The notes beneath the pieces were generated by a model. The model saw nothing but the letters and a program-made list of their open reading frames with translations, did not search any database and was not told the DNA's origin. Positions 1 through 64,000 of a stretch of 64,000 nt of DNA are shown piece by piece; position 1 is the first letter of the stretch; each line of letters starts with the position of its first letter. The translations under genes were made by a program, and so were the position numbers. Source of the stretch: Tetracentron sinense (taxonomy: Eukaryota > Streptophyta > Magnoliopsida > Trochodendrales > Trochodendraceae); the NCBI GenBank assembly GCA_015143295.1, contig CM026563.1, positions 4,278,001 to 4,342,000 on the forward strand. Reading direction: 5' to 3'.

Positions 1-2640
1 TGCTAGCACTGTTTTATTTGAGAAAATCCATTGGGATTTATGGGGCCCATCACCAATTATCTATGTGCAACGATTTCGATATTATGCTTGTGTTGTTGAT
101 GACTTTAGTCGATTTACCTGGTTATTTCCCTTGCGCCAGAAATCAGATTTTTTTTCTTGCTATTTGAATTTTTAAAAATATGTTGAAAGATAGTTTGAGA
201 AGAAAATTAAAGTATTCCAATCAAATGGGGGAGGTGAATTCTATTCTTTCAAATTTCAAGAACATTTAAGGGAAAATGGCATTGTACACCAACTATCATG
301 TCCCGATACCCCAGAACAGAATGGGGTAGCCAAATCAAAGCATAGGCATGTCTGGGAATTTGGGATGACAATCCTATTTTAGTCTAGAGTATCTAAGGAG
401 TATTGGGTTGAAGCCTTCTTGAGTGCCACATTTTTTATTAATAGGGTTGCATCGCTTGCCCTTGATATGGAATCTCCATTTCGCTTACTTTATCATAAAT
501 ATCCTAACTATTCCTCCTTTCAGGTGTTTGGGTGCAGGTGTTACTCCTATCTTTGGAATAGTACAACAAACAAGTTTGATCCCAAGTCACTACCTTGTGT
601 CTTCCTTGGATACAGTGATCGACACAAAGGCTATCGATGCTTTATATCTGCCAACTGAACGTGTTTACGTATCACGACATGTCGTTTTTTATGAAACAAT
701 TTTCCCATTTCGAGATCCCAACTCACTCTATGGAATCCAACATGGTGAAGGAGAGCTCACTTCAATTTCTGAATGGGAAAATCAGATTTTTCCACCATCA
801 TCCTTCTTTGAAGTTCACGATCTCCCACCCAGTGTTCCAGCTGCCCTTGACAATCCAGATCCGCCACTTCCACATGTTGCACCTTTTGGCCCTACTACAA
901 CAGACATTTATGACTCATCTCCCATGTTCTCATCACAAATAGAGGAGACCATTGTTGCTCCAGCAGCACCATCTATTATTGATGATCCATCTGCCCCATC
1001 GTCATCAATGACTCATACAGTCAATGATCATGTCAGGAATACACGTGGCAAGCTGACATAGTAAAACCAAACCCACAGTATGCTCACCTTCATATTTATT
1101 CCTCTATTCCAAAGGAGCCAAAGTCTATAAACTCAACACTTAAACATCCTAGGTGGTTGAATGCAATGAAAAGAAATCACTGCCCTCCATCAAAATCATA
1201 CATGGGACTTGGTACCACAAATTCCTAATATGCATGTTATCAGTTGCAAGTGAGTCTATAAGACTAAGTTGAATGCCGATGAATCTTTTGAACGACTTAA
1301 GGCCCGCCTGGTTGCTAAGAGCTATAATCAAGTAGAAGGTGTGGATTTCTCAGAGACCTTCTCTCCTGTCATCAAACCCGGCACCATCTGTCTTGTCCTT
1401 ACAATAGCTACCGTTCGTGGTTGGGATATCAGATAAATGGACGTCAAGAATGTCTTCCTACATGGTCATTTACAACAATCTGTTTACATGGACCAGCCAC
1501 CGGGGTTCTCCGATCCTACTCGTCCCAATTATGTTTGCAAACTTAATCGGGCCTTATATGGACTCAAACAGGCCCTTCGAGCCTGGTTTTATCGTTTTAG
1601 TTCCTTTTTGTTGTCTCTTGAATTCTATTGCAGTGTAGCAAATCCCTCTTTGTTTATCTGTTGCTCGGAAATTGGAATGATCGATCGTCCTCTTACTTTA
1701 CGTTGATGACATCATATTGACATGCGACAACTCTGAGAATCTTCTTCAGTATATTCAACAGTTGCACTCGGAATTTGCTATGAAATATATGGGTCCACTG
1801 CACTACTTTCTTGGTATTGAGGTTCAACGATTTTTTGGTGTCATCTTTCTATCACATACTAAGTATGCTCATGACTTGCTGGAACGGGCTCAAATGGAGG
1901 GTTGTTATCCCATTCACACACTCATGGCAACCAAATCTCGTCAGCTCCTAATGATCCATTCCCAGATCCAACATACTATCGTAGTTTGGTGGGGGCTCTC
2001 CAGTACTTAACTTTTACACGACCCAATCTTTTCTTTGGTGTGAACTTTGCTTGTCAATTTATGTACTCACCGACTATGCATCATTTTCAACTTGTCAAGC
2101 GGATTCTTCGCTATGTTAGTAGTACCACTATTCATGGACTTCGCATTCTGTCCAATTCACATTTGGATCTCTATGCTTTTTCAGATGCAGACTGGGTTGG
2201 GTGTTCTATTACTTACAAGGCGATCTACTACAGGTAATAATTTAATATTATGGTGTGCAAAGAAGCAGTCTACTGTTGCCCGATCCTCAACAGAGGCTGA
2301 GTACCGATCTATGGCCCATAGGACTGCAAAATTGGTTTGGCTCACTTTCATTCTCCGGGATCATCTTCAAGTTGTGTTCTCCCGTCTGCCATCTTTGTAT
2401 TGCGATAATGTTAGTGCTCCATTTATGACAATGAACCGGGATTTTCATGCATGCACCAAACATCTAGAACTTGACTACCATTTTGTACGTGAGAAAGTGG
2501 CTCTCGGTTCTCTCACAACTCGGTTTATTTCTTTAACGGTTTTGTAAATGTTGATATATTTACAAAACTGTTACCGTGACCTCAATTTGCTGGATTGAAG
2601 ACTAAACTGGGCCTTTGTGCTTCTCCCTGGCTTAGTTTGA
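1..2640 (+). pseudogene. Ty1/copia pol relic (integrase, RT, RNase H)
   Basis: Three frames together read as a copia polyprotein. Integrase core lies at about 20-660 (DDFSRFTW, then a QSNGGGEF box and PEQNGVAKSKHR), followed by a serine/proline-rich linker to about 1060. Reverse transcriptase starts near 1240 with DVKNVFLHGHL at about 1437, KLNRALYGLKQALRAW near 1540 and YVDDIILT near 1700. RNase H lies at about 2160-2560 (RSSTEAEYRSMA). Many frameshifts and in-frame stops (for example in integrase near 175 and 380) make it non-functional. The 5' part runs off the window, so gag, protease and the 5' LTR are not seen. The domain order INT-RT-RH is diagnostic of copia rather than gypsy. Confidence 0.93.
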
Positions 2641-4112
2641 GGGAGGGTAATAACAATCACAATGATCAAACGGCCAAGGTTGCTTTTGATCAAACGGCCA
2701 AGGCTGAGAAAGAGCATTTCATTCATGAACGGTTGTGCACACTTCATGCATTGTTGTGTACAACTCTTGCAAGACCTTATTTAGTTAGGAAAGATATTCT
2801 CAAATCTTTCTAACCTGGAGTTATAGTTATGTATACTTAGCTCTTAGCCCATTATTCTTTTGAAGAGTTTCCTTAATCAAGGATTCTCTTGATTGTACCC
2901 AAAGTAATCTTTTATATATATATATAGGGAAGGGATCCGTAGACATATGTAAAAGAACATATAAGTTCACATATGGTTATGATCGATGGATCTCCCGATC
3001 TAACGGCCACAATCATCACTTTTTTTATATGCATAAGGGCATTTAAGGAAATTGATTTTTTTTTTTAAGGATTGAGCATATCTTTAGTTTCCTAACAAAC
3101 TCACGTTCTCCTTCTCTCTCTCACATTCTCTCTCTCGGGCTCCTCTCTCCGGCATTCTCTCTCTCCATTGCCTCAATAGCAGCCATGTACTCATTTACTT
3201 GTTTTGTGTGTAAAAATCTTGACAATTTTACTAGTAAAAATTGTGCATTAGGTCCAATTTTACTAGCGTGTCAAGATTTTTTATATGAAAAAAAAAAGAC
3301 CTAAAAATTGGTAACCCTCAACTCCACGGGCATTCACTCTCTCTCCATCACCTCAATGCCTCAATAACAGCGATTTTTACCAGCTTTTAGTTAACTAAAA
3401 GTTTTTCCCCAACCCGACAACCAGTCCAGCTTTTTACGGGTTCGCATTGAACTTTTGGATACATGGGTCGATTTTGTGTAAAGTTTTCTCAACCCCATTA
3501 AAATTAGAGTCGTGTGTGCTTAAAAACATCATGCTCAAAGTCTGATGTTGCATGCATGGAATGATCTTGTGAGCAAACAGTCTTAGAAGATGAGTACTGT
3601 AATGAAAGTTCTTTTGTTTTTCTTCCTTAGAAGTATGTATTCAAATGAAACATATGCTGATAGTGTATCCAAAAGGAAAAAAGATTCTTCGATGGTGCAT
3701 TGGGAGGGGAGAGATTCTTTGGAGAATCGCAGTCCAAGATGGAACTTCTTGTATAAGTTGGAATGAGGCTTTCCTTAAGGAGGCTGCTCAAGGTTCTCTA
3801 TTTGGATTCTCTATGAAAATGTGAAAGGAGAATAAAATATGAAATAAGAGAATGATCTTGTGAATATTTCTTCAGGTATCAGGTTAGTTTATTGAGTTAA
3901 ACTTCATCTCGAGCTCCTCTCTCTGGCATTCTTAACAAACACAGTGATATTAACTAAATTTTTACCAGTGTGATATCTTAGGCAAATATACATTGTTATT
4001 GGGCTTTTAGTAATAGGTTCACTCACCGGAATGTCGAAGAGAAGAGATGAAGAGAGAGAAACGCCCGAAAGAGAGAGGCAATGGAGACAGAATGTCAGAG
4101 AGAGAAGGAGCC

Positions 4113-4143
<31 letters not shown>

Positions 4144-4435
4144 TGGAGAGAGAATGCCGGAAAGAGAAGAGAACGTGTTTGTTAGGAAACTAAAGATATG
4201 CTCAATCTTTTTTTAAAAATTCAATTTCCTTAAATGCCCTTATGCATATAAAAAAAGTGATGATTGTGGCCGTTAGATCGGGAGATCCATCGATCATAAC
4301 CATATGTGAACTTATATGTTCTTTTACATATGTCTATGGATCCCTTCCCATATATATATGATAGGCATCCTTATCTCTTACATTAATAGAGTGAGAATCC
4401 AGACTTGTGCTTTCACAAGTTTTTATAAATCTCGT
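2636..4435 (+). mobile_element. Probable 3' LTR of the copia element, split by a Mutator-like insertion
   Basis: The end of RNase H is followed at about 2636 by a polypurine-like tract (TTTGAGGGAGGG), the usual site just before a copia 3' LTR. LTR-like sequence then runs to 2926. It appears to resume after 4358 (exon-free, ending near a ctttcacaag tract). The outer end and the TG/CA termini are not clear, so the right border is a guess. Confidence 0.45.
2927..4349. mobile_element. Non-autonomous Mutator-like element with long TIRs
   Basis: The ends are near-identical inverted repeats: GGGAAGGGATCC at 2927 is mirrored by GGATCCCTTCCC ending at 4349. Identity continues inward for about 190 bp (to about 3110 and from about 4155) and then grades into CT-rich/GA-rich subterminal tracts, including a (GA)n run at 4121-4139. 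The flanks are 9-bp ATATATATA copies (2918-2926 and 4350-4358), the length expected for Mutator, although an AT microsatellite makes a TSD less decisive. No transposase is visible in the 1.4 kb. An internal palindrome surrounds ACTAGT near 3232. Confidence 0.8.
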
Positions 4436-4587
4436 TTAGTTATATGAAAAGAATTATTTTCTTTCTCCAAAAAAGAAAAAGAAAAATTATAGTGCAAAAT
4501 GGTAGCCATGAATAAAGAAAAATAAAATTAGAGTTATGGAGATGCCCATAAGCATGGAGGAGCTTATTCTGTGTTTATACTTTAATA

Positions 4588-4737
4588 GGAAATGCTAGCT
4601 ACACTTTCTTTTAAGCCTACTTTCTTCAAGGAGAAGACGTGATTGTCTTTTTTAAGGGAGACACGTGTTTGCCACTAGCGGCTATGTCTAATAAAAAAAA
4701 GAGTGAGCCTTAAAAGAAAGTGTTGCTAGCATTATCC
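4588..4737. mobile_element. Mutator-type MITE, 150 bp
   Basis: TIRs GGAAATGCTAGC and GGATAATGCTAGC (reverse complement of the right end) are followed by complementary CTTTCTTTTAAG/CTTAAAAGAAAG. It is flanked by a perfect 10-bp direct repeat TACTTTAATA (4578-4587 and 4738-4747). The TSD length fits Mutator superfamily MITEs. Confidence 0.8.
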
Positions 4738-4754
4738 TACTTTAATACCTAACT

Positions 4755-4905
4755 ATTTGTTTGGTTGCCAAGAAAATAGGTGAAAACATAGAAAATAAAT
4801 GAAAATTTGGGATTTCCAATACAATTCTTAGTTGTGTAGTTGTGTTAATTATGTTTTATCCAAAATTTTGTAATCTTTTCTCTCTTTTGACTTATTTTCT
4901 AGGTA
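4755..4905. repeat. MITE-like fold-back repeat (TTTGGTTGCC type)
   Basis: The left side TTTGGTTGCCAAGAAAAT and the right side ATTTTCTAGGTAACC are roughly inverted. The same kind of sequence forms a clearer inverted-repeat element at 51772-51914. The borders are uncertain. Confidence 0.4.
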
Positions 4906-4916
4906 ACCCTAGTACC

Positions 4917-5993
4917 CAGGGGCGGTACCAGGTGGGGGCATGTGGGGGGCATGTGCCCCCACTCAACTTTTGAAAGATTAGGTTTTTTTTTGGTATTGCT
5001 ATGGGAATGGGGCGGGTGCCCATAAACTTTGGTGTTTTTTTTTTTTGAGTTGGGATCATATGCAATCACCATTGAACTCTCCCCGAGTTCAGTTGCACCC
5101 ACAAGTTAACACATGTCCATCTTAACCTCCATTAACTATAACTAAGATTCACTAACCCTTAGGATTCAATAATCTAACAGTTGTTTTTAGAAAAAAAATT
5201 AACCTTAAAGGTTAAAAGTTCTTAATTAGAGTTAAAAATGGGCTATGTGAGTGTGATTGAACTGTCTTGAGTTTAATTGTAATTAGATAGTATTTGAACT
5301 CATAATTTGTAAGTTAAGTTGTTTAAATATTTAATTGGGCATAATTATGAGAAAAAAGGGTAATTATCCCCTTAACAATTATACAATATTATTTAAATGC
5401 AGTGATTAGTCCACCACGCATTTGATTATGTAGTCAAATGTCATGTTCATGTGTCCCTTTTAACACTCCTTTAACTATATTTAAGTTTTAAAATATTATG
5501 GTTATTATTTTTAAACTAAGGTTAGATTGCTTAACCCTAAGAGTGAGTGAATCTTAACTACAATTGAGGGGTGTTAAAAAGGTAGACATGGGCCAATGAC
5601 TACATAGTCAAATGCGGCGGTAAGTTAAACATTTCCCATGATTTAATATGGCATACTTGTTGGGCAAGAGGGCATCTGTCTCGTGAACTTTTGAAAACAA
5701 AATATATCTTTTATACCATTTCATTTAATTATTTAACCGGGCATAGTCATGAGGCAATGGAATAGTTGTCCCGTAAACAAAGACAAATAATACTTATAAG
5801 ATATGTACAAAATATATGGACGAAAAGGCCCAAGAACTTATTCGTCAATTTTTTTTCCTGGGAGATACACCCCAATCCCCTTTGAACTAGAATATTTTGT
5901 ACCTGCCTAACATTCCTTCATAAAATCCATTAATAATTACTACTATTTTCAATCCAGTGCCCTCACTATTAGAAAATCCTGTCTCCGTCCCTG
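4917..5993. mobile_element. hAT-like non-autonomous element
   Basis: Terminal CAGGGGCGGTACCAGG (4917) and, read on the other strand, CAGGGACGGAGACAGG (ending at 5993) form imperfect TIRs of the CAGGGGCGGA hAT type. The flanks CTAGTACC (4909-4916) and CTAGTAAC (5994-6001) match at 7 of 8 bases, fitting an 8-bp hAT TSD. The interior has no transposase and carries copies of a fold-back MITE family. Confidence 0.75.
5105..5620. repeat. Copies of the CCCTTTTAACA fold-back MITE family
   Basis: The block near 5110-5260 and especially 5455-5590 follows the pattern GTGTCCCTTTTAACA...TAACTAT..TTAAG..., then a central AAACTAAGGTTAGATT, then the mirrored GTGAATCTTAACTA...GGGTGTTAAAA. The same inverted motif set recurs at 12170-12640, 13015-13265, 21505-21730, 24660-24825 and 52302-52459. 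Individual borders and TSDs could not be fixed here. Confidence 0.6.
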
Positions 5994-6001
5994 CTAGTAA
6001 C

Positions 6002-7395
6002 CATTTTATAGAGAGTATTAGTGAGGTAGAAGATGGAAACACTTGTGAATAAAGGACTGAGAAGCAAAGATTTGATGCTCTTGCATGGATGATGGATACT
6101 TTGGCCTAACTTACCTAATTGCAGTCGCATGCCGGCCGTAAGGGATCCCTGCCACTGGCAGACATTGTGAGTGTTACCTATCATATGAAAAATCTAAATT
6201 CTAACAACAATTTCTTTTTCTTTTTTGGGTGAAATAAGAGGTAACGCATGCATCTACTATAAAAGCAAGTACACAACGTGTAGCGCCACTTTTGCACAGC
6301 AACGCAACCCATGACGCAATGCACGCTGCGCATGAATACATGCATCAGCGGCAATTGGGGGAATAGTACTTGCAGTAAAAACAGCAGTGGCAGTAAGGGT
6401 AACATTTAAAGTGAAAGGAACTGGTGTTTGCTAATTTTTATTCTTATTACAACATCTCTAACATCACAACTAAAGTTTCTTTAATTTTTTTCTTCAAAAT
6501 GAAGAGCTCTTTGAAATTTTTTTCCACTTTTTGAAGGTACAACTCCAACAGCAATCCCCATTTCTTTCATATTTCGTCCATATTTCTCCTCATCCGAATT
6601 GAAAGCACCCTGAAAAAGCTTTCGAACGTCTTTGTTTTTAAAAAAAGTGGATGGCGAGTTGACAATGCTCGCCACATTTGAGTAGAAATCGTGACCCTAA
6701 AATGGCGATTGTATTTAGCGAGTCTGTTGGAGCTTCGCAAAAGCCCTTAAACTGATGAAGGGAGCCTGAATGACGTAGTATTGGAGATGCTCTTAGGTAT
6801 TTTATATAGAAGAAATGCACCAGACCAGGCCTCTTTAGACCAATATGTAATATCGCGTTTTTTCAAGTGTAATTAATGGAGCTTATTAGGGCAATACTAG
6901 GATTTAACTAGGGATCGGTTGGGTCATCCTAAACACCATTAAACTTGAAAAAGACACCAGTAAACACCAGTTACACCATAGTCCTTAACTAGCATCTTTG
7001 ACTTTGCCCTCAAATGAATACCAAAGGGATGAACTCCATGATGTATAAGAGATCTTTGTCAAGTCATTAGGTCCAAATCTGCTTCATAATTAACGGATGG
7101 CTAAACTTGAATTTCAGAATCTTAATTCTCTCCACTTGGCTAAACTTGACTTTCAAAATCTTTGCATATATATATATATATGGAATGCTACCACACTTTC
7201 CTTCTTATACAGTTTTTTGGGCAACAAGACAGTTTTTGTGTCAAATTTTGTGAGGCCCACCATAAAATCATTATCTTCTTGTCTTTATAGGGAGAGTGGG
7301 GCTAGCAAAACCATCTATATATATTAAATAATAATAAAAATAAATGTAACTTTTTTTTGTTTAAAATTGCATATCTTACAATTTTCTTGATGTGC
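6002..7395. other. Intergenic sequence, one possible MITE, no gene seen
   Basis: No frame has recognisable protein content. Between about 6450 and 6797 a left ACATCTCTAACATC and a right end reading GAGCATCTCCAATA on the opposite strand suggest a degraded MITE of the common GAGCATCTCCAACA type. A (TA)n run sits near 7166. Confidence 0.4.
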
Positions 7396-8186
7396 TTATT
7401 GAGTAGGGTTAACAAAGGGCCGGATCGGGCCGGAGTAAGCCCTAACTCTACCCTTCCCTATTAGAGTAGGCCCTAACCCTTCAAGGGCCAAAATCGATTG
7501 GGCCTAACCTTACCCTCAACGGCCAGGTCAGCCCGGAAGAAAGAGTGAGATTTTTTTTTACATATGAGATGACGAGATTTTTTCTACACGTACTAATTGT
7601 CAACCTGACATGGAAAGTAGTATGAGATTCTCAATACCAAATTTCTTGAAGAAATATGTAAGAACACATAAAAATTCACTAAGAAATGTGTAAGAACAAA
7701 ACATAAACCAAAAGAGCAGTGCTCACTCCTCCATTAGGGAGGGCGATGACCATGATAGCAGCAGCTTCCACGACCCAAGACAAAGGGTTCCACAAAACCT
7801 AAGAACTTACTCTCTTGTAAAATAAAAATTCGAGAAGACAAATAGATAACATCTTGAAGACAGCTATAAACAATAGAAGAAAGAGAGAGAACATGGATAT
7901 GAAACATTACCTTCTTTTCCTTAAGCTTCTTATGACCGAATATGGATATTCTCTCTTGAGCAGCATCAAATTCTCAAAAACCTCCTCAATCGGTATGTTC
8001 TCCTACACTCACAAGTTCAAATTCATCACCAAAACCCAAACAAAACATCAAAAAACAAACCATTAGTCTCACAATAAAAACGACAGAGAGAGATCTCCAG
8101 ATCTAGAGGAGGAGGGGAGAAAGAGAAGGAAAGATGGGAGAGAGAGATGAGCTGGTTTAGGGTTAGGGATAATGTGGTATGTGAAG

Positions 8187-9026
8187 CATAGTTAGCAATT
8201 CAGCGTACGGTAAAAATTCGGTATGGAAATTATTCGAGTATAATTCGGAATTTGCATTCAATAATTCAATTAAAATTTTGGCGAAAAAAACGTAGAACGT
8301 CAAAAGTGCGGTACATAATTAATTCGAGTATAATTCAAGTCAATACTAAATAATTTGTTGAAAATTTCGTCTAAATATATACAATTAAATATGTAAAATT
8401 TCTAAGAAAATGTATTAAATTTTTACCTCATATTACAGAAAATGAAAAAAATAAGTGCAATTGGAGAATTAGAGAGAGAGAGAGAGTCGAACTTGGAAGG
8501 GAGACTGGAGATTGAGAGAGAGAGAGAAAGAGAATCGCTTTTAGAAGGGAGAGTGGTAGTTGCTAGCGTTGACAATACTATAAAGTCGGATACTCGGTCT
8601 TCAACTGCTAGCGGTTGACTATGCCATTATGACAAGTGACGATTGTGAAATAGTTAGGGTTTAAGGTTTAGGCAGAGAAAGAGATCGAGAGAAAATAAGG
8701 GGACTAAGTAATGGCCAATGAGTGCTTCATTAATAGTGGTTGACAACTATTAGTGACGTTATGGCCAATGAGATAGGGATTAAGGTTATAAATTGAGAAA
8801 AAGAAAGAGAGTTAGGTGCACATGCAAAAAAGAAGAAAGATGATTTGAGATTTACCTTACGGGTTTGTATATATTATTCGTGAATAATTCGCGTATAATT
8901 CGTGTTACTTAAAAAATTCACAAATGTTTACGTAGTTTTGATTAATACAGATGAATTATACATATGATTCGTTATAAGTATTATTCGTGTATAATTCGCG
9001 TATAGTACACGAATTTACTAACTATG
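8187..9026. mobile_element. hAT-like element nested in a larger hAT
   Basis: TIRs are CATAGTTAGCAATTC (8187) and CATAGTTAGTAAATTC (reverse of the right end at 9026). It is flanked by a perfect 8-bp TSD ATGTGAAG (8179-8186 and 9027-9034). Subterminal regions repeat GTATAATTCG/CGTATAATTCG many times. 840 bp, no coding sequence. Its CATAGTT terminus is shared with the hAT at 49474-50238. Confidence 0.9.
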
Positions 9027-9784
9027 ATGTGAAGAGGGAGATGTGAAATTATGTTTATAAACCCGTATTAAATTCGTTAATGAGGGTTGTAAACGTAAAT
9101 TTATACATAAATAAAACATTAAAATAAACTCTGATTAATTCTATTATATACTGTTATACTGGTGTAGTGGAGCTAAGGGTGGGTGGGTTGGTTGGGGAGG
9201 GCCAGGTTGGGCGTGACAGGGCCCAACCCTATAAAGGGCTTTGTGATTTTGGGCTATGCCCGGCCCAAGGGTTGGAGAAGGGTAGGGTGTAGAGACCCGA
9301 ATCTTTTTCATGTTTTTATTGCATTGCATTAGGGGTATTATAGTCCTTGTGAGATTTTAATGTTTATGGTGTTGTATAAATGGGTGAGTGTGATTAAGGT
9401 TTAATCAAACTTCTAGTTCAGGAATGTCATATCACACCTTGACCTTTAGGAAGCTCCAGTTTTAGCACCGTTTATTGGAATTGAGTGATTCTTGAACCAT
9501 TAGAAAGGTATTGGAACCCTCTTCGAGGTTCATGTTTAATGTTTTTCTTTATTTTTAATCTAAGCTAAGTCAAAAAAGGGTTTTTCGAGGTTTTGTCTGA
9601 TGGAATTGCAGATCAGTCAACTTTGGAGAGTTTTTGGTCCATAAATAAAGGAGAAATTGGAAATTCTAAATGTCAGAAATGTTCATTTTTCAAAGACGAA
9701 TCCAACGCAAGTTGAATCGTCGAAATCCGACGAACGAGTCAAAAGTTATGGCCAAAATAGTAGAGTAGGTCAAAAATCTGCAGA

Positions 9785-9956
9785 GAACCGATCGCTCGGT
9801 CAGAAGTAGCGATCGATCGGTAGCTATCGACCGATTCAAAATTTTGTATGGGGAAATTTTCCAGAGAGTGTGTTTTTGACCGATCGCACGGTCATAAACA
9901 CCGATCGATCGGTAGGCGACCGATCGCTCGGTCATAACTACCGATCGATCGGTCTT
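9785..9956 (+). repeat. CGATCG palindrome cluster upstream of LTR TATA (copy 1)
   Basis: At least four repeats of ACCGATCGATCGGT (perfect 14-bp palindrome at 9900-9913 and 9940-9953) and the near-palindrome GACCGATCGCTCGGTC lie about 65-230 bp before the TATA box at 10018. Confidence 0.9.
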
Positions 9957-10017
9957 TCGTGTTTTTGACAGAATTTTGTAAGAACTTTTAGGTCTTTTCG
10001 TTTCCAACTCTTAGGGC

Positions 10018-10025
10018 TATAAATA
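10018..10025 (+). promoter_or_regulatory. TATA box of solo LTR copy 1
   Basis: CTATAAATAGG is conserved at the corresponding place in all three family A LTRs (also minus strand at 20660-20667 and 30396-30403). It marks the LTR promoter and the U3/R boundary just downstream. Confidence 0.75.
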
Positions 10026-10874
10026 GGAGGTCTTACTCGAGATATTAAAATACTCTATCTATTTCTAACCTAATTTAGCAAAAAATGGAAGAAAACCTAG
10101 GGTTTTGAGAGAGGGGTTGCTTGGAGAAGAAGGAGATTGCTAGAAGATTTAGAGGAAAGCTTGGAGATTGTCCTCAAAGCTTCTCCAAATCATCTTGTGA
10201 GCGATTTGGATCCAATGGAAGGATCCCTAAGGTCGATAAACTCCCTAACTCAACTCTATTAATAAAGTTTGATGAATATTAGTTTAATATGAATGATAGA
10301 AATGATAATTTGACTTGTTTTCCCTAATTATGTATGGATTAAGCTTACTAGAGATGAAAATGGATTTATGTCATGGATGGATTGAACGGAGGAAGGGAAA
10401 TACTATGGAGGATTGGGATGTATGGATATGGAGTATGTTTGGGTTGTGTGGATGGATTATTGTGTGATGGAATGTTAAGAATGAGAAAGGGCAAAGTATC
10501 CATAATTAATGCACTCTACATGTTTGTTGAAATGTCTAAGAATGCTAAATATTAGTATGATGCTTTTGATTATGAAGAAATTAAGTTAAATGAATATTGT
10601 ATTGTTATGATAAATTATGCTCTATTTACTTGTATGGTGATCGGTATTCGGATAGGCCAAACCTTAAAGGAAAATCCTCCACGTTGGGAATTCTCTAACT
10701 AGGGAGATGTAACTTATCTGAGTTTCCTAGCGGAAGATTGAAATCTAAGAGATAACTCATTTGAATTCCAATCACGACACTCAAGCACACGTGCACTTGT
10801 AAGTATTCAAGTCTCATGAGTCCACTTGTCTCACAAGCATGCATGCATTGGATACGAATATGTCACGAATTATG

Positions 10875-10990
10875 CCATGAAAGAATGATCCCCCACTACG
10901 AACATCCACTCTACGCATTGTCGCATTCATGTTATGCTATGAAAGAATGATCCCCCACTACGAACATCCACTCTACGCGTTGTCGAACAC
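10875..10990 (+). repeat. 62-bp tandem duplication inside LTR copy 1
   Basis: ATGAAAGAATGATCCCCCAC and the 25 bases after it occur at 10877 and again at 10939 with almost no change. Confidence 0.85.
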
Positions 10991-12117
10991 TATGAATTAT
11001 GCGTTGCCGGGACAAAACACTATGATTATGCGTTGTCGGGATAAACACACTATGAATCATGCATGTATGAGTCTATGCATATGTTAAGTTAAGTTCATGA
11101 ATAAGAATTGTACAAGTACACGAGTCAAGATAATGTTATGACATGTTATATGCTATGCACTCTGATTATGCCTATTTTACGCGAAATTATTATGAGTAAA
11201 CTTAGATAAACTGAGTTATGATATTGTTATTGCTCATGCGATCTTATGTTGTTGTTAGTTTGTTTATCCACTGAGTATTCCAAACTCAGTCGACCTGTCA
11301 TTGTCTTCAGGTTTAGGAGAAGAGCCGTGGACCAAGGAGGTGTACGCCGAAGAAGAGGGAGAAGGTGAGCTTCCTGAGGGGGAGGCTAGGAATTTTGACA
11401 GTTATCCCTATTGAGTAGTTTTAGCATTTCTTTTTGGAAGAGAATGTTGTATTAGACTTTTGACTTCTAGTTGATGTTGTCTTAGTTATGTACTGGGTGG
11501 ATATTTTAGACTATTTTCGTTATGAGGAGCTATGGTGTGTGGATTATTATTGTATAGGATGGTTTGACTTTTTATGATCGGAATTTTAGTATCCTCATTT
11601 TTGGAGACTCGTGTAGTATGCCTTGTATGCATGGTTTTTAAGCAGGTTAAGTAATGTGACGATTCCAAAGTCCTATTTTAGCCTTGTGGGATTTTGGGGT
11701 CGTTAAAGAGGGTTTGGGCGGGTTAGGATGGGCCGAGCCGGGCTGGATCAGGCCCAGTACCCTTCGAGCCGGGCTTTTTTAACATGCTACTATTGAGTAG
11801 CTCTTGCTTGACACATCACATGATTTACTCTGGCCAACTGGAGTAAAATACTTTGGCCTAGCATCTAACACTAGGGATTGAATCTCATGCAATGTGAATG
11901 ATTATTGATATGGTAAATTACATTGACCTCCTTTGAGGTTCGGTGAAATTTCAAAGACCTCCCCTCTTGTTTATGAAATTATACTACCCTCCCTTGTTAG
12001 ACTACATATGATATCCTGTAACAATTTTGCCCCTATTTATTTACTTTGCTTTTGTTTGGTTTGAAAACTCGACCAAAGACATGTGAGATTCCCACAAGCG
12101 ATTACAAAGCCTCTAGT

Positions 12118-12144
12118 GCCTAATACCGAAATTCGGTATTAGGC
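12118..12144. repeat. Perfect hairpin with 13-bp arms
   Basis: Arm GCCTAATACCGAA, one central base, then the exact complement TTCGGTATTAGGC. There is no poly-T after it. Function unknown. Confidence 0.85.
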
Positions 12145-12169
12145 GACGCCTTCTCCTTTTAAATGACCA

Positions 12170-12640
12170 TGTTTTTCTCTTTTTAACATCCTTTAACTGT
12201 GGTAAAGTTTTACCCACCCTTAAGTTAAGTGATTTAACTTTGGTTTTAAGAAAAAATTAACACCCTTTAACTGTGGTTAAGATTCACTAACCCAAGGTGC
12301 TAATATATATATATATATTTTTTTTCTAAAAACCAAGGTTAAATGAGTTAAACCCTAAGGGTGGGTGAAACCTTACCACAATTAAAGGGTGTTAAAATGG
12401 GGAGAGACATTGGGTTAGTAAATCTTAACCATAGTTAAAGTGTGCTAAAAAATGTATTTATTTATTCTAAAAATTAAGGTTGAATAGCTTAATCCTAAGG
12501 GTGGGTGGAACTTAACCACGGTTAAAGGGTGTTAAAAGGGGGAGAGACATTGGGTTAGTGAATCTTAATCCCATGGGTGAAACTTAACCACAATTAAAGG
12601 ATCTTAAAAGGGAGAGATATGTGACAATTTGAAAGGGGAA
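12170..12640. repeat. Cluster of fold-back MITE family copies
   Basis: Four or more partly overlapping units of TTAACCATAGTTAAAGGGTGTTAAAA and its complement alternate with GGGAGAGACATTGGGTTAGT. The arrangement suggests repeated insertion of the family into itself, or local duplication. Confidence 0.6.
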
Positions 12641-13014
12641 CACATCGCAATTATCATTTATTTCAACGTAAATTATAGTTAGTTACCTCTCCTGAGGTTT
12701 GGTCAAATTACAGATACCTCATGTTGTTTCTAAAATTTCATTGTCACCCCTGCCAGGTTCATCAAGCTACCATTATCAACAGAGGATGTGCATTTACGTT
12801 TTTACCCTAATAGCAAGTTAAAAAACAAAAATTTTTTGGGTGACGCTACGAGCACACCACTATTTAACACTATTTATATTATTTATTAATTGGGCACCAT
12901 TAAAATATAACAAATTCTACGAACACACCAAGAGTAAAAAAATATTTATAAATTTTCTACTTATACACCATTTTAAGGGAAATACTTTTTTCCCGGGTGC
13001 GCCTCGACACCCTC

Positions 13015-13265
13015 CCACGTGTCCCTTTTTAACTCTCACTTATAGTGGTTAAGATTCACTCACCAATAGAGTTCTTTCTTATAACCTTGGTTTTTAGAAG
13101 AAAAAAATAGAAAATATATTAGCTTTAAAAAAACTAACCTTAGGTAGATTGAGCTTAACCATAGTTAAATGGGCTATATAAGCTACCACATGTCAATTTT
13201 AACATCCATTAATTGTGGTTAAATTCACTCACCCTTAGGGTTCACCCATATAAGTCGTCACGTGT
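13015..13265. repeat. Two further fold-back MITE family copies
   Basis: CACGTGTCCCTTTTTAACTC...GGTTAAGATTCACTCACC and a following CACATGTCAATTTTAACATC...GTTAAATTCACTCACC belong to the family described at 5105-5620. Both are incomplete. Confidence 0.55.
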
Positions 13266-13460
13266 TAATTTTATTGAAAGAGTATCTTAATAGCGCTGCA
13301 ACCACATGAAAAACTATTATCGATAAAAAATAAAGCATATAGAAAGAGACAACACATAATATAATAAAAGGGGAAAGACATTGGGAAGATTATTTTTTAT
13401 AAAAAGAGAAAGACTGTTTTTAAGGAGAGTTTTTAGTAAGATTTTCTTCAATCTTACGTT

Positions 13461-13595
13461 TTTTCTTCAATCTGATATCAACTGATTTCTGATTTCCCGT
13501 TTCTGCAAATCTCCTCAAATACGATCCATTCTTGCTGTTCTTGATCTTGTTTCTTCATATAATCGTAGGAATGGAGGCGTTCTCTTCGTTTTTTC
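13461..13595 (+). repeat. Inverted duplicate of a gene 5' end (left arm)
   Basis: About 135 bp, from TCTTCAATCTGATATCAACT to GGAGGCGTTCTCTTCGTTTT, is a near-exact inverted copy of 17044-17180. It covers 5' UTR plus the first eight codons (MEAFSSFF). The right arm is the start of the small minus-strand gene. Confidence 0.9.
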
Positions 13596-14640
13596 AGGCT
13601 CAATCGACTTCTCCAAGCGGTTTCAGCAGTCCGGATGGAGGAGGATGAACCAGTATTTGATAGCAGTCGAAGCGCTGCGGCTGGAGATGGGTTGTTTTCG
13701 GATTTTGAACAGTCGGAGCAAGACGAGGCCAGCGGGAGCCTGGAAAAGGAAACTGTGGCGACAGAGAGTCCCCAACGACAGTCCCCCCTGCTCCGTCGCT
13801 TATTTGTGGTACTTGGGTTTTATATAGTTTTTTCAATTCCCCTTCTTTCTTTTTTTTTTGCTTTAGATCTTTCAATTGAACTGAATTTCATTTGGGTTTG
13901 TTTATTTTTGTTTTGTTTTTTCTTTGAGAAGTAATTTGGGTTTGTAGATTGATTGAAAATGCCAAGTTTCTTGGTATTCTTTGGAAGGTCTCTGTTTTTC
14001 TGAGGTTTATAGGTTGGGTATCTTTCAACAATTTTTTTTCCTTTTTATATTGATTTGTTAGACACTGCGTTGTTGATTTCTATTTCATTCATATTTATAT
14101 ATGTATGTATAACATTTTTAATATGCCTTAATGCGTTTTTAGAATAAATTTTTATTTAGTTTTGTGATTCCAAGTTAATTTTTAATGAAATTTGATTCCA
14201 AGTTAGTTTTTAACGAAATTCTGGCAGCTTTTATTACTGATTTCTTGAACACTTCTATTTCAAGAGTCCAATTGAAATTTGAATCTGGTCTACTTGATTT
14301 GGTGAAGACTAGAGCCAAGTTTTTTTCTGCCTGTCAGATTTTGCTTGGATGCGCAGGTACTTGAAAACTGATTCAAGATTCGCCAGTTGGGGACATGAAT
14401 CTGCAGGATCAACTGATCGGAGTCCTGAAGAGGAACAATTGAATGCTAAACACCCAACTCGAAGAATTGGATAGGGACCAGCAAAAGGACCACACCGACA
14501 GCTTGGTTTCTGTTCTTAGTAAGCTTGCATATGCTCTCAGAAGAATTGCCGATAAATTATAGGTGTTAGGCCATTGGAATACGATGTGCATAAGGAAGAT
14601 CCTCACCGAAGTCCTTGGATTGTGGCAGAAGCTGAGGGAT
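13571..14640 (+). pseudogene. Unrecognised gene fragment sharing a 5' end with the 17-kb gene
   Basis: The start MEAFSSFF is followed by a different sequence and a stop after 25 codons (TGA at 13646). A second ATG at 13635 opens a 57-codon acidic stretch (MEEDEPVFDSSRSAAAGDG...) before running into T-rich intron-like DNA at about 13805. At 14340-14640, coding-like pieces (ASWGHESAGSTDRSPEEE; TQLEELDRDQQKDHTDSLVS in another frame) suggest more decayed exons. I do not recognise the protein. The mixture of an intact start and broken frames suggests a duplicated or captured fragment. Confidence 0.4.
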
Positions 14641-14649
14641 TTGGTGGGT

Positions 14650-15507
14650 TTTTTCTTCTTTTTGGCCTTTTATGGCTTATTTCCGTTATAGGATTTGTAC
14701 GCGGGTAATAAATAGAAGTTGAAAAGGGTTTACTAAATGGTAGAAGTCATTTTATGTTTTGTCATTCTATATAAACCCCTCTTGGATTTGTAGCGATCTC
14801 ATGTGAGCTCTCTGTATTAAGAGTTTCAATTTCGATAAAGCTTGATTTGTTGACTTCTGTACCGATCTTTAGTTGGCGAATAGATCGGTATGCATGTCAT
14901 GTTCACCTTAGCCATTTGCGTATGAATATTTAGTATTTATCCACATGCCATTAGATTTGCCAAATGATTCTATGAATATGGGATATTGGATACATGTAAT
15001 TGCTGAATTGGTGTTACTGTTGGGTCACTTGTGGGAAGCATGTCACTCATGCTAGGTGTTGGGACTCTTGACCTTGTGAAACTTTTGTAGCCTGAGCTTG
15101 GTCTAGGAGCCAACGCCCCCTTGGGAGGGTGATTAGGCTATGCTTCGTTCTTGGGTTCAATCCCAGGGTGATATCTGAAATGAATTTGGTGATAATCCCA
15201 ATGTGATCTGGCATTGATTCACACATCCACTAACTGCTAACCAAGTCGGCCTTTACTAAAGTGAAAAAAATTCACATTACTCGTATTTGTCCTTCAGATA
15301 CCCGTGATAAGAGGGAAGGTGAAGGAAGCAAGGTGTAGGAAAGAGTGAATGTGTGGTCCTATTGTGTATCATTCATATCTGATACAAATTCACATTACTC
15401 TCCATAAATTGGAGAATTGAAGCAGGAGATATCTACCCAACTGAGAAATTCAAGATCATGACTCTTCCTGTTGCCAATTCTTGCTGAGACGATCGCGCCT
15501 TCCTCCT
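14650..15507. other. Non-coding stretch between convergent gene remnants
   Basis: No coding signal was seen. It contains a T-rich tract and ordinary AT-rich sequence, and is presumably the 3' flank of the minus-strand gene. Confidence 0.4.
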
Positions 15508-17068
15508 CTATTTTTCATCTTTCTCAGAAGCAGTCTTCAACTGCATAAATCACAAAACACCTTGGTCAATACATATAAATATGTTCATGAATGCTTCTAT
15601 AACCATTAATGTAATGAATCAGTCTATGAGTACTCCCAAATATACTCTAAATCACAACCCTTTATTTCAAATAACTAAGGGTTAAGAATAGATTTGGCTT
15701 GGCTTATTTTGGAATTTTTTCTAAAGTCGCATAAGTTCTAATCTGACCCTCAATTATTTGAATTAATGGGTTAGAATTTGGGAGTACACATAGACGGACT
15801 CGTATAGTCATGTGTAATTGCTTAAGTAGATTGTAACAGAGAGACGAAGGATTCCGGATCAAGCATTTGTGGCCTGGTTAAGCTTCTTCACTTCCCCTTT
15901 TCTGGAAAGCTAGTGAAGCTTGCTTCACTCACCATTATTATGAGAATTCTGACAAAGCCAGCAGCAAAATCAGTGAAGAGGGTGAGGGCGTGCTTCACCA
16001 TTATTTGACTTCTCTTGGTGGATGCAGTACCTAAGCTCTGGGAAGAAGGGGTGCCAACAGAGTAAATTTCATTCAAGTTATCCAGGCCTAGTAACATATA
16101 AGCAAAACTGAGGGTATAGTACAGCAGAGGCACTTTATTAATCGGCAATACCCTAGAAAGTGAGTGTGTTTTCCTAGCTGATGCCCCAGCATAAGCTCAG
16201 CAAAGAAAGGGCATCAACCAAATAATAATACTTCACATAATAATGTGGTAACTATGAGAGGACTAGATAAAGACCACAATGTCAAATTCACATAATAATA
16301 CTTCTACCTAAGCACTTATGATTCAAATAAAACATCAGAGACTGCAATCCGCTCATATACATACTATGGTTGAAAAATATTATGTTTATTCTTATTTTCT
16401 TTAGCTCCATTATAGTTCATGGCTTTTACGTAAGAGGTGCTATACTCTAATTATTTTTCTTCTTTCTTTAGCTCCTTCACATTTCATGGCTGACCTTCAA
16501 GGGTCTAGTAACATTTAAAGCAACAACTGAAGCCTTTGCTTGTAATTTAGGAGTGCTACTCTCAATAATATAAGACTAGGTAAGATATCCAAACCCACAA
16601 CCATAACACAGCAACACTAGTAATCAAATCAAAAACCACCCAGACAAGAATAACTAAATATATCATTGCAGAAACAGAAAAATGGTTACAGGTGATAAGC
16701 AGCATGTACCTTGGAACACTCTTGATAACCAAAAATTTTCTCCATAATACTCACTTATGGAATGAAAAAACATAACCACGCAAACTAATCAAGATCTCAC
16801 ACAAAAAAATTCTAAAAAAACATCAAAACCAATAATATAAATGGTATAATGATCAAACACTACAAATGCAAAATAGAGCACACAGATTCAATAAATCAAT
16901 CGGCTGGAACACAAGAAACCACAATAATACGAGCCAAATTCAAAATCGCATAAAAAAATCGGCGTAAATTGTTGAAAAGACTAGATTTTTTTGAAGAAAT
17001 TTACCAGTTCGAGATGGTTCTGAACGATCGAGGAAATCTGCCGGAAAAAACGAAGAGAACGCCTCCAT
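15508..17068 (-). CDS. Small uncharacterised protein, at least three exons
   Basis: Exon 1 (17068-17005) encodes MEAFSSFFPADFLDRSEPSR plus two bases-worth of context and ends at a GTAAAT donor. An exon at 16152-15933 (acceptor TTTCTAG, donor GTGAGT) encodes a 73-codon stretch with two hydrophobic parts, KVPLLYYTLSFAYMLLGLDN and TLFTDFAAGFVRILIIM. It joins in phase to a last exon 15540-15508 (acceptor TGCAG) encoding LKTASEKDEK and a stop. Exon 1 ends in phase 1 but the next exon needs phase 2, so a short exon between 17004 and 16153 is probably missing from this model. The product would be a small membrane-associated protein; I do not recognise the family. It is divergent from chorismate synthase, with start codons about 575 bp apart. 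Confidence 0.55.
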
Positions 17069-17180
17069 TCCTTCGATTACATGGAGAAACAAGATCAAGA
17101 ACAGCAAGAATGGATTGTATCTGAGGAGATTTGCAGAAACGGGAAAACAGAAATCAGTTGATATCAGATTGAAGAGAAAA
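17044..17180 (-). repeat. Inverted duplicate of a gene 5' end (right arm)
   Basis: This is the counterpart of 13461-13595, with the duplicated segment here lying in its apparently native gene. Confidence 0.9.
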
Positions 17181-17643
17181 AACAAGAGAGATTTTCTATT
17201 GGCGCACATTTTTTGGGGTAGAATAATTTAATGCCCAAACGAAAATTGACCGTTGAATCCTTTTTAAAATGACGTGTCTTGTTTGCAAGATCTCAAGCAC
17301 CCATTTCGAGCAGAGGGGCCGCATCCTGCCAATCCATCAACGCCCCCATTATCAATCATTGTCATTCGCGACAAATCCGAGGCCCAAAAAAGGCACTCAC
17401 ACTCGGACTCGGAGTTAAAAGATTTTCTTAAGATTTGTTGGTCTCCCCCTAACTCAACCGTCCAGCTCTTGACCCCCCATGTGCTACTTCTGCATATATC
17501 CGTACCCTTTTAATGCTGTAGTTTTTTTGTTTTTTTATTCCAAATTCAGGATATATCCGTATACCCACGTACCAATCTGAAAGAAGCTCGTCTTCTCAAA
17601 CCCTCGGCGAACTCTAGCTTCTCAGAGCCGTCGAAGAAGAACA
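17181..17643. promoter_or_regulatory. Shared divergent promoter region
   Basis: This sequence separates the start of the minus-strand small gene from the start of chorismate synthase and must hold the 5' UTRs and promoters of both. The CS side is pyrimidine-rich close to the ATG (CTCGTCTTCTCAAACCCTCG). No unambiguous TATA box was chosen. Confidence 0.5.
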
Positions 17644-17791
17644 ATGGCGTCGTTTCTATCCGCCACGCCATTTTTAAGGTCTCGAAGGACCGACGGAGGT
17701 TCTGGTTTGGGGTTCCACACTTCAGATTTCAAGATACTATCATCTCCACCTGTCCAAGTCTCTATCCGACACTCCGCTCTCAGGAAGCTCG
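17644..17791 (+). CDS. CS: Chorismate synthase exon 1 (plastid transit peptide)
   Basis: ATG at 17644 follows AAGAACA. It encodes 49 residues rich in Ser/Arg with few acidic residues ([19 protein letters not shown]...), ending RKL plus one G before the donor GTGAAC. With the next exon this gives [16 protein letters not shown], matching the junction of transit peptide and mature enzyme in plant CS. The phase-1 join across 14.7 kb is the main evidence that the two pieces belong together. Confidence 0.85.
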
Positions 17792-20700
17792 GTGAACTCC
17801 TGATTTTCAATTCTGACTGCTAAATTGTTCCTTGTTTTTTGATTTTTGGAGATTGGCTTAGTGTTATTTAAATTGATTCTAGTGAAATGTAGATTTTTAT
17901 CGGGCCTTATTTTTCCTGCAATTTCCGTTATAATGTTGAGGTTCTGATTCACTCATATGATTTCGGTTATCCTAAACATATTCTGCTTCATTCTCCTGTT
18001 CCGCTATTCTAGTTTATCAAGAGCCGAATAGAATATTTTGATAATGAAAATCAGATTTTTGAGATTGATAATGATCATTCTTTTCTTTTTCTGTTTTTTT
18101 TGTATTTTTATTTTTGATGGTTAAATAATAACTTCATTAAATATAAGAGAAAAAGGGTATACAAAGATTCACAAAGATTGAACCGACAGGATGCTAAATA
18201 GAAGTGCTAAAGCATGGCAAGATAAACTACCAGAACTGCAACTAAAGCTGAAAAAAATAGGTAGGAAAATCTGAAACATCCCATCCATTTGCTTCACCCC
18301 TCAGCGATAACCAGTGGACCAACAAGTGACAAACCCTCTGAATAGCTTATACTGCTGACAAAGAAGTATCATTGAAAATTCGCCTGTTACGCTCTTAACT
18401 CTTTCCAGATAGACTATGTGATAGCCCTTGGGAGAATCATCCAAAAGTGATCCAAACGAGGGTCCCATGAGCCCGACTACCAACAAGATAAGAAGCTTTG
18501 GAAGGAACAAAAAAAAACTCAAGCAACTCCAAGATGAGTTAGAAAAGTAGTTCCAGATGATAATCGCAAAAGGGCAATGTAAGATCAAATGATCAACCGA
18601 TTCTTCCGTTGCAACACACAACACGCATTTGTATGGAAAATTCCAACATCAATTTTGAAGATGATCAACTGTCAAGATTTTATCCAAAAAAGTGATCCAA
18701 AGAAAAAATGACACCTTAGAGGGCACACTAGGATGCCACACAACTTTAAAAGGGAAAGGTATGTGAGTAGGGGGCAGAGCCAGGGGGGCCGCGGAGGGGG
18801 GGGGGGGGAAGGGCATTGTAACGACCCCAAAATCCTACAAGGCTAAAATAGGACTTTGAAATCGTCACATTTCCTTAACCTGCTTAAATCCATAACGTAC
18901 AAGGGGGGGGGGGGAAGGGCATTGTAACGACCCCAAAATCCTACAAGGCTAAAATAGGACTTTGAAATCATCACATTTCCTTAACCGGCTTAAATCCATA
19001 ACGTACAAGACATACTAATATGAGTCTCCAAAAATGAGGATAATAAAATTCTTCTGATATATATAAAACCAAGTCATCCTGTTCAGGTCTATACTCAACA
19101 TAACCATCCACAATAAACAAATAATCTAATACTCAATTATAAAGTAATCTAATGATCAACATCATCTAAAAGTCTATTACAATTCTTTTAACCAAACAAA
19201 ACATAAACTAATAGGGGTAACCATCAAAACCCCTGACACCCTCCTTTGAAGGTTCACCTTTTCCTCCTTCCTCGACGTATGCCTCCTCAATCCACGGCTC
19301 CGCCGTGTGCTCCTGCTCTAAACCTGCTAAGACAAAAGTCTGGTTGAGTACAAAAGTACTCGGTGTATATAAAATCCAACCAACAATAATAATATACCTG
19401 TACTTAGTTAGAACTATAACCAATATCATAATAACATAATCAAAGTGGGGAAAAATATGTGCTTATATATATATTATATCATCACCTTGACTCATGTACT
19501 TGTGAGAACCTTAGACTTAGAAGATAATATACTTATGAGATGCTTTTACTTATGAAACCACGTGCTTGTGAGATGCCTATGTTTATGCACTTGTTTAGAT
19601 CATACACCTAATTGATATGCCATTCTTGGAGGATACGGACCATGCCCATGCAATTATTTAATTGACATGCCGCTCTTGGAGGATACGGACCATGTCAGGT
19701 TTATTCAGAATGACAGGCATATGCAATGCTTATGCTTATGAATCTTGAGCAGCTTATTCAGAACATGCACTTATTGAGATCCCTCATTGGGCTTAGTCAG
19801 AATATCAGGCGTATGCAATGCTTGTACTTGTGGTCCACATGTGTGACTTATGAGACTCTTATCTTAACATACACGTGCGTTGTGCATAAGTGTTGTAATT
19901 AACATTCGAGTAGGTAATTGCCGATCTCCCACCATGGAAATTCCACTATGCTGTCCCATACCATATAGTTAGAGAATTCCTGGTTTGAAAGATTTTCCTC
20001 TGAGTTCTTACCTTCCCGAATATCAATTGCCATGCAAATAATTAAGCATAATCTTGACAAGCAATCACGTACATATATATCTTATCATGATTCTTAATAT
20101 AATTCATGGTCAATTCCTAACAATTTCATAGTAATATATTAGTATTTTTCCTCTCAAGCATTTTCACAAACACTTTGGGTATGTAGATTATGAATCCATT
20201 GCCCTTTCACATTTTCAACATTTCATCAAACTATAATTCATCCATACAATCCAAATACAATCCACATCCACACATTCATCCCATCCTCCATAGTATTTCC
20301 CATCCTTCATACATTCCATCTACATTATTAAACCACATTTCCATCCATAATAGCTTACTTCATACAAAAATGGTGAAAAACACATCTAATCTCTATTCTA
20401 TCATTTCTATCATATTAACATTCACAAAACATTATAATAGGATTGATTTGGATAGTATATCGACCTTAGGGATCCTTCCATTGGATCCAAATCGCTCTCA
20501 AGAAGTTTTGGGGAAGATCTCCAAGCTTTCCTTACAATATCCAAGCTATCTCATTTTTCTCCAAGAAATTTCTCCTTCAAAATCCTAGGTTTTCTCTCTT
20601 TTTTTGCCAAATTAGGTTAGAATGGGTTAAAATACTCTCAAATCTCGAAATAGGACCCCTATTTATAGTCCCAAGGGTTAAAAACCCCAAAATCCGCGTC

Positions 20701-23700
20701 TTTTAATAAACGGGGTCGTATCCTGATGATCGATCGTCAATATGGATGATCGATCGTCCAAATTCCCTAGGCTAAATCAATTTTCTGGGCTCCGGACGAT
20801 CGATCGTCAAAAACTTGATCAACGGTCCGAAAATCGTGTTTTGGTATTTTGATCATAACTTTTGACTCGCTCATTAGATTTTAACGATTCAACTTGCATT
20901 GGACTCGTCTCTCAAAGGGGAACAACTTTGGTGTTTTACAAAAATCCTAATTTTGAGTTTTTGAAGGTCTAAATTGACTCCAAAGCTGATTAGTCTGCAA
21001 AAACATCGCAAAACCTACTTTTGACGTAGTTTAGACTAAAAATATGGAAAAACATTAAACATCAACCTCGAAGAGGGTTCCAAAACCTTTCTAAAGGTTC
21101 AAGAATCACTCAATTCCGATAAACGGTGACAAAACTAGAGCTTTCTAAAGTTCAGGGTGTGTTAAGACTTCCCTCTCTTTTTAACTTTGATTAAGCCTAG
21201 CTCACTCCATACTAATTAGATATAAATATACACACATTAAAACATGATAAAGACTAAAATACTCTTAATACTTGCATAAAAGCATAAAAAACAGATTCGG
21301 GACTCTACAGGCATGACCCCCCAAAATTTTTGCAAGTTTGTCATGTGGTAGTAAGATGGGCCCCTCAATTTTTTTCAATTTTTTTTAGTATAGTTGGCCC
21401 CCCCAAAAATTTTTTGGCTTAAATAATATATAGTGGCCCCCGCAATCTTTTTACCGTATATATAATGGGGCCCTCAATGGAGTACGGTTATCCCTTGAGG
21501 TTGTACATGTCCCTATTGACACCCCTTAACTATGGTTAAAATTTATGCACTCTTAGGATTCACCTATTTATCCTTGGTTTGTAGAAAAAAATATTTAAAA
21601 TATTTTAACCTTAAGAGTTAGTGAATTTTAACTAGGGTTCGAAAAGAAATTTGATATATTTTTAAAAAACAATAATAGGTGGGTGAATCTTAACCCCAGT
21701 CAAAGGGTATTAATAGGGACACGTGGCGACCTCAAGGGCATTACTGAGAAAAAAATTCTCAAAATAAAAAACTTACCCCAAAAAACATTTCTCAGGGGCT
21801 ACGCCCCTGAACCCCCAAGTTCCATACCTTCAAATCAATTATTCTTTTATACATATATTTGGGCCCCCCAATGAGAAATTCCTGGCTTCGCCCCTATATA
21901 CGAGGGGTAAAACTCTGAGCCCGCAAGAAGGATCTAACAGTAGGGGTGATATCTAGTCAAGTAGTGGGGTGTTCGAGCTCGGTTCGCTAAGTTTTACTAT
22001 TGTTCAAACTCAGCTCGAGCTCAATTCAAACATAAGTACTACTGTTTGAACTCGGCTCCTGATCGGCTCGTGAAAACATAAACAAACTTGAGCGTAGAAT
22101 GCCTTCGAGGCTCGAGCTCAACAATTTTTCAACCTATTGATGTATAATAATTAATTAAATTAAAATTTTAATTTTAATTTTTTTTAAAAAAAATCCTTTT
22201 TAAAAATTTTATCAAGCCAAGCCGAATAAGAGTTGAGTCGAGTAGGGGAGTAGCCAACTCGTTTGGTCTTCCCTCTTTCTCAACACCTCTTTTATAGCCA
22301 AGAACTTTCACAACCTCCTTTTCTTTAACCGATGTCGGACTATTTAGTCCCACATCACACTTCACTACAACACACTTCACAAGAATCACAACTGTGGGTC
22401 ATGCGTTGGAGAATGCCATCAGGTCATCCGTTGATTCAATGTTCCATATTCTAATCTAGTGGGTCACACCCTTTAAAGGATCACAGCCCAAGATCATGTC
22501 CATAAGACGATCCTAACCATTCTATAAAGAGAGAAAGTTTGGATGGCTGGAACTAGAAACCTAAATCCAAAACAATGGTCGATTCAACATGGCTGCCAAA
22601 CAACAAAAGACAGTCAAAATAGACACATGGGTGTAGAGCTGATAAGACCCTACATCACCAACCATACGGATTCGGCATAGATATTTGGATACGACTTCAT
22701 AGAGGCTTGTGGTCACAACACACAACACACTCACACACTGTCACACACTTACACACACAACGCCTAAACCACCCCTATCTAACAGTAAACCGACCTTTGT
22801 TGTCCTTAGACCACATCGGATATCCCTAGAATTAAGCTTAGGCGTATCCGATTCAAGGCGAACTAACAATCTAATAAACGAACTCATTTCCCAATCCTGT
22901 AAAGGCCTCCCAAAACTAAGGGTCATACTACTAATCCACCCCTCAACTCGAACGAGGAAGCTGCTGACACGAGGTGATATGAAGATATCAAATACAAAGG
23001 ATTGAAATCCAGTTTGAATGTGACAGGGCCACACCACAAATCAAACCAGAACTTAACTTCCTCCCCATCCCCAAAGACAAATCTGGTATGACCATCAAAC
23101 TCTGACCTAATCATGAGAATAGCTCCCCATAGCCCAACCCCATGTGGCTTAAGTGACACTTTAGGAATCCATCTATTGCACTCATGACGCGCCACAATGA
23201 CCTTTCTCCAAAGGCTATTATGCTCCTCTCCGAATCTCTACAACCATTTACCTAACAATGCTTTATTCGCGACCTTAAGCGACCATAGATTAAGGCCACC
23301 ATGCTCCTTTGGTCGACAACTCAACCGTAAGAAATCCCGTTGTAACCTTTCTAATTTGGCTGCCACATATGATGGGATGGAGAGAAGAGACTAGAGAGGG
23401 ATAATACATTAGGAGACTACAAAGGGTGTTTTTTTAGAAGGGTCAACCTTCCCCCTTTCGAGAGAAAAATGAATTTCCAACCCTCAAGCCTCTTGATGAA
23501 TCTCTCTACCACAGGCTACCAAACTGATGTGGCCTTGAAGTGAGCCCCTAAAAGAAGACCCATATATTTCGTCAAGAGGGACCCGATCTTACAACCATGA
23601 CACAGAGCTAGCTCTGCTAAGTTTGGGACCCCACCCACCACGAATATCTCACTCTTGAGAAAATTATTTCTCAACCTGGACACCGCCTCGAAACATCTAA

Positions 23701-26700
23701 GCAGACACCTAATGAGAAGTAGATGATGAACATATGCCCCACAAAAGAAGTCGGCGTCAGCGGCAAATTGGAGACTGGACATATGAACAAGGGGTGTCCT
23801 TATGAAAACCTTCCCAAATCGATGGGGAGGCTCAATTAATCATCTGGCTAAGGGCCTCAGTAGCATGATGAAGAAGAAGGGGGATAACGGGTCACCTTGG
23901 CCCGAACCTCTAGAACTTTGGAAGAAGCAATGGGGATTGGGGTGAGCCATTAATTATCCCAAAACCCAGATGCTGAAGCATGTAGTCTAGAAAGTCCCAG
24001 TTTACATGGTCATAGGCTTTTTTCATATTGATCTTACAAATAATGCCTAGGACCCCTTTCTTTAGCCTATCTTCAACGCCTTCATTGGCTATCAGGATCC
24101 CGTCAAGGATCTATCTACCCTCCACAAAAGCACCTTGTGATTGGGAGATGATGTAACCCATAACCTTTTTGAGTCTCAAAATCAGCACTTTGGAGAGAAT
24201 TTTGTACACACTACCTATTAAACTAATAGGTCTAAAGTCCTTAATATCCAGAGCGTCGGGCACCTTAGGGATAAGGGCTATGAAAGAGAAATTCAAGACT
24301 CGGTCAAAAGAATTTGACTGATGGACTGCATGAAAGACTTTCATTAAATCTTGCTCTATAAAGCGCCAACATTTTTTATAAAACTCAATCGAGAACCCAT
24401 CAAGCCCAAGGGCTTGGATGGTTTGAAAGATTTCATCCATTGAGAACGGTCCCTCCAAGGACACCCTTGCCTCCTTAGGGATACTATTAAAGGGCAGACC
24501 GTCCAATTGCTGCCTAAAGGATTGGTCTTCCTTATATTAGTTTTCGTAGAAGGATGCAACTAGTGCACCTAAGTCATTTTCACTATCCAAACGCGTGTCC
24601 TCTATCTTTAGCCTCAGAATTGTGTCGACTCTCTCAATCTCTTGCAATGGTATGCACACCTCTTAAGCTCACCACGTGTCTTCTTTGATACCCATTAACT
24701 ATGGTTAAGATTCACTCATTGGTTAATTTTTTTGAAAATATTTTTCTAAAAACTAAGGTTAGATTATTTAACATTAAGGATAAGTGAATCTTAATCATAA
24801 TTAATGGATATCAAAGAGGACACGTATGAAAATATCAGGTGTTATTGTCACCTTCCTTCAGCCACCTAACACAAGATTTTTGCTTCCAGTTGATTTCTTT
24901 GCATCTCAAAATGTGACGGAACTCAGTTTTAAGCATCCCCCACTTTGTAGAGTCAAAAGGCGATAGGGAGGAGGCTTCTTCTTTTAGATCTAAAGCTGCA
25001 ATGTGCTCCAAAATGTCTTTCTTTAAAATGGAAATGATCCCAAAAATTTTGCATTCCATTTCTTGAGTGCCACACATTGTCTAATTCTCCCCAAAAATCC
25101 AAAGACTCGGAGGGGCACGACGACCCATAGAAGCTTGAAAAAACCCATTGTGAGCCCACCATGCCGGACCTGTAGAGGATTGAAAGAGAATAGGGGCCTC
25201 TTCATCTAAGACGTCTACAAGGTCCTTATCCCATACGATGAGAATGCCTGCTGCATGATTGATTGTAGGGATGGCCGATCAATTTGGATTGGGGCCCCAA
25301 CACTCTTCCACGATTTGGTTAGACATCGAGACAATCTTTGTCTATTGCAAACAAAGGATTGCTGGGCTCTTTTTTATGAATGAGCTCCCTCACTGCTAAT
25401 TGCTTGTCCTTGGTTCCTAGACCCCGAATATTCCAAGAAAGTAAGCAAGAATCCATCACTAATTAACAGAATAACCCCAAGATCTCCTAGATTGATGCTT
25501 GCCTATGACCCTGGGACAACCCTCATAGTTGACACCACTAGACAACCTTCGAAGTTCGATGGCATATTTCCTATTGGTTCCCTTATTATATGAATCAACC
25601 ACCTCGACGGACTACTAGGGGCCTGGGCCTCAAGATGTAGGAACAAATTCTTAACTTCCCCTCTCGACCTGAGAACGATAGACCTATGAATTTTCCAAAC
25701 TCCTCAACCTTGTCTAAGACCCACTTTGAGTACTAACATTGGTCATTGCCGCTAGGTTCACCTGACATGAAGCCTAAACCCTCGCCTAAGACTACCCAAG
25801 AGTGATTTAGGGACATTGACGCTGGGTCGCCACCATCTACTGAAATGTCCTCAAGTGGCAGAGCTTTGCTCTTGCCAAACAAAACCCTAAACCGAGGTGG
25901 TGTCCTATTTTCATTGGAAAGCAATTCTGAATTAAAATTCTTTGAAGCATAAACCCTCCTCAAACTAATGCTATTCACCCCATTATTGCTTGATGGAGAA
26001 ATGAGAGGGATAGCAGTAGCAGAGATCGGGGGCGTACCTGACACATGCAGAGAGATCATGAGATCCACCAACCCCTTACGCAAAGGTTTTGAATGCGATA
26101 CCTTTGAGCTTTTTTCGACGCTCAACTCGTTGGTGCATTGAACTTTTTCATCTGTTCCCACTGCTGTTTACCCTGAACAAGCTGACAAACCTAGACAAGA
26201 AGGGTGTTCCATAGGACCCTTTGGAACGATTTCACCTTGGTTCGCATGTTGAGTTTTCCAAAACTGGCCCAAGATAGGCTCTAATGGGACTAACTTATGA
26301 GTTACACCCACCCTGGGGCTGGAAGTAGACGAGCGACCACTGCTATATAGAGAGTTCGGCGATGTAGGGCCCACTTTGCTCCCAGACGCCTGATCCCCAA
26401 CTGAAGGATTGTCGGATTTAGAGGAGGCCTCAATCACATAAAAATGTCTTCCGCTTTTGTTTGGGGAAGGAGAGTGGTCGTTACAGAATCGAAGAGCCGA
26501 TAATGGGTTAGTATGAGCTGAGGAGCCCTACCGATTGAGATGGCACATCTCCCAACTGATCTGAGGAGGAGGAGGAGGAGGAGGAGGAGGAGGAGGAGGA
26601 TCCACTGTCTTGCGAATGATACCACCTCGACTCTTCAATACGGTGAACATGAGGTTGCACTTCATTAGACGGAGAATCCTCAGATCCACCTGGTGATAGA

Positions 26701-29700
26701 AACCCTTCTCGTGGCTAGCGAATGATTGTTCGAACTAACTCAGTTTCCAGAGTAAGTGGTTGAGGACGACTCACACGAAGACACCCTAGGCGGATTATAA
26801 TGGGATCCAACCCAAAAGGGTCATCACTCGAAAGGCCATTGAATCCACACTCAAGCGGTTTGGGAAAGTTATTGGGCCCATGCTTTCAAGTAATGGGTCC
26901 AGGTTGAACAAGTCATTTGGGTCCACTTTAGGTAGTGGGCTAAGGCTATTTTTGGATTGGTTAGAACTAGGGCTCATGGGGTTACAGGGCCCAAACAAAG
27001 CCGCTTGTGGGCCAAAGGGGAGATCTATGGGTTGTTTACCTTAATTGGAGGGAACGAGTCACCCTGCCAGTTGTTGCCCTTGATTCCACCCCCTCTGCCA
27101 CATCTGTACCCACTTGTATATTAGGTGGGTTGCCCTCTTTCACTGGTAAGGAAATTACCCTGGGGCGTCGCTTTCGCCTCTACCTGAACTGTTACCTCTT
27201 CCTCTTGACACAGAAGACTCTAGGAGGGGTAGGTTATGATTCTTCAACTACTGCTGCTACTATCTTCTGAGGCATCACGTTGTTCAACGATAGGCCCAGA
27301 GTAACCCTAGAGTCCCCTATGCTTAGGTGCCTTGATGGAGACCTCACAATCCACAAATGGAATGAGCTCATTCCAAGACTTGCAATGAGGTACGGGATTG
27401 GGATGGTGTACGACTCGTTCAAAATTTGAATTGCTTTCCTTTGTTGGATAATTGCACATCGGAATTTGAATGTCGCCGGAGTTGCCAACTGCATCAGTAT
27501 GAAGTACTTTCACAATTATCGTATAGAAGAAACCCCTATCCGGGATTCTGCTAACTCGAGGGATTCCAGCAAGACTGCACTCTCTAACGCGGATGCGAGC
27601 TACCCTAAGGTCTCAGCGCGATGAGGTACGGTAATCAATTTCCAAGAGCCCCTCACACGCATCCCCGATGCTTGGAAAAGTTTCAGATTTCAAGAGGTGG
27701 AGAGGGATACCGAGTAGACCCAGCCAAATAGATCATAGTTGAGCAACTTGAACCCCATTAAACGAGCCCCATCATTGTTTAATCAAGATGGATCCTCTGT
27801 TAGGTAGGGGCCATGGATCGTTAACAGAGAGGTCCTTGACCGTGGAATGTCGTTTGAATATAATTATGCCCATGGCAGTGTTGAAAGGGATGAGCAGACA
27901 TTGCTCGTCGAAAGGAAGAAGTCCATTCACTATTTTTTCCAGATTGAACCAACTTTCTAATGCGTCGGTGAATAAGCAAACTAGCGTTGTTTCCCACCAG
28001 CCTAGTAGTGGTGGGAGCTTTTTGGAGGGCGTTGTAGTTGGTTTGGGTCTTAGTTGGTGGTTGAACGTGTCTGACCTCCTAGTGACAGTGGAGGAGGTAA
28101 GGCGACGATTGCCCGCCTTGTTGAAAGCCGAGGGATGAGGTGGTAAAGCTTTGGTAGGAGAGAATAATTTCAGCATTTCAGAGACTCCCCTGGGAAGATA
28201 ACCCACCTACTTTTCCCCCCTTAAATTGGTTGATACAAGAGGGATATGAATTCCCATTTGGTATTCCTCTTTTTCTCTAAAACAAGGGCACTGATGGTGC
28301 CGGAAAAGCGATCAACCCGATAGCCATCATTCTTGGCCAAAACACAATCCGAGAAGAATTTTAACACCCACCAGAACGCCGTAATCTCTATCTATATTTC
28401 CACCGAGAAACCCCTCCCTCTCTTAATGATTCCGAGAGTTACATGAGAGTTTTCCCCCTCTTCAATGAAGTTGAAACTTTTCAACTCAATTTGAAAGATT
28501 CTGCCACGCATTCTTAGTGTCACCAATGTGATTCTCGCCCAAGCTCCCTTTGAAGATCTAACCCTTCAGGGCCTGGAAGCTAGGGATTTCAACAAGTAAA
28601 CCAACAGGTCGCCTCCTCATTTGGGTCCATCCATGTGTTGTAGAATAGACCTACGAGGAGAGAGACCTGCAAGAGCACAACCTTTTGAGTCGCATATCAA
28701 GATACCAGACCAAGGTGACCTGAATTGTTATGACCCCAAATCCTACCTTTACCAAAATAGGACCTTAGGTCGCCACATTTCTTAAACCTGCTTAAATCAA
28801 TGACATACAAGGCGTACAACACGAGTTTCCAAAAATGAGAATAACAAAATTCGATATATAAAACCAATCCATCCTGCTCAAGTCTATGCTCAACATAAAC
28901 AACCCACTATAAACAAATAGTCTAAAATTCAACTATAAAGGTAATCTGATGAGCAACACTATCTAAGAGTCTATTACAATTCTCTTAACCGAAACAAAAC
29001 ATTAATAACTAATAGGGGTAACTATCCCTGGCTCCCTCCTCGGAAGGCTCATCTTCTCCTCCTTCCTCGATGTAGGCCTCCTTAATCCACGGCTCACCTA
29101 CAAAGTCGGGCTCTACACCTACCAAGACAAAAGTCTGGCTGAGTACAAAAACACTCTGTGTATATAAAATCCAACCAACAACATAGTATCCCTGCACTTA
29201 GTTAGAATCATAACGAATAACATAATAACATAATCAGAGTGCAGAAGAACATGTACTCATATACATCATATCATCATCTTGACTCATGTACTTGTGAGAA
29301 CCTTAGACTTAGGAGACAACGTAAGACCATGTACTTGTGAGATGCTTATGCTTATGAGTCTTGAGCAGCTTATTCAGATCATGCACTTATTCAAATCCTT
29401 CATTAGGCTTATTCAGTCTATCAGCCGTATGCAATGCTTATGCTTATGAGTTTTTGAGCAGTTTATTCAGACATACACTTATTCAGATTCCTCATTGGGC
29501 TTATTCAATCTATCAAGCTAATGCAATGTTTATGCTTATGAGTCTTTGAGTAGCTTATTCAGATTCCTCATTGAGCTTATTCAGTCTATCAAGCGTATGC
29601 AATACTTATGCATGTGTTTCACGTGTGTGACTTGTGAGACTTTTATCTTAACATATAAGTGAGTTTGTGCATAAGTGTTGCAATTAACATTCGAATTGGT

Positions 29701-32700
29701 CAACGCTTAGATTTCGATCTCCTACCATAGAAACTCCACTATACTGTCCCATACCATATAGTTAAAGAATTCCCTGTTTGAAAGATTTTCTTCTAAGTAT
29801 TGGCTTACCCGAATGTCCATCACCATGCAAAATAATTAGACATAATTTAACAAACAATCACATATATATACCTTATCATGATTCTTAACATAATTCATAA
29901 TCAATTTCACAAACATTCTTAAGTTATTCATTTTCCATTACATTGGCTCATCTTCCATTTCTCATCAATCCCCAACCAAACAATCCATTCACATACATTC
30001 TCATCCTCCATTTTACTCATCCATAGTATTAATCATCACATAATAGTTCATAGAACCCCAATTCATATTCACAAAGCTATTCACATTATTAATTTACATA
30101 CTCTATTCTCCATTTCTCATAATATAACTATATTCATGCCAATAATTCAACATTTCTACCTTAATCAATCGTAAAGCATACATATAATCTTAATAGAGTT
30201 AAGTTGGATAGTATATCGACCTTAGGGACCGTTCCCTTCGATCCAAAATGCTCCTAGATGTTGATTTTCAAGTTTTTCTTGCAATCTCCTTCATCTCCAA
30301 GCAATTCATTCCTTAGAACCCTAGGTTTTTTTTCATCTCTTTGCCAAATTAGGTTTAGAAATATTAGAAACCTAAAACCCTCAAAATAGAATCTCTATTT
30401 ATAGCCTAGGGGTTTAAAACTCTGATTTTCGTAACTTTTTTAAAAACCTGAATCGCGATTTGCGATTGATCGTCATATTGGGCCATCAATTGTTGCGTCT
30501 GCTGCGATCGATTGTCGAAGAAACAGAAGCTTCGCAAATTTTTTGGTTCAGGACGATCGATCGTCACGTCAGTGCAATCGATTGTCGTACAAACAGGGGG
30601 CTTACCCAGATTTCAGGTTCGTGGCGATTGATCGTCGGGTCTCTTGTGATGGATCGTCGATTTTGATTTTCCACCATGATAACACTTAAACATTTAACCC
30701 ACACTACACCGCTTAGATATAATTAAATATGCATAAAAACATTCCCAAAGACTATTATTCCCATATTAATTGTATTAAGGGTATGAAAGAAGGTTCGGGT
30801 CTCTACATGAATACTGATCAGAAACTCACGGGCTACTCCCTTGACTGAACACTCACAGGAATACCATCGCTCTGTAAAACTTTGATATGAACACTCACCA
30901 GAAACTCGTGGACTACCCCTTGATAGTGGGTGTTCTGTTTATCTAACTAATGTTATCAAATATTTTCTCACTAATCCCATCGCCGTTTACTGGAGGCTTC
31001 AACTTGCAACAACTCACTCCTATGTGCTGGGCAACCTAATTAGCAATTGATTCCATTTAGGTTAATCAATAGTTACCTAACTCCCTAAGACACGTGCAAG
31101 TTACAAACTAAATAGGCTCTAGTCTCTAGGAAATGCTCATGATGGAATAAAATGGCAGAACACGAATCTTGTTGCAACCCCAAATAGTTGGGATAAAGGC
31201 ACTGATGAAGAGGAAGATTAGGTTATTGTTCGTAGTTTTGTAAAATATATAGCAAATTGTAAGCATGCTAAATGAACCAAAATAAAAATTAATTAACTAT
31301 GTATTTTACATCTTGTTCACTGTTCTGCTGCTCGTAACTGCTTAAGATCCTGTTTGTTATACTGACCTGATTTCCATGAAGCCTTGGTTGTCTTTCTGCT
31401 TTTATCTTGAATCATTAATCATGGCCAAAACCACTGACTTTTTCTTCTTTTTCTTCTGTTCAAATCTGCTCTCAGTCCTGTTATGTCGCTTTAAGGTCTG
31501 CAAAAATGGGGTACTTGTCTGTCTGTTTGGAATTGCTTTAGTTGCATCACTCTTTTGTCTTTGAAACTCTATCTTTATTTCATAATTAACCCAAAATTTT
31601 GATTAAGCCTGAGAAAATATTTGTTTTTTTTTTTTGGGACCTCAAATTTTGACAATGTTTCACCCATTTGAATTCAACAAAGCTTGTTAGCTCCTTATTC
31701 ATAGCTGTCATATGTATTGCTTTGTTCTCAACTGAACCTTTCCATATTTGATCCAAAATATTGGTTTATTTGAGGCTTTTCTGGCTCATGATTAAGTCTG
31801 TGGCTTCAGATAAAAATCAATAAACTTCTGATTACCCATGTCTGAATCATCGCCATATATTTCATCCATGGATGATATTTCGTATAGTTTTGTATTTGTA
31901 CTCTTGTCAAATTATGCCTTGGATCTCCTGGAAGTTATGATTTCTAATGTTATTAACAGGGTTTCTGATCCAGCTCAATGCTTTTGTTAACCTTCATTTA
32001 ATTTAATCTATTTGATATTCCATTGGTCAGATATGATGGTTTTCTCTATGTGGAAATCGTGGATAGAATCCAAAGTGGTAAACATGAGACATAATCAATG
32101 AGCGAGCCCCCATCATTTGCTTGGTTCATCACCTAGGAGTGATTCTACAAAAGATAACTTGATCATATGACAGTAACCATCAATATATCTCACTTTTGTA
32201 TGGTCATAAAAGATATGGTGATAAGTCCACAAAGATAGTTTATAGATTGGATATATGCAATATTTTACTTTGCTCGACTTGATGTATGAGATCTTCCTCG
32301 TGGAATCATTGAAGGGCCAGTCTCATCCTCCATTTTACCACATATACCAGTATATTGTGTGAAGATGTGTGCCTGTATTCTACTGATCAAAAAAAGAAAG
32401 TGTGCATGTAGTCTACCGATGGGTTCCTTAGACTTATTCATCAATTTGCATAATTTTGCTACGTTTTGCTATCATATGCAAGGTGGTCTTATTTAGAATA
32501 TTAAACTTTGATATCTTGCATAAAAATTTCAGAGGTACATGCAACTGGGAGTACATTTGGAACTTACTTCCGTGTTACAACATATGGAGAATCTCATGGA
32601 GGCGGTGTTGGCTGTATCATTGATGGATGTCCTCCTCGGCTTTCTCTCTCAGAAGCTGATATGCAACTAGAACTTGACAGAAGGTACTTGATATTTGAGG

Positions 32701-35700
32701 ACTCACCTTTGCCATATTCACTTGTTAAGTTTTGTATTTAGATGGAAGCATGTGCTTACTTCCTTGATAGTAGTGTGGCATTTGTTTCTTACTAATGAAC
32801 CAAGTAACTGGGAATGCAATCAAGATATCGAGGTAAACACCTCATTTTTGCACCCCTATTCCTCCTCCTTTTGGTTCTTCAAGGCTCCAAGAAATCCACT
32901 CAAATGCTCTTACTAAACCCTTCACTATAGCCCAACACCCATATCCTAGCCCAAGCCAAGCCCAAAAATCTAAGAAAAAGCTCAATTCAGCCAAAACCCA
33001 GGCATTTGCTCGAGCCAATCCAATCTCGCTCGAGCAAGATTGTAAGTGGCATCTCTCTCGAGCGTGATCAAGTTTGCTCGAGCGAGTGCAAAACTAGTAG
33101 CCAAATTTTGTTTGTCATTATCAATTGCTCTCGGGTTTAGCATCTCGCTCGAACGAGATCAAGTTGGCTTGAGCGAGTGCAAAACAAGTAGCCAAAATTC
33201 TAATGGTCACTCTCAATTGCTTTCGGGTTTAGAATCTCGCTCGAGCGAGTGTCGCAGAGAGCGTCTTTATCATTGGTTGGATCTCTCATTTGATCCTCTG
33301 ATTGCTTCTCTTTCTCTCGCCAACCCCTCCTTTATTCACTAAACTACCCTAACCTTTCAAAATCCCATAAATACCTCACCCCCATAACCTTTGATTCCAT
33401 TCCAAATTTCCTACACAAAACCTCTTGCAAAATTCTGAGAAAACCCCAACCAATCCCAAATCCGAAATTCTTACACTCTAAGTCCTAGAGATTGAGTAAA
33501 GTCCGTAGAGTAGAGGGTGGAAGCTCTCTAGGACAACTGTCTCTAATTCTACCCAACTTTGGACCTTGGAGAAGGAGCTTGTTGGGAGTAGGTTCCTTTC
33601 CCTCCTGTCTTCTTTCATGTTTATTGTTTCAATTTATAGTCCATCTCTAGAAACTCAGAGAAGGCCTCTTCCCGTTACAAGAGTAGTCGAGGCCTCCTAT
33701 GTTGCATTTCGCAACATAGGAGGCGCCAATGAAAGCAAGGAGAAAAGGTATTCATTTCTTTGTTTTCTTTCATGCATACATCTCTTCTCTTATTGTTCTT
33801 ACGTTTTTTTGCTAAGTCCGAGTGGATCAATGAATGATGCAAGGCCCCCAAGAGGAGTTGTTATTCGAACTACATTGACGATATTAACTCGATCGCTTTA
33901 GACAGGGAAATCTCATCGGCCATTCTGTTGGTGCCCATGCACTAGCAGCTGCCATCCCATCAGCTTGTCAGCATTAAATGCTTGAGGCGAAGCAATAATG
34001 CCTCGCAGACCTAGCGTTAGTCCCCATAGGACTGCCAACTGCCCCTGATCCAAGAGGATTCATCCTCTCGGATGAGCTTAGTGCTAGTCCTCATGAGGTT
34101 GACACGTGACCCTGATCCGAGAGGATTCATCCTCTCGGGACAAGCTTGGTGTCGATCCCCATGGGACTGACACCTGACCAGCTGACCCTGATCCGAGAGG
34201 ATTCATCTTCTCTGACAAGCTTGGTGTCAACCCCCATGGGACTAAAACGTGACCCTAACCCGAGAGGATTCATCCTCTCGGTCAAGCTTGGTGCCAGCCC
34301 CACGGGACTGACACCTGGCTCTGATCTGAAAGGATTCACCCTCTCGGATGATGCGATCCCGATCTGAGAGAATTCACCCTCTTAGACGAGTGTAGTGCTA
34401 ATCCCTATAGGGTTATCGAAGTGAAAATGCTCTGCATCCAATCTTAGTTTTGCAATTGCCCTAGACTTTCCAGTTCCTCTAACCTAACCTAGGTTAATGC
34501 TTAATCCCTGTTAACTTGCCAAACTACCCCTTTGCTCATGCATGAGCCTAAACTGTCCAATAAAAATCAAAAATACAAAAACATTCCAAAACCCCCCCAA
34601 AATTAACTTAGCATGCTCGATCAAACTACATTGGCTTGATCCCACCAAGTTGGGTATGTAGGCAACCCTAACGGGTCCGGTCCCCCCCTAGGTTAGTTTT
34701 CCTTTCCATTTTAATTTGTCCTTTAAATAAGCATGAGTCAAATAGCATTTCTAAATTCCTTTGCAATTTCATATTAATTAGCTTAGACTTAGGGAGTAGG
34801 TAACCATCTTCGGATGGGGTTTGGGGGTGCCTAACACCTGCTCCCAAACTTAAATGAATCACTTACCTAGAATCTCAATTGGACCTTAGGCCTTATCCAT
34901 TTCATTCATGGGATCCTATTTTCCAAAAATAAATAGGTGGCGACTCCCAAATAGGCATTTAGTGTTGTTCACAAGGCTCGTCTCTGAAGGAAAGGCGGTA
35001 AATTTTCGTTCTCACAATCTAATTATGCATCTCTTAGTGCTATTTCATCCTTGGTAATTACAGAATATGTCATTTAATCATACTAAGCTTTTGATCTCTA
35101 ACAATCCAAAAACTTTTAAAAGTAGTTATACCTGAATTAATTGTTGTACCCAGGAGGCCAGGTCAGAGCCGAATAACATCCGCTAGAAAAGAGACTGATA
35201 CATGCCAAATATATTCTGGAATTGCTGAAGGTTTGATGTTATCCTTTTGAATCTTTTGCTTGTATAGTGCCCTTCAGTTAGAATTTTTATTATTATCTTC
35301 AAGGAACAGGGAATGTACTGATACACGATTTATTGACTGCAGGAGTGACTACTGGGTCTCCAATCATGGTCAATGTGCCCAACACTAATCAGAGAGGACA
35401 TGTGAGTATATGAATGTTGGGGGCTTATGTAATATTGGTCTGAAGGCAGATAAGTATAAAAATGAAAAATGACGATATTTGAGTAGAATGGCTCAGACTT
35501 TCTAGGACACTGTAAACATGGAAAATGTACTCATCAATCAGGACTGATTGAAATGTTTGGCCCACCTTTTTGATGGTCCATGGTGTAACAATTGCATTCA
35601 ATTGGACAAACACTAACATTGATTAATAGCTAAAATGCAGGTAAGTAAATCCATTTTATTTGTTGGGAAAACCTCCTTACATATAGGATTTTCCGTTGTT

Positions 35701-38700
35701 GAAATTTGTGCCTATGCAATCAGTAAGCCGCCACTATCATTAGGATCGCCTAGATTAATCACCAATTCACCATATCTTTCACTTGTATAATTCAATTTTT
35801 TGTTTAATCGGTATAATTCAAATATTAGAATTTAGAACAAGTTTGAGCCATATTTTACCCAAATGTCCCACGTATCCTCAAGTTTTGATTTTAAATTCTC
35901 AGCAATTACTTTATTTGTGTTCTTATGGTGCTTGGAAAGGGTTGAATACCTGTCTATTTGAATTTCTCAGGACTATAGCGAAATGTCAATGGCTTATAGG
36001 CCTTCTCACGCAGATGCAACTTATGACTTTAAGTACGGTGTGAGATCAGTGCAGGTAACCATAGTTCTAGTCAATCAGATGACAACTATACTACCGAAAT
36101 GCTTGGCAATTCAGTTTTATCTAAACTTAAATTCCTAATTTCTTGGGCGTGTTCTCATGGTTGTTGCTGGAAATGTAGGGTGGTGGTAGATCTTCTGCAA
36201 GAGAAACCATTGGGAGAGTTGCAGCTGGAGCTGTTGCAAAGAAAATTCTCAAGAAATTTTCAGGAACTGAGGTGGGTCTATTACATTGCCCAGGGGAGGT
36301 TGAAATGTTTATATTTTCTTACCATGTTGAGTGTGTATGACCATGTTCATATCCCGCTTTATACTTGTTGACCTCAAATTTGGAATTGAAATGTACTATG
36401 AAATAACTTTGATTGATCACACATATTTTTGTGGTTTGTTCTTTTGTGTTATTTTATTTTATTTTTTCAATTGATTACAAAACAAATTATTAAAAGAGAG
36501 AAACACAAAGATGGTACAACTCAGACACAATCAAGAACAGAGGAAAGAGTAGTAAAGAAACCTCACATGGCCATAAATCACCATCGGGGATACAAGCAAA
36601 AGATAAAAGAGAGAAAAAACCTATACCCAACTATAGGGACATAGGCTCCCAGAACAGTGTGCCCTATCAACGCCATCTGTGACCAAGGAGTTTGTCATCA
36701 CATTCATCAATCTTGGTGATGCAGGACCATGCAACTAACCTAGGATGATGCAATTTAGAGATCAGAAATTGAATTTCAGCAATATAGAAAGTTATAAAAC
36801 TATCTAGGTTCACACAATTATAATAAAGAGAGTCAAAATGAGAATTAGTAATACCCTAGGTCAAACAACAATCCCACAATAATGAAGTTTCAAATTTGAT
36901 CAGGTGATTGTAATGGAAGTGGGAACTGTCACGCCCCGAACCCGGATCCTTCCAAATCTCAAGGTATGACAACCATCAATACAATCAATTCATTCTTAAT
37001 TTTTCATGATCAATCTTGTCCAAAAATCATAGATACAAACAACCCATCTATTCTTTAATGATCGTAATCAATCTCACCTAAAGTAGGGATTTTTAAAAAC
37101 TTTCAATTTCAAATACACTCGCAACGGAATCCATTCTCATAGCATGCATCCACTATCACTAACCAAAAATGGGACCATTCATTTAGTGTATTGACATATT
37201 ACATTCCAGTGTCTTCTATTTTGGTAATTCAAAGCTTTTTAACTAGACCACTATATATACAACAGAACGATCTACATATACGTTATATGCACATCTATAA
37301 CTTAAAAAAAACTTTTCTTTCTCTTTATAGTCCAAAGGCTCTCTTAGCTTACATTCTTCGAAACTTTCCTCTGCAATAGAAGTATTAAGGGTGAGCTATG
37401 AAAATAAGGTGCAATGCATGATCAAATATATTTCTTTTGATTCATTATTTAAAACCTGTTATGCAATGCCAGAACTTACATAAATATGCATAAACAATTG
37501 TAGCACCATTTTCATACAAAATATTTTGTTTTTATTGTGCAAATCCAATTCTTATGAAAGTAGTTGGACACACCTATAGATACCCAGGTTACCCTATAGC
37601 TAACAAAAGCACTGAATACCAAGTGCTACCCTATACTGATACTTTGGTAGTTGCCCGACTCACCAGCCCTATCAGAAGCCCCTCTCAACAACATCCTTGG
37701 TCAACGAGTCTGCCATTGCACTTATCGATCTGGAATCCAGGGAAATGAAATGTTCCCTCGGGCCAAATCTTTTTGATGACTAATGCATCTCCATGGTCCT
37801 TGATTAAACCCCTCAACCCATCTAACCCTTATACAATGAGGGGGTTAACTCTAATAATCTAGAAAGAAAAAGGGTTTGTCTCAAAGTAAAAATCTCCACT
37901 TGATTTGAAGTGGCCTCTCCTATCTGTCCTGAAAAGCACGAGAGAATGCTACCTCCACAATTTCTGACACATAGATTTACTTTTGCATGCATTATTACTT
38001 TTGCATGCATTTGTGTAGTGCATGCTGTTTTATATTTTATTTTGCTCATGCTTAGATGTTTTGTGTATGCTGTTATCTTGTATCTACATGTGTATAAGTT
38101 ACTGAATGGCACCCAAGGTAATTCTGTACCTGTGCATAAAGGATCTTGTTGTTGTGATAATTAACCTATAATTATTATCTTTAAGTGGATGTAGTTATTT
38201 ATTGCGTGTAGGTTATCTGCATCCAACTTTCCGGAAAAAAAAAGATTATATGTATCCATTGTAATTACACACCTGTGCACTGGTTCTTATTCATGATATT
38301 TATAGATGTCTACAATTTATTCAGGTTCTTGCATATGTTTCCCAAGTGCATAAAGTTGTACTTCCTGAGAGTGTGGCTGATCATGAATCTCTGACGCTCG
38401 AGCAGGTGCGGTGATTATGTTGTTTTTAAGGTTTTCAGTGATGATCTCCTTCCAGAAGCAATGCTAGCAAAGCTGCTTTGGTTCTAACATATGCGGGAAC
38501 CTGGGTTCCTTGGTTGTTATGTCAATCTTAGGAAAACCATGGTTGACTGCCATCAAGTACAGCCAGTAGTCCCATTACATTTTTTTTTCTTATGATAATA
38601 AGTATGGCAGTACCATTTGTATTAGGTTGCCAGTCAGCTGGGTTAAAGTGGGCATTGAAAGCAGTCAGGTTTCTTACATGCAGGAACCGACCAGTTTCAA

Positions 38701-41700
38701 CAGCATTTCTTCTTTCAAAATTCAGATCCCATCATTGAATTATGGTTCTCATAAAAGAGCATTTTTATGTATATGTTCGTCTTCTACTCTCATTATGATT
38801 TAAGAAATGTCCTAGTACCCTTCAATAGTAGGGATGTGGACAGGCAGCAAAGGCAGAGCTTGAATCTGGCAAGTAAAGCTCTATCTTGATAACATGGAAT
38901 TTTTTTGACTTGTTTAAAGCTTTTCTGAAGTAGGACAATGCAAACTAACCTAGGATGATGTGTTTGTGAGATCGGAATTCAAATTTCAGCAATAATAATA
39001 AATATAAAATTATCTAAATTCTACGATCACCATAAAGAACTCCAAAAAGGAATTAGCAATGCTCTAGGTTAAATCATAGTCCTGCAATAATGAATATTCA
39101 AATCTGATTTGGGTGATCGTAATGGAAGTGAGAACTTCCACTAGCTTAGGGATTTAAACCAATAGTCAATGAGAATATCTTGTCAATCGAGGATTTCAAG
39201 AAATTCAACTTAAGCTTAACAATGGTTATAGGTTGAAACATGCATGTGAGGTCTGTTTTCAAGTCCTATTGAATGGAATAATACAAACCAGTAGCAATAG
39301 TAAAATAGCTTTCAAAATCTAGGGTTAGGGTTATGGGATTGCTGTTAATTTTTGGGTTTGGGGGATGTGGGAAGGCTATGGTTATAATAGGATGAACTAG
39401 GAGGGCTGGGGCAGCAATATTAGGGGCTGTAGGAGGTTGGACAGTTGAGGGGAAGGTGCTGGATTTTGTGCAACAGCAAGGGGAAGGCCTGGGCAGGGTT
39501 GGGGAAAGTTGGGACAGGTGTGGCAGGGTTGGAGAGGCTGGTATGGGGGCTAGGGCTTGTCCAGATCTGTTGGAACAGCAATAGGATGTGTTCAAATTTG
39601 CTGAAACAGCAATAGGATGGTCCAGATCTGCTGGAACAACAATAGGGAATATGTTATGAATTGTAACTCGTGAATAGTACCTGTGAATAGTGACTTGAGA
39701 GATGGCTAAAGTATCTTTTTTTTTATGAAATGCGGTATTGAATAAAATTCTCACATGTGATCACTTGAAAAGTCGAGGGTGGAGGATGATTAATCGTTGT
39801 TTTATGTGCCTTTAAGCGGAAGAGTCGGTTGATCACCTTCTTTTGCATTATCCTTTAGCTTGTGAGATTTAGAGTTTTTTTCTTTCCTGCATGGGTGCGG
39901 CCTGGGTCTTTCCCTCATCCTTTCATAACTTCTTATCCTGTTGAGATTTGGTAAGTGGGGAAGGATCAAGTTTGGCGATGTGGAAAATTCTACCGGGCGC
40001 CATAGCCTGGTCTATCTGGAAGGAGAGGAATAGGAGAGTTTTCGAAAACTCTCCCTCCTCTTTTCCCCGTATTTGTAATAGAGCCAAGTCTTTGGCGGTA
40101 GAGTGGGTTTCAGCTAGGCAGGAACGGGTGAGCGTAGGTATGTTGCTTGACTGATTTGTTTGGCGGTGAGGGTTCTAGTGGGGGGTTAGCATGGTGTAAA
40201 TCGTTTTCTTTTTGCTCAGTGCATTGGTTAACGACATCATGAATCATGTGCTCTATGTCTCTTTGTACTTGTGTTGCATTTTGGTTATATATTTGCTTGG
40301 TTTACCGATCAAAAAAAGGTTGGCATCACACCATTCCCATCACAGGAGATTCTAAAAGCCAAAAAAGCTCTCATACTTCATTCATAAAAGTTATGTCACT
40401 CATAAAAGAGTCTTTACAACTATTTATAAAGATTCTTAAAACCTCCTACGGAATCTAGGCCATTAAACTAATCGATGACTAAGATTAAAACATAATAAAA
40501 ACCTAATAACATGTGATAAGACTAAAGTATCCTCAATTACTTAAACTAACAATATAACTCATTAGTACCACATATAGGGCCCAATTTGGGCCTTATAAAA
40601 GCCCAAATTAAACTCCTAACATAAAGAGACATGCTGGATTCTTCTCGTGTACATCTTCCCAATATGGGGTCTTCATGATGAATCTTATGTGCACATAAGG
40701 CCTTCAACGCTCCAAATCATCCATCAAAAGCTCGAATCAACCCCATGTATATGTTGTCCATCCACAAGGAAACATGTGTAGGGGCTCTCCTCCTCCTCCA
40801 CTCGCACACTAGATGCAATGATGTCCGCATCAACTCTCCTTGGTTGAGAAGATTTTGCCATTGCCGAAATAAAATTGTCGTATTGCTCCACAAACTCAAG
40901 AAGTCGCTGCAACTCATCCTGCGTGATCTGTCATGAATGTCACGTATAACAGTGTTGCCAGAATTGAACCGGGCATTGAACCGATAGAGTGGCCGGTTCC
41001 CGGTTCAACCGTGTACTTTTTACAAAAAAACTTATTTTTTCATTTTTTCCTAATTTTTCCCCAGGACTAACCGGTTCCTTCCAGTTTTGATTGGTTCTCC
41101 CGGTTTTGACCGGTTCTTAAAGAAAACCGGTTTTGAGGGTTTTGGGAACTGGCGAGGGGGCCGATTCCCGGTTCGACTGTCCAGTCCGGTTCAGACAACA
41201 CTGACGTACAATCTGTCTTTGACGTGATCCATCCCAGCCGGTCTTTCCACTTGGTGAGATACTTGTGATGTTTCTCATGTCTAGTGCAAACCATGTGAAC
41301 TTCCAAGACATTCTCTATCTCTTCTATATTGCTAGGTATGAGTAGTAGAGGCAATGGAAATGAAAGAGGCAATAATAGTGGAAGTAGACCTGAGGAGAAG
41401 AATGAGTCTAGACTAGGAGGCAATGGCAAGGGAGGTGGGTCTGGAATAGGATCAACATGGGGATCATCACGAAGGGGAGGTCGGTCTGGGGAGGTGGGTC
41501 AAAGGTGAAGAGCGAGTCTGGAATAGGATTAGCATGGGGTTCATCACGAATAAGAGGTAGGTCTGGGGGAGGCGGGTTTGAGGGGAAGGATGAGTTCGAA
41601 CTAAGCTCATCATGTGGACTATCATATGGGTCAGTAGGTGATGCTGCTGAACCTCTGAAAAGAACAAGGTCCTCCACATTGAATATTGGGCTAGTATCCA

Positions 41701-44700
41701 TGTCAGGTGGAAAGTCCACTACATATCCATTAGGACCAACCCGCTTCAAGATCTTATGTGGTCCAGCACTACGGGTGTGAATCAACATATATTTTATAAG
41801 TTTCATTATTGACTGCAATTTGTTTTTCGATCTCATCTTGTAAACCATGAATTTGTTGACTCACTTTGATGACTTATGGGAATGGGATTTAGTGCGTGCT
41901 GGATGTCACGCTTGGGTGAGAGCTCATCTGGTACATCTTTAGGGAAGACTTCTTGAGGACTACCGACACCACAGATGGTGATAACTGTGTTGCCTAGATA
42001 TTGACCCTAGAGGGGGGGTGATTAGGGTCTTAGCAAATTAAAAACTAATTTTTCCTTTATGTGCGGAATTAAAATATCACAGGGAATACAACTAAGTAGT
42101 TCTAAAATATATACAGTGAATAGAGTAAGGTAAAGAGTTATAGAGAACAAACACCAAGATGTTTTTCTCGAGGTTCGGCAACCTGCTTACGTCCCTGCCT
42201 TTTAGCTTCCAGTTTCAAGGATTCACCACAATTTTACTTGTACAAACTTCTTCCTGGGTGAAGCTCTAACCCCTTACAATCTCTCTTACAGGTCGATACC
42301 AAACATTTACAATCTCTCTTCCAAGTCGAGACTAAACCTTTACAATCTTTCTTCTAGGTTGAGATAGAACTTTTACTTGCAAGAGCACAACCCTCTCTTG
42401 ACTTTTTCGAAGTTACAACTTCAGTTGCAAGAATCTGCCGATTCTTGACTTTTCTTTACCAATGTAGATCTGGATTTATAATCCGAAATAAATCTCCTGA
42501 AATGAGTTAGATAAGAGTTAAATAACATTCTAATGAAATCTTTCAAAGAATGGAGTTGAATAGCTCAAATGAGATTTTTGGGGATTTCTAAAGTGTGATT
42601 GATGTGGAAATCAATGTCATTGATTGAGTAGATGATGAGAGTTAATGTATTGATCTGATATGTTATTTTGTTCATTTATGAACTCCTTTTATAGCTCTTC
42701 ATCTAATATGGCCGTTGGTGAAACATTAAATGCGAAAAAAGCTGTTGAAAACTAGTCGTTATAGCATTTTCATAGTATCCATGATTTCGTCGACGAAATT
42801 GGGTTCCCCAATTCATTTTGTCGGCGAGTTCAAAAACAGTGAAGACAGTAAGTTTACTGTCTCCATTTCATCGCCGAATTCAAGACTGCCCTGTGAATTC
42901 GTCGATGAAATCAGAGTAAAAACTTTGATTTCACTTTTGATCAAGACCTTAATGATGGGAATGGATTCCTAAGTTTGTTGACTATCCTTTAACATGATTT
43001 TTATGATTTCCTAGGGCCTTAGAATGATATTCAATAAAGTCTTAGGCTCCTATAATCAATCTAAGTATTTGAGCAGTTGACTAACCATACTTTGAGGACT
43101 TCTTACAGAAATCCTAGACACTCTCATTAGATAAAAATTTGAACTCTTATGGCTTCTTGAGAGTTGGTCTTCAACTTGATCTTGAATCTTTAGATTTGGT
43201 TTTGACTCTTAGATCATCTTTTCTTGTTTGGTGATTCGACTTGAACTTTGAGTATGATCTTCAATCTTCATTTTTCACTTGAGTTCAATTACTTGAGTTG
43301 AATATTATTTTTGATGACTTGGACTTGGTTGAATGACTTGCTTAAATCAATCCAATCGATTTTACTTAAATGATTTTCATTCTTTTCTCTCTCGAAAATG
43401 TGCTCATGATCTATATTTATCAAACACTCAGAAGAATCATAAGTACCACAATTGTCATTCCATTATTATGTTATTATCAAAATTATTAAAGGTAGCAAAG
43501 GTCTTGAGGCTAACAAGCTGCACAAATAACTTAGGGATTGGTGGAATTTTCACAAGGGACTCAAGAGATGATGGTAACTCCACAAGGGAATCAGGAGCTG
43601 ATGGAAGCTCCACAAGAGATTTTGGAAGTGGTGAAATCTCACCACTCATCTCACACCTCACATGAAGAGTGGTGTGTGCTACCACACCAAATCACAACCC
43701 AAAAACGGTCATGATTAAAACACATATGCGAAGGCATGTGTGAGCCCTTACCGCACTAAATCAAGACCAAATAAAATGGGTCTTTTATAGACCCCATCAT
43801 GGCAGCAAGGAACAGCCTTACTGACCTAAATCAAAAATTAAATTAAAAGGGGTCTTTAATAGACCCTATCATGGCAGCAAGGAGTACCCTTGCTGCCCCA
43901 AATCTAAAATTAAAATCAAAGGGGTTTTCAATTGACCCTGCCATGGCAGCAAGGAGTACCCTTGCTCCTCCAAATCTAAAATTAAAATCAAAGGGGTTTT
44001 CAATTAACCCCACCATGGTAGCAAAGAGCATCCTTGCTGCCCCAAATTTAAATTTAAATCAAAGGGGTCCTTAATAGACCCCATCATGGCAGCAATGAGC
44101 ACCTTTGCTGCCCCAAATGAAAATCAAAGTAAATTAGAGTCTTTAATAAACCGCATCTTGGTAGCAAAGAACACGCTTGTAGCCCCAAATCCAAATCAAA
44201 TTAAAGGGGTCATTAATAGACCCACCATGACTGCAATGAACACCTTTGCTGCTCCAAATAAAAATCAAAGTAAATAGCAAGGAATACCCTTACTGCCCCA
44301 AATTGAAATTAAAACAAAAGGGTCTTTAATAGACCCTCATCATGACAGAAAGGAGCACCCTTGTTGCCTCAAATTGAAATTAAATCAAATAAGTCATTAA
44401 CAGACCCCACTATGACAGTAAGGAGTATCCTTGCTGTCCCAAATCTAAAATTAAAATCAAAGACCCCACCATGGCAGCAATGAGCAACCTTGCTGTCTCA
44501 AATTTAAATTTAAATCAAAGGGGTCCTTAATAGACCCCATCATTACAGCAAAGAGCACCCTTGTTGCCCCCCAAATGAAAATCAAAGTAAATAGGGTCTT
44601 TAATAGACCCCATCATGGCATCAAGGAACACCTTTGCTGCCCTAAATCCAAATCAAAATAAAGAGGTTATTAATAGGCTCCACCATGGCAAAAAGGAATA

Positions 44701-47700
44701 CCCTTGCTGCCCCAAATGAAAATCAATGTAAATAGGGTCATTAATAAACCTCACCATGGCAGCAAAGAACACCCTTGCTGCCTCAAATTGAAATTAAAAT
44801 AAAAGGGTCTTTAATAGAGCCCATCTTGGCAGCAATGTGGACCCTTGCTGCCCCAAATTTAAATAAAATTAAAGAGGTCCTCACTAGACCCTATCATGAC
44901 AGCAAGGAGCACTCTTCCTGCCCCAAATCCAAATCAAATAAAAGGGGTCATTAGTAGACCCCATCTTGGCAGCAAGATGCACCCTTGTTGCCCCAAATTT
45001 AAATAAAGTTAAAGCGGTCTTCACTAGACCCCACCATATGCCCAAACCCAAATCAAATTAAAGGGATCATTAATCTTAACAGGAAGGAGCACCCTTCCTA
45101 CCCAAAATCCAAATCAAATGAAAGGAGTCATTAATAGACCCCGTATTAGCAGCAAGGTGCATCCTTGCTACCCCAGATCCAAATTAAATTGAGAAGGGTT
45201 GCTAGACAACCCCACTTTGGCAGCAAGGATGAAGCCTTGCTGCCTAAATCAAAGATGGCCAGAGGTCATCTTTCACTGCCGTTTGGCAGTTCGGTAGTAC
45301 CCACTACCACCTCTCCACCCACGATCCATAACAAGAGGGTGGGGAATAACTCCCCTCTCCCACTAAGAGGACATATGTCCTCTTCATAAAGAAAAAGACA
45401 GTTAGAGGAGGTGGTTATCAAACCACTCTCTCCTATAACTCCCACAATATAAAAGTGGGAGTTATTCTCAAACCAAAGGATCGAGAATCGGAGAAGAGAA
45501 ATCCCAAAAGAGAAGAACTCAAGCAAAAACTAGAGCTCTAAGGAATGGAAGCCGCAAGGTAGGCCTAAATGCCTACCCTCCTCTCTCCCTCTCTTTCCCT
45601 TTTACTTTGAAGGACCTCCATTGAGGCAATTGTAAAAACCTTAGTAGGGCATTAGGCACCCCCATTCAATGAATGAAAGCTACTCTATTCTCTCTCTTTC
45701 TTTCTTCTTCTTAATCAGAGGTAACCTTGTGTAATTAACGGCTTGGGTTTACTCAAGCCGGAAATGGAGTTCCCCCACATAAAATAATAAACTCCATTAA
45801 CGGAAGTTATTTGACACCGAAGTTCAAGTGTCTCACACCCAAATGAGATGCTTGAAATTTGGTCGTACAGATTCAAGAGCTGGTGAGAGCTCCACAAGGG
45901 ACTCAGGAGCTTGTGGTAGCTCCAGAAAAGACTCAGGAGTTGAAGGTAGCTCCACTGGGGACTCAGGAGCTGCTGGTGGAAGCTCCACAAAGGACTCGGG
46001 AGCTTGTGGTAGCTCCACAAGGGACTCAAGAGCTGATAGTAGCTCTATAGTGGGCTTAGGAGCCGGTGGTAGATCTATAAGGGACTCCTTGAGGCTGATG
46101 TTGTGAAGGGATTTAGAATTGCTCTCTTTATGACTTTAGCCCTTACTAATGTCCTTCCTAACAGTGGGAACTTTGGGTGGGAGAGGATTTAACTTTATAC
46201 TGTTGCCTTCATGGATAAATGAGCATGTATTCGATTCGATTTGCTGAATATTGTTACATACTTATCAAATAACCAAGGTCAACCCAAAATGATGTGGCCC
46301 ACCTCCATAGGCACAACATCACACCACAATGTGTCCTTATATGAAGCGAACTATATAGGGACAAGACACCTTTGGACGATTGGGATGGAAGATGTATCTA
46401 TCCATGCAACTCGATAGGGTTGAAGGTGGGCTATTGGCGTCAATCCTAGATGGGAGATAGTACTAGATGAAATTACATTCGTGCAACTCCTGCTATCTAT
46501 GATCACCTTGCAACTCTTTTCACCACACTTGACGTAAGTATGGAAGATAGAATTCCTATGCTAGTCATCATCTTCCTTGATTTGAGTTAGGGCACACCTA
46601 AGAACCATGACTCTAGAATTCTCACCGGCGCCCTTAGAATACTCACTAGATTCACCTATGACCTAGTTGAACTGTGCAAGGTTCATGTTTGGTTAGGTAC
46701 TAACTAGTGTCCTAAGGCTATATGTGATGCATGAGATGCTAATGAGCCTGAAACCTAAATGCAAGAGACAAATCTTTAGCTAACCTTAAGCTCTGATACC
46801 AAAGTTGATGCAGGACAATGCAAACTAACCTAGGATGATGTGTTTGTGAGATTGGAATTCAAATTTAAGCAATAATAATAAATATAAAATTATCTAAATT
46901 CCACAATCACCATAAAGAACTCCAAAAAGGAATTAGCAATGCCCTAGGTTAAATCATAGTTCCGCAATAATGAATATTCAAATCTGATTTGGGTGATCGT
47001 AGTGGAAGTGAGAACTTCCACTAGCTTAGGGATTTAAACCAATAATCAACGAGAATATTTTAGTCAATCAAGGATTTCAAGAAATTCAACTTAGGCTCAA
47101 CAATGGTTATAGGTTGAAACATGCATGTGAGGTCTGTTTTCAAACCCTATTGAATGAAATAATACAAACTAGTAGCAATTGTAAAATAGCTTTCAAAATC
47201 TAGGGTTAGGGCTATGGGATTGCGGTTTTTTTTGGGTTTGGGGATGTAGGAAGGTTGTAATAGGATGAACTAGGAGGGCTGGGGCAGCAATATTAGGGGC
47301 TGTAGGAGGTTGGACAGTCGAGGGGAAGGTGCTGGATTTTGTGCAACAGCTCGCTTGGTCAGGGTTGAGGAAAGTTGCGACAGGTGTGGCAGGGGCTGGT
47401 ATGGAGGCTAGGGCTTGTCCAGATCTGCTGGAACAGTAATAGGTGGTCCAGATCTGCTGGAACAACAATAGGGAATATGCTGTGAATAGTAACTTGTGAA
47501 TAGTACCCATGAATAGTACCAATGTGGGGTCTTCATGATGAATTTTATATGTGCATAAGGTCTTCAACACTCCAAATCAACCATCAAAAGCTCAAATCAA
47601 CCCCATGTACATGTCGTCCATCCACAAGGAAACATGTGTTAGGGGCTCTCCTCCCCCTCTACTCGTACACTCGCACACTAGATGCTCTGGTATCCGCATC

Positions 47701-48495
47701 ATTTTCTTTGGCCAATTACCTAAGCTAAATACAAAATATCATACCCCCCTAAAAAAATCAATTAAAAAAAGGGAAAAGAAACTATGAATGTAAGAATGTG
47801 AAATAGTTGGCTCATTGGTGGGGCTAAACCCTGGTGGAAATGCTCCATCTGATGTCGTAGTTATGGCCCTTCCATATCTGATTGCAATCCAATTAGGGTC
47901 TATTCAAAATAACTATTTCATATTGACAATGTTGAAATTTCTATTGCTTCTCTTGAGGCAATGTAACATCTCTAGCAGAAATCAGGGCGTGCAGCAGATA
48001 CATGCTTCAGGACAGCCAATTCCCTCATTTTAGAACCCTTCTTTTAGTCCACTGTGCCATCATTTTCTCGGATGGTATTCTTAATGTAATACCATGTTTG
48101 TGCAGAGGAAACAGCACACAGTAACCAGAGATAAGCAGGCAACTAAACTCATAGTACGGGGTCGCCATGAGCATTGTGTTGTTCCACGAGGTTTGTCTCC
48201 GCTGCTAGATTAGCTTCTCATCCACTCTAACCTCTCCTACTTATTTATTTTCCTTTTCCCCCATTCATTTCCTTAGATTTATCCGAGGAAATGATTTGTC
48301 ATGATAACTATTTGTTCATGTTTGTTTCATGGTGATGGTGGTGCAGCGGTGCCGATTGTGGAAGCCATGGTAGCCCTGGTGCTCGTAGATCAATTGATGG
48401 CACAGTATGCACAATGTGAGCTGTTCCCCATCAATCCGGCCCTACAAGAGCCCATGGAGTTGCCGATGCTTGATCCTGCCAGACTTCCCATTTGA
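17644..48495 (+). CDS. CS: Chorismate synthase, TE-inflated and lacking central exons
   Basis: Chorismate synthase converts 5-enolpyruvylshikimate 3-phosphate to chorismate with reduced FMN, the last shikimate-pathway step, in plastids. Nine exons are visible: 17644-17791, 32533-32683, 35154-35230, 35343-35401, 35971-36054, 36179-36271, 38325-38405, 48106-48190 and 48347-48495. Splice sites are GT/AG and phases agree throughout (927 nt, 308 codons plus stop). The N-terminus is Ser/Arg-rich, like a transit peptide. Signatures present are [10 protein letters not shown] and [13 protein letters not shown]; His residues in GESHG and RPSHAD are kept. The protein is about 130 residues shorter than plant CS: everything between LTLEQ and [10 protein letters not shown] is missing, although that join is in frame. 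Signature three reads [11 protein letters not shown] instead of the usual RHDPCVVPR. Introns total about 30 kb, mostly transposons. It is probably a pseudogene or altered copy, unless the central exons were lost in assembly. Confidence 0.9.
18301..18767 (-). pseudogene. LINE C-terminal zf-RVT region, 3' half
   Basis: [19 protein letters not shown] followed by [20 protein letters not shown] is the zinc-binding CxxC...HLxxHC motif at the end of plant LINE ORF2. The upstream half lies on the other side of the hAT at 18768-21896. Confidence 0.88.
18797..19008. repeat. 106-bp tandem duplication across an LTR/host junction
   Basis: Two copies, each starting in a run of 12-13 G, include the TSD GGCAT and the first 80 bp of the LTR terminus. 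Only two bases differ. The LTR terminus therefore occurs at 18817 and again at 18923. Confidence 0.9.
20660..20667 (-). promoter_or_regulatory. TATA box of solo LTR copy 2
   Basis: TATAAATAGGGG on the minus strand is equivalent to 10018-10025. Perfect palindrome GACGATCGATCGTC near 20795 and near-palindromes GATGATCGATCGTC at 20726-20757 lie 60-150 bp upstream. Confidence 0.75.
20724..20812 (-). repeat. GATCGATC palindrome cluster upstream of LTR TATA (copy 2)
   Basis: There are three copies of GAYGATCGATCGTC, one of which is a perfect 14-bp palindrome. The position matches the cluster in copy 1 but the sequence differs. Confidence 0.88.
21941..22777. mobile_element. hAT-like element inserted in the LINE
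   Basis: TIRs TAGGGGTGATATC and TAGGGGTGGTTTAGG (reverse of the right end), with a perfect 8-bp TSD TCTAACAG (21933-21940 and 22778-22785). Excision on paper restores the LINE frame GRFTVR-SFL. It holds a smaller hAT-type MITE at 21962-22294. The rest includes a GATGTCGGACTATTTAGTCC stretch and CA-rich tracts. Confidence 0.88.
21962..22294. mobile_element. hAT MITE nested in the 21.9-kb hAT
   Basis: The left end TAGTGGGGTGTTCGAG and right end (reverse TAAAAGAGGTGTTGAG) are imperfect TIRs. The flanks TAGTCAAG (21954-21961) and TAGCCAAG (22295-22302) match 7 of 8. It is rich in GAGCTCGAGC subterminal motifs. Confidence 0.7.
22786..23195 (-). pseudogene. LINE C-terminal region, 5' half
   Basis: It encodes [20 protein letters not shown] and WFDLWCG, then [13 protein letters not shown] up to the hAT insertion at 22777. 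These are the usual post-RT motifs of plant LINEs. Confidence 0.75.
23400..24655 (-). pseudogene. LINE reverse transcriptase relic
   Basis: Open from about 24506 to 24111: [46 protein letters not shown] and SQGAFVEGR are RT blocks 0-3. The catalytic FADD block is altered to FAADADFF near 23750, and the frame is shifted several times after 24111. Confidence 0.9.
24660..24825. mobile_element. Fold-back MITE in the LINE endonuclease-RT spacer
   Basis: A nearly complete inverted structure: CACGTGTCTTCTTTGATACC...GGTTAAGATTCACTCA on the left, and GTGAATCTTAATCATAATTA...ATCAAAGAGGACACGTA on the right. This is the clearest copy of the family seen at 5.1-5.6, 12.2-12.6 and 52.3 kb. LINE coding sequence lies on both sides. 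Confidence 0.8.
24835..25456 (-). pseudogene. LINE ORF2 endonuclease relic
   Basis: ORF2 opens [19 protein letters not shown], the typical start of a plant LINE apurinic-type endonuclease, but stops after 45 codons and lacks the usual QETK box. Further pieces ([22 protein letters not shown]) lead to the endonuclease-RT spacer, which is broken at 24835 by a fold-back MITE. Confidence 0.75.
25733..28511 (-). pseudogene. LINE ORF1 relic (DUF4283-like)
   Basis: It begins [19 protein letters not shown] at 28511, the N-terminal pattern of plant LINE ORF1-like proteins. At 28206-27772 it continues with a segment containing [17 protein letters not shown] and [10 protein letters not shown], resembling the nucleic-acid-binding DUF4283 region. 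The part to 25733 is Ser/Pro-rich low-complexity sequence with a (CTC)n leucine tract. Several frameshifts are present. Confidence 0.65.
26563..26601. repeat. (GAG)n trinucleotide microsatellite
   Basis: About 12 GAG units within the LINE ORF1 relic. On the element's own strand they would encode a leucine run. Confidence 0.9.
29340..29600 (-). repeat. Three ~93-bp tandem repeats inside LTR copy 3
   Basis: GCTTATGAGTCTTGAGCAGC and its context (to GTATGCAATGCTTATG) begin near 29345, 29437 and 29531. Confidence 0.8.
30396..30403 (-). promoter_or_regulatory. TATA box of solo LTR copy 3
   Basis: TATAAATA on the minus strand, equivalent to those at 10018 and 20660. Confidence 0.72.
30440..30660 (-). 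repeat. CGATCGATCG-type palindrome cluster (copy 3)
   Basis: GACGATCGATCGTC (perfect, 30552-30565) plus about five degenerate versions such as GCGATCGATTGTCG and GCGATTGATCGTCG, about 40-260 bp upstream of the TATA box. Confidence 0.88.
30813..32532 (+). other. CS: Rest of CS intron 1
   Basis: No coding signal. About 30813-31230 may still be LINE 5' sequence or another repeat: AACCCCAAATAGTTGGGATA at about 31180 resembles the end of a plant SINE-like repeat. From about 31300 it looks like ordinary T-rich intron ending in a TTTCAG acceptor. Confidence 0.5.
32533..32683 (+). CDS. CS: Chorismate synthase exon 2 (GESHG signature)
   Basis: It follows the acceptor TTTCAG. It encodes [19 protein letters not shown], then [17 protein letters not shown] and a segment ending LELDR, with donor AG|GTACTT. 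It contains the first chorismate synthase signature and its conserved His. Confidence 0.96.
33005..33250 (+). repeat. CTCGAGCGAG palindrome repeats upstream of LTR TATA
   Basis: Two and a half ~96-bp repeats, each with CTCGCTCGAACGAG-like palindromes. CTCGCTCGAGCGAG at 33236-33249 is perfect. They lie 115-360 bp before CATAAATAC at 33366. Confidence 0.88.
33366..33374 (+). promoter_or_regulatory. TATA-like box of intron-2 LTR
   Basis: CCCATAAATACCTC, the form and setting of a plant LTR promoter. Confidence 0.5.
34045..34390 (+). repeat. Tandem hairpin array, ~70-bp units
   Basis: Six units start near 34047, 34117, 34192, 34258, 34325 and 34364. Each has a hairpin with arms CCGAGAGGAT/ATCCTCTCGG separated by two bases, followed by AAGCTTGGTGTCAGTCCCCA and a GGGACTGACAC arm. 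Last units are degraded. Open frames on both strands here are products of the repetition. Confidence 0.88.
35154..35230 (+). CDS. CS: Chorismate synthase exon 3
   Basis: Acceptor ACCCAG. It encodes [18 protein letters not shown] and on to SGIAEG, with donor G|GTTTGA. RPGQSR is a conserved substrate/FMN-region motif. Confidence 0.95.
35343..35401 (+). CDS. CS: Chorismate synthase exon 4
   Basis: Acceptor CTGCAG. It encodes [19 protein letters not shown], with donor GTGAGT in phase 0. It is separated from exon 3 by a normal short intron of 112 bp. Confidence 0.95.
35971..36054 (+). CDS. CS: Chorismate synthase exon 5
   Basis: Acceptor TCTCAG. Its 28 codons begin [20 protein letters not shown] and end YGVRSVQ, with donor GTAACC. 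The RPSHAD motif holds a conserved His. Confidence 0.96.
36179..36271 (+). CDS. CS: Chorismate synthase exon 6 ([10 protein letters not shown] signature)
   Basis: Acceptor ATGTAG. Its 31 codons begin [20 protein letters not shown] and end FSGTE, with donor GTGGGT. This is the second family signature. Confidence 0.96.
36430..36715 (-). repeat. LINE 3'-tail-like fragment in CS intron 6
   Basis: The T-rich start (TTTTATTTTTTCAATTGATT) followed by AAACAAATTATTAAAAGAGA resembles the tail of the LINE at 18.1 kb in minus orientation. It has no readable coding sequence. Confidence 0.4.
36717..36926 (-). repeat. Diverged LTR fragment of the intron-7 gypsy family
   Basis: TGATGCAGGACCATGCAACT through GTAATGGAAGTGGGAAC matches the first ~200 bp of the LTRs at 38926 and 46806, with many substitutions. 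It is an older copy, cut off by the sequence that starts at 36927. Confidence 0.75.
36927..37969 (-). mobile_element. LTR-like sequence (TGTCACGCCCCGAACCCGG)
   Basis: The left terminus TGTCACGCCCCGAACCCGG is typical of plant gypsy LTR ends. The possible other terminus is CACAATTTCTGACA at 37969. No TSD supports these borders. Confidence 0.4.
38325..38405 (+). CDS. CS: Chorismate synthase exon 7
   Basis: Acceptor ATTCAG. Its 27 codons begin [15 protein letters not shown] and end ESLTLEQ, with donor GTGCGG in phase 0. In intact plant enzymes about 130 residues would follow before the next exon seen here. Confidence 0.95.
38926..40832 (-). repeat. 3' LTR of the gypsy element, containing a LINE fragment
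   Basis: It matches 46806-47701 at both ends (38926-39660 with 46806-47515; 40663-40832 with 47517-47701). The middle has a plus-strand LINE tail (about 39765-40317) and a further 340 bp that the other LTR lacks. Confidence 0.88.
39765..40317 (+). pseudogene. 5'-truncated LINE ORF2 tail inside an LTR
   Basis: It encodes [15 protein letters not shown] and [20 protein letters not shown], the zf-RVT end of a plant LINE, and ends in CCGATCAAAAAAAGG. It is the same region as 18301-18624 but a different, plus-strand copy. Confidence 0.85.
40950..41203. mobile_element. hAT MITE in the gypsy integrase relic
   Basis: TIRs CAGTGTTGCCAGAATTGAAC and CAGTGTTGTCTGAACCGGAC (reverse of the right end). The flanks ACGTATAA (40942-40949) and ACGTACAA (41204-41211) match 7 of 8. 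Subterminal GAACCGG/CCGGTTC repeats are abundant. Confidence 0.87.
41204..41985 (-). pseudogene. Gypsy integrase C-terminus and pre-RT linker, fused by deletion
   Basis: At 41848-41408, [19 protein letters not shown] and [14 protein letters not shown] are the C-terminal part of a gypsy integrase; KYLTKWKD near 41230 resembles a chromodomain-like tail. Just upstream on the same strand (41985-41880), [19 protein letters not shown] is the linker that normally precedes RT. About 700 residues of RT, RNase H and integrase core are missing between them. Confidence 0.8.
41979..43445 (-). mobile_element. Unclassified LTR-like insertion (ACCCTAGAGGGGGGGTG type)
   Basis: It begins at TTGACCCTAGAGGGGGGGTG and carries ~40-bp repeats of TTTACAATCTCTCTTCCAAG (42260-42375). 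On the minus strand it has a TATA box (42693-42685). Palindromes including ATTTCGTCGACGAAAT lie upstream of that box. It interrupts the gypsy linker. The right border is not clear and no TSD was found. Confidence 0.5.
42685..42693 (-). promoter_or_regulatory. TATA box of the 42-kb LTR-like insertion
   Basis: TATAAAAGG on the minus strand. Palindromes ATTTCGTCGACGAAAT (42784-42799, perfect) and three degenerate versions to 42905 lie 90-220 bp upstream. Confidence 0.6.
43455..43672 (-). pseudogene. Gypsy pol linker with SLVELP repeats (downstream part)
   Basis: [20 protein letters not shown] continues the repeat linker found at 45838-46100. The two parts were one linker before the 43.7-45.8 kb insertion. 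Confidence 0.65.
43789..45250. repeat. Tandem array of about 20 units, ~71 bp
   Basis: The unit core is AGACCCCATCATGGCAGCAA, then GGAGCACCCTTGCTGCCCCA, then AAATCAAA-rich DNA and GGGGTCTTTAAT. Starts are spaced 70-72 bp (44534, 44604, 44675, 44746, 44816, 44886, 44956). Units are diverged from each other, and a few are shortened (near 44275 and 45026). Each unit contains an internal inverted pair GGCAGCAAGG/CCTTGCTGCC able to form a hairpin. Confidence 0.95.
45435..45465 (+). promoter_or_regulatory. TATA box in the loop of an 11-bp inverted repeat
   Basis: ATAACTCCCAC (45435-45445), then AATATAAAA, then the exact complement GTGGGAGTTAT (45455-45465). This is the presumed promoter of the 43.7-45.8 kb LTR. 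Confidence 0.8.
45838..46100 (-). pseudogene. Gypsy pol linker with PESxVELP repeats (upstream part)
   Basis: Six to eight ~36-bp repeats encode variations of APESLVELP on the element's strand. They lie between protease and the pre-RT linker. The plus-strand reading (DSGACGSST) is a shadow. Confidence 0.7.
46200..46700 (-). pseudogene. Gypsy aspartic protease relic
   Basis: [20 protein letters not shown] followed by [11 protein letters not shown] (catalytic DSG reads DSR), then [18 protein letters not shown] and [13 protein letters not shown]. These match the retropepsin of plant Ty3/gypsy elements. It starts only about 90 bp from the PBS, so gag has been deleted. Confidence 0.8.
46790..46801 (-). 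other. Primer-binding site (initiator Met tRNA type)
   Basis: TGGTATCAGAGC on the minus strand, four bases from the LTR edge at 46806. It matches the 3' end of plant initiator Met tRNA and fixes the element's orientation. Confidence 0.88.
46806..47701 (-). repeat. 5' LTR of the gypsy element
   Basis: TGATGCAGGACAATGC...TATCCGCATCA, 896 bp. It pairs with 38926-40832 and is next to the PBS. Short repeats GTGAATAGTAC lie near 47490. Confidence 0.92.
47707..48105 (+). other. CS: Right flank of CS intron 7
   Basis: Together with 38406-38920 this was the intron before the gypsy insertion, about 0.9 kb in all. I looked here for the missing central CS exons and found none. Confidence 0.65.
48106..48190 (+). 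CDS. CS: Chorismate synthase penultimate exon (altered signature 3)
   Basis: Acceptor TGTGCAG. It encodes [20 protein letters not shown] then HEHCVVPR, with donor G|GTTTGT. The family norm at this place is RHDPCVVPR. Here Asp is Glu and Pro is His, and VETE is replaced by QATK. An Asp in this motif is reported to be catalytically important in fungal CS. Confidence 0.93.
48347..48495 (+). CDS. CS: Chorismate synthase last exon
   Basis: Acceptor GTGCAG. It encodes [20 protein letters not shown], then [16 protein letters not shown] and a C-terminal tail ending ARLPI, with stop TGA at 48493-48495. It matches the plant CS C-terminus in length and motif. Confidence 0.95.
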
Positions 48496-49473
48496 AAGGT
48501 TCTACTAACCTTTCTTCATTACCCTCGATAACTATTCATGTGAAACACTTTTTTTCCTTTCTTTTTATTTGCTTAAAGCCATCAAAATGTGCGGATATGT
48601 TTAAGCCATTTTTTTCACTCGATTTGCTGTACACTAATGCTTCCAAGTCAATAATAGTTAAAATCTAAAGCCACGGAGTGTTCAGGGTGACACTTACCCT
48701 TTTTCTGAATGATTATTGTTTTTAAAAGCATAACCAAAGATTCAAGTATTCAACTAGCATTTGCCCCACCAAATAGTCGTAACTGTCAATACACGGTTGT
48801 TTTCTCATTTAATCCACATGCATTATGCGTGCCATTCACTAATAAAATCATGAAAAACAAAACAGGATACCCTTTTGCCCCGACATTGAGGGAGAAATTT
48901 CCATTTATAGACCTGGCCCCCGAACAAGGGGAACAGAAAAATTCACATAAGATTTTGAAAACATTAATATGGTAGCTAAAACTATCATATGTAGAACGTT
49001 GCATTGACCCTCTACTAATCATCCCATTTGAAAAAGAACTGACAAAGTCAGATTCTAGAAGGAGAAATGAACATCTATGAGTAATTATAATTGAATCAAT
49101 CTGTATTGTGGCTAGTGACGTACTGAGGCCTTATGCACGTGCTATTGTGTTGCAGGTTGCATTGAAACAGTGCTAATGAGAATGGATGATCATCTACTAA
49201 TACTAATAGTACTTGAGAGTTGAGACCGTAATGTAGTTACTAAAATGTGCAACACTGTTATGAACTGACTTTTTCAATGAGGTATTACAGCAAGGAGTGC
49301 AATCCAATCAGTTCTTTCAGTCCATGTGATGCTAACACTAGGTACTTAAAAGCTCTGTAATTTATATTAGTTGTGTGATTAACCGGAATTACCTTTTATT
49401 GCATTATGTAGACTATAAAGGGAAAAGCACCCTCTCAGCGGAAGAACTGATATATATTATTTACAATGTCATA
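48496..49473 (+). other. CS 3' flank, no gene seen
   Basis: AT-rich DNA following the CS stop codon, with no convincing polyadenylation signal picked and no coding content. Confidence 0.5.
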
Positions 49474-50238
49474 CATAGTTGTCAAGGCGACTTGAGGCGA
49501 CAGACCCCATGAACGCCCGAGTCGGTAGCTTGAGACACCCGAGGCGTTACCTGATGAATTTTTTGTTGCAAAATTTTCTCATAATATGAGATCTATGCAT
49601 GATGCATTTTCTTTTATTAGAGGTCCTACATTCATACACCATTTTCAGGATGCACTTTGATAGACCCATTGTTAGAGACAGTTCTAAGAATAATAAATAG
49701 GGATTTGAAGTGTTGGAAAAAAACGATACCCATTTAAATGAGTTTATGAGAGTTTTTTTTTTTTTTTTTTTTTTTTGGGGGGGGGTGGGTCCTAGAAGGA
49801 ATTTGGGGTATTTAAAAGCTCTTAATTTGTTAATGGATTGTCTGAGCTAGCTGTAATTTAACAACCATGGAAAAAAGAAAAACAAATAGGGACTATATGG
49901 TTCACTCATTGAAAGGGAAAACAAGTTAACATGAGAGAAACATATTTGACACTTTGACACCGTTTGTCTCTTTTTTATTTTTTCTTTTATCTGCAAACTT
50001 TTTTGTTGGATATATAAATCTTAACAATATATTGTAAAAGACATGAAAAATATATAAAATAATATTTTTTTTTTTCTTTACCAAACAATCATATTCAAAT
50101 TAAATAAATTTGTATATCCTTAAATATTAATAAAATTATATATATATATATATATTAGATTTTTAATAATGACCACCTGAGGCGACCTGTCGCCTGAGCC
50201 CACTGGAGTGCCTACAGCGTCGGCCTTTAACAACTATG
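49474..50238. mobile_element. hAT-like element, 765 bp
   Basis: TIRs CATAGTTGTCAAGGC and CATAGTTGTTAAAGGC (reverse of the right end). The flanks ATGTCATA (49466-49473) and ATGCCATA (50239-50246) match 7 of 8. Subterminal GAGGCGAC repeats lie at both ends (TTGAGGCGACAGACC; ACCTGAGGCGACCTGTCGCC). It includes a T24G9 run at 49753-49785. Confidence 0.87.
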
Positions 50239-50246
50239 ATGCCATA

Positions 50247-51771
50247 TCTTGTTAGTTGTTTCCACATCTAAATATTTGCAATCAAATGTGAAGTATACAG
50301 TGTTTTGGTTAGTCTTAGTAGATAAATTCTAATAATGCAGAGTTTACACACCCAATGGCCAATTAAAATTCTGTTTCAGTCAATGGGGAGCTCATTCAAT
50401 TATGTTATGCACCTTTCTTTCCAGTTTTAGTTACACTCCCCCACCATGTCGATGCAATGCTTATCCGTAATATGCCACTAATGAGAACAACACTATTTTA
50501 ATCACTCTTGATATATCCTCCATTTTCTTATTCTTTCTCCTTTTTACTTTGTGATTAATTAGTTACTGTTAATCATGAATTACACATTGTTGATATGCTT
50601 TTAGGTGGAAAAGAGTATAAGAAACCGCACAAATGATCACCAACAGAATACAAGTAGTTTTAAAAGATGTTCTTTTTCCCCCTTTGGTGTCGAATTCTGA
50701 AAGTTGTCTTGTTAGAGCTCTCCCAAGTACCAAACATTTGAATAAATAAAATAAGGAAGATGTGTGAATGAAATGTAAGTTAAATAGTCTATTGTCCAAA
50801 GGGATAAGGTATTTATAAAGAAGAGAAAGCTAAAGCAGATTCCCTAAGAAAGTTAGGTATGATGATAAATAATGGAAGCAAATACATACAAAAACTCAAA
50901 AAGATAACAGACAATTAGTCAAACATTACATTATAAAAGCTCCAAAAGAAAATCAGACACTAGCGTCCCCACCTTACGGACCATGTGAGATGAGGAGACT
51001 AATTAAATTTTTTTTTTTTAGAATTTCTAGTTTTCTGCTCTAAGCTTTGGGTGAGGCATGACGAAAATGGAATTCTATATTTGAATAGGCCAAAAAAGAA
51101 AGACTGAAAAGTGTAGGAAAAAAAAATTGAAAGGGGACTACTGTATATTACAAATATTAAATAAAATAAGCGATGATCAAGTTTATCATTAGCTTGAGGG
51201 AATCTTTAGTAGGTTACATAATCGGTCCTTCAATATAACGGCAACACATGTGAGAATTTTTGCAATTGGAAGCAGGATTGTCCTGTTAGGGATGATGGTG
51301 CTGAAAAATTCATGGAAGTTGTATTTTGAGAAGATGCAGCTACTTTTACTCAAATGATATTTGGGTCCTGATTATTGAGTAAAGGAGGAGATAGATCCTT
51401 ATTATTGAGTCTTAATGGGTACCACAACATATTATAGAAGGATGGAATCTAAAGTCTCTTTTAAATGGTTTATAGTGTTGTCTCATCTGATTCCATCTTC
51501 CCTACCAAACAACATCACTAAACTCAACTGTGAATTACATACCAAGCTTCAAACACACACCAGCCAACCAGGTAAGGCAGTTTTCTATCATTACTCCTTA
51601 GAAACACTTTTTTCAAGGGGTGTTTGGTGACAAAGTTTATCTTGTCATCAAATGATGAGGTGTAGGTGAATTACTGGTTTAATTGGAAGCTCATTGCCAT
51701 TGATTATGCTTACGCACCTACAATCAAATCAGGCTTTTTCTTTTTTCTGGTCACTACTCTGAAATCCTATG
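50247..51771. other. Intergenic, no gene recognised
   Basis: AT-rich sequence; open frames of up to 76 codons show no recognisable content. Confidence 0.5.
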
Positions 51772-51914
51772 CTATGTTTGGTTGCTGAGAAAATTGCTCA
51801 AAACATGGAAAAGAAAAGAAAATTTTGGATTCTTAATACAATTTTTGGTTGTGTTTTGTCTAATTTTTTTTTTTTTTCCATGTTTTTACTTATTTTCTCG
51901 ACAACCAAACATAG
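51772..51914. mobile_element. Fold-back MITE, 143 bp
   Basis: CTATGTTTGGTTGCTGAGAA at the left and TTCTCGACAACCAAACATAG at the right are inverted copies, with CAAAACATGG/CCATGTTTTT next inside. Related sequence at 4755-4905. The TSD was not resolved. Confidence 0.7.
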
Positions 51915-52301
51915 GGGTAGCGTCCGTCCCAACAGACTAGAAACCTGTCCATTTTCTTTGCCAAGTGGCTTACATTCTGAATATGAAAGTATGGTTATGG
52001 AAGTTAGGGTTGTCTCCTCGGCTGCTACCTTCCCCAAGGCCGGAATTACGCCCTCCTCTATTCAAAGCAGCACTGCTGACCTTAGAACTTGATAGGAATA
52101 TTCCTTCTTCTTTGTGAAACACGCAGGTGTGAAGAACTTCCTTCCTCCTTGCCATCAGATACTTGTCCAACCAAAGAGATCGTCCCCTGGGCCGACCATA
52201 GACCCCACAAAGTCATCCTAAACCGGTAGAGAGGGAAATGTTTTAACTTGCCCCAGAAAAAGGATTCCACAATGTAGTGGTGGAATGTGCTGTTCTCATT
52301 G

Positions 52302-52459
52302 GCCCATGTCCTCCTTTTTAACACATATCAACTGTGTAGTTAAGGAATCTCACTCTTACGGTTAAGCAATCTAACCTTAGTTTTTAGGGAAAAAAAATAT
52401 TGATTTTAATTTTCTTAAGCCTAACCATATTTAAAGCGGTATGTTAAAAGGGACACATG
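52302..52459. mobile_element. Fold-back MITE family copy
   Basis: CATGTCCTCCTTTTTAACAC on the left and GTTAAAAGGGACACATG on the right, with CTAACCTTAGTTTTTAGGGA in the centre. It is followed by TTTGACTACATAGTTAAATG, which also flanks the copies at 5.4-5.6 kb. Confidence 0.7.
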
Positions 52460-54296
52460 AACACGGCGTTTGACTACATAGTTAAATGCACGGTGAAATC
52501 ACTGCCGTGGAGAATTTTATGGAATGTGGTCCTTACTCATCTTCCAGAATTCAAAAATGAACAGGGAAAGCAAAAGAAAGTTCAATAGATACAAAGTACA
52601 ACCAAGAAATACAAACATTACCCCCTACCACTACTCCTACGATATAAAGAGAGAAGAATTTTTTGCTTCAACAATCATGGGAGGATGACCCATAAAGGTT
52701 CAACAAAAAGAAAATGAAATCCTTTTTTTTTTCTTTTTTTTAGTAGATGGGTCCCTCACATTGGGTGGGTCCCTCCCCTCACAAATCTCCGATATATCAA
52801 ACATCCATCAATCGCCTGGTCACGAGATATGGTCGGTTGCTAAAAGATCCCCCACACACAAATCTCTTCTCCACCACTAAAATCTATATTGAACAAAAAA
52901 GAAAAAACTAAAAAGAATTTTACGCTTGAAAGTAGAGCTATGCTTTGTTCGCAATGTAGGTACTAGGTAACCAAACCAAGTTTTTTTTTTTCTTCTAAGG
53001 ATGTGAACAGGATCCTCCTAAATTCCCATTTTACGGCATACCTGAAACATTTTGACCTTAAATCCAAACATCAAACACCCCATACGCTCACTCTGTTTCC
53101 CCACTTTTCTTTCTCGTGAAACAGTGGAGTGGGCATCAGATTTGCCGGTCCTCTAACAGGCAAAGAATCCCAATGAGATCTCCTAACTTTTTCCACCAAG
53201 TGCGCTTTTAACTCGCAATTCCCTCACCTGTCCTTCTCTACTCTCTTTCAAAAGTAAAAGTTGCTTTCAATTCTTCTTCTTCTTCCCTTTTTTCTTTTTT
53301 CTTTTTTTTTCCCTTTATTTCTTTCTTTGCCCTGCATTTTCAAATAAAAGTATTAAAAAAAAGTAACTTATGTGAATTGCTTAAGGTAAAAAAAAAAGCG
53401 TCTGTTTTTCACTTGCTCTTCTTTTATCGCATCAGAACAGTACTTAATTTGAAGAGTTGGGTCACAAAATCCAGTCAGTGTATGTTGTGTGTAGTGTGCA
53501 CTTTAATGACCAACATGACCCTGATTCCTCAATGTAGAATTGAACAATCTGTGAAGATCAGCGAGGGTAGTGGAGGAAGACAACTCTATGTAGAATTGAT
53601 AAAGTTAAGAAGGGAAGACGAAAGAGAGTACCTTTTTGGGACAAGGACTGGACATTTTTTAGAAGCGTGAGTTTTGCTGAGTGTTTATGACCCCAGAGAG
53701 GGTAAAAGTAAAGGGAGTCATTCGGTCGAGTAGAGAACAAAGAGCTTTGTCAACCCAACCCATGATCATTATTCATTCCCTCCTCCTGAGGGAACACTTT
53801 CCTTCCCAAGTCCGGACTACGGACAAGTCTAAGGAGACCCCGATGGATTTCCTTTTCACATTTAAATGACTAAAACATCCCTTATCATTTTTTTTTTTTG
53901 GTCTCTCTTAAATGACTGAATTGTCCTTGGCCTTCTCTAAGCATCGGTGTAGGTATGCCGACAGCAGTGGGACTTCCCTACCTCTCTCAAATCTCTTTAA
54001 AAACAACTGGTTGTTTCCACTTTGAACTTCAAATCAAGAAGAAAAATCACAAACACTACCCCCACGATGATGCAGAAAAAGACAATGGCAATACTTTGTG
54101 ATTATGATTTAGAAAAAACTGTAGTTTAACGATAGAAATTTCTGTGTTCATGAAAAGTTTAATTAAACACTCAAAATAAGGACGAGTCAATTCTCAGACT
54201 TAACTCAAATGCTGAAAATTACGGTGTCAATGAATGAAGAAATTAGTTAATATAGATAGAGGAAAGGATTTACTTACTTTTTCTTTAATGCCAATT
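52460..54296. other. Downstream of the phospholipase gene, no other gene seen
   Basis: T-rich tracts (52720, 53280-53320) and AT-rich DNA. The open frames at 53377-53670 and similar have no recognisable motif. The phospholipase 3' UTR must lie at its right end. Confidence 0.5.
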
Positions 54297-54566
54297 TTAG
54301 GTGGGTTTGGGGGTAACTTGCTTGAATGCCACAGTAGGAGCTATTCTGCAACTCCTCCTCTGATGCTCTAGCACAAGTTCTCCTGCAAACCAGTCAAGTT
54401 TCTCGAAATTGGTCTGCTCTCCGATCCTCTTGCCGCCAAAGAGCACTGACTCAACATTCTTCTGTTTCAGCATCTCCTCTGCCACTCCAACCAGCATTTT
54501 CACATTGCTTGGACTTGGGTCCGAATCCACGTTTGCCCCACACCGACCCAAATTCGACCCGTTTGC
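54297..54566 (-). CDS. PLP: Patatin-like phospholipase exon 2
   Basis: It follows the acceptor GCGTTACAG. It encodes ANGSNLGRCGANVDSDPSPS, then KMLVGVAEEMLKQKNVESV, FGGKRIGEQTNFEKLDWFAG and a C-terminal tail ending TPKPT. This is the usual C-terminal segment after NNYVRIQ in plant pPLAIII proteins. Confidence 0.92.
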   Translation of the reverse strand, partial: ANGSNLGRCGANVDSDPSPSNVKMLVGVAEEMLKQKNVESVLFGGKRIGEQTNFEKLDWFAGELVLEHQRRSCRIAPTVAFKQVTPKPT

Positions 54567-56815
54567 CTGTAACGCAATATGTGGTCAGCATAAATTCAAA
54601 CACACATTGGCAGAAGAAACTACCTGAATCAAATTCCGAGTCCACCCGGTGGACCAAAGGCCAGGTCACAGAGTTTAATTACAAAAAGACTAAAGCAGAG
54701 AGCCTGTACTGGTTTGGTACATTGACAGCGCACATCGTTTACCAAAAATAATCCTAATGAAACCGCGTTTTACCAATATCTAGCATAACACTTGGTTGGA
54801 ATTTTCCAAACAGTCCCCATCTTCCATTTTTAGCAAACCTCAACCCTACTACTCCAGCCTTTCCGACCTAATTCTTTCTTTCTCTAGCTAAAAATTACAA
54901 GTAAAAGCTTCTTGGAACTTCACTATTAACTAAAAACAAATATTAAGGCTTTGATTTTTTGAAGAAAAATCTTGGAAATAAGTTCTATTTTTTAAAGAAA
55001 ATTTTTCCGTCAAACACAGCAAACTAAAAAAAATTTTGGGTAATTATTTGCCATAAAAAGCTCATTTTGCAGGCATTTAAACAAAAAAAAACTCCTAAAA
55101 ATAATTTAAGTCTTCCTATTTTCCCTCTAAACAAACGCAGCCTAAAGATCCGGACAACTAAATACTCTTTCCAAGGATAATTGAGTTTTGAATAAACAAC
55201 GGACTTTAGTGGCTAACCAGGGCCGGAAGAACAATGGGTTAAAGGGGTCTCAAGCTAACCAAAATTCATTCCTCGGAGACAAAACCAGCTACACAAACAT
55301 CACGTGGAAGGCATCACCAACAGGCAAAAAGCTCAGGCCGGGCGTTGCTCCTATTGGCTGCTTAAATTTCCAGGCATATGCTAATACGTGTCATCCAACA
55401 TTTGCCTTAGGACCACCCCACATTCCATACCAGATGCACCAAACGAGACTTGGAAAACCAAATTAATTGCATACGCCGAATCAGGCGAACGTTAAAAATC
55501 CATCTCAAACAAAGACAAGTGCCTTAACTGCTGGTAGGCAACAGCCTGGCACTGTATTATGCTGCACTGCAATTAGCAAAACGAAACCGTAACGTCCGAA
55601 TGAAAATTTACCAAGCAGGACAGGCACAGTGTCAATGCGGCGCACGTTAGAATTCTCGTTATTGTTTTTAGTAGTTAAGTTAAGCAGTGGTACCTGAATA
55701 CGGACGTAATTGTTGCTCTGGCTCTGCCCGAACGCCATGGCTACAGCGTGGTCCACCACATCAGCTGCACCGTCACCAGAGATTCGAGCCATGGGTCTCG
55801 CCCACTCCTTGGCTTTCCACCGTTTGATCTGCTCGTAGTCGTAGCTGGTCTCGAGAAGTTGACCGCTTCCTAAAGATAAGACCAACAAGTCCTCAACCCC
55901 TCGCACGAACGGAAACTCCTGTTTGTTATGCAGCACGTGCGTGATAGCCGCCGCGGCTGGGTTGCTCATCACCAAACCACCGTCGACAGCTACGCATCGA
56001 GTCTGCCCGTCGACCGACCGCATCGCCACCGGTTCGAAAAGAACCGGTTCGGCAGACGTTGCTCGGCAGACCTCCCATAGCCGGAAGTCGTAGCTGTCTG
56101 TTTCGAGCGCGTCGGCTCGGGAGAACAAAAACGGCGCCGAACTTGAGAGATCGTAACAAGGTATCAACACCGGCTTCAACGTGTCCTTGAGCGTCAGGTT
56201 CCGTCCCTTCTCTGTAAATGCCTCTTTCATCGCTCGCTCTAAACCGGCCGTCGCTGAACCGGTTGAACCTCCGGTTCCGCCCCTCAAAAGACGACGGAAT
56301 AAACGGCGACCTGAACCTGAACTTGAAGGCGGCTTAAAAAATCGCTGCCCCTGCTCCACCATGAACTTCCAAGTGTCCTCCGCTCGGTATATCGGATGGC
56401 TATCGCCTATGGTGGCGAAGAGCATCGCCGTAAAAATCCCTCCGACGCCAGTTCCGGCTGCAACATCGAAATAATCGGCGATTCTCGCGTCTGGATTGCC
56501 GGATTTGGTCTTGAGAGCTTGTTCGAGGTAAGCTAGGGCTTTCCCTGAGAGGATTCCACGCATTCCTCCACCGTCGATGCTGAGGATGCAGATTTTACCT
56601 CTCTGGTTCTTGATCGCCGCGACGCCGTTATCGGTAGTTACTGGAGCTGGGGTCTCGGATTTTGGTTCAATTGCTGGAGAGATCTGTTTGGGAATCCAGA
56701 GCTTCTGATCGTCGTAGCCGAAGAGAAATTTGCTCTCGAGGATAGAGAAGATTTCGTAACTGAGCTTGTCGGTGTCGATGCTCGGTTCTTGCATTTCCGA
56801 TGGATTACAAGCCAT
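54297..56815 (-). CDS. PLP: Patatin-like phospholipase, group III (pPLAIII) type
   Basis: Patatin-like phospholipases hydrolyse acyl groups from membrane phospholipids and galactolipids; group III members affect cell elongation and lipid content in plants. Exon 1 (56815-55694, 374 codons) joins in phase 0 to exon 2 (54566-54297, 89 codons plus stop) across an intron with donor CAG|GTACCA and acceptor TTACAG. The protein has 463 residues, usual for the group. Residues 81-88 are DGGGMRGI (oxyanion hole), 121-125 GTGVG in place of the nucleophile motif GxSxG, and 278-280 DGG. The GxGxG change is characteristic of group III. Exon 1 is much more GC-rich than its surroundings and has no stops or frameshifts, so it looks functional. 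Reading past the exon 1 donor gives a false 436-residue frame. Confidence 0.93.
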
Positions 56816-59800
56816 TTCGCAGAGAATCTGAAGGTCTTTGTTGACGAGTTTTCTTTATCTGTATTTCACAAAATTTTCTAATCTTTCAGTTAGGTCGAGA
56901 TACCTTGCATGCTTTCGGTATCTAGTCGATGCTTATTCAATCAAAGCTTCTCGTTCGCGAAACTTTAGATATACAGCTTTGAACCTCTCCTGTAAAGGAC
57001 TCGAATAATCGTTTCTCCCAGCTACTATAGCTTTCAGCTACGAATCCCTGATGCTTTCAGATTTCTATATTCAGTAGATTTTGCTTTTAAGTTATAATCT
57101 CCACTATTAAGTGTTGCAGATTTTGCTTCGAAATTTCGCTCATTCAGGAACTTTGTTGAAGATTTCGCTCCGAAACTTCGCTCATTCAAGAGTCCGGATT
57201 ACCGCGTATTTCAGCTTCCAATCAATGCTCATCCCTGCAAAATTTCTATCAGATTTTTCACCTTTGAAACTTGTGCCCTACTAAAACATTCCGACGGACT
57301 ACAACCCTAGGACAACTCTCAAGCTGTCGAACAGACCACTTACATGAAATCCTTCCACGGCTCCGCAATCTTCTCTCTATCAAGAAACTGAAGAAACGGA
57401 TCAACGTTTCTCTCAAGTCTCAACTAAACAAACTCCAGTTCATCTTCGAAGAAATCATTCTCTCTCAGACAAAAATCGACCAACTCATCTGTTTATCTTC
57501 GAGTCTCTCGTTTTCCTTTCAGCATAGCACGCCAAGACTAGAGCAAATGATTAAAGAAACAAAGGACGAGGGAGATGCAAAATACTAGCAAGCGTTTCAG
57601 AGCATGTCTGCTAGTTTCAAAAAACGAGATTTTCAGAGCTTGGAACGTTTCCGGAATCATTTATCCTCACCCATGACCTATCCATTTCATCGTATTCCTG
57701 ACCGCGGTACGGCTCTTAACCCTGGTTTACATACCCTCAAACACTGATCCGCTGCAAGATGCAGCCTGCAAAGCCCGATGCTAACATGCTATTGGATTAA
57801 GGTCAGGTTTGGGATTTTCGTTTTGGGGTTTAAATGTTTACCCTAGCCCTAATCCTAAAATATCTCTTCGGTCCTGCTTACGTTGCACTAAAAGTGTTAA
57901 AGACTTAAAGAGTTGTGTGTGCGGCTTTTTGCAGCTATCTCTTGTAGCGGATTGTTGTTGCATATTCTCAACTGTCACCGACGATTGCTCGGTCAATAAC
58001 CGGTCACGCCGTCCGTAACCCGACGGTTGAAAATCGAAATGCAAATTTTCTCGCGCCTTTGTCGTCTACGTGTGGGGTCCAGCGCCTCCTCGGTCGGTAA
58101 GGAATTGGAGGGCACTACTCAAGCCAGCCTTTTCCATTATGACGAAATTACCCTTCGTCATCTTGAAATTGTTGAGCCGGCCGGGCACATGTGTTCGTTG
58201 GCGCTTAACTCGTCGGTCGACTCGCTAATCACTCGACTAAAGCTTAATATTGAGTTGATTTTTATTGAATTATTAAAAAAAACATCTTATTGGGATTTAA
58301 TATTTTCTTAATTAGTGTAATAGCTCAATGGGATCCTTAGGTCAGACTTTGGTGCAGTGCATTATGGAATGATATTGGAAAATGATAAAATTGGGTAATT
58401 TGAGAGTTGGGGTAATTATTGTTTGAAGTGACTTTTCAAGTGAATTAACTAATTAAAATTGGTCGCCCGAATGTTTTTAAAATGATGGTTAAGCTTAGAT
58501 TGTTTTTTCTTCTTTTTGTTGAATTTAAATATCAATTTGGATATAAATATGTGTGTTTGATTACTAATTGGTACAATTGTTTCTACATAATCTAAAATTG
58601 ATTTTACAGATTTTAATTGACAAAAATATTCAAATGTCGGACTGAACGATATAATTTTTACAAAAATTAACCAAAGCAACATTTAATATCTTTTCAGCGA
58701 TTATATTGTTACAAGCTAAATGAATCGAAAATTCGAAACCTTATGATATTTAGCTCCTTTGAGACCGTTGAGGAGATATTTTCCTATACAAAATTATATA
58801 TTATGGCAGGAATATCCGAGGCATAAAATGTCGTTAACTTGTTGCTACGTGAGGTTATGTCATAGTTAGATGTGTCTCTTGGTGTGTGCCAAACTATACC
58901 TTGACCCATGCCTGTTGTGACATTACATTGTATTTTTATGTAAGATCAGAAAAGCCTAGTCTAATGGCTCCACGATGCCACAATCACGTTCGGCCAAATC
59001 ATTGTTGTAGCCTTTCAATTCTCTTATAGGCGTGCTACCCATGAGTTCAAGCATTTTGTACTTTTAGTCAAAAAAACTAATATCTGTTTAAGAAATGATA
59101 AATGTTGGTTTTTAGTTGAAGGAAGGAAATACCTCATAGTTGGGCTAGCACGGCTCGACTTATATTAATTTGTTATTTTTCGTTAATATTTTTTTAAAAC
59201 ATACCAATTAGACTATGATGGTCACCTTGGTGAGTTTAAACTTATAAGTGAAATTATATCTCACACATGCCTTTGTTGCTGCATTAGTTGATCCCTGGCG
59301 TCTAAGGAGAGTGAGAGTAGATAACGAGTTTATTAAAAAGAGCGTGGTGGTTGATATGCTCACTTACTTATTATAATGTGTCAACCCTAGTTGTGGTATA
59401 AGCAAAAAATACAATATTAATTCGCTAATTGGAACATAAATTAACTGTGGTTGTGCCCTAACCGTGACATGTAAGGAAAAACTGCATAATGCTCTTCCAA
59501 TTTCTTCCAACTCTTTCAACCTAGTATGTACATACCATGTGAGAACTAAATGCTCATATTGCTTCAGAATGTCTGCTATCACGCGCCACGCGATTTCAAG
59601 CTGACATGGGTAAATTGTCTTCTATCTTCAAGCAGCGCGTTAGCAGTTGAAATTTTCATTTTCTTTTCTTTTCTTCTGAATTTTCTTTTTAGTTTGTGTA
59701 AGCTTTACTTATTTTTGGCTTCTACGATTACTATACTTAGCTCGAACTCTATATCGTATAACGAGGTCTGCTCTCTCATAAGAGTTGTCTCACAGTAGAA

Positions 59801-59980
59801 GCTTTTCCTATTTGTTGGCAAGTAAGAGTTCAATCAATATTTACATCTTTTGAATTTAATCAATATTTACTCACCCTACCTAAACAAGTGTTTTCTTAGA
59901 TTGAAAAAATAAAATAAAATAAAAATAAAGAAGAAGATATTTCTATACGTGATGCTTTGTTACAACAGTATCAACCAACA
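56816..59980. other. Upstream of the phospholipase gene, no other gene seen
   Basis: It should hold the phospholipase promoter and 5' UTR. A TGTATATCTA on the minus strand near 56970 is a possible TATA box only. The frame at 57271-57588 has no recognisable motif, and the rest is AT-rich. Confidence 0.45.
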
Positions 59981-60996
59981 CACTACAAGAAAACTACCGA
60001 TTAGCGACGGAAAATTTCCGTCTCTAATAATCATTTTTCTGTCACTAAGAGTATTAGAGACGGAAATATTTTCCGTCTCTATTCTATGGCGGATGCTCTC
60101 ATGACTAAACGGATTTTTTTCGGTCTCTAATGATATTTTATTATTAGAGACAGAAATATTTCTATTTCTAAAAGTGAATTTTAAAAAATAAAAAATAGCC
60201 CTCTCTTCCCTCTCGTGAGAGAGAGTGAATAGAAGAGAGAGAAAATGGGACCCGACTTGACCATTGTCGGGTCTCAAAAAAACACAACCATACATGTTAG
60301 AAAAGATGATAAGAGCATAATAGAGAGAGAAAACGGCACCCCGACCACCAACGCTGCCACGATTCAGGACGATCTTGGGTCTGGCTTCCCTTTGCAATTC
60401 CACCCTCCTATTTAAATTGACATTTTTTCCGGCCAGTAGCTAGCAGATCCTTCCTATTCTTATTCTTTTCCATCCGATCTATTCAAATTTGAATTCGTAA
60501 ATCCATCAAATCGATGCTCTTAAACATGCAAAAGAAAATTCTTAGAAATGTAAAACAAAAAATTTAAATTTAAAAAACACTCTGTTGATCATCTTCATGA
60601 ACTGATTGCCACTCAAAACAAGAATCAGAAATTTAATAAATGAGAGAAGAAAATAGTTTCATTGAGAAGAGAAAGATTACCTTGATTCGAGACAGATAAA
60701 GGGAGAGAAGTCCTTTGTTACTATTGGGTTTATTGTGTCGGTTGCATCCTCCTCTCTGGGAAGGTTTTTTTTTTTTTTTTACGAGGCGTGGCTGTTACTG
60801 GGGCTCTCATTCTCGTCCGCATAAGCCCCCCTCTCCTTGATCTTGATGGCCGGTGTAAGGGATAAAATTCGTAAAAAGGAGTAAAAAGAAGGGGTAAAAT
60901 AGGAATTTCTCCCTCTAGCAAATTCTAACAATTTAGCCGACATAAGCCCACTTGGGCTATGTGCTGGCTCACTTGAGTGTTGTCTGACAGGTGACC

Positions 60997-61042
60997 TCAT
61001 CATGACTACACAAGTCATGATGACTCCAAATGCCTATAAATA
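60997..61042 (+). promoter_or_regulatory. Hairpin and TATA box of the nested LTR
   Basis: TCATCATGACT (60997-61007), five bases, then the exact complement AGTCATGATGA (61013-61023), and 12 bp later TATAAATA (61035-61042). Confidence 0.82.
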
Positions 61043-61494
61043 AGCAAAAATCACCAGAAAGAAGAGGAGGATGGGGCGGAAGGCAAGAGAGGAAATAAAT
61101 GGCAGAAGAAGAAGAGGAAGAAGGAGATCTGAGAAGCTTAAGTCAATCACACCCCTACCCTGAAGGGTTATGCAGGCGGCCACTCACCTAATTCTCTCAT
61201 CTTCCTTTGGTGTTATTCGGTTACTTGATGCCCTTTATGGCCTCACAATCTATTATGGCCACCGGATTCTCTCAAATAGGCCATGTCCGCCTGATGCTCT
61301 CCATGAATGGTCACATTGTCACTTGCACGGCCTTGCAATTGATTAGCTATTGAGTGCAATTACACTTGAACTTGTATCTGACGATGTGAATAGTGCCAAA
61401 TCCGTTGTCACGTTGTGCTGTGAATAGTGCCGAATCCGTTGTCGCATTGTCCGATGTGAATAGTGCCCAAGTTCGTTGCTCGTTGTAAGCTACA

Positions 61495-61845
61495 CAACGT
61501 ACCCGTTGTCTGATGCACAACGTATACGTTGTCAGAGCTACGTTGTCTGTGCCTTATCTGAGCTACGTTGTCTGTGCCTTATCAGAGCTACGTCGTCAGA
61601 GCTACGTTGTCTGTGCCTTATCCGAGCTACGTTGTTTGTGCCTTATCCGAGCTACGTCGTCAGAGCTACGTTGTTTGTGCCTTATCCGAGCTACGTTGTC
61701 TGTGTCTTATCCGAGCTATGTTGTCAGAGCTACGTTGTCTGTGCCTTATCCGAGCTACGTTGTCTGTGCCTTGTCCGAGCTACGTTGTCAGAGCTACGTT
61801 GTCTGTGCCTTGTCCGAGCTACGTTGTATGAGCCATATTCTTTGT
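61495..61845 (+). repeat. Tandem array of short GAGCTACGTTGT units
   Basis: About a dozen units of GAGCTACGTTGTCTGTGCCT plus TATCC (25 bp) are interspersed with shortened 14-bp units ending GTCGTCA or GTTGTCA. It starts in a region of related ACAACGTA/CGTTGT repeats (about 61380). It gives open frames in all three forward frames that are not genes. Confidence 0.93.
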
Positions 61846-62948
61846 GCCTCCTGAGCTACAATCTCCAGAGCATAACACCAGAGCTCGTCCTCAAGTGCAT
61901 ATACCCAGTGACCTCACGATAAGTATCTTTATACTATTATGTTCATATGTTCATGTGTTTGTGCCTTATACTGACTTTATCATCGGAGCTTATTTCAGGG
62001 TGCACACCCGCCCCCTCAGACTCATTCACAGGTGGAGTTTTGCTAACATTCCTCTACCAACTAAGCAGCTATAGACGTGTGGCGTGTACGAGATATTTTC
62101 CTTTCAGCCGGTGAAGCTGTTGTTACCGGTGAGGTGAAGCTGCTGTAAACGGAAATAACTTCGTCCATCTCTAAGCTCGTGAATGAAAATATCGAAAAAG
62201 GGAAAGAGCGAGAAAAAGGAAAAAAGAGGAGGGAAAAGGAAAAAAGTGGAGGAGAGTTCGCAAAGTCAAAATAAGCATTAGAGACGGAAATATTTCCGTT
62301 TCTAAAGGTCAATTAATTTTTTTTTTAAAATTAAATGTCAAAATAAGAATTAGACACGGAAATATTCCGTCTTTAATGATCGTTTACTATTAGAGACGGA
62401 ATTATTTATGTCTCTAAAAGTAAATTTATTTAAAATTTGTATTAAATATCAAAATAAGCATTAGAGACGGAAATATTTCCGTCTCTAAAAGTGAATTTGT
62501 TTTTTTTTTTTAAATTAAATGTCGAAATAAGCATTAGACACAGAAATGTTCTGTCTCTAAAGGTAAATAATATGGAATTACTAATTAGAAACGGAACAGT
62601 AGTGATGGCAATATTTCCGTCTCTAGAAGTATGTATTAGAGATGGAAATATTTTCCGTCTCTATTATTCCGTCGCTAGTCGATAGTTTTCTTGTAGTGAC
62701 AAGCTAGCTTATGACTGACTTTGCTTACGGGTTATGAATCATACTATGTAGAAAATCATTTCTAGAAGGAACTTTAAAAAATTGGATGGAATATACATAA
62801 AACGCTTGTGCATAAACCAATCTTTATTTGGCTCAAATGGCAACAATCATTTGTGTATTGTTAGAAATAAGGAAATTAATTGGAGACTTCGTCATTTTTA
62901 AAAAAAGACGATGGACTTAATTATGTTAGGGAAGCCAGATTTCTTGTA

Positions 62949-63332
62949 GGGTGTGTTGGTTTGGGGGATAAACGAGTGAGAGAAAACAAAAAAAGTAAAA
63001 GCAAAAAAAGGAAAAGAAATGAAGGTTTTTCTTGTATATTTGGTTTGAGCTAAAAGAAATGGGAGAAAGTTTAAATTTTTATAAAATTATTTATTGCTAT
63101 CTTTGAATAATACTTTTGGTGAACGGGTAGAATTGAAAATTTTCACTTCTTTTATTTTTTTTCACTTTTCCATCTTTTGATGGAATTATGAACAGGTGAA
63201 AGTGAGAAAAAAAAAAACACTCCGAAGAAACATGTTTCTCACGGAATCCCTCATTCCAAACCGAACAAAGGAAAAATTGGGGATTCTTTGACTTTCCCAC
63301 TTTCTCCACTTTGCCTCCAAACGAACACATCC
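62949..63332. mobile_element. Possible MITE (GTGTTGGTTTGG ends)
   Basis: GGGTGTGTTGGTTTGGGGGA on the left and, reversed, GGATGTGTTCGTTTGGAGGC on the right. The flanking triplets GTA and ATA are not a perfect TSD. The ends resemble Tourist-type elements. Confidence 0.5.
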
Positions 63333-63853
63333 ATAGGTAACGAGAGGGAAGTGTGAACATTATAAAATTTTAGTATACTAAGAAGTTACTTTGTATTTGT
63401 AAAGAAACTATAATGTTGGGGTTTACACATGGGTGTCAACGGATATTTGTATTATACAATTTCGCACGAAAAAACATGAGTTTTGGGTGCAACATCATGT
63501 TACTATATTGAGTTTTATTATAAATAGAGCTTTAGTTATAGAGATAATGAGAGCTCCTAAAATATGCCTCATGAGTGGAGTAATTTAATATATAGTCATA
63601 AAAAAATGCGTGTAGTTTCATCAAGCGGATACTTTTTATTTAAGAACAGTACTACCTCCATCTACAAATTGAATTTTTGTTACGAACTCTCATTGTGACA
63701 AAAGGATTTTTTTAGCTTTTATAATGATAAGACGGTTAAAAAAATACTCTGAATTGTGAGGGCCTGAATTAGTTCATTTCAGGTTACATGTTTGACTCAC
63801 AAAAGGTTTGAACTTTGAACCATATCCGCCATGGTCCAATTTTTAAATTACTG
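63333..63853. other. AT-rich sequence, nothing recognised
   Basis: No coding signal or clear repeat structure. Confidence 0.45.
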
Positions 63854-64000
63854 CCCGAGATGCACAGCAACTCATGTTAAGGACTGGCTGAGCTGAGCTT
63901 TTGTGGGTTGGGTTTGGGCTCAATTATTGGCCCGAAGTTACCCGAGCTGCACAACAACTCATGTTAAGGACCGGCTGGGCTGAGGTTTTGTGGGTTGGGT
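63854..64000. repeat. 87-bp tandem duplication running off the window
   Basis: CCCGAGATGCACAGCAACTC at 63854 recurs as CCCGAGCTGCACAACAACTC at 63941. Both continue through CTCATGTTAAGGAC and GGTTTTGTGGGTTGGGT. The array may continue beyond 64000. Confidence 0.88.

Follow-up and report, generated by a model that had tools for sequence, protein, structure and literature searches.

In the 64-kb stretch of Tetracentron sinense DNA analysed here (the window), short palindromes sit beside the TATA boxes of five LTR types, which raises the question of what these palindromes do. The preliminary description named five such places, all of which are present, and offered three readings: a cruciform-prone structure, a site for a dimeric factor, or a means of tuning methylation. 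The dimeric-factor site is the best supported of the three (dyad symmetry, fixed spacing, no robust compensation between arms), with binding itself a prediction. On balance, the letters favour the view that the palindromes in three of the five LTR types are cis-regulatory promoter modules, likely bound by dimeric host proteins.

Palindrome arrays upstream of TATA

Three LTR types (family A, the intron-2 element and the 42-kb LTR) carry arrays of three to seven imperfect, CpG-rich, TCGA-centred palindromes. These arrays are located 58-361 bp upstream of TATA and are TATA-proximal in all five array copies:

9288..11707, plus strand: family A copy 1, a solo-like LTR (no partner seen in the window), recognised by similarity to copies 2 and 3
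9787..9953, plus strand: copy 1 array, six in-register ACCGATCGATCGGT motifs, 65-231 bp upstream of TATA
10018..10025, plus strand: copy 1 TATA box TATAAATA, conserved across the three family A copies
18923..21309, minus strand: family A copy 2, a solo-like LTR with the exact target-site duplication (TSD) ATGCC
20725..20808, minus strand: copy 2 array, three GAyGATCGATCGTC motifs, 58-141 bp upstream of its TATA box
28726..30807, minus strand: family A copy 3, a solo-like LTR with the exact TSD ATTCA
30461..30658, minus strand: copy 3 array, six motifs, 58-255 bp upstream of its TATA box
33005..33249, plus strand: intron-2 element (putative LTR), seven CTCGCTCGAGCGAG motifs, one of them perfect, in a 91-bp tandem repeat
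41988..43515, minus strand: 42-kb LTR, solo-like, TGTT...AACA, flanks CAGCT / CAGTT (4/5)
42785..42910, minus strand: 42-kb array, four TTTCGTCGACGAAA motifs, 92-217 bp upstream of TATAAAAG at 42693(-)

Copy 1 of family A is bounded by TGTAGAGACCCG...GGGGTCGTTAAA, with AAA instead of ACA as its last bases, and its flanking 5-mers (TAGGG / GAGGG) are 4/5 identical. Its array holds two perfect motifs (exact ACCGATCGATCGGT at 9900 and 9940) and four with one or two mismatches, and a tandem-repeat finder marks 9878-9954. Exact GACGATCGATCGTC occurs at 20795 in copy 2 and at 30552 in copy 3, where it is the one perfect motif among others with two to four mismatches. The TATAAATA boxes are located at 10018(+), 20667(-) and 30403(-), and the motifs lie 58-255 bp upstream, in agreement with the 40-260 bp proposed earlier for the three copies. 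The arrangement of the palindromes in arrays is absent from the preliminary description.

The motifs of the intron-2 element lie 117-361 bp upstream of a TATA-like CATAAATA (33366-33373). The palindrome CTCGCTCGAGCGAG reported for this element is present at 33236, whereas the "TATA" reported at 33366 in fact reads CATAAATA. The 42-kb array contains one perfect TTTCGTCGACGAAA and three motifs with two to four mismatches, and its sites recur in relatives; the palindrome quoted for this LTR, ATTTCGTCGACGAAAT, is found at 42784.

Palindromes centred on TCGA (arm 7, at most one mismatch, at least 4 G+C) number 15 in the window compared to 2.7 +- 1.6, and never more than 7, over 60 local shuffles that preserve dinucleotides, and 12 of the 15 fall inside the arrays of family A, intron 2 and 42 kb. 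Up to four of them cluster within 250 bp; the shuffles reach two at most. With the same thresholds and any centre, the window holds 98 palindromes versus 63.1 +- 9.0 (shuffle maximum 90). Such generic palindromes show no enrichment in front of TATAWAW in the window: 40/98 lie within 300 bp, compared to 35.1 +- 5.9 upon rotation, and 36% of the window is within 300 bp upstream of a TATAWAW anyway. A generic link between palindromes and TATA was rejected on this ground. Counted as symmetric palindromes, the copy 3 array is not above shuffles (four hits; 200/500 shuffles as high), and neither is the 42-kb array by total palindrome count (three hits; 119/500). The TCGA-centred count is two in each, with 12/500 shuffles as high for copy 3 and 5/500 for the 42-kb array, which is above shuffles by this count. 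The ratio of observed to expected CpG is 1.23-2.00 within the arrays versus 0.39-0.70 in the remainder of the elements.

Copies in the genome and place relative to TATA

The four 14-mers have 30,033, 1,444, 529 and 163 exact occurrences in the window's own 1.16-Gb genome, the highest number belonging to ACCGATCGATCGGT. Their controls, which are the reversed patterns, themselves palindromic and equal in composition, occur three, one, one and three times. The claim that palindromes keep their place was examined in two families (A2 and 42-kb) with 30 loci each, the window's own copy included in each set. It is supported: in the bins shown, 69/70 and 29/34 TCGA palindromes are found at -300..-1 of TATA. 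At least one TCGA palindrome (up to two mismatches) is present in 29/30 family-A2 loci, with recurrent sites at -155, -134, -84 and -64 relative to TATA, and 25/30 loci of the 42-kb family harbor an RM-like palindrome (at most one mismatch), mostly 99 and 211 bp from TATA. In a random genome sample of five 10-kb stretches, too few for a genome-wide test, one contains a motif of the 42-kb family 210 bp upstream of a TATA. Palindromes of other sequence occur just downstream of TATA (28 and 26 hits in bin 0..99 of the two 30-locus sets), so the whole region, beyond U3, is palindrome-bearing.

That the sequence changes while the place is kept, as was suggested for family A, has little backing in that family: at the alignable site the 10-bp core CGATCGATCG is identical in the three copies, and the outer two pairs alone differ. 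The suggestion fares better across the relatives of the intron-2 LTR, where 14 fetched promoters comprise three of a CTCGAG type, nine of a CGGTA-N7-TACCG type and two of neither. The second type occupies the same upstream stretch as the first in related promoters, and its spacer is exactly 7 in 17/18 instances when spacers of 1-12 are allowed. Genome-wide, CGGTA-N7-TACCG occurs 13,235 times (control, 740), 54-fold the average count of the twelve alternative spacings (N1-6 together 1,505; N8-13 together 1,431). This motif type combines dyad symmetry with a constant half-site spacing, as dimeric sites do, and paired protein contacts would be expected to give such a spacer, fixed in length and variable in sequence. 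In a tree of the intron-2 relatives (at most 165 bases), the CTCGAG-type copies do not form one clade, at weak support (0.197-1.0). It is a tentative possibility that unrelated LTR lineages have each placed arrays of dyad operators before TATA and swap the operators (CTCGCTCGAGCGAG versus CGGTA-N7-TACCG) while keeping address and symmetry. Were this true, retrotransposons would be changing their host driver, and high-quality operators would lie scattered across the genome as ready-made sites, in tens of thousands of copies.

The arrays could instead be functionless, as palindromic units of a hypervariable U3 that are duplicated by slippage or template switching and hitchhike on element amplification. 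The arrays are indeed partly tandem (91-, 40- and 21-bp periods), the 5' CpG island described for monocot Del LTRs is of variable length (PMC4029996), and in 30 A2 loci the motif columns overall are not better conserved than the spacers (0.902 vs 0.916). Outside CpG, the same motif columns reach 0.956 vs 0.928 in the spacers. Lack of function is nevertheless rather unlikely given the place kept in two families, the stretch shared by different motifs and the strict spacer of 7, to which a favoured period near 10.15 bp in the inter-motif distances of three families can be added as a lead (R 0.72; the distances are non-independent, and the distance of 28 in intron 2 is off phase).

An action of the arrays through CpG methylation or small RNAs, as a silencing switch or an RNA interference target, is unlikely as well. 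Their CpG enrichment would fit such a role, as would the excess of small RNAs mapped to palindrome clusters of maize Sireviruses (PMC10760457, citing Bousios 2016). The CpG columns of the A2 motifs decay, however, with an identity of 0.828 vs 0.956 for non-CpG columns, and recognition by the host leaves the retention of the arrays by the elements unexplained.

In the dimeric-site reading, U3 holds arrays of dyad-symmetric, CpG-rich sites upstream of TATA, and dimeric DNA-binding proteins of the host most likely bind them. Each array would grow and turn over as short units duplicate in tandem, with motifs that vary between LTR lineages. The arrays, their place, their copy number, the fixed spacer of the second motif type and the lack of robust compensation are seen in the letters, and we infer protein binding, a dimeric state and transcriptional activation at the arrays. 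The reading is weakened because the copies share ancestry, some of them being LTR pairs or segmental duplicates, so that copy counts and the fixed spacer are possibly inherited and not selected. The A2 motif columns, overall no better conserved than the spacers, and the palindromes just downstream of TATA also count against it. No transcription-factor match was obtained for the array motifs. If the arrays are dimeric operators, the host factor could be named by its site, the genome of this plant would offer tens of thousands of natural variants of that site to test, and a change of host driver by operator swap would become testable.

Hairpins and compensation between arms

The remaining two LTR types carry hairpins of a different build:

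43623..45869, plus strand: 44-kb LTR, solo-like, flanks GATTT / GATTC (4/5)
45435..45465, plus strand: inverted repeat with 11-bp arms and a 9-base loop that contains TATAAAAG (45448)
60854..62106, plus strand: LTR-like insertion in a CACTA-like element, exact TSD GCCGG, best TG...CA pair in the scan
60997..61023, plus strand: hairpin TCATCATGACT-ACACA-AGTCATGATGA, followed after 12 bp by TATAAATA at 61035

Both hairpins match what had been described, a TATA in the loop of an 11-bp inverted repeat and an 11-bp-arm hairpin 12 bp before TATA. They are single, differ from the TCGA arrays and are not claimed as part of the array explanation. The 44-kb LTR additionally contains a ~70-bp unit repeated 20 times in tandem (about 43.77-45.25 kb), the unit carrying a GGCAGCAAGG-AGCAC-CCTTGCTGCC inverted repeat, an array that is absent from the preliminary description.

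These hairpins bear on the proposal that structure and not sequence is selected, with the arms held complementary for cruciform extrusion or RNA folding. Two hairpins with 11-bp arms touch TATA, and inverted repeats of this kind (perfect arms, loop up to 12, at least 4 G+C per arm) are found in 16 rows at seven places of the window, whereas 20 second-order Markov sequences average 0.1. The proposal was to fall if the arms vary independently, and they do. Among 182 pairs in the five window arrays, 39 changes are one-sided, two compensated and one doubly broken. In 30 A2 loci 706/841 cells are paired (83.9%) versus 700.6 +- 5.3 after shuffling (83.3%), with 11 both-side changes versus 10.0. For the 44-kb array, with its 20 units, the paired share is 83.5% versus 83.7% in shuffles.

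The 42-kb family with all rows reaches 943/1113 versus 916.1 +- 6.5 (0/1000 shuffles as high). This strong signal was rejected, as rows L055 and L064 are misaligned at site -227 relative to TATA; without them the excess vanishes (898/1046 versus 891.4 +- 5.7; 151/1000 as high). Some signals in favour of structure are seen: at two of four RM sites in the 42-kb family (equalled or exceeded by 10 and 15 of 500 shuffles), at site 84 of family A2 (31/1000) and in the palindromes of the second motif type, where 157/208 cells are paired versus 147.7 +- 4.0 (16/18 instances used; 32/2000 as high). Changed-pair cells of the latter number 12 versus 8.4, a level that 174/2000 shuffles reach. Selected structure is very improbable, and since no robust compensation between arms is found, dimeric-protein sites are favoured over selected hairpins.

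Relation to known LTR promoters

Repeated palindrome modules in LTRs are already published for Sireviruses and are seen here more widely. In Sirevirus (Ty1/copia) RMs, as described by Bousios et al. 2010, TATA follows the RM CpG island by 37 bp on average (PMC2829016). The RMs share with the present arrays a short palindrome in several U3 copies upstream of TATA, CpG richness and an element-specific motif; the published RMs of Vitis (CGGTCGACCG) and Tnd-1 (ACAATCGATTGT) are likewise TCGA-centred, and that of Inga (AGCGGTASTACCGCT) resembles the CGGTA-N7-TACCG type (PMC2829016). The same source terms RMs Sirevirus-specific relative to other Ty1/copia and gives most of them a CGG-CCG core and at least eight copies per element (PMC2829016), whereas the perfect 14-mers here are without this core and the copies number three to seven per LTR. 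If the arrays are dimeric operators, a feature described as specific to Sireviruses would extend to other LTR families; the arrays also offer a cheap means to recognise LTR promoters. The maize Sireviruses of 2016 carry palindrome clusters in the LTR promoter as here, with a different motif (repeat consensus CACCGGACNNNGTCCGGTG), and as reported in PMC10760457 these were investigated through small RNAs and methylation. U3 tandem repeats and symmetric boxes such as BI/BII of Tnt1 are tandem cis-elements upstream of TATA as here, of different sequence, and stress-response data exist for Tnt1 (PMC3601003, PMC2829016), whose box I is symmetric (PMC2829016).

In literature searches, one of the four 14-mers is contained in 136 papers, of which the 20 listed are human or mouse work, the matches being taken as primers or shRNA text, and no paper combines three of the six terms searched. 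LTR-end strings match 14 papers, and among the 10 listed no title is about LTRs. Viral and prokaryote contigs scanned for LTR-end, Sirevirus-signal and motif-pair strings gave 0 hits.

Family A was compared to Del (Tekay; Ty3/gypsy) by its LTRs alone, its internal regions being found between LTR pairs ~7.3 kb apart. In most eudicot groups, Del LTRs have a length of 2.1-3.7 kb, like that of family A, and their TG...CA att sites may resemble those of family A (PMC4029996). Unlike the arrays here, eudicot Del LTRs are described without a CpG island, and the main text of that paper mentions no palindromes (PMC4029996). The family A TGTAGAGACC matches the commonest Del U3 att TGTAACACCC at bases 3, 9 and 10 and mismatches it at 6, and copy 2 has GGG at -9 to -11 (-8 to -10 in Del U5 att type A). 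The last 60 bases of the three family A copies show no C-run like the polyC-rich Sirevirus integrase signal; this is not decisive, as the signal is present in 17/21 published Sireviruses.

The letters of the 42-kb LTR give it a Sirevirus-like appearance. Its TATA lies at about base 821/1528, near mid-LTR, with palindromic motifs clustered upstream in a Sirevirus-like manner, and close to its end there is a further feature:

42006..42026, minus strand: CCTAATCACCCCCCCTCTAGG, similar to the polyC-rich integrase signal of Sireviruses, ending 18 bases before the LTR end

We take the letters of CCTAATCACCCCCCCTCTAGG to resemble that signal, and the position fits the published rule. In Sireviruses the signal lies at a distance of some 21 bp from the 3' end of the LTR (PMC2829016). 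The four motif copies are fewer than in most published Sireviruses (3-14 in the 3' LTR), and TTTCGTCGACGAAA lacks the CGG-CCG RM core, as does the published Tnd-1. Further Sirevirus traits are a CA/ATTGG junction with the PBS TATCAGAGC and multiple PPTs, whereas the 42-kb LTR has no adjoining internal region. Its end is followed by CAGTTATC, a putative target-site duplication.

Palindrome arrays and the elements that carry them

The palindromes of family A (an LTR type with three copies in the window), of intron 2 and of the 42-kb LTR each belong to an array upstream of TATA. The palindromes quoted in the preliminary description were all found where it had placed them. LTR-like units were delimited by self-comparison of the window and inspection, and array motifs were counted at ≤4 mismatches to the motif, with overlapping shifted registers excluded by eye. 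No partner LTRs are seen within the 64-kb window, and the units therefore resemble solo LTRs.

LTR-like units, arrays and neighboring features in the window
Family A copy 1: 9288-11707, plus strand, TSD matches 4/5; 6 motifs, 65-231 bp upstream of TATA
Family A copy 2: 18923-21309, minus strand, TSD exact; 3 motifs, 58-141 bp upstream of TATA
Family A copy 3: 28726-30807, minus strand, TSD exact; 6 motifs, 58-255 bp upstream of TATA
~32.5-32.7 kb: putative exon, by eye resembling chorismate synthase
Intron-2 array: 7 motifs, 117-361 bp upstream of a TATA-like box (CATAAATA)
34019-34348: 67-bp tandem repeats, each with interrupted palindrome CCGAGAGGATTCATCCTCTCGG; the TATA-like box of intron 2 lies ~650-980 bp upstream of them
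40033-40054: perfect 22-bp palindrome GGAGAGTTTTCGAAAACTCTCC, its stretch missing where the repeat around it occurs a second time
41411-41860, minus strand: retroelement remnant adjoining the 42-kb LTR, a fragment with SH3_Tf2-1 domain (E 4.5e-9)
42-kb LTR: 41988-43515, minus strand, TSD matches 4/5; 4 motifs, 92-217 bp upstream of TATA
44-kb LTR: 43623-45869, plus strand, TSD matches 4/5
55508-56854, minus strand: open frame, 449 codons, patatin-like phospholipase domain (E 2.5e-21)
60000-60081 and 62280-62660: repeats of the palindrome GAGACGGAAATATTTCCGTCTC in CACTA-like ends; these are DNA-transposon subterminal repeats and another palindrome array
61-kb LTR: 60854-62106, plus strand, exact TSD GCCGG; nested in a CACTA-like element

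Fifteen TCGA-centered palindromes (arm 7, ≤1 mismatch, ≥4 G+C) occur in the window, whereas 60 local shuffles give 2.7 ± 1.6 and at most 7. The arrays hold 12 of the 15. Total palindrome counts exceed shuffles in copy 1 (0/500 as high), copy 2 (4/500) and intron 2 (1/500). In the copy 3 and 42-kb arrays the total is not above shuffles (200/500 and 119/500 as high), and the TCGA-centered counts are (12/500 and 5/500). Palindromes in general show no enrichment upstream of TATAWAW (40/98 versus 35.1 ± 5.9), so that nearness to a TATA is weak evidence alone; the evidence rests on motif class, family comparison and conserved TATA.

Distances between motifs in the family A, 42-kb and intron-2 arrays (19-21, 31, 40, 50, 71, 92, 111) are near multiples of ~10.15 bp (R 0.72; the distances are not independent), and one intron-2 distance, 28, is off this phase.

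Bousios 2010 (PMC2829016) describes palindromic repeated-motif (RM) arrays of like kind in 13 of the studied Sireviruses and terms them Sirevirus-specific within Ty1/copia. The 42-kb LTR is Sirevirus-like in integrase-signal position, mid-LTR TATA and RM cluster; family A is without the integrase signal. Del LTRs are characterized in PMC4029996. Set beside the Del type, the U3 att of family A shares bases 3, 9 and 10 and differs at base 6, and GGG occupies -9 to -11 in copy 2 where the Del U5 att has it at -8 to -10. A limited search of open-licence literature found no report of such arrays outside Sireviruses.

Genome counts, position and a second palindrome type

The window corresponds to C13:4278001-4342000 of a 1.161-Gb assembly. 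This assembly was searched with each motif and, for control, with the motif's reversed pattern, which is likewise palindromic and has equal composition. Exact copies number 30,033 for ACCGATCGATCGGT (control 3), 1,444 for GACGATCGATCGTC (1), 529 for CTCGCTCGAGCGAG (1) and 163 for TTTCGTCGACGAAA (3). A first look with the TATA-leader stretch gave 2,257 candidates for copy 1, 2,940 for copy 2 and 1,548 for the 42-kb LTR, 40 of each being scored.

The claim that the palindrome keeps its place upstream of TATA is supported: among 30 loci each for relatives of copy 2 (A2) and for the 42-kb family, the window's own included and several being LTR pairs or segmental copies and thus not independent, TCGA palindromes lie within -300 to -1 in 69/70 (A2) and 29/34 (42-kb family) in the bins shown. 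Only L007 of the 30 A2 loci is without a TCGA palindrome (≤2 mismatches), and 5 of 30 loci of the 42-kb family are without an RM-like one (≤1 mismatch). Non-TCGA palindromes also peak directly downstream of TATA (28 and 26 in bin 0 to 99 for A2 and the 42-kb family). Upstream of TATA in the 42-kb family (L035-L064), at ~227 and ~160 bp, the repeated motifs alternate with two further inverted repeats, AATCAGAG...CTCTGATT and AGACAGT...ACTGTCTT.

Another 21 scored matches to the intron-2 promoter reach 70-95% over 38-151 bases, and 14 of them were examined for motif type. CTCGAG-type palindromes are present in L075, L081 and L082 (degenerate in L081), GGAAATGNCGGTA-N7-TACCGNCATTTCC in L074, L076, L077, L078, L079, L080, L083, L085 and L086, and neither type in L084 and L087. 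Where TATA was found (L074, L076, L077, L079, L083), the N7-type motif lies ~130-280 bp upstream, inside the span that the motifs occupy in the intron-2 promoter. Inverted repeats in 11 such U3s total 33 versus 8.3 shuffled (maximum 19 in 100 shuffles), the excess being individually non-significant in L076, L078, L079, L081 and L083. With spacers of 1-12 allowed, the spacer is 7 in 17 of 18 instances of this second type and 6 in one. Genome-wide, CGGTA-N7-TACCG occurs 13,235 times (control 740), 54x the mean of other spacings; N1-6 pooled gives 1,505 (control 4,703) and N8-13 pooled 1,431 (control 5,036). The exact N7 form is absent from the 64-kb window.

Arm pairing and candidate binding proteins

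If structure rather than sequence were kept, as had been suggested, changes in the two arms should compensate, and pairing tests of arrays, families and the second type reveal no robust compensation. The 182 arm pairs of the window arrays comprise 140 unchanged, 39 one-sided, 2 compensated and 1 broken on both sides. Pairing is not in excess in A2 (706/841 versus 700.6 ± 5.3, 171/1000 as high; 11 double changes versus 10.0 expected) or in the 44-kb LTR units (83.5% versus 83.7%). The second type pairs at 157/208 versus 147.7 ± 4.0 (32/2000 as high), with 12 changed-pair cells versus 8.4 (174/2000). An excess over all 30 rows of the 42-kb family (943/1113 versus 916.1 ± 6.5, 0/1000) was dropped, as pairing without two misaligned rows is 898/1046 versus 891.4 ± 5.7 (151/1000). 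Post-insertion mutations in dead copies are neutral, and the absent compensation thus speaks against a present structural constraint in the copies examined; it says nothing against an earlier constraint while elements were active.

CpG observed/expected is 1.23-2.00 in the arrays versus 0.39-0.70 in the remaining element, which makes a methylation role possible. Judged from sequence, dimeric DNA-binding proteins fit best, because dyad sites are arrayed at a fixed address, the spacer keeps its 7 bases with varied letters and the arms do not compensate. Such dimers would bind the dyad sites upstream of TATA and activate transcription.

Inverted repeats of the 44-kb and 61-kb LTRs

In the 44-kb LTR, 70-bp tandem repeats run for ~1.5 kb, and each of 20 units contains an inverted repeat. 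A perfect 20-bp palindrome (45365-45384) follows and, beyond it, an 11-bp inverted repeat whose loop holds TATA. In the 61-kb LTR a single hairpin with 11-bp arms precedes TATA by 12 bp. Inverted repeats of this kind occur at 7 places in the window versus 0.1 by chance; 5 of these 7 places lie away from any LTR TATA box.
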